From: a virus
DNA length: 36,039 nucleotides
Reading direction: 5' to 3' (one strand)
IMG/VR virus record: IMGVR_UViG_3300015168_000001
Location: 1 to 36,039 of that record
Shown: positions 1 through 36,039 of the stretch, piece after piece
Numbering within the stretch: position 1 is the stretch's first letter
Layout of the letters: each line of letters begins with the position of its first letter
Translations under genes and position numbers: made by a program
The notes under the pieces: generated by a model
Seen by the model: only the letters and a program-made list of their open reading frames with translations
Databases searched by the model: none
What the model was told of the DNA's origin: nothing

Positions 1-153
1 GACCACGACGGCATCCCCGACGCCGTCGACAAGTGCCCGAACTATCCCGAGGATCTCGAACCGTTCGATGACGAGGACGGTTGCCCCGATCCGGACAACG
101 ACAAGGACGGCTTCCCCGACGCGCAGGACAAGTGCCCGATGCAGGCCGAGACG
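1..153 (+). other. Thrombospondin type 3 (calcium-binding) repeats fused in frame to the helicase
   Basis: Bases 1-138 translate in frame 1 to a run of aspartate-rich repeats with the units DHDGIPDAVDKCP, DEDGCPDPDNDKDGFPDAQDKCP. This is the classic thrombospondin type 3 / OmpA-linker pattern with D-x-D-G and DKCP motifs. The following MQAET also fits a TSP3 repeat, so the join probably lies near base 150-160. Such repeats occur in outer-membrane or secreted proteins, often of Myxococcota and Bacteroidota, and I know of no helicase carrying them. An assembly or library chimera at the contig edge is the simplest reading; a true fusion is much less likely. Confidence 0.75.
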
Positions 154-729
154 CTGCAAGAGCGCATCCGGGCAAGGCGAGCGACAGTCGAGGACCGCTG
201 CGAATTGGCAGCGCGGATCACGCCGACCGATCAGCACTTCGTCTGGTGGACCAATCTCAACTCCGAAGCCGAGATGCTGGCCAAGGCAATCCCCGGCGCT
301 GTCAATCTCCACGGCGGCCTCAAGGATGACGAGAAAGAGCACATCCTGATCGACTTTAGCGAGGGGCGCATCCGTGTCCTTGTCACCAAAAGCTCCATCG
401 CGGGATTCGGGATGAATTGGCAACATTGCCACGCAACCGGATTTGTCGGGCTCAACGATAGCTTCGAGCAATTCTATCAGGCGGTGCGCCGTTTCTGGCG
501 GTTCGGGCAAACCAAGCCCGTCACCTGCCACATCATCGCTTCCGAGCTTGAGGGTGCGACCGTCGCCAACATCAAGCGCAAAGAAATGGACGCCGATCGC
601 ATGGCCGCCGCGATGGTCATGCACATGGCCGACCTATCGAGCGAGGCGGTGCGCGGCAGCGTCCGCGATACGCCGAATTACAATCCGCAACAGCCGATCA
701 GGCTCCCCGCATTCTTGGAGGTCGCATGA
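1..729 (+). CDS. SNF2-family helicase, C-terminal part, with a foreign N-terminal fusion (5' partial)
   Basis: The frame is open from base 1 to the TGA at 727-729. From about base 150 it matches the C-terminal RecA-like lobe of phage SNF2/DEAD-type helicases. Counting from the ATG at 139, motif V is VLVTKSSIAGFGMNWQHC (80-97) and motif VI is QFYQAVRRFWRFGQ (111-124), with the expected arginines and GQ. Such enzymes use ATP to move on duplex DNA and sit in phage replication modules, as this one does before a methyltransferase. The N-terminal ATPase lobe with Walker A and B is absent. In its place are thrombospondin type 3 repeats (see separate entry). The ATG at 139 may not be a real start. 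The stop overlaps the next ATG (ATGA). Family call is good; the N-terminus is probably an artefact. Confidence 0.8.
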   Translation, partial: DHDGIPDAVDKCPNYPEDLEPFDDEDGCPDPDNDKDGFPDAQDKCPMQAETLQERIRARRATVEDRCELAARITPTDQHFVWWTNLNSEAEMLAKAIPGAVNLHGGLKDDEKEHILIDFSEGRIRVLVTKSSIAGFGMNWQHCHATGFVGLNDSFEQFYQAVRRFWRFGQTKPVTCHIIASELEGATVANIKRKEMDADRMAAAMVMHMADLSSEAVRGSVRDTPNYNPQQPIRLPAFLEVA

Positions 730-1682
730 CAATCAACGCCGTCGATCAGGTCGTGAACGACCGCTACGCAATCTACCAGGGCGATAGCTGCGAGATCATC
801 CGCGCCCTGCCCGGCGACAGCATCGGCTTTGGCGTCCACTCGCCGCCGTTCGAGGGGCTCTACAAGTTCAGCAATTTCGACCGCGACATCTCGAATAACG
901 AGGGGCCGGGATTTTGGGAGCATTACGGATTTCTCATCTCGGAATTGCTGCGAGTCACCAAGCCGGGCCGTATCCACGCGGTCCACGTCATGCAGCTTCC
1001 GACCAGCAAGATCAGGCACGGCTATATCGGGATGCGCGATTTCCGTGGTGAAGTCATCCGCGCTTACGAGGACGCCGGCTGGATATTCCATAGCGAGGTC
1101 TGCATTTGGAAAGATCCGGTCGTCGCGCAACAACGCACCAAGTCGCTGCGGCTGCTCCACAAGCAGATCGTCAAGGACAGCGCGATGAGCGGGCAGGGGC
1201 TGGCGGATTACATCGTCAGCTTCCGCAAGCCGGGTGAAAACCCCGAGCCGGTCGCGGGCGGCTTCGATCGCTATATCGGCGACGGCCAGGAGCCTGACCG
1301 GGCAAAATACACAACGCCGATGGACGGTCGCAACTGGTATTCGATCGAGGTTTGGCAGCGCTACGCATCACCGGTCTGGACCGACATCAACCAGACGCGG
1401 ACCCTTCAATATCGTGGCGGCCGTGACGAGAAGGACGAGGTTCATATCTCGCCGCTCCAGCTTGATGTGATCGAGCGATGCATCGATCTTTGGAGCAACC
1501 CCGGCGACACGGTTTTGACGCCATTCCTAGGCATCGGAAGCGAGGTTTATTGCGCCGTCAATATGGGCCGCAAGGGCATCGGCATTGAGTTGAAACCGTC
1601 CTATTTCGTGCAAGCCGTCAAGAATATCGCGGCGCTCGACAATCAGAACGCGGGACTATTCGCCGAGCCAGTCGCAGCATGA
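726..1682 (+). CDS. DNA adenine/cytosine-N4 methyltransferase, beta-type motif order
   Basis: The 318-residue protein carries the catalytic motif IV SPPF at 39-42 near the N-terminus. The AdoMet-binding motif I, PFLGIGSE, is at 266-273, followed by an acidic GIGIELKPSY segment. The order IV then I is that of beta-class amino methyltransferases, which transfer a methyl group from AdoMet to the N6 of adenine or N4 of cytosine. No restriction enzyme gene is adjacent, so this is probably an orphan phage methyltransferase that protects phage DNA or marks regulatory sites. The target sequence cannot be read from the protein. It overlaps the helicase stop (ATGA) and the next gene (ATGA at 1679). Confidence 0.88.
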   Translation: MTINAVDQVVNDRYAIYQGDSCEIIRALPGDSIGFGVHSPPFEGLYKFSNFDRDISNNEGPGFWEHYGFLISELLRVTKPGRIHAVHVMQLPTSKIRHGYIGMRDFRGEVIRAYEDAGWIFHSEVCIWKDPVVAQQRTKSLRLLHKQIVKDSAMSGQGLADYIVSFRKPGENPEPVAGGFDRYIGDGQEPDRAKYTTPMDGRNWYSIEVWQRYASPVWTDINQTRTLQYRGGRDEKDEVHISPLQLDVIERCIDLWSNPGDTVLTPFLGIGSEVYCAVNMGRKGIGIELKPSYFVQAVKNIAALDNQNAGLFAEPVAA

Positions 1683-1864
1683 GGCGCTACGGAAATCGCA
1701 AGCGCACCCGCGCCGACATGACGCGCGCGGCTCAAGCGCTGCTGCTCAACGCTCGCGACCTAAGCCGCGTTACCGCGGAAACGCTGGTGCGCTCCTACGG
1801 ATACAAGCCAGCGGAGGCCGAGCGCGAGCTTGCACAGGCGAAGGCGAGGCGGGGACATGGGTAA
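1679..1864 (+). CDS. Small basic hypothetical protein
   Basis: A 61-residue protein, very rich in Arg, Lys and Ala, beginning MRRYGNRKRTRADMTRAAQ. It looks mostly helical, with a possible helix-turn-helix-like stretch around residues 28-55 (DLSRVTAETLVRSYGYKPAEAERELAQA). I do not recognise the family. The start overlaps the methyltransferase stop (ATGA) and the stop overlaps the next gene's ATG region, so it is translated as part of the coupled replication operon. A nucleic-acid-binding role is only a guess from charge. Confidence 0.65.
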   Translation: MRRYGNRKRTRADMTRAAQALLLNARDLSRVTAETLVRSYGYKPAEAERELAQAKARRGHG

Positions 1865-2288
1865 GCGCGCCGCTTTCGAAGACGCTTTCAATTTGCTCTG
1901 CCACCACAAGCTGGGCAGCGGCATCCACCGCGATGTGTTCGAGTGCCGGATGGACAGAAAGCTGGTCGTGAAGGTCGAAACCGACTTGCCGTGGCGCTAT
2001 TTCGCAAACGTGCTGGAGATGAAGTTCTGGAACGATAACGAGCACCATGAACCTGTCGCCAGATGGCTAGCGCCTTGCGAATATCTGTCGCCTGATGGGC
2101 TAATCCTGCTCCAACGCCGCGCTGAGCCCCTGCGGGACATCGATAAGCTGCCCGAAAAGCTGCCGTCCTTTCTGACCGACGTGAAGCGCGACAATTATGG
2201 CTGGTTGGACGGCAGGGTCGTTTGTTTCGACTACGCTCTCAACATCTCCAACCCTTCGGCGCGACTTAAGAAGGCCGATTGGAAATGA
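1857..2288 (+). CDS. Protein-kinase-fold phage protein, minimal (143 residues)
   Basis: I do not know an assigned function, but the sequence lines up with the landmarks of a protein kinase. There is a glycine-loop-like LGSG at 19-22 and VVKVE with Lys39 in the beta-3 position. Glu54 falls in the expected helix C, and a hinge-like ILLQRRAEPL lies at 83-92. D108-VKRD-N113 has the spacing of the catalytic loop D..N, and FDYA with Asp125 stands where DFG would be. A normal kinase is about 250 residues; this one lacks most of the C-lobe. It may be an active mini-kinase, a pseudokinase or a kinase-derived binding protein. The ATG at 1857 was chosen over an upstream TTG (1830) because GAGGCGGGG precedes it. 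It is coupled to its neighbours on both sides. Confidence 0.6.
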   Translation: MGKRAAFEDAFNLLCHHKLGSGIHRDVFECRMDRKLVVKVETDLPWRYFANVLEMKFWNDNEHHEPVARWLAPCEYLSPDGLILLQRRAEPLRDIDKLPEKLPSFLTDVKRDNYGWLDGRVVCFDYALNISNPSARLKKADWK

Positions 2289-2644
2289 CGCAGCAAAGCG
2301 AACTTAGCATCCAGACGCTGTTCCGCTCGCGCTGTCGCATTCTGTGCCCCGGCGTCTGCCTGGTCGCGGTCCCGAATGGCGCCAAGCGGTCGCAATGGGA
2401 GGCGCAGCGGGCAAAGCGCGAGGGACTGGCGGCGGGTTTCCCCGACATCCTCTGCTTCTGGAAAGGCCCAGGCATTGCCGCGATTGAGTTTAAAGCGCCG
2501 AAGGGTAAGCTGAGCGACAACCAGGCCGAGTGGCTCGACCGGCTTACCGACCTTGGCATTCCCGCGACCGTCAGCCGCGATGCGGACCATGCGCTTGAGT
2601 TTCTTCGCCAGGCCGGCGCGCCATTTATTGGAGCGCTTTCGTGA
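2285..2644 (+). CDS. VRR-NUC domain nuclease
   Basis: The 119-residue protein has the compact PD-(D/E)xK nuclease core of the VRR-NUC family: FPDI near residue 56, then AIEFKAPKGKLSDNQAEW, where the E-x-K pair and following Lys/Gln supply the metal site. Standalone VRR-NUC proteins are common in phage replication modules. They cut structured DNA such as flaps or Holliday-junction-like intermediates. The ATG at 2285 overlaps the upstream stop (ATGA) and replaces a TTG two codons earlier. The stop overlaps the next start (GTGA). Function is assigned at family level. Confidence 0.85.
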   Translation: MTQQSELSIQTLFRSRCRILCPGVCLVAVPNGAKRSQWEAQRAKREGLAAGFPDILCFWKGPGIAAIEFKAPKGKLSDNQAEWLDRLTDLGIPATVSRDADHALEFLRQAGAPFIGALS

Positions 2645-3000
2645 ACGCGCCCGATGTCTCCACCATGCGACCGCCCAGGCGCTCCGATTATGAGCCTATC
2701 GTCAAAGGCTTGCGCCCTCTGTGCGAAGGCGAGGAATTGATGCTGCGCTCGAGCCTCCTGCTGATGCGCGACCGCGCGATGGCGACCAAGCGGACCGCTT
2801 CCCCGGCGGGCTACGCGCTGCTCGATATGGTCGAACAGGTCACGTCCGGCGAGGCTTTCAATCACCGCCTGCCGATCGAGGAATTGCGCGAAATCCGGCG
2901 CCTGTGTGTTCAGTCCGTGATGATCGCCCGCGGCTTCGACGCGATCTACCAGCCTGCGCTCCCCGGAATCGAAGATGGGGAGGCGCATGGGAGTGGCTGA
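2641..3000 (+). CDS. Hypothetical phage protein in replication operon
   Basis: A 119-residue protein starting at a GTG that overlaps the nuclease stop (GTGA). It is predicted soluble and helical, with no cysteines arranged for zinc, no membrane segment and no motif I recognise. It ends within the start region of the RepA-like ATPase gene (overlap of 14 bases with the ATG at 2987), so the two are likely co-translated. A helper or loader for the downstream ATPase is possible from position alone. Confidence 0.65.
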   Translation: MNAPDVSTMRPPRRSDYEPIVKGLRPLCEGEELMLRSSLLLMRDRAMATKRTASPAGYALLDMVEQVTSGEAFNHRLPIEELREIRRLCVQSVMIARGFDAIYQPALPGIEDGEAHGSG

Positions 3001-4240
3001 CTTCGACGACCCGTTCGAGGGATACGCGCCCAACGAGCCCTCTGTGCCCGTCAAGCAACATGCTGACGAGATACCGCCCCACATCCGCGAAGTGCCGCTG
3101 CACGGCGATCCTATCCAGGTGCCGGCGCCGATCACCGCCACGCCGTTCACCTGGCGCGATGAGGCCGACATCCCGCGCCGGATGTGGCTCTACGGCAAGC
3201 ACCTTCTCCGCCGTTTCGTTAGCGTCGATGTCGCCGCCGGCGGAACCGGCAAGTCGAGCGTCAAGATCGGCGAAGCGCTGGCGATGGCGTCGGGCCGCAA
3301 CCTCTACGGCTTCGAAATCCACGACGGCCCGCTCAACGTCTGGCTCTACAACCTCGAGGATCCCGCCGAGGAAAGTGAACGCCGGATCCACGCCACCGCC
3401 AAGTGGTTCGACATCGCGCCGGCCGACGTGGAAGCGCGGCTGTTCGTCGACAGCGGCCGCGAGCAGCGCTGCGTCATCGCCACCGAAACCGAATACGGAG
3501 CCCGCATCGCCCAGCCGGTTTACGAGCAGATCAAGGCGCAAATCCTCGAGCGCAAGATCGACGTGCTCATCATCGACCCGTTCGTCTCAAGTCACGAAGT
3601 CAGCGAGAACGACAACCGCGCGATCGACGCCGTGGTCAAAGCCTGGGGCCGTCTCGCCGACGAATGCAATTGCTCGATCAACCTCGTCCACCACGTCCGC
3701 AAGGGCAACGGCACAGAAGCCAACGCCGACAGCGCCCGCGGCGCCAAAGCCCTGGTCGATGCGGCGAGAAGCGTGGTCGTGTTCAACCGCATGACCCCGG
3801 ACGAAGCATCACTCGCCGGCGTCGCCGAGGACCAGCGCGGTTTCTATTTCAGAACACAGAATGACAAGGCAAACCTCGCCCCGCCCGACAAAGCGGCCTG
3901 GTATCGAATGAATAACGTCGCCCTCGATAATAGCGATCAGGTCGGGGTGGCGTGTCCGTGGAAGTGGCCGGAGCTGTTCGAAGGCATATCCACGTCGCAT
4001 CTGATCGCAGTCCAGAAGGCCGTCGCCCAGGGGGAATGGCGGGCCGATCCACGCTCACCGCAATGGGTCGGGATTGCCATCGGCCGTGTCCTCGATCTCA
4101 ACCCCGAGCAAGCGCGGAAACGCATCTCCAAACTGCTCAAGGAATGGATCGATAATGGCGCCCTCGAAGTGATCGAAAAACTCGACGACCAAAGCCGTCC
4201 GCGCAAGTTCGTGGTCGTCGGGAAATGGGTGACGGAATGA
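2987..4240 (+). CDS. RepA-like (AAA_25/RecA-fold) replicative ATPase
   Basis: The 417-residue protein contains Walker A GGTGKSS at 85-91 inside VDVAAGGTGKSS, Walker B IDVLIIDPF at 191-199, and NLVHHVRKG at about 232-240, where RepA/DnaB-type hexameric helicases have their sensor residues. The C-terminal ~100 residues resemble a small winged helix (EQARKRISKLLKEWIDNGALEV). Plasmid and phage relatives unwind DNA at the replication origin. The start is ATG 2987 rather than 2975, because GGGGAGG lies four bases ahead of it. The repeat-rich segment right after this gene could be the site on which it acts. Confidence 0.85.
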   Translation: MGVADFDDPFEGYAPNEPSVPVKQHADEIPPHIREVPLHGDPIQVPAPITATPFTWRDEADIPRRMWLYGKHLLRRFVSVDVAAGGTGKSSVKIGEALAMASGRNLYGFEIHDGPLNVWLYNLEDPAEESERRIHATAKWFDIAPADVEARLFVDSGREQRCVIATETEYGARIAQPVYEQIKAQILERKIDVLIIDPFVSSHEVSENDNRAIDAVVKAWGRLADECNCSINLVHHVRKGNGTEANADSARGAKALVDAARSVVVFNRMTPDEASLAGVAEDQRGFYFRTQNDKANLAPPDKAAWYRMNNVALDNSDQVGVACPWKWPELFEGISTSHLIAVQKAVAQGEWRADPRSPQWVGIAIGRVLDLNPEQARKRISKLLKEWIDNGALEVIEKLDDQSRPRKFVVVGKWVTE

Positions 4241-4371
4241 CCAATCGCGACTGGAGGCTAACTGGAGACGACTGGAGCAGCGGAGGTTGCTCGTCTCCAG
4301 TCCCCCCTAAAGGGGTAAGACTGGAGAAACGCACCCAAGCTACCGAAGCTGACTGGAGGCGAACCCCATGA
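4237..4371 (+). CDS. Possible 44-residue ORF through the ACTGGAG repeats
   Basis: An ORF begins at an ATG overlapping the ATPase stop (ATGA) and ends at a TGA that overlaps another ATG (ATGA at 4368). The product is rich in DW pairs (RDW, DDW, ADW) because the ACTGGAG repeats are read through, and it contains a PVPPKG stretch. The overlaps favour translation, but the composition is dictated by the DNA repeats, so this may simply be a cis-acting element that happens to be open. I recognise no family. Confidence 0.3.
   Translation: MTNRDWRLTGDDWSSGGCSSPVPPKGVRLEKRTQATEADWRRTP
4250..4358 (+). repeat. ACTGGAG iterated repeats with an inverted repeat
   Basis: Five direct copies of ACTGGAG start at 4250, 4261, 4271, 4320 and 4352. 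One inverted copy (CTCCAGT) is at 4295-4301. ACTGGAGACGA (4261-4271) and TCGTCTCCAGT (4291-4301) form a perfect 11-base inverted repeat around a 19-base loop, followed by a small CCCC-TAAA-GGGG hairpin (about 4304-4314). The block lies between the RepA-like ATPase and a helix-turn-helix gene. Iterons at a replication origin or an operator are both possible; the sequence alone does not decide. Confidence 0.6.
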
Positions 4372-4399
4372 CCCAGGCCCGCGCAATCGCCGGCGCCAT

Positions 4400-4750
4400 A
4401 TGCTGATGGAAACGGCAACGTCCCGCTATGCCAGGACTATTGCGCAGCTAGAGGCGGAAAGCCGACGGCGGTCTTTAACCGAATGCGAAAGCCGCGAGCT
4501 GGAAGAGGCAATTCGCCGATCACGCCCAAGCGACCAGCGGGTGTATTTCGTCTGGTTGCCCAAGCATGACTTGCTCATTGCCAAGATGCTGCGTCGGTCT
4601 CCGCGGCCGTCAGTGGCCCTTCTCGCCCAAACCATCGGGGTCAGCGAAGGTGCGATGTGGCGCCGGCTGCACATTCTGCGAAAGGCGGGCAAGATCGGCT
4701 ATTTCAGCGCACCCGGCGGGACAGGGCGCTATTCGAGGGGCGATCGATGA
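4400..4750 (+). CDS. Helix-turn-helix protein, candidate regulator
   Basis: The 116-residue basic protein has a clear helix-turn-helix in its second half: LPKHDLLIAKMLRRS, then SVALLAQTIGVSEGAMWRRL (71-90), then HILRKAGKI, the layout of a winged-helix DNA-binding domain. The N-terminal 45 residues are a charged helix. ATG 4400 and ATG 4406 are both possible starts; neither has a strong ribosome site, and 4406 overlaps a preceding stop (TGATG). The gene is the last one before the first late-promoter-like element (4754) and the terminase genes. That position suits a late-gene activator or a packaging regulator, but this is inference. Confidence 0.65.
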   Translation: MLMETATSRYARTIAQLEAESRRRSLTECESRELEEAIRRSRPSDQRVYFVWLPKHDLLIAKMLRRSPRPSVALLAQTIGVSEGAMWRRLHILRKAGKIGYFSAPGGTGRYSRGDR

Positions 4751-4753
4751 TCC

Positions 4754-4795
4754 GCAAAGGTTCAATGGCGGCAGGTAGGAGCGATAGGCTAAACG
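4754..4795 (+). promoter_or_regulatory. Late-promoter-like element, copy A (divergent)
   Basis: GCAAAGGTTCAATGGC at 4754-4769 is 14/16 identical to the element at five other sites. A TAAAC lies 20 bases further on (19 in the other copies), so this is the weakest member. It stands about 100 bases ahead of the terminase small subunit. Read as a promoter, it would start the packaging operon. Confidence 0.5.
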
Positions 4796-4892
4796 GAGCC
4801 CGCATATGGCTTCCGCTATTCCGCATCGGGCGCTTTTCGGTAGGACTATCGTTGAAGCCCAGGCTGCGGTTGACGTGTGGGATGAGGTTGAA

Positions 4893-5249
4893 ATGAGCGG
4901 ACGTCCGTCAAAATACCAGGACGACTATTGCGAGCAGGTAATCGCTCACCTGAGTGAAGGGGCGAGCCTGACATCATTCGCCGCGGAAATCGGCGTTGCA
5001 AGATCGACCATCAACGAATGGATGGGAGCTCACCCTGAGTTTTCGGAAGCATGCGCGCGCGCCAAAGCCAAATGCGCCGCGTGGTGGGAGCGCGTGAACC
5101 GCAATCTTGCCGTGTCCGGGATCGGCAACCAAGGGGCGTGCAAGCTCGGGCTGACAAATATGGCGGCGGACGATTGGCGCGAGAAGCAGGAAATCGAGCA
5201 CAGAGGCGGAGTCACCGTGCAGGCAGCCCGCTTCGACGAGGACTTGTGA
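4893..5249 (+). CDS. Terminase small subunit
   Basis: The 118-residue protein begins MSGRPSKYQDDYCEQVIAHL and has a helix-turn-helix at about 27-47 (TSFAAEIGVARSTINEWM), then an amphipathic helix typical of the oligomerisation region. This is the usual form of small terminases that recognise the packaging site and hand DNA to the large subunit. ATG 4893 was chosen over an upstream ATG at 4806 because TGAGG precedes it by five bases and family members start here. It is directly followed by the large subunit, whose GTG overlaps this stop. Confidence 0.85.
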   Translation: MSGRPSKYQDDYCEQVIAHLSEGASLTSFAAEIGVARSTINEWMGAHPEFSEACARAKAKCAAWWERVNRNLAVSGIGNQGACKLGLTNMAADDWREKQEIEHRGGVTVQAARFDEDL

Positions 5250-6586
5250 GCTTCCATTTCACAACGAAGCAGTGGCAAGCCCAGGAAATCCTGTCGGGCA
5301 GTGCGAAACACTTGATGCTGTTCGGCGGGTCGCGGTCCGGGAAGACGTTCCTCTTGGTTCGCAACGTCGTTATGCGGGCGATGAAGGCCGCTGGCTCTCG
5401 CCATGTGATCTTCCGCTATCGGTTTAATTCGGTGAAGGCATCGGTTATCGCGGACACGTTCCCGAAGGTTATGCGGCGTGCATTTCACGAGGTGGCCTAC
5501 AAGCTCGACAAGACCGACTGGTATGCGACGTTCCCGAACGGCTCGCAGCTATGGTTCGGCGGGTTGGACGATGCCGAACGCGCCGAGAAGATTTTGGGAA
5601 TGGAGTTCGCGACGATCTATTTCAACGAGTGTTCGCAAATACCGTACGAAAGCCGGAACGTTGCGATAACCCGCCTGGCGCAGAGCGTCGACCAAGAGAT
5701 CAGCGGCAGCGATGGGAGACCGCTCAAGCCTCGAATTTATTATGACGAAAACCCGCCGTCCAAGGGGCACTGGACTTATCGGTTGTTCATTCAAAAAGTT
5801 GATCCCGAAACGCGGCAGCCAGTTCGCAATGTCGACGACTATGTGTCGTTCAAACTCAACCCGTCCGACAATGCGGAGAACATCGCCGGCGATTATCTCG
5901 ACACGCTGCAAAGCATGTCGGCCCGCCTCAGGAAGCGGTTTCTTGATGGCGAATTTGGCGACGAAACACCGGGCGGCCTGTTCCATGACGAGATCATCGA
6001 AACTTGGCGCGTCACCGACGGCATAGTGCCGCAGATGGTTCGCGTAGTCGTCGGCGTGGATCCTTCGGGCTCGGGTGATGTGGACAATGCCGATAACGAT
6101 GCAATCGGGATCGTCGTTGCCGGGCTTGGCCTGGACGGAAATGCCTACATCATGGAGGATTGCACGGTGAAGGCTGGGCCTGCGACATGGGGGAAGGTCG
6201 CGACTGACGCATTCGACCGGCACCAGGCCAACATCATCGTCGGCGAAACGAACTATGGTGGCGCAATGGTTAATGCGACCATCCAGACAGCGCGGTCACG
6301 TACGCCGTTTAAGCAGGTGACGGCCACAAGGGGGAAGGCGGTCAGAGCCGAGCCGTTTTCAGCGTTGTACGAACAGGGGAAGGTTCGGCACGTCGGCCGC
6401 TTCCCGGAGCTGGAGGACGAGCTGACGTCGTTCACGATCTACGGCTTCACTGGCGGCGGATCACCCAATCGGGCTGATGCGGCTATCTGGGCGCTCGCTG
6501 AATTGTTTCCGGGCCTGACGAAGCCAAGGGCGGAAAAGCAGCCGATGGTTGCCATCCCGTCGATGGCCACGGCGTTCGCGAGGTAA
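5246..6586 (+). CDS. Terminase large subunit (packaging ATPase and nuclease)
   Basis: The 446-residue motor protein pumps DNA into the prohead and cuts it. The ATPase domain has Walker A GGSRSGKT at 27-34 and Walker B-like IYFNECS at 124-130; Asn stands where Asp is common, with the catalytic Glu128 present. The RNase H-like nuclease domain has VGVDPSGSG (Asp272), VGETNYGG (Glu334) and NRADAAIW (Asp411). The start is GTG 5246, overlapping the small subunit stop (GTGA) with GAGGA ahead. The frame is open much further upstream, but that extension is only a shadow of the small subunit gene. Confidence 0.93.
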   Translation: MSFHFTTKQWQAQEILSGSAKHLMLFGGSRSGKTFLLVRNVVMRAMKAAGSRHVIFRYRFNSVKASVIADTFPKVMRRAFHEVAYKLDKTDWYATFPNGSQLWFGGLDDAERAEKILGMEFATIYFNECSQIPYESRNVAITRLAQSVDQEISGSDGRPLKPRIYYDENPPSKGHWTYRLFIQKVDPETRQPVRNVDDYVSFKLNPSDNAENIAGDYLDTLQSMSARLRKRFLDGEFGDETPGGLFHDEIIETWRVTDGIVPQMVRVVVGVDPSGSGDVDNADNDAIGIVVAGLGLDGNAYIMEDCTVKAGPATWGKVATDAFDRHQANIIVGETNYGGAMVNATIQTARSRTPFKQVTATRGKAVRAEPFSALYEQGKVRHVGRFPELEDELTSFTIYGFTGGGSPNRADAAIWALAELFPGLTKPRAEKQPMVAIPSMATAFAR

Positions 6587-6627
6587 GCAAAGGTTCAAAA
6601 GCCGCTCGCTAAGCCAGCGCTTATGGT
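6587..6627 (+). promoter_or_regulatory. Late-promoter-like element, copy B
   Basis: GCAAAGGTTCAAAAGC at 6587-6602, 19 bases, then TATGGT at 6622-6627. Six bases (CGCGCC) separate TATGGT from the portal ATG at 6634. If TATGGT is a -10 box, the transcript would begin at or next to the A of that ATG. The spacer holds a short CGCT/AGCG inverted repeat. Confidence 0.65.
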
Positions 6628-6633
6628 CGCGCC

Positions 6634-8844
6634 ATGGCGATCTACCAGCATAACGAAGCACTGGACGAGGTCAACGCCGAGCCGGATGACGATCGCCTCG
6701 CCGAGGTCCATGATCGCGCCCTGCGCCGCTTCGACGCGACCATCTCCCCACAACAGGACATCCGGGCTCATGCCCTGCTTGCCCGCCGCTTCATTTCGGT
6801 CCCGGGTGCGCAATGGGACGGTGACTGGGGCTCGCAGTTCGAGAACAGCCCGAGGGTCGAGATCGACAAGCTCTCCAAGGGCGTCGACAAGATCGTCAAT
6901 GATTACCGCCAGAACCGGATTGTGCCCGACTTTCGTCCGGCCGGCGGCAACAGCGACAGCGAAACGGCGGCGACGCTCGACGGCATCCACCGCGCTGACA
7001 GCTACAATTACAAGGCGCAGCAGTCCCGCGATAACGCGTTCGAGGAAGCCGCGGCCGGTGGATTTGGTGCCTATCGCCTGACCAACGAATGGGCGGACCC
7101 GTTCGACAAGACTTCCGACGAGCAGCGCATCAACCCGGCGATGACGATTGCCGATGCTGACCAGCGGGTGTTCTTCGATGGCAACTCCAAGCTCTACGAC
7201 AAGTCGGACGCACGCTATGCCTTCGTCCTGACCGCCGACACGCGCGAGGCGTTCGAAGAGGAGCATCCCGACGCGGCCGTGTCATGGCCCGAGGGCGCAA
7301 AGCTGTACACGTTCGACTGGTTCACACCCGACGTCATCATCAAGTGCGAATATTACGAGGTCGAGGACCGCGACGAGAAATTGCTGATCCTGACGCACAA
7401 GGTGTCGGGCGAGGAACAGCGGGAATGGTCGGGCGACATATCGACCGAAGAGCTGGACGAAATGCGCAAGCAGGGCTGGGAGGTCAAATCTCGCCGCCAG
7501 AAGCGCCGCCGCGTCCACAAGTACCTGATGAGCGGACAAGAGGTGCTCAAGGATCAGGGCTTCATCGCCGGCAATTGCATCCCCATCGTGCCGGTCTATG
7601 GCAAGCGCTGGTTCGTCGATAACCAGGAGCGGTTCCGCGGCTATGTCTCCAAGCGGATGGACGCGCAGCGGATTTACAATGCGATGGTCTCGAACATTGC
7701 CGAAACGGACTCGCTGGCGCCGCGCGAAATGCCGATCTTCGCCGCCGAGCAAATGCCGCCCAACCTCGCCACATTGTGGGCCGAGCAGAACATCAAGCGC
7801 CATCCCTATGCGCTGGTAAACCCGCTGATTGATCCGACAACTGGGTCGATCGTCAGCGCCGGTCCGATCGGCAAGATCGAGGCGCCGCAGGTCTCGCCGT
7901 CGAAGGCCGCATTGCTCCAGATCGCAAGCTCCGATTTAAGCGACGAGGATCAGGACGCTGACCAGGTTCAGGCCAATGTGTCGGCGGATGCGATGGAGCT
8001 GGCCCAGACGCGCGTCGACGCCAAGTCCGGCATCTATCTCGATAACATGCGCCAGTCGGTTCAGCGCGAGGGCGAGGTTTACCTGTCGATGGCGCGCGAC
8101 GTGTACTTCGAGCCGGGTCGCACGGTTGAGACGATGTCCGAAGAGGGCGATGACGGCGAGGCGACGTTGCATGAACCCAAGACCGACAGCCAAGGGCAAT
8201 TCCGCATCGTCAACGACTTCGCTTGCGGCAAGTACAAGGTCATGGCCGATGTCACCGAAGCCACCGCGACGCGCCGCGACAAGGCGGTGCGCTCAAGCCT
8301 TAGCATCGCACAGGTTGCCCAGGCTGCGGGCGATCAGGACCTGGCGCAGATCGCTATCCTGACCGCCGTCATGAACCAGGAAGGCGAGGGCATGGGCGAC
8401 TTCCAGAAATACGCCCGCCAGCGGCTTGTGTTGAAGGGCGTTGTCGAGCCTACGGACGAAGAGAAACAGCAGATGGAGCAGGCGCAAGCGAACCAGCAGC
8501 CTGACCCGGCGCAGGAACTGGCGACCGCCAAAGCCGCCGATCTGGTCGCCAGCGCGAAGCTCAAGGAAGCACAAGCGGGCAAGGCCGAGGTCGACGCCGG
8601 CCAGTCGAAAGCGTCCACCGTGCTCAAACTCGCGCAGGCATCAACGCTCGGCGGCCCGGAATCCCCGCCGGCGGTCCCCGACGGGCTCGAGGCCGCGCAC
8701 AAAGTCGCTCAGATCGGGAAGACGGCGGCCGAGGCGGACCATCTGCGCGCAACCACTCAGCACTTGCCCGAGCAATTGTCGATCGAGGCACATAACGCCG
8801 AGACCAACCGGTTGAAGGTAGCAAGCGGAAGGCAGGTGAACTGA
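6634..8844 (+). CDS. Portal protein, P22 type
   Basis: The 736-residue protein has the length and sequence style of the P22-like portal family, including the N-terminal QDIRAHALLARRFISVPGAQW region and the wing/stem region through residue ~480. Near the C-terminus (about 605-680) is a long Gln/Ala-rich helical stretch (EEKQQMEQAQANQQPDPAQE and beyond), as expected for the portal barrel. Twelve copies form the ring through which DNA enters and leaves the capsid. No Shine-Dalgarno sequence precedes the ATG at 6634; the upstream bases are those of promoter element B. Confidence 0.93.
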   Translation: MAIYQHNEALDEVNAEPDDDRLAEVHDRALRRFDATISPQQDIRAHALLARRFISVPGAQWDGDWGSQFENSPRVEIDKLSKGVDKIVNDYRQNRIVPDFRPAGGNSDSETAATLDGIHRADSYNYKAQQSRDNAFEEAAAGGFGAYRLTNEWADPFDKTSDEQRINPAMTIADADQRVFFDGNSKLYDKSDARYAFVLTADTREAFEEEHPDAAVSWPEGAKLYTFDWFTPDVIIKCEYYEVEDRDEKLLILTHKVSGEEQREWSGDISTEELDEMRKQGWEVKSRRQKRRRVHKYLMSGQEVLKDQGFIAGNCIPIVPVYGKRWFVDNQERFRGYVSKRMDAQRIYNAMVSNIAETDSLAPREMPIFAAEQMPPNLATLWAEQNIKRHPYALVNPLIDPTTGSIVSAGPIGKIEAPQVSPSKAALLQIASSDLSDEDQDADQVQANVSADAMELAQTRVDAKSGIYLDNMRQSVQREGEVYLSMARDVYFEPGRTVETMSEEGDDGEATLHEPKTDSQGQFRIVNDFACGKYKVMADVTEATATRRDKAVRSSLSIAQVAQAAGDQDLAQIAILTAVMNQEGEGMGDFQKYARQRLVLKGVVEPTDEEKQQMEQAQANQQPDPAQELATAKAADLVASAKLKEAQAGKAEVDAGQSKASTVLKLAQASTLGGPESPPAVPDGLEAAHKVAQIGKTAAEADHLRATTQHLPEQLSIEAHNAETNRLKVASGRQVN

Positions 8845-8975
8845 TGAACATCAAACGCAAGCGCCGAACCATTAGCATCGGCCCGCTGCGTAGGCCCGTC
8901 GACGTAATGGCGGAGCGCAAGGCAATGTTCGAGGAATGGCTGCGCGAGGCGAACGAAATCATCACCGAAGGATAA
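8844..8975 (+). CDS. Small basic protein between portal and scaffold
   Basis: A 43-residue ORF, starting MNIKRKRRTISIGPLRRPVD and ending EANEIITEG. Its ATG overlaps the portal stop (TGATG) with GGAAGGCAGG ahead. The N-terminus is strongly basic and the C-terminus is an acidic helix. I do not recognise it. Placement between portal and scaffold suggests a minor head protein or an assembly factor. The tight coupling and clean reading frame argue for a real gene. Confidence 0.55.
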   Translation: MNIKRKRRTISIGPLRRPVDVMAERKAMFEEWLREANEIITEG

Positions 8976-8979
8976 GGCC

Positions 8980-9020
8980 GCAAAGGTTCAAAAGCGTGGC
9001 TCCCCTGCCGCGCCTAACTT
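8980..9020 (+). promoter_or_regulatory. Late-promoter-like element, copy C
   Basis: GCAAAGGTTCAAAAGC at 8980-8995, 19 bases, then TAACTT at 9015-9020. It lies in the gap between the small post-portal ORF and the scaffold gene, with the scaffold ATG 51 bases after the TAACTT box. Confidence 0.65.
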
Positions 9021-9071
9021 TCCCTCTTACGGCACCCGCCAAGCCGAGATTGGTGAGCGAAGGGGATGATC

Positions 9072-9887
9072 ATGGCCGACGAGCTGGACGACGAAGAACT
9101 GCTGCTCACCGATGAGGTAAAGCCTGGAACGGGCGAAGCGCAGGACGACCCACCAGAAGATCAGGACGAGGACGAGCTTGAGGTAACGCTCGGCGAAGAG
9201 CCCGCCGCGCCTTCGAGTGAGCGCGAAAGCGGCCTGGCCAAGCACCTACGCGCCGAGATCAGCCGCCGGGACAAGGAGCTGGCCGACCTTCGCCGCGCCG
9301 TCCCGCAGGCCCAAAAAATCGAGGTGGGCCCCGAGCCCACGCTTGAAGACTGCGAATATGACGAGGACAAGTTCAAGGCGCGGTGGAAAGAGTGGGACAG
9401 CCGGACCGAACAGGCGCAGGCCGCGGAAAGCCAATCCGAACAGCAGCAGCGCGAAGCCAGTGAGGCGTGGCAAAGTGAACTTAGGGTGTTCGAGACCAAG
9501 CGCGCCGAATTGAAGACCCCGCAAGCCCAGGAAGCGATCGACACCGCTATCGCATCACTGAACGCGGTCCAGCAGGCGGTGATTGTCAAAGCGGCGGACA
9601 ACGCGGCGAACGTCCTGTGCGCGCTCGGCATGTATCCCGCCAAGCTGGCCGAGATTGCCGCCATTACCGACCCGCTAAAGCAGGCAGTGGCTATCGCCAA
9701 ACTGGAAGGAACCCTGAAAGTGACGACACGCCGCAGAGCCCCGGACCCGGAAGAGATCGCCAGCGGCAGCGCGCCGATCCACGCCACCGACAAGACGCTT
9801 CAGCGGCTCGAAAAGGAAGCCGACAAGACCAACGATCGCACAGCGCTGATCCGGTACAAGCAGCAGCTCGCGGCAAAGGGCAAATAG
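9072..9887 (+). CDS. Scaffolding protein
   Basis: A 271-residue, highly charged, Gln/Glu-rich protein. The N-terminal ~50 residues are extremely acidic (DELDDEELLLTDEV), and predicted coiled coil follows at about 65-165. The C-terminus is basic and helical (LIRYKQQLAAKGK), as in P22 gp8, whose C-terminal helix-turn-helix binds coat. The position between portal and coat is the family position. The scaffold guides coat assembly into a prohead and then leaves. ATG 9072 was preferred to ATG 9066 because GAAGGGG then lies six bases ahead. Confidence 0.85.
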   Translation: MADELDDEELLLTDEVKPGTGEAQDDPPEDQDEDELEVTLGEEPAAPSSERESGLAKHLRAEISRRDKELADLRRAVPQAQKIEVGPEPTLEDCEYDEDKFKARWKEWDSRTEQAQAAESQSEQQQREASEAWQSELRVFETKRAELKTPQAQEAIDTAIASLNAVQQAVIVKAADNAANVLCALGMYPAKLAEIAAITDPLKQAVAIAKLEGTLKVTTRRRAPDPEEIASGSAPIHATDKTLQRLEKEADKTNDRTALIRYKQQLAAKGK

Positions 9888-9890
9888 CCC

Positions 9891-9931
9891 GCAAAGGTTC
9901 AAAAGCCTCGAACCCACGCCGAGGTTAGAAC
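9891..9931 (+). promoter_or_regulatory. Late-promoter-like element, copy D
   Basis: GCAAAGGTTCAAAAGC at 9891-9906, 19 bases, then TAGAAC at 9926-9931, ahead of the major coat gene. The spacer contains CCTCG/CGAGG, a short hairpin. A start a few bases later would give the coat mRNA a leader of about 110 bases. Confidence 0.65.
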
Positions 9932-9932
9932 A

Positions 9933-10047
9933 ACAGCCAGCCGCTCAATCCAGCGACCTCCGGCTGTGACGGGAGAGCATCAGAGGCGGATTTCCGGGCA
10001 AGCGCCCGAGGTTTCGTTTTTGCTCTCTTTTCACAAGGATTTTCGAC
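9933..10047 (+). promoter_or_regulatory. Structured 5' leader of the coat gene
   Basis: The leader can form two hairpins. The first pairs ACAGCC (9933-9938) with GGCTGT (9962-9967). The second pairs GAGAGCA (9973-9979) with TGCTCTC (10021-10027) and encloses an inner CGGGC-AAGC-GCCCG stem-loop (9995-10008). A T-rich run follows each of the last two stems. AAGGA at 10035-10039 is the ribosome site for the GTG. The nested stem could act as a stability element, an attenuator or a translation control of the most abundant virion protein. Pairings are seen by eye, not folded by program. Confidence 0.5.
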
Positions 10048-11316
10048 GTGGCAAATAGCTTCACAACCCAAGAACAGATCATGTTCGACGACATGATCGC
10101 CCGATTCGATGACGCGCTGATTATCGGCCGTCTCGCAACGAAATATCCGGTCCCCGCGCCAGAGATGATGGAGCGCGCCCGCGACGTCTTCTGGATTCCG
10201 GCGCCGATGATTGGTTCAAGCTATAACGGCTTCGACCAGACCGCCAACTTCGGTTCGCTGACCGAGACTGAAATCGCGGTGTCGATCGGCTACCACAAGT
10301 CGGACCCGCGCACCCTTTCTGCCAAGAACCTGCGTAACGAGACGGTTCTCAAGCAGTGGGGCAAGGCCGCCCGTCAGAAGCTCGCTTCGGACATCAACTA
10401 TGCGCTGTTCCAGACCGTTGCCCTTCAGGGCTCGGTTACGGTCAAGCGTACGGTTTCCGCGACGGGTTATGACGACGTTTCGCTTGCCGATGCGGCATTG
10501 ACCGAAATCGGCGCGCCGATGTCCGATCGTGTGTTCGTCGCTTCCCCGCGTACCGCCAACCTGATCGCCGGCGATCTCGCCAAGCGTTCGATGTATCCGG
10601 GCAGCCCCTCGGTTACGGCATATGAAAAAGCCCAGATCGGGATCGGCGTGGCTGGCTTCGACGTCTACAAGAACGACCAGTCGCTCAACCTCGGCCCGGC
10701 AACGGGTGGTGTGACCACGGTGAACGGCGCCAACCAATATTATGTGCCCGCCGCGACGCAGGTGGATAGTCTTGGCGTCGCGACCAACGTCGACAACCGC
10801 TACTCAAACCTGACCGTCACCGCCGCCACTTATGCGAACATCAAGGCCGGTGATGCCTTCACGATCGTCGGCGTCAACTCAATCCACATGATCTCGAAGC
10901 AGGATAGCGGCCAGCTTCAGACCTTCCGAGTGATCTCCAAGCCCTCGGCGGGCGTCATTCAGGTTGCTCCGGCAATCATTTCGAATGGCGGCGGCACCCG
11001 GCCTGAAGCGGAATACCAGAACGTCACCGCGGCCCCGGCGAATGGCGCGGCGATTACCTGGCTCAATACCGTGTCGGCACCGCTCAACCCGTTCTTCGTG
11101 CGCGACTCGCTGTTGCTGCTCCCGGGCAGTTACTCGGTCGATCCGCAGGACGGCTGGCAGGTGATGCGTGCAACGACCGATCTGGGCATTGCGCTGACAT
11201 ACACCCGCCAGGGGAACATCAACGACCTCAGCGTCAAGGCCCGTTTCGACGTGGACTTCGGGACCGCGCTGACCAGTCCGCAGATGGCCGGCATCGAACT
11301 GTTCAACCAGACTTAA
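10048..11316 (+). CDS. Major coat protein, P22 gp5 family
   Basis: The 422-residue protein matches the P22 coat family in length and in the sequence around MANSFTTQEQIMFDDMIARF and the C-terminal TRQGNINDLSVKARFDVDFG. These proteins have the HK97 fold with an inserted I-domain and form the T=7 shell. The start is GTG 10048, with AAGGA eight bases ahead. It follows the structured leader and precedes a hairpin at 11322-11357. Confidence 0.92.
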   Translation: MANSFTTQEQIMFDDMIARFDDALIIGRLATKYPVPAPEMMERARDVFWIPAPMIGSSYNGFDQTANFGSLTETEIAVSIGYHKSDPRTLSAKNLRNETVLKQWGKAARQKLASDINYALFQTVALQGSVTVKRTVSATGYDDVSLADAALTEIGAPMSDRVFVASPRTANLIAGDLAKRSMYPGSPSVTAYEKAQIGIGVAGFDVYKNDQSLNLGPATGGVTTVNGANQYYVPAATQVDSLGVATNVDNRYSNLTVTAATYANIKAGDAFTIVGVNSIHMISKQDSGQLQTFRVISKPSAGVIQVAPAIISNGGGTRPEAEYQNVTAAPANGAAITWLNTVSAPLNPFFVRDSLLLLPGSYSVDPQDGWQVMRATTDLGIALTYTRQGNINDLSVKARFDVDFGTALTSPQMAGIELFNQT

Positions 11317-11321
11317 GCGAG

Positions 11322-11357
11322 TTGGCGATGTCGGCTTTCCCCGGCCGGTGTCGCCAA
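11322..11357 (+). other. Hairpin after the coat gene
   Basis: TTGGCGA (11322-11328) pairs with TCGCCAA (11351-11357), with further GG/CC pairing inside. No T-run follows, so it is not a standard terminator. It may protect the coat mRNA 3' end or mark a processing point between the coat gene and the next gene. Confidence 0.4.
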
Positions 11358-11383
11358 ACTTCCCTCGATACGGAGCAAAGACA

Positions 11384-11869
11384 ATGGCAGACGACAAAAG
11401 CACCACCAAGAACCTCCAGGCGGCCCGCAAAGCCTCGATGGAGCAGACGGCCAAGAACGTCGAGGCCAATTCCGGCCTGAAGGCGCCGACCGGCGCGGCG
11501 TTGCAGAAAGCGCAGCAGGACGGCGCTGTCGAGGCGGTCAAGGAAAGCGCCAAGGATACCTACAAGGCGCTGACCGATGGCGCGCTTCCGGGAGGCGAGC
11601 CGGGCCGGCAGTTCACCGGCATGGACGACATCATGCAATATGCCGGCATTCTCGATCTCGGCATCGACGAGTTCAAGCAGCGCGTCGAAAAGGGCGGTCC
11701 GGTTCCTGAAGAAAAGGTAGCCGGTTTGCTCAGCCTCGAACGCGCGGGCAAGAACCGCACGCCCTATGTCCAGGCGCTTAAAGCGCGGCTCGGCATCAAG
11801 CATGTTTACGAAGTTACGACTGCGGGCCCCGGGTACACCAACGACGTACACCCCGTCAGCGATCTCTAG
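11384..11869 (+). CDS. Hypothetical virion-region protein after coat
   Basis: A 161-residue protein, Lys/Ala/Gln-rich in the first half (helical, possibly unstructured linker) with a more globular C-terminal part ending in HVYEVTTAGPGYTNDVHPVSDL. I do not recognise a family. It shares a transcription unit with the coat gene and ends just before a terminator. A head decoration or minor head protein is plausible from position. ATG 11384 was chosen over an upstream start at 11348, which would run into the hairpin. Confidence 0.65.
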   Translation: MADDKSTTKNLQAARKASMEQTAKNVEANSGLKAPTGAALQKAQQDGAVEAVKESAKDTYKALTDGALPGGEPGRQFTGMDDIMQYAGILDLGIDEFKQRVEKGGPVPEEKVAGLLSLERAGKNRTPYVQALKARLGIKHVYEVTTAGPGYTNDVHPVSDL

Positions 11870-11886
11870 GCGATAGGCAAATGCTC

Positions 11887-11923
11887 GGGGCTGGTCGCGT
11901 GGAAGTCGCGGCCGGCCCCTTTT
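11887..11923 (+). terminator. Rho-independent terminator after the capsid genes
   Basis: GGGGCTGGTCGCG (11887-11899) and CGCGGCCGGCCCC (11907-11919) form a 13-pair stem with two G-T pairs and a seven-base loop. TTTT follows at 11920-11923. This is the strongest terminator I find. It would end transcripts carrying the coat gene and separate them from the tail genes, although readthrough must occur unless tail genes have another promoter. Confidence 0.8.
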
Positions 11924-11937
11924 CATAAGGACCGGCA

Positions 11938-12429
11938 ATGGTCGCCATCCCGTACAGTGACACCGGAGCGCCGAAGCGGGCGATCATCGAGATGGCGTAC
12001 GAGGAATGCGGGTCGGCGGGCTATGAGTTCGAGCGCACGCCCGAGGAAGTAGCCGCGGCGATCCGCGAACTTAATTATATGATGTACGAGTGGCCCTTCA
12101 GCTTGCTCGGCTATGTTCAGGCGCCGATGGGCCTGGGCGATCCGGACAGCTTGAGCGGCATCCCACTTGACGCGGTGAGCGCGGTTGCCAAGCATCTGGC
12201 GCTACGCATCGCGCCGAAGATGGGCGCTACACAGTCGCCAGAAAGCAAGATCGCGCTGTCGCGGTCGCTGCTGATGCTGCAGGCCCAGTACGCATCCATC
12301 CCCGACGGCGACTTGGCCGCGGACACGATCTCGGGCGCGGGCAATCGCGGGCGGACATGGCCTTATATTAACGAAAGCGGCCTGCCCGAGCTTTCCGATG
12401 ATCCGGGCGATCTGGCGGGTCTTGTCTGA
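11938..12429 (+). CDS. P22 gp4-like tail accessory factor
   Basis: The 163-residue protein contains the family's central helices (AAAIRELNYMMYEWPFSLLGY) and the ALRIAPKMGATQSPESKIAL segment. In P22, gp4 binds below the portal ring after packaging and starts the tail; it also has some lytic activity there. AAGGA lies six bases ahead of ATG 11938, just beyond the terminator. The next gene's ATG overlaps its stop. Confidence 0.88.
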   Translation: MVAIPYSDTGAPKRAIIEMAYEECGSAGYEFERTPEEVAAAIRELNYMMYEWPFSLLGYVQAPMGLGDPDSLSGIPLDAVSAVAKHLALRIAPKMGATQSPESKIALSRSLLMLQAQYASIPDGDLAADTISGAGNRGRTWPYINESGLPELSDDPGDLAGLV

Positions 12430-12848
12430 TGGGCATCCTCGTCCAACGGCTTCAGGACTTGGCCACCAAGGTTCACACGGCACTGCTCGCCAAGGAGGAT
12501 GCGATCCTTCCGGGCTCGCCGTCGCAATTCTGGCGCGGCGACAAGACCTGGGCGTCGCCTTCGGGCGGTTCGGGCACGGTGCTGAACAAGATCGCCGGTT
12601 ATACCGAGGTCGCGATGGCCGGCGACATATTAGCGCTGTGCACCCTGACCGCTGGCTTTACGGTCGTGCTCCCCACCGCGGTCGGGAACGGCGCGCGGCT
12701 GAGCTTCAAGAAGATGCTGGCCGCTGGCGCAATCGTGATCGACGGGGCCGGTACTGAGACCATCGACGGTGGTCTGACCGCGACGCTCAATAACCAGTTC
12801 GAGAGCATCTCGCTGATTAGCAACGGCGCTAATTGGGTGATCGTCTAA
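12429..12848 (+). CDS. Tail-associated protein with fibre-type module
   Basis: A 139-residue protein with LPGSPSQFWRGDKTW near residues 28-42, a short module seen in many phage fibre and neck proteins, followed by a beta-rich, Gly/Thr-rich domain ending in ISNGANWVIV. It starts at the A of the gp4-like stop (TGATG) and ends by overlapping the next start (TAATG). Probably a structural tail component; the exact role is not clear. Confidence 0.7.
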   Translation: MGILVQRLQDLATKVHTALLAKEDAILPGSPSQFWRGDKTWASPSGGSGTVLNKIAGYTEVAMAGDILALCTLTAGFTVVLPTAVGNGARLSFKKMLAAGAIVIDGAGTETIDGGLTATLNNQFESISLISNGANWVIV

Positions 12849-15205
12849 TGGCCTATTCTCCGCTCCCGCCGCTGGGCAGCGCGGTCAAGGCCGCATCGCT
12901 TCCGGTCGTAATCGCCAGCGACCAGACGGTGCCGGTCAGCGGCACGATCACAGCCAGCATCAGCGGCTCCGCCGCCGTCACCGGCACGTTCTGGCAAGGC
13001 ACTCAACCCGTCAGCCTCGCCGCCCTCCCCGCGCTCGCTACGGGCGGGAATGTAATTGGCGGGGTTACGCAATCGGGCGCGTGGAGCGTCACTGTCAGCG
13101 GGACGACCGCAATCAGCGCGGCGAGCCTGCCGCTTCCGGCGGGCGCATCGACCAGTGCCAAGCAACCTGCGCTCGGCATAGCAGGAACGGCATCCACCGA
13201 CGTCCTGACGGTTCAGGGCATTGCGTCGATGACCGCGCTCAAGGTTGATGCATCGGCGACGACGCAACCCGTTTCCGGGACAGTTACCGCCAATGCGGGC
13301 AGCGGAACGTTCGCGGTTAGCGGCACTTTCTGGCAGGCCACTCAGCCTGTTTCCGGGACCGTCACGGCGAACGCTGGTAGCGGCACCTTTGCCATCTCAG
13401 CTGCGTCGCTTCCGCTCCCGACCGGGGCTGCTGCCGACGCCACGCTGACTGGTGGCACGGCCAAGGCCATCAACCGCGGCGGTGCCAAGGGAACGACCAC
13501 CGCCGCTGATGTGACATCTACTGCATCGGGCGCGAACCATCAGCCGATGGACGTGGCGATCTACGACGCATCGGGCAATCTCAAAGACCCAACCGCGATC
13601 CGGGCGCTGACCTCATCCGATCAGGTGACGGTCGCCAACGCGTCGCTCGCGGTGACGGGCACATTCTGGCAGGCGACCCAGCCCGTCAGCGGCACGGTTT
13701 CAGTCAATGCGCTTCCGACTGGCTCGAATGTCATCGGAGCGCTGACTGCGAACCAGAGCGTGAACGTCAGCCAGATTAATGGCGTCACTGCGCTCATGGG
13801 CAATGGCGTCACCGGGACTGGCTCGCCGCGCGTCACGATAGCCAGCGACAATACGGCCTTTAGCGTCAACCCTGCGCAGTTCGTCAATTCCGCCGATACG
13901 ACCATGCAGAGCGCGGCGACGGCGACCGGCAACGGTACGGTCCTGCCGATTACCGGCTATGGCACCGCCTTAGTCCAGATTACCGGCACGTTCGTCGGGA
14001 CCGTCACCTTCGAGGGGACCGAGGACGGCACAAACTTTGTCTCTGTCGGGGCGACCCAACTTAGCACTGGGGCTATTTCGGCCACCGCCACGACCCCGGA
14101 CATTTATCGCCTGTCAGTCGGTGGCCTGGCCAGCCTTCGCGCCCGCATTTCGGCTTATACATCAGGCTCGATCACAGCGCTCGGGCGCACAACCAACGCG
14201 CCTTATCCGACCAAGTATGTGATCGCGGCTGGAAACGTTGCCAGTGGCGCGACTGACAGTGGCAACCCGGTTAAAGTAGGCGGGGTATACAACTCCTCAC
14301 CGCCGTTGCCATCCTCAGGCCAGCGATATGATCTTCAGGTCAATGCCTACGGCACCCTAAAGGTCGCGTTGCAAGATGGCACCGCAACGAATTTCGCCGG
14401 AACCGCTCCGGCTGATGCACTGGTTAATGCGAGCTACTACGGTCTTGCCACCATCGGTTTCAATCACGTCTATAACGGCACCACATGGGATCGGGCGCGC
14501 GGCGATACGACGGCGGGGTCGTGGGTTCAACTCAAGGCGGCGATCCCAACCGGCTCGAATGTAATCGGCGCGCTGACCTCGAACCAGAGCGTTAACCTCG
14601 CACAACTCGTTGGAACCGCGACCGACGTAAACTCAGGCGTCAAGTCCGCTGGCACCCTTCGTGTTGTTCTGGCCACCGACCAGCCAGCCCTGACGAACAA
14701 GCTGTTGGTGACGCCGGATTCTGTGGCACTCCCAGCCAACCAAAGCACCAACGTAAGCCAAATCAACGCCGTCACCCCGCTCATGGGCAACGGTGTAACT
14801 GGCACCGGCTCGCTGCGGGTCACGATTGCCTCGAACAACACCGCCTTCACGGTCAACAATACCCCGACTACGCCGACCGCTTCGACAATCAGTTCCGCCG
14901 CCACGACCAATGCGACCAGCATCAAGGCATCGGCGGGCGTGCTTCATTCCGTTTCCGCATCGAATGTCGGCGCGGCAGCGGCTTTCCTCAAACTGTATAA
15001 CAAAGCTTCGGCCCCGACTGTCGGCACTGACGTTCCGGTCCTCACCATCCCCATCGCAGCTTCGGGCGTCGTTAACCTGACGTTCGGCGCGACTGGAATG
15101 GCGCTCGGCACCGGCGTTGCGCTGGCGATCACCAACCTGGTCGCGGATGCCGACACTACGGCGATCGCGGCGGCGCAGGTCAAGGTGATGACGAGCTATA
15201 TCTGA
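12848..15205 (+). CDS. Repetitive tail fibre-like structural protein
   Basis: A 785-residue protein made mostly of Ser/Thr/Ala/Gly/Val-rich beta repeats. Recurrent units include SLPVVIASDQ, GTFWQATQPVSGTV, TANAGSGTFA and SQINGVTALMGNGVTGTGS. The last ~110 residues form a non-repetitive domain (STISSAATTNATSIKAS onward), which may be the folding or binding domain. Such proteins form trimeric fibres or tail decorations. ATG 12848 overlaps the preceding stop by one base; the 12833 start lies inside the previous gene. The internal repeats are also visible at DNA level, which can cause length variation by recombination. Confidence 0.8.
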   Translation: MAYSPLPPLGSAVKAASLPVVIASDQTVPVSGTITASISGSAAVTGTFWQGTQPVSLAALPALATGGNVIGGVTQSGAWSVTVSGTTAISAASLPLPAGASTSAKQPALGIAGTASTDVLTVQGIASMTALKVDASATTQPVSGTVTANAGSGTFAVSGTFWQATQPVSGTVTANAGSGTFAISAASLPLPTGAAADATLTGGTAKAINRGGAKGTTTAADVTSTASGANHQPMDVAIYDASGNLKDPTAIRALTSSDQVTVANASLAVTGTFWQATQPVSGTVSVNALPTGSNVIGALTANQSVNVSQINGVTALMGNGVTGTGSPRVTIASDNTAFSVNPAQFVNSADTTMQSAATATGNGTVLPITGYGTALVQITGTFVGTVTFEGTEDGTNFVSVGATQLSTGAISATATTPDIYRLSVGGLASLRARISAYTSGSITALGRTTNAPYPTKYVIAAGNVASGATDSGNPVKVGGVYNSSPPLPSSGQRYDLQVNAYGTLKVALQDGTATNFAGTAPADALVNASYYGLATIGFNHVYNGTTWDRARGDTTAGSWVQLKAAIPTGSNVIGALTSNQSVNLAQLVGTATDVNSGVKSAGTLRVVLATDQPALTNKLLVTPDSVALPANQSTNVSQINAVTPLMGNGVTGTGSLRVTIASNNTAFTVNNTPTTPTASTISSAATTNATSIKASAGVLHSVSASNVGAAAAFLKLYNKASAPTVGTDVPVLTIPIAASGVVNLTFGATGMALGTGVALAITNLVADADTTAIAAAQVKVMTSYI

Positions 15206-16578
15206 TGCAGATACCTCTACTCTACGGCGTCGGCGCAACCGAAGCAGCTGAGTTTATCCAGACCGTCCCGCTCAACCTCGAGCCAATCATTCTCGACAAC
15301 AAGATTTCCAAGGGCCAGCTGCGCCAAGCGTGGGGCACGGTCCCGTTCGCGGTTGGCCCCGGGGTCGACCGCGGCGGCATCAACTGGAACGGCGCGTGCT
15401 ACCGCGTCATGGGCACCAGTCTCGTGCGAGTAAACGCCGATGCGACGATTGATACGTTGGGCGACGTGGGCGGGGTCGATCCGTGCACCTTCACCTATGG
15501 CTTCGACAGACTGGCGATCCGCAGCGACACCAATCTTTATTATTGGGACGGAACGGCTTTAACGCAGGTCACTGACGAGGACCTGGGCACGGTTATCGAC
15601 CTCATCTGGATCGACGGCTTCTTTATGACGACTGATGGGACCTACGTTGTCGTCACCGAACTGTCTGACCCAACATCAGTCAAGCCGCTCAAATACGGCT
15701 CGGCCGAGGAAGACCCTGACGCCGTTACCGGACTGATTAAGTTCTCCGACGAAGCCTACGTCCTTGGCCAATACACGATTCAGGTGTTCCAGAATGTCGG
15801 CGGCAATGGCTTCCCGTTCGCTCCGGTGCGGGGCGGGACGATCCCCTACGGCTGCGTCGGGCCGCTCGCCAAGACCTTGTTCGGCGGAAGCTTCGCCTTT
15901 GTCGGATCGGCCAAGAACGAAGCCCTCGGCGTATTCATGGCGGGGCAAGGGGTTGCGACCAAGATCAGCAACCGCGAAATGGACGATGCGCTCGCCGCCG
16001 CGGAAGATACAGTCACCATCGTACTCGACAACCGCGTGTCGAAGGACGAGGCGCGGCTTTTCGTGCACTTGCCCACTGAAACATGGGTCTTCATGCTCCA
16101 TGCTTCCCACAAGGTCGGCGAGCCGGTTTGGTATCGGCTGCAATCGGGCGCGGGCAATCCGTACCGGCTCCGGCATCCGGTCAATGTCTACGGCCAGACG
16201 ATGGTCGGCGATACCCAGACATCCGGGCTCGGGACGCTCAGCGATACGGTCTCCAGCCAATTCGGCGAGGCAGCGCAATGGCAGTTCGATGCCGGGCTGC
16301 TCTACAACGACGCCAAGGGGGTGATTGTGCACTCGGTTGAACTCGTCGGGCTTCCCGGACGCGGCAACGGGACGATCTTCCTTTCCATGACGCAGGACGG
16401 AGAAACCTATAGTCCGGAGCGCGCACTCAGTTACACGCTAGGCGACCGCAACAAGCGCTTGCAGTGGCGTCCCCACACACGGTTCGCTCAACGTATGGGG
16501 CTCAGGTTCCGCGGCTACGATACGGCCGTCAACGGCTTCGCGGCGATTGAGCTGACCGCCGCCCCGTTGACGGTATGA
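15205..16578 (+). CDS. P22 gp10-like packaged DNA stabilisation protein
   Basis: The 457-residue protein begins MQIPLLYGVGATEAAEFIQT and has the repeated beta-strand pattern (YYWDGTALTQVTD, VFMLHASHKVGEPVWYRL) of the gp10 family. In P22 a hexamer of gp10 binds below gp4 and closes the portal channel, holding the DNA in. The ATG overlaps the preceding stop (TGATG) and its own stop overlaps the next start (ATGA), so the neck proteins are co-translated. Confidence 0.87.
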   Translation: MQIPLLYGVGATEAAEFIQTVPLNLEPIILDNKISKGQLRQAWGTVPFAVGPGVDRGGINWNGACYRVMGTSLVRVNADATIDTLGDVGGVDPCTFTYGFDRLAIRSDTNLYYWDGTALTQVTDEDLGTVIDLIWIDGFFMTTDGTYVVVTELSDPTSVKPLKYGSAEEDPDAVTGLIKFSDEAYVLGQYTIQVFQNVGGNGFPFAPVRGGTIPYGCVGPLAKTLFGGSFAFVGSAKNEALGVFMAGQGVATKISNREMDDALAAAEDTVTIVLDNRVSKDEARLFVHLPTETWVFMLHASHKVGEPVWYRLQSGAGNPYRLRHPVNVYGQTMVGDTQTSGLGTLSDTVSSQFGEAAQWQFDAGLLYNDAKGVIVHSVELVGLPGRGNGTIFLSMTQDGETYSPERALSYTLGDRNKRLQWRPHTRFAQRMGLRFRGYDTAVNGFAAIELTAAPLTV

Positions 16579-17039
16579 GCCAGATCCCGCGCGATCTGCT
16601 GGCCCGGGCCTTCCCCAATATGCCGCGGCTCTGGGCGGCGTTCGAGGATCAAGCCGACAAGGTGTATGTCGAGCATGACGCGCGCATTTCAGACACCGAG
16701 ACCAAACTGGGTGAAGTCGACGGCGCGGTCGCGGCAGTAACGAGCGGCCGCGTGCAGCCGGCCAACCCGCTTTTGGACGCAATTTCGGCCCTGCCGGACA
16801 CGCCAGGCGCGATCGAGCAAGTGGCGACCGGAGTTATCGGGGTCCGGCCAATCGACGCTGCCGACACCCATAGCCTCCTCAGCCGCGCCATCGCCGATAC
16901 CCGTTATGCTTTGGGGCGAGTTACGCCTGCAACCAGCACCAGCCCCGGTGCGCCCGGGCAGTATTCGTGGGACGCCAATCATTTATATATTTGCGTCGCC
17001 TCGAACACCTGGATGCGCGTTACGGTCGCCACTTTCTAG
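16575..17039 (+). CDS. Hypothetical tail/neck protein
   Basis: A 154-residue protein with a helical N-terminal half (LARAFPNMPRLWAAFEDQADKVYVEH) and a small C-terminal beta module (SPGAPGQYSWDANHLYICVASNTWMRV). That module is common at the ends of phage tail proteins. Its place right after gp10 is where P22 has gp26, the tail needle, but I see no long coiled coil, so homology to gp26 is not supported. It is the last gene before promoter element E. Confidence 0.65.
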   Translation: MSQIPRDLLARAFPNMPRLWAAFEDQADKVYVEHDARISDTETKLGEVDGAVAAVTSGRVQPANPLLDAISALPDTPGAIEQVATGVIGVRPIDAADTHSLLSRAIADTRYALGRVTPATSTSPGAPGQYSWDANHLYICVASNTWMRVTVATF

Positions 17040-17041
17040 GC

Positions 17042-17082
17042 GCAAAGGTTCAAAAGCAGCATCACCGTCAGGGCGGTAAGGT
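17042..17082 (+). promoter_or_regulatory. Late-promoter-like element, copy E
   Basis: GCAAAGGTTCAAAAGC at 17042-17057, 19 bases, then TAAGGT at 17077-17082. The spacer has an ACCG/CGGT hairpin. Downstream, CGCGCA (17087-17092) and TGCGCG (17103-17108) can pair just before the ribosome site of the ejection-protein gene. Confidence 0.68.
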
Positions 17083-17119
17083 TCCTCGCGCAACGCCGTA
17101 GCTGCGCGGGAGATACCTC

Positions 17120-17767
17120 TTGGGCCTCTTTTCGTTCATTGGTGGCCTACTCGGCGGACAGTCCCAAAAATCCGCCATTCGCCACGCCTCCGACCAGCAA
17201 ATTGCTATGGAGAAGGAGGCGCTTGCTCAGCAGCAGCAGCAGTTCGGCGTCACGCAGCAGAACCTGTCGCCGTGGATCACCACAGGCACCGGAGCGCTCG
17301 GTGCCGAAAGCAATTTGCTCGGCCTCGGAGGAAACGATGCGCAGCAGGCCGCGATTAACGCCTTAATGCAAAGTCCAGGCTACCAAAGCCTCTACCGAAA
17401 CGGGCTCGAGGCCAACCTTCAGAACGCCAGCGCGACGGGCGGGATTCGCGGCGGCAATGAGGTGCGAAGTCTGGCCGACTTTGGCGCGGATACGCTCGCC
17501 CAAACTATCCAGCAGCAGCTCGCCAATTTGGGCGGCATTTCAAACCAGGGCCTCGGCGCTGCGACTGGGCTGGGTGGCCTTAGTCAGGCCAATTCCAACG
17601 CGCAGACGGGCCTGTATGGCGCGATGGGCGCATCCAGGGCTGGTGCGACCTCGCAGATCGGCGGGATTAATGCTGGTATGTGGAACAGCGCCGGCGGCTT
17701 CCTCGATAGCCTGGCCAGCATGATCCCCGGCTTGGGCGGCGCGTCCAGCATCTTTAAGGGCATCTAA
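17120..17767 (+). CDS. Ejection/internal virion protein (short)
   Basis: A 215-residue, Gly/Ala/Gln/Asn-rich protein starting MGLFSFIGGLLGGQSQKSA, with a hydrophobic, glycine-rich N-terminus and C-terminus (MIPGLGGASSIFKGI) and a Gln-rich helix between. This is the pattern of the smallest of the three podoviral DNA-transfer proteins, which leave the virion first and enter the cell envelope. The start is TTG 17120 with GGGAGA ahead. The next gene follows its stop directly. Confidence 0.75.
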   Translation: MGLFSFIGGLLGGQSQKSAIRHASDQQIAMEKEALAQQQQQFGVTQQNLSPWITTGTGALGAESNLLGLGGNDAQQAAINALMQSPGYQSLYRNGLEANLQNASATGGIRGGNEVRSLADFGADTLAQTIQQQLANLGGISNQGLGAATGLGGLSQANSNAQTGLYGAMGASRAGATSQIGGINAGMWNSAGGFLDSLASMIPGLGGASSIFKGI

Positions 17768-19990
17768 GTGTCCGAGTACGATCCGGTCGATTATGCTTCA
17801 CTGGTGGCGGCGGGCAAGGCGCTGGTCCCAGATTATGTGACGCAGCAACTCCAGCGCCAGATGGGGCAGGCGCAGGTTCAACAGGCGCAGCTCGAAAACG
17901 TGAAGGCCGCGGCGGATGCCAGCGAGGACCTCTCGTTCCACCACGATTTAACGCAAACCATGCTTCACCCGAGCGCGGATAACGTCTCGGCGCTGATCAT
18001 GCGCCATCCCAAATATGCCGAGCAGATCAAAACCGGCTGGGATGTGCAGGACAAGACGACCAAGGATGCCGACTTTCACCAGCAGGCCCAAATCTACTCG
18101 GCCGCGGCCGGCGGATATTATGACCAGGCAGCGGCGTCGCTACAGACGCGGCTCGATGCCGAGAAGGCCGGTGGCCTGCCCGTCGATCCTGCCGATGAAG
18201 CGATCCTGACCGCGCTAAAGTCCAAAGACCCAGTGCAGCAAAAGGCCGTTGTCGGCACGCTCGCGTTCCACATGGCCGCCGCAAACCCGGACAAGATGGA
18301 CTCGATCCTGGGCGCGCTCGATAAAGACAAGGGCTTCACGCTTGGCCAAGGCGAGACGCGCTATGACGAAAATGGCAAGCCCATCGCGTCGGTTGCCGCA
18401 AAACCGGATTATCTCGTCATCCCGCAAGGCGGCAAGGCAGTTCCGCTCAATGCGGCCGCAGCGGGCATTCCTACGGAAGGAGGTGATCCGGCATCTACTG
18501 GCGCTCCTCCTGCGACTGGTGGCGGCAAACTCGACCCGATCGCCTTCTTCCACCAGTTCGTAGCCCCCCATGAAGGCGGATATGCCGCGCATGACGCGAA
18601 TGGGGCGCCAGTCAATCACGGCATCAACCAATCGGCCAATCCCGGCGTGGACGTCGCCAATCTTTCGACCGACGACGCAGCCAAGATTTTCGCCGATAAG
18701 TATTTCAAGGCCAGCGGCGCGGCTGATCTGCCGCCCGCACTCGCTGCGGTTCACGCCGATACCTCATTCATCAATCCCAAGCGTGCGCAGCAGTTTCTTG
18801 CCTCTTCGGGAGGCGACCCGGCGAAGTATATGCAGCTGCGCCAAGCGTGGATGGGGAGCCTCGTCGCCAGCGATCCTGCTAAATATGGCAAATATGCGAA
18901 GGCATGGGGCAACCGTAATCGCGATTTAAGCGCTTATGCGGCGCAAGTGGGCGGTGACGCCCCGCAAGTCGCTGGCGGCCCTACAGCGCACCCCGGCGAC
19001 GCTCCAGGCACGATATACGGCAGTCCCGTCCCACAGGCCCGCACGCTCACCGCAGCCGAAGCCGAAGCGAAGGGGTTGGATTCGGCCAAGGTCTACGAAC
19101 AGAAGCCGGACGGCTCTATGAGCGCGGTGGGCGATGCGACTGCCGACGAATCCCTGCCCGGCAACACGAACCTAACGGGTCCGGCGTATTTCAACTCGCT
19201 GCCCAAAGGGCTCCAGCCGATCATCCGGACCATCGTGGACGGTCGTTTCCCGATTAGCGCCAAGATGACCTCGCCCAACGTCATCAAGTATTTCAAGATC
19301 GCCGCAGTGGTGGACCCGTCGATCGACGCGAGCACTTATCAACGGCGCGTTGCGACACAGCGCGACTTTTCTTCTGGCGGCAAGAGCGGGCAGGCACTTA
19401 CCAGCGCGCGCACGGTTATCAACCATCTGTATAATATCGCCTACGCGTCAGAGAAAATTGGCGGAGTGGGCTTTACGCCCGCCAATGAACTCAGCAATTG
19501 GTGGAAGCGTAAGCAAAGCGACCCCGAGCTGCAGCACTATTTGGGAACATTGACGCCACTTTCGATGGAGTTGCCCAAGTTCCTCGGCGGTAAGGCTCCA
19601 ACAATCCATGACATTGCCCAAACCCGAGAAGATTTTTCACCGGACAAGGGGCCTGGCGCTCGGCGCGCACAGATCGGAACGACGCTCGATCTGATGAACG
19701 GCCGTTTTGACCCAATCGTTCAGGCCTATGCGCAGGGCATGAACAAGAACTCGGACATCACAGAACTTCTCTCGCAGGCCCCGAACGGCTCGGTAGCCGC
19801 TGCCAAGCTTCGCGCGCTGCAAAACTATGCTGCTGGCGGTCATTTGGATGATGTGAAAGGTGGAAGCGCGAAGGCCGCCGCTCCGCCCAAGCTGCCCGCT
19901 GGCGCGCATCCAGTCGGGACCTACCAGGGCAAGACTGTCTATCAGTGGCGCGATACCAATGGGCAGCCCCATCGGGCCGTCGCGCAGTGA
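17768..19990 (+). CDS. Internal virion protein with GH108-type peptidoglycan hydrolase domain
   Basis: A 740-residue ejection protein. Residues ~257-388 resemble the ZliS/glycosyl hydrolase 108 fold: HEGGY at 268-272 with the presumed catalytic Glu269, Asp276, then VNHGINQSANP and a helical second half. The flanks are long helical regions with no clear motif. During infection this protein would be injected and open the peptidoglycan locally so DNA can cross. GTG 17768 directly follows the preceding stop. The stop overlaps the next gene's GTG (GTGA). Confidence 0.8.
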   Translation: MSEYDPVDYASLVAAGKALVPDYVTQQLQRQMGQAQVQQAQLENVKAAADASEDLSFHHDLTQTMLHPSADNVSALIMRHPKYAEQIKTGWDVQDKTTKDADFHQQAQIYSAAAGGYYDQAAASLQTRLDAEKAGGLPVDPADEAILTALKSKDPVQQKAVVGTLAFHMAAANPDKMDSILGALDKDKGFTLGQGETRYDENGKPIASVAAKPDYLVIPQGGKAVPLNAAAAGIPTEGGDPASTGAPPATGGGKLDPIAFFHQFVAPHEGGYAAHDANGAPVNHGINQSANPGVDVANLSTDDAAKIFADKYFKASGAADLPPALAAVHADTSFINPKRAQQFLASSGGDPAKYMQLRQAWMGSLVASDPAKYGKYAKAWGNRNRDLSAYAAQVGGDAPQVAGGPTAHPGDAPGTIYGSPVPQARTLTAAEAEAKGLDSAKVYEQKPDGSMSAVGDATADESLPGNTNLTGPAYFNSLPKGLQPIIRTIVDGRFPISAKMTSPNVIKYFKIAAVVDPSIDASTYQRRVATQRDFSSGGKSGQALTSARTVINHLYNIAYASEKIGGVGFTPANELSNWWKRKQSDPELQHYLGTLTPLSMELPKFLGGKAPTIHDIAQTREDFSPDKGPGARRAQIGTTLDLMNGRFDPIVQAYAQGMNKNSDITELLSQAPNGSVAAAKLRALQNYAAGGHLDDVKGGSAKAAAPPKLPAGAHPVGTYQGKTVYQWRDTNGQPHRAVAQ

Positions 19991-22221
19991 GCGACACGGG
20001 CCTCCAGGAAATTCCGCTCGACGCGCCGCTTGACCATGAACAGCCAGGTGGAGCGGCTCATGCCGATGCTGCGCCGCCTGCTGTCCATGTCCCGGAACTA
20101 ACAACCGAGCAGAAGCAAGCGATCCTGAATTACATTCCCAAAGCGAAAGACGGTGCCGATCTTGACTCGTACGTCAGCCAGCTAACAAACAAGGGGTTAG
20201 GTATACCCAAAGCGCAGGACGTAATTGACGCGTACCACCGCGGCGCCCGCCAGTTTTCCTTGCACCAGATCGCCGCCCCAGTCCCCGCGCAACCGCAAGC
20301 CGCTCCTGCCGAACACCCCCCCGAAGGCATGGCCGAGATTCCCGCCGACGCGAAGGTCGATTATGGCACGGCGTCGGGACTGTCCCCGGACGAGATCAAG
20401 GCGCGGGTCGAGAAGCTGCCGCCGTTGATGCGGCCGGGCCTGAGCGACCTTGGTGTGTCGAGCATGGTCGCGGGGCTGGACAATGAAGGCGCCGCTGTAG
20501 CGCAAGCTGTCGGCGCAATGCTGCTCCATCCGGAGGAAAGTATCCGCACGCACGGCCAGAATATTGCTGACGCCTACCATGTAGGTCGGACCAACGCGCT
20601 GATGATGGACGATTATGTCAGGTTGCAGCATCCGGACCTCGCGCCAGTAGCCGAGATCGGCGGCGCCTTGGCCAATCCGCTTGGGGGGGAAGCGAAGGGC
20701 GTAGTTGGGTTGGCGAAACTCGGACTGGGATATGGCGTGGTTTCCGGCTTCGAGCAGGGCAATGGAACGGTCCAGGATCGCCTCAAGGACGCCGCAGAGT
20801 CCGGGGTGATCGGAATGGTTGCCGCACCTGCAGTGGGCGCCGTCGTGAAGGCTCCTGGCGCCGTCAAGCGCCTGTTCGAAGCGCGCCCTTTGAACGAGGT
20901 AGGCGCCGCCGCGGAGCGCCAAGGTCTCGATCTCTTGCCGGCTGACGTTGGCGGCCCCGTTACGCGCGGTCTCACCGCCGCCACCGTGCAGACGCCGCTG
21001 GGTGCCCCGAGCATCATCCACGGTGCGCAGCGCTTGAATGATCAGGCGGCCGGCGTAGTCGACCGCGTGGCCAATGATATGGGGGCGCCCCTCGATGCCG
21101 AAGGGGCCGGCCAGGCTGCGGTCGAGGGCGCGAACAAATACATCAAACTCAGTTCAAAGTTGGGCGGGCGGATGTACGACGCCGCTGCCGCCAAGGCAGG
21201 GGATACCTCGGTCGACCCAGTCGGGGCTCGCGCGGTGCTAGACGATCAGATTGCACGTCTTGAAGCGGTTCCCGGCGGCGGCGCTGGTCTAGCCGAAGCC
21301 AAGGCGTTGCGCGCGAGTTTAGAGGGCAAGTTTTCCGTTCAGGGGGTGCGTGACATGCGCACCGAAATGTTCGTCGCTCCGGAGCTTCGCGGGGGTCCTG
21401 TCGAGGCTCGCCAGAAGGGAGTAGTCACCGCGGCTGCGCAGGACGTGGTCAATAGCTTGCGCGCGGCCGGCAAGGGCGACGCGGCCGACGCGTTTCAAGC
21501 AGCGGACAAGAACTGGCAGCAGCGGCTCCAGACGATCGACGGGATTATTCAGCCCATTATAGGTCGCAAAGGCGAGAAGTCGGGCGAGCAGGTCATCCTG
21601 GCGCTCAACGCGGCATCAAAATCAAATAATGCGAGGCTGGCCGGCTTCGTCCGCAACTTGCCAGACGAAGAGCAGGGCGTCGTCCGGGCAAGCCTGCTTT
21701 CCCCGCTGGGCAAGGACAAGGACGGCAATTTCGCGCTGAGCCGCTTCGCCACCGATTGGAAAGCGATCGGCGACACGGCCAAAAGCGCGCTGTTCGCGCC
21801 CGAAGCGCGCGCGGCACTGAACGACTTGGCCACTGTCGGCGACGGTGCGAAGGCGGCGCAGAAATACTCAAATCACTCGAATACCGCGCGGGGCGTCATC
21901 GCCGAGCGGACATTCGGCAGCGTGGCCACGGGCGCGACCGTCGGACTCGGGCTGGCCACTCTTGGTAAGGCTCTGGCTGTGCAGGGAGGGGCGGGCTTGT
22001 TGCTTAGCTCCCCGCGCTTTGCGCGCTGGCTTGCTCGTGCGCCGGCGACGAAGGTTCCAATTCCCCAATATGTCGCGCGGCTTTCGAAGATTGCCGCTGC
22101 CGAACCAGCGGTCGCCAACGTCGTTCACCAATTCCAAGCCCGCCTTAGCGAGGCGATGACGTCAACTCCACTGGCCGCTCAGCAGGAAAATGATGTTGGG
22201 GAGCCAGTACCACAGGAATAA
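19987..22221 (+). CDS. Large ejection/DNA-transfer protein
   Basis: A 744-residue protein: an acidic Pro/Ala-rich N-terminus, then long helical segments with several Gly/Ala/Val-rich hydrophobic stretches (around 210-290, and ATVGLGLATLGKALAVQGGAGLLLSS near the C-terminus) able to enter membranes. Its place as the last of three consecutive internal proteins matches P22 gp16, although I see no diagnostic motif. GTG 19987 overlaps the upstream stop and is preferred to ATG 19945, which lies inside the upstream gene. Confidence 0.72.
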   Translation: MSDTGLQEIPLDAPLDHEQPGGAAHADAAPPAVHVPELTTEQKQAILNYIPKAKDGADLDSYVSQLTNKGLGIPKAQDVIDAYHRGARQFSLHQIAAPVPAQPQAAPAEHPPEGMAEIPADAKVDYGTASGLSPDEIKARVEKLPPLMRPGLSDLGVSSMVAGLDNEGAAVAQAVGAMLLHPEESIRTHGQNIADAYHVGRTNALMMDDYVRLQHPDLAPVAEIGGALANPLGGEAKGVVGLAKLGLGYGVVSGFEQGNGTVQDRLKDAAESGVIGMVAAPAVGAVVKAPGAVKRLFEARPLNEVGAAAERQGLDLLPADVGGPVTRGLTAATVQTPLGAPSIIHGAQRLNDQAAGVVDRVANDMGAPLDAEGAGQAAVEGANKYIKLSSKLGGRMYDAAAAKAGDTSVDPVGARAVLDDQIARLEAVPGGGAGLAEAKALRASLEGKFSVQGVRDMRTEMFVAPELRGGPVEARQKGVVTAAAQDVVNSLRAAGKGDAADAFQAADKNWQQRLQTIDGIIQPIIGRKGEKSGEQVILALNAASKSNNARLAGFVRNLPDEEQGVVRASLLSPLGKDKDGNFALSRFATDWKAIGDTAKSALFAPEARAALNDLATVGDGAKAAQKYSNHSNTARGVIAERTFGSVATGATVGLGLATLGKALAVQGGAGLLLSSPRFARWLARAPATKVPIPQYVARLSKIAAAEPAVANVVHQFQARLSEAMTSTPLAAQQENDVGEPVPQE

Positions 22222-22238
22222 GAACTGAAGGACGCGCT

Positions 22239-22595
22239 TCACTTCGCGCAAAGGCTCTTTGCTTGCTCGGCTAGATCAAACCGCCCCTTTGACAGAGCCA
22301 AACTGATAGCCTGCGGGCATTGCCCAGCGATGATCATCTTGCCGAGCTTGGACAAAAGCTGGCGCTCTTGGAAATTGCGGATTTGCTGGCCGAACTCGGC
22401 TCCATCGGCAGCCCCTTGCTGGCGGGCCTGTTCCGGCGTCGGGGTATTAACATATTGGCTAAAATCAGCGCCTAAGTCTCTCTGCGACGGCGGCGTGATC
22501 TGATTGCACTGAACAACGGTCCCGACTGGGAAGCACGTCACCTGTGCTTGGACAGGGGTAGCTAGTAGAGCAACGCAAGCGAATACACGTTTCAT
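22239..22595 (-). CDS. Secreted small protein, reverse-strand accessory gene
   Basis: A 118-residue protein with a good Sec signal peptide (MKRVFACVALLATPVQA, cleavage likely after VQA). A Cys/Gln-rich mature part with cysteines near CFPVGTVVQC and two near the C-terminus could form disulphides in the periplasm. It is the only minus-strand gene within the virion block, lying between the ejection genes and the tailspike promoter. This is a common place for a moron gene expressed from a prophage. I do not recognise its family or target; superinfection exclusion or host-fitness roles are speculation. Confidence 0.7.
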   Translation of the reverse strand: MKRVFACVALLATPVQAQVTCFPVGTVVQCNQITPPSQRDLGADFSQYVNTPTPEQARQQGAADGAEFGQQIRNFQERQLLSKLGKMIIAGQCPQAISLALSKGRFDLAEQAKSLCAK

Positions 22596-22616
22596 GCCTG
22601 ACCTTTAGCACCCCGC

Positions 22617-22657
22617 GCAAAGGTTCAAAAGCCCAAATCTCCCCGCTTCCGTAAGGT
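22617..22657 (+). promoter_or_regulatory. Late-promoter-like element, copy F
   Basis: GCAAAGGTTCAAAAGC at 22617-22632, 19 bases, then TAAGGT at 22652-22657 followed by CGCGCC, the same six bases as after the box of copy B. It precedes the tailspike-region genes by 20 bases and lies just upstream of, and divergent from, the reverse-strand secreted-protein gene. Confidence 0.68.
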
Positions 22658-22677
22658 CGCGCCGGAAGGGCGAGCCT

Positions 22678-23277
22678 GTGCAGAAACTGACCAATCCCGT
22701 TCCGTTTTTCCTCGATGCGCGCGGCGACCTCCTCGACGGGGGTAGCATTTACGTCGGTGCGGCCAATCAGGACCCCGAGCTTCATCCCCTCACCGTCTAC
22801 TGGAACGCGGCTCTGACCACGCCCGCCGCGCAGCCCTTACGAACGCTCGGAGGAATCATCGTTAACGGAGCGGTGGCCGGCTACGTCTATTTTGCGGACG
22901 GCGACTATTCCTTCCGCGTCAGAGATGCAGACGGCGTCCAGGTCACGAATATCACCTCGGCCGCGGCGCTCGCCGGCGTAGCGACAACCTATCAGCCTCT
23001 GAGCGCCAATCTTACGACGCTCGCCGGGACCACGACGACCGCCTATGGGCGCGGACTGCTCAATCTCGCCAACCAGGCTGCATTAAAGGCGGCGGTAGGC
23101 ATCCCGGCCGCACTCCCGCTTTCTGGTGGCACTGTCACTGGCAACATCATCCGCAGCGGCAAGGGAGTGCACGCATATTTTGCCGATCCGGCAATGACCG
23201 GCGGCCGCATTTTCATAACCGCCGTGGGGGCTGCTGACCCGACGTCCCTGCCGGGCGATATTTGGCTGACTTACTAA
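22678..23277 (+). CDS. Tail protein with tailspike head-binding-type N-terminus
   Basis: A 199-residue protein whose first ~85 residues (NPVPFFLDARGDLLDGGSIYVG, then the DPE and PLTVYW segments) match the virion-attachment domain used by many podoviral tailspikes and fibres. The middle carries a small fibre module (YQPLSANLTTLAGTTTT). The C-terminus is a short beta domain. Being short, it may be an adaptor to which the real tailspike is attached. GTG 22678 has GGAAGGGCGAG ahead. It ends overlapping the next start (TAATG). Confidence 0.72.
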   Translation: MQKLTNPVPFFLDARGDLLDGGSIYVGAANQDPELHPLTVYWNAALTTPAAQPLRTLGGIIVNGAVAGYVYFADGDYSFRVRDADGVQVTNITSAAALAGVATTYQPLSANLTTLAGTTTTAYGRGLLNLANQAALKAAVGIPAALPLSGGTVTGNIIRSGKGVHAYFADPAMTGGRIFITAVGAADPTSLPGDIWLTY

Positions 23278-23744
23278 TGAGCGCCGTCCGGACCGCATCT
23301 CAACACTCGCTCAAGGGAATTGCCTTCCGCGACGCTGGCAACGTGCTCCGTACTGCAACGGCCGGGAAAGCGCGGGACGCGAGCAACGTGCTCCGTCCGG
23401 TCTTCGGTGTTTTGGCAGTCGGCCTGTCTGCAACGAGCGTCTTTGGAAACGTCAACAGCGGCGGCGCGATCGACATTACCACGCCGAGCGTAACAGCCAC
23501 GCCGACGGGCGGCAGTGCTCCCTATACGGCGGCTTGGACGCAGACGGGCGGCGATACTTTCACCATCACCAATCCCTCGGCGTTAACCACCAGCTTTGTG
23601 GGGGTTGCCGTTGCTCCATCAACGGCCTCGACTGGCACTTTCGTCTGCACGATCACTGACGCATCCGGTCAGTCGATTGCCTCAGCTGTTGTAACCGCCA
23701 AAGCGCGCAATATCGGCACATCCGGCGGCGGTGTGCTTCCGTGA
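23277..23744 (+). CDS. Ig-like-domain tail protein
   Basis: A 155-residue protein. The N-terminal part has a duplicated short unit (RDAGNVLRTA, then RDASNVLRPV). The rest reads as an immunoglobulin-like beta sandwich (VTATPTGGSAPYTAAWTQTGG, FTITNPSALTTSF, GTFVCTITDASGQ) of the kind that binds weakly to cell-surface sugars. ATG 23277 overlaps the previous stop. The next gene's GTG overlaps this stop (GTGA). It belongs to the adsorption apparatus; the precise role is unknown. Confidence 0.7.
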   Translation: MSAVRTASQHSLKGIAFRDAGNVLRTATAGKARDASNVLRPVFGVLAVGLSATSVFGNVNSGGAIDITTPSVTATPTGGSAPYTAAWTQTGGDTFTITNPSALTTSFVGVAVAPSTASTGTFVCTITDASGQSIASAVVTAKARNIGTSGGGVLP

Positions 23745-25900
23745 GCCGCTACAGCAGCCAAGCCACGTTCCAGAACGTGCCCATCCCGCATGTGTCGGTC
23801 TACGTCTACGATCAGGCCTATAACAGCTTGTCGGCGCTGTTCGATGACAACGCTTTACCGTTGCTCAATCCACTGACCACTGATGCCTTCGGGAACTACA
23901 GCTTTCACGCCCAGGATGGCCTGTACGACATCCGCTATGTGATTGGCGGCAAGACGATTTACCAGGAAGACGGTGTGCCCGTCGGGCCCGATTGGCGCAC
24001 AGTGGTAAATCAGGCCTTGGTCGTTGGCCTTGCCGTTTCTGCGGCCGAAGCGGGTATTCTTTCTGCATTGGCCGGCACAACGCTAACGAGCGCCACTTTG
24101 GGAGCTGGCGATCGCACGATCTTAGCGGCGCTCAACCATACGCTTCTTCTGCCGGCCTACCTCACGGAAAGCGGGCGTGAGGGAATGTTTGCCTTCAGTA
24201 GCGCAAATTTAGCCGCGAAGGTAACGAGCGATCCTAACCAAGGCATTTATGTCGCCCCAGCCTCGGACGTTACCGGAGCAAGCGGGGCATGGGTTCGCAA
24301 ATACAGCGGCCCGGCAAGCCTCAGTTGGTTTGGACCCGGCACCGCTGACGACACGGCCATTATCCAGTCGGCGTTTAACGTGGCCCAATCTGTCCTGTTC
24401 GGCGCCGCTACCTACATGGTCACCGGCTTTGTCATACCGGCAGGCGGCCAGCTCATTACCGCTGGCTTCGCTACGCTAATCAAACAAAAGCCGTTCACGC
24501 CTGCGGGCACGCGCATGATCAGCATGCAGAGCGGGTCGTCGATCGTGGGCGATATCTCGGTCGAAGGTCAGCTCGGCCAGGCCGGTGACACGACCGGCGA
24601 ACAAAATCACGGCATTTTCATCTACAATGATGCCGCGGCAACCAGCGACTTGGCCAATGTCCGCATTGGTAATGTTCACGGCCAGAACATCCGCGGCGAT
24701 ATCGTATCAATTGGCACGCATCCCACGGCCTACGGCGCCGGTTATCGCGTCCTCAACACCACCGTAGGCGCGGTCTCCGGCGACAATATCTATCGCATCC
24801 CGCTGTCGATCATCGGTGCCTTCACTGTTCGCGTGACTAGCATCGAATGCACCCGCGTCGGTCTTTATGACTTCGACATCGAGCCGGATGCCGGGAGTGG
24901 CCCAGTGGTCGATGTCGAGGTTGGCCGCATCAAGGGCAGCTATATTGGGTTGGTAAATGCCGGGCCGGCGACAGATTTTCTTGACAATATCCGCATTCGT
25001 CAACTCGACCTCGACCGCAACTTTTCAACCGCCAGCTCGCCGGCTTATCCGGGCGCGCACTTTTACCCCGACGCGGTCATTTTCCGCAATCTTAAGTCCG
25101 CGCGGATCGATGAGATCAACGCCAATAATTACAACGGGCAGGCAGTTTTTCAAATTTACAACGGCGGGGAACTGGTCCCGCAGCGGCTAAGAATTGGCCG
25201 GGCCAAGCTGACCAACATTTGCCTGACCGATACGACGTATCATTCCTTCATCGAGGGAGGGCCTGGCGTTACGCAGTTGATCATCGACGAGGAGCTGAAG
25301 GCTACCACCACACTTAATACCCATGTGATCGTACAAGACTGCGATGGTGCGCAGATAAACAACCCGACGTTTGCTGGTCCCGCGTCGGCATGGCGCGGCT
25401 TCAAGGCATGTCCGGGCGCGCGGGTGAACAACATCCAGCAGGTTAATGGGTACGGTGCGCTCGGCTGCGCCGGCATTCGCTACACCCACGGCTCGTTCAA
25501 CGGCGACACGTTCTTCAGTTTCTCCGACGATTCGGCTTCCTACGATGTCAGCGTGACGGCTTCTTCGGCTCCGAACACCGGCGGCAACGGGGTCAAGCTC
25601 TACGGCGGATCGATCAACGGCGTGCGAAACACGTTCACCTATTACAACGGTGGCGCGACGCTTCATTCGATCGACGGCCTCGGCGTTGCTACCTTCTATG
25701 AGGCGCACGCGACCAGTAAATTCCAAGGCGCTCTTTACGACAATAGCGGCAACCAAGTTGTGAGTAGTCGCGGAGCGCACATCGCTCATGCAACCGGCGC
25801 TGCCGGCGGGACGCCCACAGGGGCGGAATTCAACCAAAACGCCAATGCGCTTAACTCGCTCCTTACGTTTTTTGAAGGCTGGGGGGCACTCACGCCATGA
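23741..25900 (+). CDS. Tailspike, pectate-lyase-like beta-helix
   Basis: A 719-residue protein. The N-terminal ~85 residues form a small beta domain typical of tail-protein anchors (ALFDDNALPLLNPLTTDAFG, YDIRYVIGGK). From about residue 195 the sequence turns into right-handed beta-helix repeats, starting GPGTADDTAIIQSAF, a well-known entry motif of pectate-lyase-fold tailspikes. Such spikes bind and usually cleave host O-antigen or capsule. Catalytic residues cannot be assigned by eye. The last ~50 residues may be a trimerisation end. GTG start, coupled to its neighbours. Confidence 0.85.
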   Translation: MSRYSSQATFQNVPIPHVSVYVYDQAYNSLSALFDDNALPLLNPLTTDAFGNYSFHAQDGLYDIRYVIGGKTIYQEDGVPVGPDWRTVVNQALVVGLAVSAAEAGILSALAGTTLTSATLGAGDRTILAALNHTLLLPAYLTESGREGMFAFSSANLAAKVTSDPNQGIYVAPASDVTGASGAWVRKYSGPASLSWFGPGTADDTAIIQSAFNVAQSVLFGAATYMVTGFVIPAGGQLITAGFATLIKQKPFTPAGTRMISMQSGSSIVGDISVEGQLGQAGDTTGEQNHGIFIYNDAAATSDLANVRIGNVHGQNIRGDIVSIGTHPTAYGAGYRVLNTTVGAVSGDNIYRIPLSIIGAFTVRVTSIECTRVGLYDFDIEPDAGSGPVVDVEVGRIKGSYIGLVNAGPATDFLDNIRIRQLDLDRNFSTASSPAYPGAHFYPDAVIFRNLKSARIDEINANNYNGQAVFQIYNGGELVPQRLRIGRAKLTNICLTDTTYHSFIEGGPGVTQLIIDEELKATTTLNTHVIVQDCDGAQINNPTFAGPASAWRGFKACPGARVNNIQQVNGYGALGCAGIRYTHGSFNGDTFFSFSDDSASYDVSVTASSAPNTGGNGVKLYGGSINGVRNTFTYYNGGATLHSIDGLGVATFYEAHATSKFQGALYDNSGNQVVSSRGAHIAHATGAAGGTPTGAEFNQNANALNSLLTFFEGWGALTP

Positions 25901-26235
25901 CCAACGACCCTATCGCAGAAGCAATTGCAGCCATTGATGAGCGCTGGCCCGAAGCGGTCGAGCGCGCAAAACAATGGCAGCCCGGCATGATGCGCTCGGT
26001 GTGGACGATGCCGATTGAGCGCCTGGTTCAAGATCGGGAACATGTGATGCGTGAGCTTGGCGTTGATCCATCTCCGATCAAACCGCCGAAGTCGATGGGC
26101 GCCGACGCCGACGAAAAGGCGCTGCCCGAGCATGTGCGCGCCGCCTATCGCCGCGGACGACATCTCCACACCCGCATGCAGTCTGCATACGGGCAGCATC
26201 AGCGCAAGGCGCAGCGTCGAGGCGACAGTGAATGA
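25897..26235 (+). CDS. Hypothetical protein before the lysis cassette
   Basis: A 112-residue soluble protein, Arg/Glu-rich, beginning MTNDPIAEAIAAIDERWPEA, with a basic C-terminus (YRRGRHLHTRMQSAYGQHQR). I recognise no motif. The ATGA overlap with the tailspike stop ties its translation to late genes, so a tail chaperone or small tail component is possible. Confidence 0.6.
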   Translation: MTNDPIAEAIAAIDERWPEAVERAKQWQPGMMRSVWTMPIERLVQDREHVMRELGVDPSPIKPPKSMGADADEKALPEHVRAAYRRGRHLHTRMQSAYGQHQRKAQRRGDSE

Positions 26236-26279
26236 CCCCAACACTCCCCGACATGCGCCGGGTGGCGAAGTGAGTTCGC

Positions 26280-26792
26280 ATGATTAGCGTCTTCGGCCTC
26301 CAGCTTGGGACCGTTTTCCAAGGGCTTCTCGTCGCCATTGTTTCGGCACTGGGGGCGCTCGGCATTTGGTATATCCGGGGCTGGCCCGACCGCCGCCGTG
26401 CGTCGAACGAAACCACCGCCATGACCGCCAAGATCGAGGAGGACTTGCGCGGCGAGGCGGCGGAACGATTTCGCGAGTTCCGGCTGGAAGTCCACGCGCT
26501 TCGGAACGAGCTTCAGGCTGTTCGTGGCGAACTCCAAGCCACGGCCACCAAGAGTATGCGTCGAGGGGATAAATTGAACATGGTCCTCTTCATCCTTCGA
26601 ATGGTCATGGACGAGCTTGCCGCGAAAGAGCCGAAAAACAAAATCCTCGCCCAAGCCCGGACGCTGCTCAGTCGCGTCGAGGACGAGCCTCATCAGGAGG
26701 ACAACAGCGATGCCCTGAATGCCGCCGAGGAAACGGTGGACAAGGCCAACGCGACGGTCCGCCAGGTTAAGGCCGACGAGGCGAAAAAGTGA
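26280..26792 (+). CDS. Membrane-anchored coiled-coil protein, lysis region
   Basis: A 170-residue protein with one N-terminal membrane helix (about 9-31, VFQGLLVAIVSALGALGIWYI), then a charged coiled coil (about 45-100) and an acidic tail. It is immediately upstream of the endolysin, whose GTG overlaps its stop. The layout fits a holin-like or other lysis-associated membrane protein, or a membrane-tethered structural factor; I cannot choose. It starts at ATG 26280 after a 44-base gap with a weak ribosome site. Confidence 0.6.
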   Translation: MISVFGLQLGTVFQGLLVAIVSALGALGIWYIRGWPDRRRASNETTAMTAKIEEDLRGEAAERFREFRLEVHALRNELQAVRGELQATATKSMRRGDKLNMVLFILRMVMDELAAKEPKNKILAQARTLLSRVEDEPHQEDNSDALNAAEETVDKANATVRQVKADEAKK

Positions 26793-27256
26793 CCGTCATA
26801 ACCTCGCCCCGCAAGGCCAGCGCCAAGTGTCTCGACCTCATCAAGAGCTTCGAGGGCTGCAAACTGGCGGCCTATCCCGACCCCGGCAGCGGCGGCGATC
26901 CGTGGACGATCGGCTGGGGATCAACAGGCCCGGACATCAAGAAGGGCGTCGTCTGGACGCAAGCGCAATGCGACGACCGCCTTGCTGCCGACGTCCAGTG
27001 CTTCGCGCTTCAAGTGGACAAGCTGATTGGCCCGGTCTCGACGACGCAAAGCGAGTTCGATGCCCTGACCAGCTTCGCCTACAATCTCGGCGCCAGTGCT
27101 TTAGCGGGTTCGACCTTGTTGAGGATGCACAAGGCGGGCCGTCATTCGGAGGCGGCGCAGCAATTTCTCCGTTGGGACAAGGCTGGCGGTAAAGTCATGC
27201 GCGGGCTGACCCGCCGACGCCAGGCCGAAGCCGCGCTTTATACGAACGCGCCGTGA
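26789..27256 (+). CDS. Endolysin, GH24 (T4-lysozyme type)
   Basis: The 155-residue protein carries SFEGCKLAAYPD with presumed catalytic Glu22 and Asp31 (nine residues apart, as in T4 lysozyme Glu11/Asp20). TIGWGST then follows with a Thr in the triad position. The rest has the family's helices (FDALTSFAYNLG, RWDKAGGKVMRGLTRRRQAE). It cleaves the MurNAc-GlcNAc bond of peptidoglycan. There is no signal peptide or N-terminal anchor, so it needs a holin to leave the cytoplasm. GTG start overlaps the upstream stop. The next gene's GTG overlaps this stop. Confidence 0.9.
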   Translation: MTVITSPRKASAKCLDLIKSFEGCKLAAYPDPGSGGDPWTIGWGSTGPDIKKGVVWTQAQCDDRLAADVQCFALQVDKLIGPVSTTQSEFDALTSFAYNLGASALAGSTLLRMHKAGRHSEAAQQFLRWDKAGGKVMRGLTRRRQAEAALYTNAP

Positions 27257-27684
27257 AGCTCCCCGTCATCCGCAACCCGATCCGTGGCTTTGCCGCGCTG
27301 ATCGTCGCTGTGATTGCCATCTACGTCATGTGGATGGGCTATCGGCTCAATGACGTGCTCTCAGGGCCGGGCTGGTGCCGCACGGCGCTAGGGGCGGAGA
27401 AGGTCAGTGCAACCGATGGCACGATCAAGGGCCTCGATGCTTGCGTGGACCTCCTCAAAATCCAGCTCGGCTCGCTGTCGGTGAATAGCCACATTCTGTT
27501 CGGCGTCGTCGCGCTATGCCTTCTCACCCTGATCACCATCGTCATCGCTGGAGGCCACGTGTCGCTCGACGCGAGCAAGACGGGCATCAAGGCGGACATC
27601 GGCAAGGATGCGCCAGTCGCCGCCCAGGCCGTCGCCGACAGCGCTCAGGAAACCGCCGACGTCATCAAGGACCAGACGCCGTGA
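27253..27684 (+). CDS. Two-helix membrane protein, candidate holin
   Basis: A 143-residue protein with two membrane helices: about 13-30 (ALIVAVIAIYVMWMGYRL) and about 80-100 (HILFGVVALCLLTLITIVIAG). The loop between holds two cysteines and the C-terminal tail is charged. It sits directly after the endolysin, and the GTGA overlaps on both sides indicate coupling. Two membrane helices and location suit a class II-like holin, although the protein is longer than the usual 65-95 residues. Confidence 0.6.
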   Translation: MKLPVIRNPIRGFAALIVAVIAIYVMWMGYRLNDVLSGPGWCRTALGAEKVSATDGTIKGLDACVDLLKIQLGSLSVNSHILFGVVALCLLTLITIVIAGGHVSLDASKTGIKADIGKDAPVAAQAVADSAQETADVIKDQTP

Positions 27685-27890
27685 GGGAAATCGTCATCAG
27701 CCTCGTCTTGGCTGGCGCCGCGGTGCTGGCCGCGCTGTGGCTCGAGCGCGCCGGCGCCCCGCTGCCGATGGCGATCGACGCCGACTTTCCGGTGTGCGTG
27801 ACCGTGAAACCTGCGCCGCTGCTTCGCGGACCCAAGGGACGCATGGATTACCGCACCGGCGGGCGCTTTAATGACAATGGAGAAACATGA
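27681..27890 (+). CDS. Small membrane protein in the lysis cassette
   Basis: A 69-residue protein beginning with GTG overlapping the previous stop (GTGA). The first ~22 residues (REIVISLVLAGAAVLAALWL) are a membrane helix or uncleaved signal. The remaining ~45 residues are soluble, with a single Cys (FPVCVTVK). I do not know the family. It may be a second holin, an antiholin or a small periplasmic lysis accessory. Its stop overlaps the spanin start (ATGA). Confidence 0.55.
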   Translation: MREIVISLVLAGAAVLAALWLERAGAPLPMAIDADFPVCVTVKPAPLLRGPKGRMDYRTGGRFNDNGET

Positions 27891-28366
27891 TGCCCGTTTT
27901 CGCTGGCCTTGGTCTCAAAGCGCTCGGCTTCCTCAAGCGCGTCCCGCCAATGGTCTGGGTCGTGCTCGCGGTCGCCGCCGTGCTCCTGTTCGTCATCCAG
28001 GATCGCAACAAGTGGAAGGCGCGGGCGGTCAGCTACAACGCTGAAGCCGCCGCGTCCTATGAGGCGACCAAGCTGGCGAGCACCAACCCCAATCTCGCTC
28101 GCAAGGACACGGTGAAGCAGATCGCGCTTCTCGGCCAGGCCATCGGCAATCTCAAAGGGGCCATCGCGCACCAGAACGCGGCCGTGGCATTGCTCGGCAA
28201 GCAGACGGTCGAGCAGCGCAACGCCGCCGCTGAGGCCGTCAGGAGCGCCGCACAGCGCGTTTCCGAGGCCAAGGCCGTCAGTGCCCGCTTGGCCGCCTCC
28301 TCGCGCGCTGGCGGGCGCGTGGGCGCGTGTGAGCCGTCCGATGCGCTGAAAGGACAATGGAAATGA
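27887..28366 (+). CDS. Inner-membrane spanin (Rz-like)
   Basis: A 159-residue protein with one N-terminal membrane helix (about 20-40, PMVWVVLAVAAVLLFVIQDR) and a long Ala/Gln-rich helical periplasmic part. It contains AIAHQNAAVALLGKQTVEQRN and ends with a single Cys near CEPSDALKGQW. This is the Rz-type i-spanin layout, and the next gene encodes a lipoprotein partner, as in Rz/Rz1. Together they join inner and outer membrane at the last step of lysis. GGAGA lies ahead of ATG 27887; a second ATG follows at 27890. Confidence 0.8.
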   Translation: MMPVFAGLGLKALGFLKRVPPMVWVVLAVAAVLLFVIQDRNKWKARAVSYNAEAAASYEATKLASTNPNLARKDTVKQIALLGQAIGNLKGAIAHQNAAVALLGKQTVEQRNAAAEAVRSAAQRVSEAKAVSARLAASSRAGGRVGACEPSDALKGQWK

Positions 28367-28725
28367 GCGTATATTCGCCGCGGCCGCGCACGAATGCCCG
28401 GGTTCCGCAGTTTTCCGCCAAGGGTTTATTTATTTCGTTCGCTGCGGCGGCCGGACTATCCGCCTGCACAACGCCTGCCGTGGTCAAGGATCGCATCGTG
28501 GAAATTAGGGTGCCGGTCGCGGTCGTCGCAATCACGCCGGACCAAGTACCGATCGCCCCGCCTCCGCTGGGTCCGCGTCCGCAATCCCTATCCGCAGCCG
28601 CCGATGCCTTGCTGGCGGCGCATTGCCAGTTCGTTGCCTATGTGCTGGTGGCCGATCCGCTTTTGCATATCAGCGCCGGCGAGAAGGCGGTGGCGCTCAA
28701 TTATCCCGAGTGCGCGAAGCGCTAG
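28363..28725 (+). CDS. Outer-membrane spanin lipoprotein (Rz1-like)
   Basis: A 120-residue protein with a basic N-terminus, a hydrophobic core (GLFISFAAAAGLSAC) and a lipobox LSAC giving a lipidated Cys35. A proline-rich stretch follows (TPDQVPIAPPPLGPRPQ), typical of o-spanins, although the protein is longer than E. coli Rz1. It follows and overlaps the i-spanin gene (ATGA). ATG 28363 was chosen because AAAGGA lies eight bases ahead; ATG 28357 would be too close. It ends six bases from the convergent early operon. Confidence 0.8.
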   Translation: MSVYSPRPRTNARVPQFSAKGLFISFAAAAGLSACTTPAVVKDRIVEIRVPVAVVAITPDQVPIAPPPLGPRPQSLSAAADALLAAHCQFVAYVLVADPLLHISAGEKAVALNYPECAKR

Positions 28726-28731
28726 TCACTC

Positions 28732-29109
28732 TCACTCCGCTGCTTTGAGTGCGGCGATAGCCGCGCGGGCAGCGCGGCGTAGATCGGCAACACTCAAAAC
28801 CAGTAATCGTCTATTCTGCGCGTAGGCTCGAAGTCCTTGGTATATCGGCTCGATGTCGTCCAAGCCATCTGACGGCGCGGCCTCTCCGGTTCCGTATAAG
28901 ACATTGTGATCTTCCTCCATCGCCTCGCTCGGCTCGCTTGCTGGCGGGACGCGGGTGTTCCAGTGGGCGATTGCCTTGGCCGGGTCGTAATTGAACGGCC
29001 CTAGCGCCCCACACGCTAGACATTGACCACGGCTTTTGTCCGTTGGCCAGATCCCCTTGCCCCCGCAAAACGGACACGGCTTGAGCGCAGCTTCTCTATC
29101 GTTGGACAT
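28732..29109 (-). CDS. Lar-type zinc protein (restriction alleviation family)
   Basis: A 125-residue protein with the Lar family signature: KPCPFCGGKG near residues 10-19, CLACGALGPF, then AIAHWNTRV. The two CxxC-type pairs bind one zinc. Rac prophage Lar reduces cutting of DNA by host type I restriction, but most phage homologues are untested. The C-terminal half is a helical extension not needed for the motif. It is the last gene of the early minus-strand operon. Its N-terminus shares an 18-base DNA repeat with the next gene upstream. Confidence 0.75.
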   Translation of the reverse strand: MSNDREAALKPCPFCGGKGIWPTDKSRGQCLACGALGPFNYDPAKAIAHWNTRVPPASEPSEAMEEDHNVLYGTGEAAPSDGLDDIEPIYQGLRAYAQNRRLLVLSVADLRRAARAAIAALKAAE

Positions 29110-29290
29110 GACTAGTGCCTCGCCTCACCAAGTAGCTCTGTTAGGTCGATGGTCAGCCCGTTTTCCAAAGTGGCGAACAGTCGGTCGTTAATCCTTTGGA
29201 GCGCAGTTACGGCGTAAGGGAATGTCATTAGAAAATCGCCCGTCCTCTTCTCAATCTCGGGATGCCAGAGATCAGCTTCTCTATCGTTGG
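29088..29290. repeat. Pair of 18-base direct repeats at two gene starts
   Basis: CAGCTTCTCTATCGTTGG (+ strand) occurs at about 29088-29105 and again at about 29273-29290. On the coding strand it encodes NDREA at the start of two neighbouring genes. A recent duplication of the start region or a recombination junction could explain it. Confidence 0.65.
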
Positions 29291-29294
29291 TCAT
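29112..29294 (-). CDS. Small hypothetical protein (MTNDREA start)
   Basis: A 60-residue acidic protein, beginning MTNDREADLWHPEIEKRTGD. I recognise no family. The first six codons are nearly identical in DNA to those of the downstream Lar-type gene (18 identical bases around CAACGATAGAGAAGCTG on the coding strand). It overlaps the upstream gene's stop (ATGA), so it is part of the operon. Confidence 0.6.
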   Translation of the reverse strand: MTNDREADLWHPEIEKRTGDFLMTFPYAVTALQRINDRLFATLENGLTIDLTELLGEARH

Positions 29295-29527
29295 TGATCG
29301 GCCTTAGTCGATTGTTTCTTGGCTGGGTGATCGGTTGTGGCCGAACATTCCTCATCAACGCGAACGAGCGAAATCCGCCAAGTTACATCGGCATTATCCG
29401 GCAAATCGTGATAGGCAACATAAGCATTTCTCACACGACTGATAGCCTCCTCAAGCGCCCCGAGCGCCGAACGGTTTGCACGACACAGCGGCGTAATAAA
29501 TTGGATGCTCACTGGAATATCAGTCAT
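29291..29527 (-). CDS. Hypothetical early protein
   Basis: A 78-residue protein beginning MTDIPVSIQFITPLCRANRS. A helical central region is followed by a beta-like DVTWRISLVRVDEE stretch and a polar tail. No motif recognised. ATGA overlaps join it to the genes on both sides. A soluble regulatory or anti-host protein would fit the operon, but this is only context. Confidence 0.6.
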   Translation of the reverse strand: MTDIPVSIQFITPLCRANRSALGALEEAISRVRNAYVAYHDLPDNADVTWRISLVRVDEECSATTDHPAKKQSTKADQ

Positions 29528-29865
29528 TTCTCATCCTCTTGTTGGGCGCGAGCGCGGAGTGTGGCGGCGCATAGGGCTAGGGCGGGGGTTGCGGCTTTGG
29601 CTTGCTTGCCGGTGAGCAAATCACGCCGCTCGTCAGGCCATACCCAAGCCGTGCCATCGTCGAACACGCCCCAAGTCCACCCCTCCGGCACCAGCGTCAT
29701 CGCGGCGTCGATTGAGGCGGTGTAGCGATATAAACCGAACCTTGGTATTGCGCTCTCTATAAGCGCATCCAATTCCCTGTCCGGTCCCGTCGCAGCTTCG
29801 CACCGCGCAGCCAGCTCGGTCAGCTTGTTGGCGAGTGGTTCGAGGTCATCAATGTTGTGCTTCAT
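29524..29865 (-). CDS. Conserved-type hypothetical phage protein
   Basis: A 113-residue protein beginning MKHNIDDLEPLANKLTELAARC. It contains EAATGPDRELDALI, YTASIDAAMTLVPEGWTWGV and ALALCAATLRARAQQ, a pattern I recall from many phage early operons without a known role. ATG 29865 was chosen because GAAAGGA lies six bases ahead of it; longer starts (up to 29934) run over the small upstream ORF. The stop overlaps the next start (ATGA). Confidence 0.65.
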   Translation of the reverse strand: MKHNIDDLEPLANKLTELAARCEAATGPDRELDALIESAIPRFGLYRYTASIDAAMTLVPEGWTWGVFDDGTAWVWPDERRDLLTGKQAKAATPALALCAATLRARAQQEDEK

Positions 29866-29899
29866 GGTCATTCCTTTCGGCTCCATGCTGGGGTGCAAG

Positions 29900-30001
29900 T
29901 CACAAATCCTCGGGTGCCAAAACACAGTTGGCATGGTCTAACGGCTGTAACTGCGGCACTCGGTTCGCGGCCACTTCCTCGGCAGCGCGGGCAAGGCACA
30001 T
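29900..30001 (-). CDS. Possible 33-residue ORF
   Basis: Reads MCLARAAEEVAANRVPQLQP and ends CVLAPEDL. It starts seven bases after the stop of the upstream gene and ends 34 bases before the next start, so it fills the only gap in this operon. Composition is ordinary for a phage protein, but it is short and has no clear ribosome site. Confidence 0.4.
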   Translation of the reverse strand: MCLARAAEEVAANRVPQLQPLDHANCVLAPEDL

Positions 30002-30007
30002 AGATGC

Positions 30008-30220
30008 TCATTGCTGGCTCTTGACTTTGGCGAGGGCTGCGGCAAGGTCGGCAATCACATCGCCCGGCAGGTCAATCGCAACGGTTGGCCCCATCTGCCA
30101 ATGACCGCCTTCGCCTACAAACTCTGGTCCGCGCACCGTCAGCTTGTTGCCGGTCAGGTTCACATATTGCGGATAATGCTTGTAAGCGCCCGTTCCCGGC
30201 GTCCACGCGAAATCGGTCAT
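30008..30220 (-). CDS. Small hypothetical early protein
   Basis: A 70-residue protein beginning MTDFAWTPGTGAYKHYPQYV. The sequence suggests a small beta domain (VNLTGNKLTVRG, HWQMGPTVAIDL) and a C-terminal helix ending LAKVKSQQ. The coding bases for that tail are repeated almost exactly at the end of the gene at 30354-30605. It overlaps the upstream zinc-ribbon gene (ATGA). Function unknown. Confidence 0.6.
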   Translation of the reverse strand: MTDFAWTPGTGAYKHYPQYVNLTGNKLTVRGPEFVGEGGHWQMGPTVAIDLPGDVIADLAAALAKVKSQQ

Positions 30221-30357
30221 CGCGCAATCCTTGTGACTGACCGCTTGCTGCCAAACGGGCCTCGACTATTGCATGGCGCGCAGGCCGTAACTGTTGGCCC
30301 CCACACACGGTCGCACTTCGGGCAAACCCAAGGCGCTGGGTTCTTTTCACCAATCAT
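30217..30357 (-). CDS. Mini zinc-ribbon protein (46 residues)
   Basis: A 46-residue ORF reading MIGEKNPAPWVCPKCDRVWG, then PTVTACAPCN and a basic tail. Two CxxC pairs (CPKC and CAPC) about 14 residues apart form a minimal zinc ribbon. It overlaps its upstream and downstream neighbours by ATGA at both ends, strong evidence that it is translated. Such mini-ribbons often bind nucleic acid or RNA polymerase, but no role can be assigned here. Confidence 0.65.
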   Translation of the reverse strand: MIGEKNPAPWVCPKCDRVWGPTVTACAPCNSRGPFGSKRSVTRIAR

Positions 30358-30605
30358 TGCTGGCTCCTGACTTTGGCGAGGATGGCGTTGATTTGCGCCA
30401 ATACCGGGCTGCTTCCGCTGTAGCCGTGTGTCTCGACTAGCAGTTTACGGGCGCGTTCCAGCGCACCCACAAGCTCGGTGATTGTGGCGGCGGCTTCGTG
30501 GGCCGTGGTTTCATCCGCGCGGCACTTTCCATAGCTGGCAATCCACGCCGCCTCGTCGTGCAACCGCTCGACCAGCGGCGGCCCGTCTTGGTTACTTTGG
30601 GGCAT
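30354..30605 (-). CDS. Hypothetical early protein next to attP
   Basis: An 83-residue helical protein from ATG 30605: MPQSNQDGPPLVERLHDEAA, KCRADETTAHEAAATITEL, ending LAKVRSQQ. The frame is open further upstream to ATG 30734 and ATG 30785. That extension merely translates the attP repeats (LANP, LAN) and is probably not coding. The alternative starts matter because integration would separate them from the gene body. No clear ribosome site precedes 30605. Function unknown. Confidence 0.6.
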   Translation of the reverse strand: MPQSNQDGPPLVERLHDEAAWIASYGKCRADETTAHEAAATITELVGALERARKLLVETHGYSGSSPVLAQINAILAKVRSQQ

Positions 30606-30786
30606 GGAGTTAGCCAATTCAGGGTTAGCCAATTTGCCGGGGCCGGAGGGCGCTGGAACGGTCACATCGGCTGGGTTAGCCAATGACTTATCGTTGATAT
30701 TGGCGGATTTCCGCCCTCCCGTAGGGGTCACCATATTTGCTCTTTTCTGCCGCTCATTCGAGGTTAGCCAAAATGGGTTAGCCAAA
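30606..30786. other. attP: tRNA-like core with five arm-type repeats
   Basis: The core TCCCGTAGGGGTCACCA (30717-30733, + strand) looks like the 3' T-arm, acceptor stem and CCA end of a tRNA-Glu of the alphaproteobacterial type. Five direct copies of GTTAGCCAA start at 30609, 30624 and 30675 on one side and at 30763 and 30777 on the other, all in one orientation. A GGCGG-ATTT-CCGCC hairpin (30702-30715) adjoins the core. The integrase gene ends three bases after the last repeat. This is the standard layout of a lambda-type attachment site. The tRNA identity is from memory, not a search. Confidence 0.8.
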
Positions 30787-30788
30787 GT

Positions 30789-31856
30789 TCACTTCTGTTC
30801 CTGCTCCCACGACACGATCCTGGCGACGATCGACGACGCCAATCGGGCCTGGTCCGCGCCGCGCGAATAGGTGGCGACTTCGGCGTCGTGCTCCCAACCA
30901 CCGATCGCCTTCAATTGCTGCTGCGTGGCGTCGAGCTCGGCGGCGCGGCGAGCGATCGCCTTCCGCAGCCCATGCGCACGGCATTCGTCCGGCAGGCCGG
31001 CGGCGATGCACCAGTCGCGGAAGCGGTTGCCAAACCCGTCAACCGAAAATGGCTTGCCCCACTGGGTCACAAGCAGCGTTCGGATCCCCACAGTCGGCAT
31101 GGCCGTGATCGCGGCCTTCAACTGCGGCGCGAGCAGCATCACCATCGCCTTGCCGCCCTTGGCCGCGCGCCACTCGATCCGATCTCCCTTGATATGCTGG
31201 GGCCCAAGCCGCGATGCGTCACCGCGGCGCTGGCCGGTCCACAGCATGATTTCCAGCGCCAGCCTCGCCTTGGTGCCGAGTTCATGCTTGGCGCGGTATC
31301 GCGCGATCTCTTCCTCGGTCCAGGTGTGGCGCGTCCCGCGCTTGCCGCCGGCGCCATCGGCCAGGTCGGCGGGGTTGGTGATGATCCACTCCATCTTGAC
31401 CGCGAACCGGAACAGCCGCTTGAGCTGCTTGTGCAAGGCGCGCGCCGCTTCCGGGCCGCCGACGATGCGCTTGCCGACGGTCCGCTTGGCCTTCTTGGTC
31501 ATCAGGATCGCTTCAATGTGGCGCGGTTTGCAGTTCACAACCTGGTCGCGGCCGAACTCATCGCGGAACGCCTCAATGATCCGGCGCGCGATCGCCTGGC
31601 GCTTGTCGCCCGCGGACGTGAAGGCCGCGCTGCGGTAGTAAAGGCTGATCAGCTCATCGAAGGTGCCGGGCATGAAGCGCGGCTGCTTGATGACAGGCGG
31701 CGCCGTCTTGGCAGCTTCCAGGGCCTGCTTGAACGCCGGGCTGTTATAGGGCCCGGGCAGGGGCTGCACGACCTCGCCCTTCCGATAGCGGAAGCGCTCT
31801 TTCCCGTGGCGGTCAAAGAACGCCGAGACATATTTAGGCAGGTGGCGCTTCCTCAT
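30789..31856 (-). CDS. int: Tyrosine recombinase integrase
   Basis: The 355-residue protein has an N-terminal arm- and core-binding part (to ~170) and the catalytic domain with Arg210 in TGQRRGDASRL, a Lys at 233/236 in AAKGGK, and H295-GL-R298 in RAHGLRKAIARR. Then comes GGWEHDAEVATYSR with the nucleophile Tyr330. It joins attP to a host attB site, here probably tRNA-Glu. The gene abuts the attP region at its 3' end and overlaps the small upstream gene (ATGA), so it is expressed from the early operon. Confidence 0.93.
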   Translation of the reverse strand: MRKRHLPKYVSAFFDRHGKERFRYRKGEVVQPLPGPYNSPAFKQALEAAKTAPPVIKQPRFMPGTFDELISLYYRSAAFTSAGDKRQAIARRIIEAFRDEFGRDQVVNCKPRHIEAILMTKKAKRTVGKRIVGGPEAARALHKQLKRLFRFAVKMEWIITNPADLADGAGGKRGTRHTWTEEEIARYRAKHELGTKARLALEIMLWTGQRRGDASRLGPQHIKGDRIEWRAAKGGKAMVMLLAPQLKAAITAMPTVGIRTLLVTQWGKPFSVDGFGNRFRDWCIAAGLPDECRAHGLRKAIARRAAELDATQQQLKAIGGWEHDAEVATYSRGADQARLASSIVARIVSWEQEQK

Positions 31857-32035
31857 CGGCCTAGCACCCGGTCCAGTGGATTCGACCAGTCGTTCGCCGC
31901 TTCCCGGGGACCAGTCAATAGGCGGATCGTTCCATTCGGCATAATTTCGGCGCCCGCCACGCTCACGCCAGCCTTCTCAAGCGCCTTGATCGCGCGAGTG
32001 ATGTCGGCCTGCGAAAAGCGGGCAGTGCGTGTCAC
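31853..32035 (-). CDS. Small basic protein upstream of integrase, possible Xis-like factor
   Basis: A 60-residue protein from GTG 32035 (VTRTARFSQADITRAIKALE, then GVSVAGAEIMPNGTIRLLTG). It seems to combine an N-terminal helix with a beta hairpin. I recall this type as common in alphaproteobacterial phage operons, without a known function. Size and place immediately before int would suit a recombination directionality factor. GTG overlaps the upstream stop (GTGA); the longer frame to 32131 lies inside the upstream gene and is rejected. Confidence 0.65.
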   Translation of the reverse strand: MTRTARFSQADITRAIKALEKAGVSVAGAEIMPNGTIRLLTGPREAANDWSNPLDRVLGR

Positions 32036-32505
32036 TGGACCGTCGCTTCCTGGCCAAGCTCCAGCGGCGTGAATTGAGGATGCTTGTTGGCCATGTGCCG
32101 CGCGAGCTGCTGGAATGTGCGGTTGCAGCACGGGCAGACGCCAGCCTTTGCGCGCTTGGTTATGCGGGTGGCGTGGCCCTTGTAGCCGTTCGCGCGATTG
32201 CGCTCGCGTGTGGCGCGGGCATCAGCTTCGGCATAGTCGTCTTGCCACATTGCGACGCGCTGTTCCGCAGACTGCCGCCGCCGCCGCTCTTCGTCTAGCT
32301 GTTCCCGGAGCTTTTGGGCCTCGCTCTTGCCGGTATATGTTTGAGAGTGGCCGTTCGGGCAGTAGAATGTCCGCTTGTCCGCTAGCCGCTCTTTCTGAAA
32401 CTCCTCCGCCATCGCGTAGAGAATGCCGCAGTTTGAGCAAGTCTCAGTAGTCAGATTGCACTTCCGCTGAATTACAAGCGTTTGCAGGCGAAGGTCGTCA
32501 GCCAT
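32032..32505 (-). CDS. Zinc-finger coiled-coil protein with C-terminal C2H2-type finger
   Basis: A 157-residue protein in three parts. The first is an N-terminal zinc ribbon with CSNC (23-26) and CPNGH (49-53). The second is a charged helix, probably coiled coil (about 60-105, REQLDEERRRRQSAEQRVA). The third is a C-terminal C2H2-like finger VCPCCNRTFQQLARHMANKH (123-142). It probably dimerises and binds DNA. ATG 32505 overlaps the upstream TAA (TAATG); a TTG at 32514 is rejected. It lies between the recombination genes and int. Confidence 0.75.
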   Translation of the reverse strand: MADDLRLQTLVIQRKCNLTTETCSNCGILYAMAEEFQKERLADKRTFYCPNGHSQTYTGKSEAQKLREQLDEERRRRQSAEQRVAMWQDDYAEADARATRERNRANGYKGHATRITKRAKAGVCPCCNRTFQQLARHMANKHPQFTPLELGQEATVQ

Positions 32506-32669
32506 TACCGCCAAGCCCGCCGCCGCACGTCCGGCAATTCCACCGGCCCGCGCCTGTCGCCCGCGATCATCACGCCAGCCCAGTCACGCGCCCTGATTTC
32601 AGCGCGCCAGTTAGCGTAAATGTCCACGACGGCCGGCTCGCTGGCGACGAGGTGAAGGGCGGCTTTCAT
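32505..32669 (-). CDS. Small hypothetical protein (54 residues)
   Basis: Reads MKAALHLVASEPAVVDIYAN, then WRAEIRARDWAGVMIAGDRR and a basic end. Start overlaps the RecT stop (ATGA) and its TAA overlaps the next ATG (TAATG), so it is translationally coupled on both sides. I recognise no family. The fold looks helical with a basic C-terminus. Confidence 0.65.
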   Translation of the reverse strand: MKAALHLVASEPAVVDIYANWRAEIRARDWAGVMIAGDRRGPVELPDVRRRAWR

Positions 32670-33670
32670 GCCGCTTCCTTCGCCTTCGCCGCTGCCTGCT
32701 CGGCTTTGATCTCGGTCTTCCGCTTATCGGCCGCGATCTCGACGCTAGCGCCCATTGCATCCGGCATCGCTTCGATATCAGCCTGGTGGCGCGAGTGGAT
32801 GCTGTTCACGTCGATCACCGCGTTGGCCGCGTTGATCTCGGCGATGATCGCGTCCGCCTTCGCCTGGGCGGGCTCGACGTCGTTGGTGTTCGTGTCCTCG
32901 GCGTCGTCAGGGCCGATCTCGCCGGTCTCGGGGTCGGCGTTCTCGCACATCGCCTTAAGCCGTGGCAGTTCGTCGGCCAGCGCCTTGCGAGCGTCCTTGC
33001 CAATGCCCTGCCATGCAGCGGCCAGAGCGTCGGCGTTGCCTGGGCCGGCAATCTGCTCAAGCTCGGCGAGGGCCGCGGCAGGGTCGGGCTCGGCCTTCGT
33101 GATCGGCGTCAGGTCCCGCGCCCGCTGCGCTTGTGGCGTCGGCGGCGTGTCATTGGCCGGCGCATTGTCGAAGTCGCGCACCTCCTCGGGGACGTAGAGC
33201 CCGCTGGTGGCGTTCGGGTAGACTGTCCTGACGCCTTCGCTAACCACGCGCGAGCGGAGCATTTGACGAGGGTATTGCTTCCACATGGCTTTACCACCAA
33301 TCCCAGCCTTAACCGCCCGCGCCATCGTCCAGTTGATCGTGACGGTGCCGCCCTGCGGATGCGAGAAGGTGGCGTCGGCGCATTCGTCGTCGAGCCGGTT
33401 CCAAACGACCTTGCCGCCGCCGCCGATGAAATCGCGCAGCATGGCTTCGGCCTTCTTGGCGGGCTTGCCTTGGATCAAATCATAATCGCGGAACACGACC
33501 GCCGGGTGTTGGCCTTCGGCTTGTGCCAACATGCATAGTGTCAGGACCGCATAGGGGTCTTTCGAGCCGAACAGCCCGCCGCGGGCGATCGCGGTTGCGA
33601 TCTTCTCGACTTCGTTGAAGCCAAACACCGGCACGACCGGCTGGCCTATGATTGCGACTTCGCTACCCAT
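32666..33670 (-). CDS. RecT-family single-strand annealing protein
   Basis: A 334-residue protein. The first ~165 residues are the RecT/Bet-like core: AIARGGLFGSKDPYAVLTLC, the DLIQGKPAKKAEAMLRDFI segment and the MWKQYPRQMLRSRVVSEGVR segment. The C-terminal half is an acidic, low-complexity tail. It anneals complementary single strands made by the exonuclease encoded just upstream, giving a Red-type recombination system. ATG 33670 has AAAGGAG eight bases ahead and overlaps the HNH gene's stop. Confidence 0.82.
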   Translation of the reverse strand: MGSEVAIIGQPVVPVFGFNEVEKIATAIARGGLFGSKDPYAVLTLCMLAQAEGQHPAVVFRDYDLIQGKPAKKAEAMLRDFIGGGGKVVWNRLDDECADATFSHPQGGTVTINWTMARAVKAGIGGKAMWKQYPRQMLRSRVVSEGVRTVYPNATSGLYVPEEVRDFDNAPANDTPPTPQAQRARDLTPITKAEPDPAAALAELEQIAGPGNADALAAAWQGIGKDARKALADELPRLKAMCENADPETGEIGPDDAEDTNTNDVEPAQAKADAIIAEINAANAVIDVNSIHSRHQADIEAMPDAMGASVEIAADKRKTEIKAEQAAAKAKEAA

Positions 33671-34197
33671 TATGCTTCTCCTTTGGATTTGCCGACTATT
33701 TTCGTGATGGTGGCGCGGCCCCATCCCAAGTCGCGGGCGATGCTCCCTGACTTCTCGCCATCAGCGTGGCGGCGGATAATTTCTTGGCGCTCTTCGGCGC
33801 TGACGATCTTCCGCGCACTATAGGCATGGACGATGTTGCGCCGTCCGCTCGCCCGCACAGCTTCGCTTATTTTGTGAAGCCCATTGGCAAAGGCGTGTCG
33901 CTGATTCTCGCGTGGAGTTACCCATTCAAGGTTTTCAGGCCGGTTGTTCGTCTTGTTCCCGTCGATGTGATTTACGTGGCGGCCCGACGGCTCGCCATGA
34001 AAGGCCGTTGCGACAATGCGGTGGACCAGCATGGTCCGTTTCTTGTCGCCAAAGGCAATGGAGACTTTCTTATAGCCGTTCCGCAGGGTTCCTTGGGCCA
34101 GCGGCCGCCACGTCGAGCCCCATCGACCAGTGCCCCACACGGAGCCATCCGCGCCGACCCGATAACGCCCATCAGTGCCAGAAACCTCATGCTGCAT
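33670..34197 (-). CDS. HNH homing endonuclease (NUMOD4-HNH-HTH)
   Basis: A 175-residue protein. A NUMOD4-like start (EVSGTDGRYRVGADGSVW) precedes an HNH core: LVHRIVATAF with His59, HVNHIDGNKTNN (74-85) and RPENLEWVT. A C-terminal helix-turn-helix (SAEERQEIIRRHADGEKSG, then SIARDLGWGRATITKIV) follows. Free-standing enzymes of this kind cut a specific site in relatives lacking the gene and so spread by repair. It sits between exonuclease and RecT, overlapping both. ATG 34197 was chosen because GGAG lies six bases ahead; 34209 is also possible. Confidence 0.85.
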   Translation of the reverse strand: MQHEVSGTDGRYRVGADGSVWGTGRWGSTWRPLAQGTLRNGYKKVSIAFGDKKRTMLVHRIVATAFHGEPSGRHVNHIDGNKTNNRPENLEWVTPRENQRHAFANGLHKISEAVRASGRRNIVHAYSARKIVSAEERQEIIRRHADGEKSGSIARDLGWGRATITKIVGKSKGEA

Positions 34198-35014
34198 CGG
34201 AGGCTCCATCAAAGTAGAGCCGCAACGCTCCTCGTTTATCGCGACGAAATTCAACGCCCGCGCCGAACGCCTTGGTCACGTCAGGCTCGATTAGCTCTTT
34301 GATCGCCTTCTTCGCGGTCTCGTGGCGCTCATGTTGAAGGCGTGTTTCGATCAAGTCCGCCGCGTTGGAGCACCAAGAATTGGAAGCCGACATATCGACC
34401 TCTTTCACGCCGACCGGCTTTGGCGTCGGCTCAGCTTCCACGGCGCAAGGCGGCTTGCCGGTGCGAACGCATTCCCAGAACGCTTCCTCGGCGGCGATCA
34501 AGCGCGCGGCATAATCGGGGTCGACGAGATATTCGAACATGACCCAATCGCCGTTGCCTTTGAAGGCGGACAGGAACGCGACCTTGGCCCCGGTGCAGAT
34601 GCAGTTATGCGTCAGCTGCGGCACATAGCGCGCGAAGATTTCCGCGTCGGTCGAGCGCGTTCCAGTGTGCTTCGCCTCGAACACAGCGCCGCGATCGGCG
34701 ATCCAGCCGTCCAGGGTGCAGCGCATGAACGCTGGCCCCTTGGTGCAGTCGGGGAGGTCCATGCACTCGACCGCAAGGCCCGTGTTCTTCTCAAACCAGG
34801 CGACATTCAGAGCCTCGGTGAATGAGCCCATCTGGACTGCGAGAATGTCGCTCAAGTCCTCGGGCTCGGCCTCGCCGCGCTTCTCGCGCCAGAGACGGAG
34901 CAGGCGCCTCTCGTCGCCGCTCATTATTGTGTTAGCGTCAGACCCGCCGAGCGCGTTCTTGCGAAGCGCCAGTTGCTCGGCGCTAAGGCCGAGGGTGGAA
35001 AGGAGCGCGTTCAT
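34187..35014 (-). CDS. YqaJ-type recombination exonuclease
   Basis: A 275-residue protein with the lambda exonuclease / YqaJ nuclease fold. It has RKNALGGSDANTI near residue 18, GSFTEALNVAWFEKNTG around 63-79, and CTLDGWIADRGAVFEAKH with Asp102, Glu113 and Lys115 as the PD-(D/E)xK centre. It degrades one strand of linear duplex DNA to expose single strands for the RecT partner. The homing endonuclease gene now lies between the two partners. It overlaps the neighbouring genes at both ends. Confidence 0.87.
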   Translation of the reverse strand: MNALLSTLGLSAEQLALRKNALGGSDANTIMSGDERRLLRLWREKRGEAEPEDLSDILAVQMGSFTEALNVAWFEKNTGLAVECMDLPDCTKGPAFMRCTLDGWIADRGAVFEAKHTGTRSTDAEIFARYVPQLTHNCICTGAKVAFLSAFKGNGDWVMFEYLVDPDYAARLIAAEEAFWECVRTGKPPCAVEAEPTPKPVGVKEVDMSASNSWCSNAADLIETRLQHERHETAKKAIKELIEPDVTKAFGAGVEFRRDKRGALRLYFDGASDAA

Positions 35015-35196
35015 GACTCACATCCGCATTCGTAGGTCGCCTCTCGACACACGGGACAGGCGCCGAACATCTTCAACCGCAAGCAGCGGGCGGTGACGGG
35101 CGGCACGGTCAATTCCTCGACCAGTCCGGCGATGATCGGCTTGCCGGCGCGGATGGCCTCATCGGCGACGACCTCGAAGTGACGGGCGTCGGTCAT
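35011..35196 (-). CDS. Small protein with C-terminal cysteine cluster
   Basis: A 61-residue protein from ATG 35196 (MTDARHFEVVADEAIRAGKP). A helical N-terminus is followed by FGACPVCREATYECGCES, in which four cysteines (CPVC and CGC) can bind one zinc. Longer frames upstream lie inside the neighbouring gene. Overlaps the exonuclease start (ATGA). Function unknown. Confidence 0.6.
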   Translation of the reverse strand: MTDARHFEVVADEAIRAGKPIIAGLVEELTVPPVTARCLRLKMFGACPVCREATYECGCES

Positions 35197-35465
35197 GCCG
35201 CGCGTCCTTGCAGCGGGTCGCCGTGCGTCTCCGTTAGCCCTTCCGCCCCGACCCATTGATCGGCGTGGCGTAGGCACAGATAGTCGTCACCTAACTCGGC
35301 AACCGCGTCCTCTTTGCAGAAGTAGCAAGTGGCATCGACGCCACCGCAACCGTCGCAATCGCCGCAGCGGATTTCATATGGCTCGCCAGCGTATGCCTCA
35401 CCGGCGTAAGCGCGGAACTCCTCGACAGTGCCGGAGCCGTCGCAGGTTTCGCAGGGGCGTTTCAC
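35193..35465 (-). CDS. Multi-cysteine zinc-finger protein
   Basis: A 90-residue protein with CETCDGSGT at the N-terminus (the DnaJ-type CxxCxGxG unit), RCGDCDGCGG, then CYFCKEDA and a Cys-His pair in DDYLCLRHAD. It probably binds two or more zincs. The repeated AYAGEAYAGEPYE segment in between is unusual. Such proteins can bind RNA, DNA or unfolded protein; nothing here decides which. ATGA overlap with the downstream gene. Confidence 0.6.
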   Translation of the reverse strand: MKRPCETCDGSGTVEEFRAYAGEAYAGEPYEIRCGDCDGCGGVDATCYFCKEDAVAELGDDYLCLRHADQWVGAEGLTETHGDPLQGRAA

Positions 35466-35674
35466 AACACTAGTCCCGCGTAGGCGCCGACAACAATGCC
35501 AACGAGCAGCACGGTCACGGCCATGGCGAAGAGGAAGGTCAGGGTCTCGCCGTTGAGCCGCATGAACAGTGTGAGCCGCTCCATGCGGATTGGCGAATTA
35601 TGCGAGGGGATGAGGCGGAAGGCGGGCGCGTAGTCAGCGGGCGGTTCGACAATGCGGAGATCGGGGCGGGTCAT
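35462..35674 (-). CDS. Small single-pass membrane protein
   Basis: A 70-residue protein from ATG 35674 (MTRPDLRIVEPPADYAPAFR). The C-terminal ~22 residues (LTFLFAMAVTVLLVGIVVGA) are a membrane helix, so it is probably tail-anchored with the N-terminus in the cytoplasm. An early membrane protein could act in superinfection exclusion, but there is no direct support. Coupled to both neighbours by ATGA overlaps. Confidence 0.6.
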   Translation of the reverse strand: MTRPDLRIVEPPADYAPAFRLIPSHNSPIRMERLTLFMRLNGETLTFLFAMAVTVLLVGIVVGAYAGLVL

Positions 35675-36039
35675 GCCGACACCTGTTCGGTTGCGGCGCA
35701 CATCCGCTCGATCAACGCGACCGCCGATAGCTGCAATTCAGCGACGGTGGGCGCGAGTTTCTTTTTAGCGGCGGCCCAAGCGGCGGCCCTAGCGGCGGCC
35801 CCAGCGGCGTCCCTAGCGGCGGCAGCATTCTTTCTTGCCGCCTCAATCGGGCCGCGAATGCTCGGCACCTGGGCCATGTCGGTGATTTCCGGCAAGTTCG
35901 CCAAGGCATCGGCATTGGCGCTCAGTCCCTCCAAGCGAAGCCACGCGACCGTATGCGTCCGCACCAGCCAGTCGGCGGCCATAAGCGAGCGGCGCTGTTC
36001 GAGTTCGGGCGATCCCCGCGTCCCGCCCACCTTGGGCCT
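35671..36039 (-). CDS. Ala-rich repeat protein, 5' end beyond window
   Basis: The frame is open to the window's right edge. A GTG at 36030 is a possible start, but the true start may lie outside. The visible part begins with a conserved-looking segment (AADWLVRTHTVAWLRLEGLS), then ALANLPEITDMAQVPSI. A degenerate alanine tract (AAAARDAAGAAARAAAWAAA) follows, coded by GCGGC-type DNA repeats at about 35767-35825. The type is common in phages and some bacteria, with no firm function. It is the most upstream early gene visible. Confidence 0.55.
   Translation of the reverse strand, partial: RPKVGGTRGSPELEQRRSLMAADWLVRTHTVAWLRLEGLSANADALANLPEITDMAQVPSIRGPIEAARKNAAAARDAAGAAARAAAWAAAKKKLAPTVAELQLSAVALIERMCAATEQVSA

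Follow-up and report, generated by a model that had tools for sequence, protein, structure and literature searches.

Repeated Boxes in Front of the Late Genes

What is the function of the short repeated boxes that precede the late genes of this phage, and which protein reads them? The window analysed here is one complete IMG/VR virus record, 36,039 bases long. The 16-mer GCAAAGGTTCAAAAGC is found in five exact copies on the + strand, and a sixth + strand copy, GCAAAGGTTCAATGGC, differs from it by two mismatches (14/16) (Table 1). The original prediction had described five identical copies and one variant in this orientation, and an exact search confirmed it; beyond these six, no site with three or fewer mismatches was detected when both strands of the window were scanned. 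Six matches at ≤3 mismatches compare with 0.26 expected, and zero shuffles gave six. The hexamers TATGGT, TAACTT, TAGAAC, TAAGGT, and TAAGGT start exactly 19 nt past the five exact boxes, and TAAAC starts at 20 nt past the variant box; the predicted TA-rich boxes, including the spacing longer by one base in the variant, were all found as described. The dinucleotide TA has a frequency of 0.0213 in the window (2.1% of dinucleotide positions), and its presence in 5/5 boxes at a single offset has a p-value of ~4e-9, which does not yet allow for the choice of offset. All six boxes lie in gaps, before the genes for the terminase small subunit (TerS), portal, scaffold, coat, P22 gp7-type ejection protein, and a tail protein, and the gene annotation agrees for all six with the proposed placement before late genes.

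Table 1. Predicted late promoters and associated genes in the window.
Feature	Position	Strand	Remark
Candidate late activator, 116-aa basic HTH protein, pI 11.0	4400..4750	+	Directly before terminase small subunit
Activator box 1, variant GCAAAGGTTCAATGGC	4754..4769	+	Four bases past HTH gene stop; similar position in relatives
-10-like TAAACG, promoter 1	4790..4795	+	20-nt spacer; predicted +1 4802; TerS ATG 4806
Terminase small subunit	4806..5249	+	Pfam Sf6_terminase 6.9e-07; phrog_309 2.6e-24
Activator box 2, before portal	6587..6602	+	Exact match
-10 TATGGT	6622..6627	+	Predicted +1 6634 = A of portal ATG, leaderless
P22-like portal	6634..8844	+	Pfam PF16510 4.1e-139
Activator box 3, before scaffold	8980..8995	+	Exact match
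-10 TAACTT	9015..9020	+	Predicted +1 9027
Activator box 4, before coat	9891..9906	+	Exact match
-10 TAGAAC	9926..9931	+	Predicted +1 9938
P22-like coat protein	10048..11316	+	Pfam PF11651 1.4e-120
Activator box 5, before gp7-type DNA ejection protein	17042..17057	+	Exact match
-10 TAAGGT	17077..17082	+	Predicted +1 17089
Activator box 6, before tail gene (199 aa)	22617..22632	+	Exact match
-10 TAAGGT	22652..22657	+	Predicted +1 22664

We interpret the six elements, with a probability of about 0.78, as activator-dependent, sigma70-type late promoters of a P22-like temperate podovirus, with the HTH protein of Table 1 as the putative activator. The sequence argues strongly for promoters; the identity of the activator is the more conditional part. 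From the box, its fixed spacing, the -10 bases, the strand, the gene placement, the conservation of the layout, and the presence of the HTH protein, we infer that the sites would start transcription, that they would need an activator, and that the HTH protein would be that activator. In the proposed scheme, host RNA polymerase with the housekeeping sigma factor would recognise a TANNNT -10 element, and a phage activator on the 16-bp box (approximately -47 to -32, in place of an otherwise needed -35) would recruit the polymerase. The activator would most likely be the small HTH protein encoded by the last gene before the late block. The first site, in or beside the activator's own gene, would drive terminase, and the other sites would restart transcription before portal, scaffold/coat, ejection proteins, and tail. 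Box and HTH protein would have diverged together in each related phage.

The spacers had been suggested to hold short GC hairpins. Only the spacer of the box at 8980 folded better than shuffles (z -2.7), and the remaining spacers gave folding z-scores between -1.5 and +0.4, so this part of the prediction was dropped. Hairpins as a part of the promoter were rejected because they are not common to the spacers and the spacers are unconserved across phages.

Related Phages Carry Their Own Boxes

The exact 16-mer is private to the window phage, and the architecture is common to related phages. A scan of IMG/VR with GCAAAGGTTCAAAAGC returned 14 single-copy matches and zero contigs with two copies, and relatives were therefore sought by protein. 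A single-sequence portal search gave one viral relative; a portal alignment used as query gave 205, of which 80 were kept. The search of genome contigs returned one contig, QHMY01000052.1 (L023), in a MAG labelled Verrucomicrobia; it is a close relative of the window's phage family and probably a misbinned phage contig. The closest annotated phage is Sphingopyxis phage VSN-002, whose portal is 55% identical to that of the window. VSN-002 has zero copies of GCAAAGGTTCAAAAGC and carries instead its own box of the TAATTTGCCCAAATG type (TAATTTGC[CG][CA]AAA[TG]G) in four copies, with TA at a fixed distance, preceding the terminase small subunit, portal, coat, and ejection protein genes. About 20 further relatives have 2-6 copies each of the phage's own box. 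The upstream regions of the closest loci show the same layout in other letters: the box is GCAAATGTTCAAACGC in L023 (exact at four places in the locus, plus variants), GCAAAAGTCCAAAAGC in L024, GCAAGAGTTCGAAAGC in L026, AACAAAGTTCACAAGC in L031, TAAACCGGTAAAATGA in L055, AGGGAAGGCAAGCGGA in L044, and AAAAGCATTAATCGCC in L029. A few box copies are not followed by TA at the expected offset; in L028 and L032, for example, CACTGT stands there. L026 also contains an extra box-like copy at 990-1005 (CCAAAAGTTCGAAAGC), 169 nt before the portal promoter box and with no TA at the expected distance, which may be an operator without a promoter. When carried over to relatives, the original prediction failed for the exact box and held for the layout of a box, 19-nt spacing, and TA before late genes. 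The exact sequence is private to the window phage, and the promoter class would be a family spread over related phages.

For pooled statistics we used 23 P22-like podovirus records including VSN-002 (0.53 Mb), each scanned with its own box at ≤2 mismatches and with TA not required. Equal frequency inside genes and on the other strand in relatives had been named beforehand as evidence that would speak against promoters; all 66 boxes found by the scan were on the late strand, and the opposite strand had none. TA was present at exactly +19 in 57/66 boxes, a figure that is partly circular for those relatives whose seeds were picked with TA anchoring and not for the window. Of the two key bases of a sigma70 -10 element, A-11 was present for 91% of the 66 boxes and T-7 for 70%. 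Among 58 TA-anchored sites from 22 phages, 43 had T at -7 against a background of 0.16 (p 2e-22, overstated because related phages are not independent). In a profile over the 22 phages the information lies almost only in -47 to -32 and -12 to -7, and the spacer carries little. Within the box, the A-rich start, G-41, A-37/A-36, and G-33 are conserved, and the other positions differ between phages. A -35 element (TTGACA at 16-18 nt spacing) was not detected, the mean best match being 2.38 vs. 2.24 at random TA sites; its absence is expected for an activator-dependent promoter.

Two other readings of the boxes are touched by these data. It is improbable that the box serves an alternative sigma factor, of host or phage origin, as a -35-like element. 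The two-part layout with fixed spacing would suit such a factor, and some relatives of the HTH protein have weak sigma region 4 matches. Against it, the 16-bp box starts 35 nt before the -10 element, well past normal sigma spacing, the -10 element is of the housekeeping type (A-11, T-7), and a full sigma factor would be longer than the HTH protein. Among the larger, Pfam-scanned proteins of the window, a record that may be incomplete, neither an RNA polymerase nor a sigma factor was found. That the boxes are recombination or packaging repeats, or chance repeats, is hardly credible: mosaic phages often have repeats at the borders of their modules, but these boxes have a sigma70 -10 element at a fixed distance and zero copies on the opposite strand, and their positions relative to genes are conserved across phages despite differing box letters.

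Placement of the Sites and a Predicted Leaderless Portal mRNA

Across phages the sites recur before portal, scaffold or coat, the gp7-type ejection protein, and tail. From box start to gene the distance is 47 nt for portal in most phages, 86-95 nt for scaffold, 47-96 nt for the ejection protein, and 61-71 nt for tail. When the T of TA was taken as -12 to set the predicted +1, the portal start codon began exactly at this base in 14/22 phages, and in 20/22 phages it was located at the predicted +1 or ≤4 nt downstream. In the window, TATGGT-CGCGCC-ATG puts the predicted +1 on the A of the portal ATG. Since start codon and predicted +1 coincide, the portal mRNA should be leaderless. Caulobacter commonly has leaderless mRNAs (375, 9.6% of coding sequences; PMC4117421), which makes such an mRNA plausible for an alphaproteobacterial host. 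The host is probably an alphaproteobacterium of the sphingomonads, as judged solely from VSN-002. The original reading of the fixed spacing as a promoter gains support from A-11 and T-7, from the absence of a -35 element, and from the portal start codon on the predicted +1.

The same distances bear on whether the box acts after transcription, as an RNA element in translation, processing, or termination. Start-associated sequences of cluster K mycobacteriophages are located immediately beside start codons and have a proposed role in translation (PMC3203893). The boxes resemble them in being short, asymmetric, repeated before genes, and mostly oriented one way, and the boxes of this phage group always stand before genes on one strand. 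We nevertheless consider an RNA element very improbable. Depending on the gene, the box stands 47 to 157 nt from the start codon, whereas the fixed distance is that to the -10 element; the spacers have no common sequence or fold; and for portal the predicted transcript begins at the start codon, downstream of the box. An Rfam scan of the window gave no match, and a tRNA scan found none.

An HTH Protein as Candidate Activator

The idea of a phage activator guiding the polymerase now has a concrete candidate in the 116-aa HTH protein, an assignment that stays inferential. Iterative profile search extended the family to 20 related loci, in all of which the homolog is encoded immediately ahead of TerS; pI values in the family are 8.8-11.4. 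The AlphaFold model consists of a helical hairpin and a three-helix HTH (pLDDT 81). Profile matches of the protein are generic and weak (Lrp/AsnC, Myb-type HTH), and Foldseek of the model gave weak Lrp/AsnC-type HTH matches only, none below E 0.001. Several HTH relatives match the middle part of phrog_323 (‘transcriptional regulator, D5-like’) weakly, with a best value of 2e-08 (L050); that profile is 319 aa long, unlike the HTH protein, and the window's own protein is without a match to it. Membership in the GcrA family was considered and rejected, the likeness being by eye only: no Pfam match to it at E≤0.1 was found among 20 HTH members.

In most relatives with a detected first site, that box is found within the HTH gene or at its 3' end. 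Among 37 loci with enough flank, the box was present/absent in 12/5 loci with the HTH gene vs. 2/18 loci without it (Fisher p 2e-4). The five HTH-bearing loci failed an automated box criterion, and some of them have shifted or degenerate sites; L033 is one of the two exceptions of the other kind. The HTH profile is present in 10/10 long records, weakly in L033, where the HTH gene at 2090-2384 seems split in two frames and the weak profile match covers the second half only (E 0.002); a frameshift, a short form, or an error in sequencing may account for the split.

The distance between boxes correlated with the distance between HTH proteins after controlling for portal (0.42, p 0.0005), and also after controlling for coat (0.47), scaffold (0.47), and TerS (0.79). 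VSN-002 and L047 share the same box and have nearly the same recognition helix, with portals just 62% identical; L023 and L027 have ..AATGTYCAAACGC and the motif RSYxAVH[RK]R in common, with portals 60% identical. In subsets of 12 loci, the structural proteins gp10 and gp4 tracked the box better than the HTH protein, and the N-terminal half of the HTH protein tracked it as well as the DNA-binding half. The covariation is significant and not exclusive to the HTH protein; it therefore agrees with the HTH protein reading the box and was not taken as proof of it. Shared ancestry may explain much of it.

These results leave a rather unlikely alternative in which the elements are late promoters activated by a protein other than the HTH protein, from either the host or the phage. 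In its favour, gp10 and gp4 correlate with the box as strongly or more strongly in small subsets, and within the HTH protein the recognition helix is not where the covariation is concentrated. A host factor of a single specificity fits poorly with boxes that differ between phages with similar capsid genes. As for another phage protein, no other non-virion family was found in 6 or more of the 10 long records, the presence of the HTH gene tracks that of the box, and the first site is in the HTH protein's own gene. The annotation of VSN-002 (L022) includes a telomere resolvase (14717-15835), which raises the question of a linear plasmid prophage, and a PrtN-like activator (14449-14712). The PrtN-like protein was rejected as a common activator, being absent from every other record. 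With the HTH protein as the preferred candidate, phage-to-phage differences in the spelling of the box probably follow this small DNA-binding protein, whose gene immediately precedes the late genes.

Comparison With Known Late Control Systems

In P2 (Ogr), P4 (Delta), and Mu (C), one phage activator serves several late promoters that have no -35 element; Ogr sites centre near -55, and the Ogr-type activator is a zinc finger protein. The window phage is similar in placement only, with one predicted activator site before each of several late operons. It differs in the sequences and positions of the sites and in its HTH protein, which is Myb/Lrp-like and not a zinc finger. No profile match linked the HTH protein to Ogr or Mu C, and the Foldseek hit to Mu C was insignificant (E 1.1). 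No RNA polymerase is present among the Pfam-scanned proteins of this possibly incomplete record, unlike in single-subunit phage RNA polymerase systems.

The Ltr/RinA/ArpU regulators of Gram-positive siphophages have binding sites at the 3' end of the regulator gene and turn on late genes via a normal -10 element (PMC13123087 and work cited there). The phage described here shares with Ltr/RinA a small basic regulator before terminase and a site at the end of the regulator's own gene. Ltr binds several repeats at one promoter, giving a single long late transcript (PMC13123087), whereas here one 16-bp box is found at each of 4-6 promoters, with no tandem repeats. None of 20 HTH members matched an ArpU/RinA-type family in Pfam, NCBIfam, or PHROGs. 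By analogy, the system would work like the Ltr/RinA and P2 Ogr schemes combined, and by sequence it belongs to neither. P22 has one late promoter (PLATE) and a late antiterminator (PMC12111858). The virion gene set and order are the same here, but multiple activated promoters appear to replace the single promoter and antitermination.

No description of the boxes was found in the open literature searched, with subscription papers mostly outside its coverage. On balance we favour an undescribed family of late activators (Myb/Lrp-like HTH proteins encoded before terminase) with 4-6 promoters per genome, diversifying box specificities, and a leaderless portal mRNA, in which dispersed activated promoters would have replaced late antitermination in alphaproteobacterial P22-like phages. 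Late gene control is largely unknown outside a few model phages, and the boxes offer a readable promoter code, with a named candidate activator, for a group of P22-like phages of what are probably sphingomonads. The natural protein-box pairs may be mutually orthogonal and would allow a direct test of activator/operator co-divergence; with boxes that differ from phage to phage, a set of separate genetic switches is already at hand for testing, and the pairs might find use as promoter parts in alphaproteobacteria. For portal, a leaderless mRNA is a clear prediction that can be checked.

Gene Content of the Window Phage

The late block is P22-like: it encodes an Sf6/P22-type TerS, portal, scaffold, coat, tail accessory factor gp4, and a stabilisation protein, as well as the gp7-type ejection protein, tail proteins, and a lysozyme. 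Integrase, RecT, and YqaJ genes are located on the opposite strand, and the phage is therefore probably temperate. A 118-aa ORF on the - strand (22239-22595) lies within the late block, immediately ahead of the last predicted promoter. It has a signal-peptide-like start and no match in Pfam or PHROGs, and it looks like a moron gene. At the record start, positions 1-138 encode a thrombospondin type 3/OmpA-like calcium-binding repeat (DHDGIPDAVDKCPNYPEDLEPFDDEDGCPD...; Pfam TSP_3 4.5e-05) that is fused in frame to the C-terminal domain of a helicase; the probable cause is a chimeric assembly that took in host DNA. An N6/N4 DNA methyltransferase gene (726-1682), possibly relevant to control that depends on methylation, adjoins the truncated helicase.

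Follow-up and report, generated by a model that had tools for sequence, protein, structure and literature searches.

The attP of phage lambda, known together with its integrase Int (PDB 1z1b and 5j0n), consists of a core placed between arm-type repeats on both sides, with an IHF-like site in between. The lambda integrase gene ends next to the attP and encodes an N-terminal, a core-binding, and a catalytic domain. The same features were identified in the virus sequence analysed in this work, with the IHF-like site and the N-terminal domain as predictions. This sequence, a linear virus record (36,039 bases), is referred to as the window. The window differs from lambda in that its core is a 17-base tRNA-Glu sequence and its sites are regularly spaced near positions -50, +50, and +102 (offsets are counted from the core in integrase orientation), and the two integrases share ~20% identity in the structural alignment. 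The arm sequence of the window, GTTAGCCAA, also differs from the arm sequence of lambda.

Related integrases are found in three named phages. The integrase of Sinorhizobium phage phi2LM21 is 35.2% related to that of the window, and the phage has a 17-base attachment site, both annotated in the record and described in the literature (PMC5537653), in a tRNA-Phe(GAA) gene, unlike the tRNA-Glu of the window. No TGGCTAACC-type repeat was found in the available stretch of phi2LM21, where the record ends at the att site and covers one arm. Agrobacterium phage Rivra (PV764937; integrase 29.8% related), a cultured phage, has five copies of GGCTAACC downstream of the integrase, placed around a tRNA-end-like core; four share one orientation and the fifth is reversed. 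Pseudanabaena phage Pan3 (ON968454; integrase 36.7% related) has copies of TTTGGCTA at -69, -45, +55, and +107 from the integrase stop, and these repeats diverge from those of the window after TTTGGCTA. The core sequences of Rivra and Pan3 are other than that of the window, and the stretches examined in both records carry no att annotation. Integrases of the same family are also found in sphingomonads (loci L008-L018, L026-L039, and L069-L079). Most of these are accompanied by the same kind of arm repeat, and their unsplit sites have the same layout. L026 and L027 also have the tRNA-Glu core of the window. This family differs from the window in its varying arm letters, in its range of tRNA targets, and in the inversion of the integrase-side pair in many integrated copies.

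We consider it very likely that positions 30609-30785 represent a complete and unsplit lambda-type attP of a temperate phage with a P22-type coat protein that integrates at tRNA-Glu, with a sphingomonad as the most likely host. Five exact direct copies of GTTAGCCAA are present on the + strand. Three copies (30609-30617, 30624-30632, and 30675-30683, at +117, +102, and +51) lie to the left of the core and two copies (30763-30771 and 30777-30785, at -37 and -51) lie to the right, so arm-type repeats are present on both core sides as in a lambda-type attP. The core, TCCCGTAGGGGTCACCA, is 17 bases long (30717-30733, + strand) and occurs once in the window. GTTAGCCAA does not occur elsewhere in the window on either strand, and dinucleotide shuffles of the whole window gave a mean of 0.11 copies and never reached five. 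The leftmost copy is found in the context GAGTTAGCCAA and the remaining four are found in GGGTTAGCCAA or AGGTTAGCCAA; the leftmost copy is thus the most divergent immediately beyond the 9-mer. The integrase ORF (30789-31856, - strand, 355 aa) ends 3 bases past the last repeat. Both the five direct repeats, three left and two right of the core, and the abutting integrase gene had been described in an earlier note on this DNA, and all repeats are exact at the places it gave.

No tRNA gene was detected in the window using ARAGORN; hence the core is a tRNA end without its tRNA, as expected of an attP. In 257 of 298 genomes from the family of Sphingomonas natans, tRNA-Glu ends in precisely the sequence of the core, including CCA. 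The same end was found in only 19 of 385 genomes sampled from the class of S. natans, and at least five of these 19 belong to the family set as well. The search pattern for both sets was the core extended by the T-loop (GGTTCGANTCCCGTAGGGGTCACCA). The earlier reading of the core as a tRNA-Glu-like 3' end with CCA agrees with the tRNA-Glu genes of sphingomonads, whose ends are identical to the core. In S. natans, a tRNA-Glu(ttc) gene directly follows a related integrase and its 3' end holds the core on the matching strand; tRNA-Glu is also located beside related integrases in S. gei and in genome G035 (L022 and L069, respectively). The family-wide match and these neighbouring integrases indicate that the target is tRNA-Glu and that the likely host is a sphingomonad. 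The matches listed for the P22-type coat protein of the window include Sphingopyxis phage VSN-002 (35.5%).

In tRNA-targeting prophages, the tRNA 3' end carried on the attP restores the gene; in the window this end is 17 bases including CCA, and intact tRNA genes are found beside the integrated relatives. In S. solaris (G001; L055, L062, L065, and L066), three copies of the core are located on one 42-kb contig (3005, 13794, and 33415) and an additional copy is located inside an intact tRNA-Glu on a separate contig. These perhaps represent two elements in tandem at one tRNA-Glu.

The earlier note also expected related prophages to break inside the core, and such breaks were identified at tRNA-Glu in S. 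natans and at tRNA-Arg in genome G069. The S. natans integrase beside tRNA-Glu is ~50% identical to that of the window. The core occurs twice, 10.9 kb apart, and the ends of the element are split in the core. One end consists of the intact tRNA-Glu, the core, an inverted arm-repeat pair, and the integrase. The opposite end consists of two copies of GTTAGCCA that are 52 bases apart, followed by the core. This 10.9-kb element (L201; G002:C6:560500-572500) in tRNA-Glu, with the same core, encodes the integrase, a MerR-like regulator, a tape measure protein, a capsid protein, and a prohead protease. Given its integrase, capsid, prohead protease, and tape-measure genes, the element is more likely a shrunken prophage than a satellite.

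Genome G069 contains a related phage twice, as an integrated prophage and as an excised circle in the same assembly (L188, L189, and L191), with an integrase that is 42% identical to that of the window. The circle is contig C2 (38,127 bases), which has an unsplit attP with GTTAGCCAA arms, and the chromosome, C1, has attL at tRNA-Arg(tct) and also attR. On the attP query, the two matches from the chromosome have exactly 17 bases in common, namely the 3' end of the tRNA-Arg gene and one further base. The chromosomal cores are 38,128 bases apart, which differs from the size of C2 by one base. This relative provides direct evidence of both integration and excision through a core of 17 bases. In the same genome, a portion of the integrase region is repeated at 95% identity near tRNA-Arg(cct) (L190). 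Identity of core and attB, a feature of lambda-type sites, is present for the window phage itself, and crossover inside the core is known from these relatives. The integrase-side arm pair is inverted rather than direct, with the two sites ~18-20 bases apart, in the integrated loci L010, L011, L012, L015, L017, L018, L071, and L072. Site orientation on the integrase side is therefore not fixed in the family.

The earlier note had taken the unsplit attP to mean that the molecule was not integrated. This holds for the present sequence at this site, and for the sampled molecule it is an inferred state because the contig appears chimeric on its left side. Within the first ~150 bases, thrombospondin type 3 (OmpA-type) calcium-binding repeats (PF02412, E 4.5e-5, narrowly missing the Pfam cut-off) are encoded in frame with a fragment of a phage helicase, and this stretch is probably a chimeric contig end.

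The integrase of the window matches Pfam Phage_integrase (E 1.9e-13) and its ORF is intact. Residues K233, H295, R298, and Y330 are invariant and R210 is nearly so among 28 aligned sequences; we take these to be the catalytic residues of tyrosine recombinases (R..K..HxxR..(H/W)..Y). The AlphaFold2 model of the integrase (mean pLDDT 89.4, pTM 0.66) exhibits three strands and a helix at residues 10-50 (pLDDT ~90) before the core-binding and catalytic domains. The best Foldseek matches of the whole chain are lambda integrase structures, and lambda integrase also ranked first in a profile search of solved structures. The model thus suggests a small N-terminal domain, putatively arm-binding, as in lambda-type (heterobivalent) tyrosine integrases. 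The upstream genes include an HNH endonuclease with a helix-turn-helix (33670-34254) and a YqaJ-type recombinase nuclease (34187-35014), both on the - strand, and a RecT-like protein (32666-33724) that falls below the Pfam cut-off.

The integrases of the family are ~28-63% identical to that of the window. Their targets are the tRNA genes for Glu, Arg, Lys, Tyr, and Asn and a tRNA with CAT anticodon (Met by ARAGORN). The target changes at least seven times in the tree of 27 integrases with assigned targets; for a few of these targets, the core sequence was the sole basis of assignment. One clade (99/97) unites the window with L026 and L027, and another Glu group is located elsewhere in the tree.

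The layout of the site was compared among 13 unsplit attPs in which a tRNA-end-like core is visible by eye, including one from S. natans that was joined in silico. L032 (sites inverted), L044, L045, L108, and L155 (sites farther from the integrase or not anchored), and the integrated loci, in which one arm is visible, were left out. A site was accepted if it differed from any of three words by no more than one mismatch or fitted a pattern with two free letters. The complement of CCA was chosen by us as the anchor, and distances were counted from the first core base in integrase orientation. All 13 attPs have an integrase-side site that starts at -48 to -55 and a far-side site at +100 to +105, and 12 have a far-side site at +49 to +53, which is missing in L028. 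A second integrase-side site is located at -72 to -75 in ten attPs and at -37 or -38 in the remaining ones, namely the window (-37), L026, and L027 (both -38), which all have the tRNA-Glu core. The outermost site of the window (+117) has no counterpart in the relatives among these attPs. The choice of anchor does not account for a spacing that stays constant to a few bases among attPs with different cores.

A putative IHF-like site, TATCAACGATAAG, is located at +34 in the window (30687-30699, - strand), between the core and the arm as in lambda-type sites. It is predicted from its two mismatches to WATCAANNNNTTR, which we take to be the IHF consensus, and from the fit of the whole family at this position. 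The best fit of WATCAANNNNTTR among the 13 attPs is at +34 on the forward strand, with a mean mismatch of 2.08 compared to 6.34 (sd 0.75) when every offset on either strand is counted. Eleven attPs have at most two mismatches there (L034 has five and L037 has four). A counterpart on the other strand near -35 was found with one mismatch in L039, L043, and L079. The 13 regions contain eight sites with at most one mismatch, compared to 1.47 in shuffles, and none of these is in the region of the window. As read from sequence, the layout common to the 13 attPs is one of arms near -50, +50, and +102 with a predicted IHF-like site at +34.

Viral contigs were also scanned for pairs of GTTAGCCAA that are 36-66 bases apart, and 80 of the 108 matching stretches were analysed. 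Most of the 80 are without a related integrase and have unrelated spacings (32 pairs at 66). A family integrase was detected using tblastn in five loci with spacings of 50-52 (L108, L114, L149, L154, and L155), although the match in L114 is separated by 9.5 kb and the contigs of L149 and L154 had already been included as L039 and L043. Five other loci among the 80 (L104, L122, L129, L135, and L156) have spacings of 50-51 without a family integrase by tblastn.

The arm words vary between phages (TGGCTAACC, TGTCTAACC, TGTCCAACC, TGGCGAACC, and others). Among 52 sites from the 13 attPs, two sites of one attP share the letter at position 3 in 62 of 79 pairs (33.6 when shuffled), and sites on opposite sides of the core share it in 40 of 52 pairs (22.1 when shuffled), and none of 5000 shuffles reached either count. 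Arm letters that differ between phages and agree within a site suggest that one protein reads both arms. This protein is most likely the integrase. The concerted letters are support rather than proof, since recombination or recent duplication could also keep the repeats alike. The earlier note predicted that the repeats are the arm-binding sequence of the integrase or of Xis. That prediction can be narrowed to the integrase because the repeats are located on both arms, occur beside the integrases of relatives at several tRNA genes, and co-vary across the core. The N-terminal domain was not clearly superior to the other domains as a predictor of the arm letter. Prediction of position 3 from the nearest neighbour was right in 23 (N-terminal), 18 (core-binding), and 22 (catalytic) of 32 cases, and the mean column scores of 0.95, 0.33, and 0.21, respectively, favour the N-terminal domain, although without a control for relatedness. 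There was no clean effect of one domain over the others. The labels covered 34 of 40 arm-word loci, from which two near-copies were dropped; the six excluded loci had mixed or partial words or incomplete proteins.

Direct repeats near att sites are also typical of excision factors, as reported for Apl of phage 186, and a small uncharacterised gene adjoins the integrase of the window. The repeats might be sites for an excision factor (Xis) or a repressor in place of the integrase, with the core still as the crossover site. We consider this quite improbable, as all 13 attPs have repeats on both arms, at constant distances from the core and with letters that agree across it, and the integrase model has an additional N-terminal domain of the kind that arm sites serve. 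Sites of excision factors are usually found on one arm. The adjoining gene encodes 60 aa (31853-32035, - strand), with a GTG start at 32035 and an overlap (ATGA) with the integrase start. Of 62 loci, which were not de-duplicated and include those used to build the profile, 47 have a homolog located upstream of the integrase; most of the 15 loci without one have more distant integrases. The protein was found at 23 places in 19 of 199 genomes, and a tyrosine recombinase was recognised by the family sequences in 16 of the 23 places and not in the other seven. It has no match in Pfam, where it was searched as a longer ORF, or in NCBIfam, and a weak PHROG match is of unknown function. The model, of modest confidence (pTM 0.51), consists of one helix, a hairpin, and a short helix, and no solved structure was matched below E 0.001 in the fold search. 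From its position, we would guess that this protein is a candidate excision factor or integrase partner. A wider proposal, in which the attP scaffold is fixed, arm letters and tRNA target change separately, and excision is controlled by this helix-plus-hairpin protein as the representative of a new, very small type of excision factor, is tentative and seems to us rather unlikely.

The attP might also be decayed or non-functional, in which case the phage would have kept its site and no longer integrate. No prophage of the window phage itself was found, and the scans gave no integrase above 63% identity to that of the window, which would fit such decay. However, the integrase ORF is intact with K233, H295, R298, and Y330 invariant, every element of the site is present, and the two nearest relatives share both target and layout, so we regard a decayed attP as even less probable than binding by an excision factor. 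The least probable reading, with hardly any likelihood, is that the repeats are part of a 143-codon ORF (30354-30785, - strand) and resemble arm sites by chance. This ORF is open through all five repeats, which read Leu-Ala-Asn or Trp-Leu-Thr within it. However, it has no Pfam or PHROG match and no homolog in the family loci searched, where the repeats are conserved, and an ATG at 30606 lets such a gene start outside the repeats. As a full explanation of the repeats it is refuted by the layout conserved in relatives.

We thus return to the lambda-type attP for tRNA-Glu. In the mechanism we infer for the window phage, the GTTAGCCAA arm sites to the left and right of the core would be bound by the small N-terminal domain of the integrase, and the 17-base core itself by the core-binding and catalytic domains. 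An IHF-like host protein would probably bend the DNA at +34, and integrase molecules may then bridge arm and core. Strand exchange between the core and the 3' end of the host tRNA-Glu gene, which has the same sequence, would insert the phage and leave an intact tRNA gene on the integrase side.

The site is an ordinary lambda-type attP for tRNA-Glu that is new as an individual and not as a kind. Literature on Sphingomonas attP and tRNA sites, arm-type sites, and the repeat letters was searched, and no paper on this attP was among the matches listed. The DNA of the attP alone predicts the integration target of the phage, its likely hosts, and the sequence its integrase would bind. The integrase family is a ready comparative set with six kinds of tRNA targets and several arm variants on one scaffold. 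It could be used to examine what determines the letters that an arm-binding domain recognises and how a change of tRNA target comes about in integrases, and the attP could serve as an integration tool for sphingomonads.
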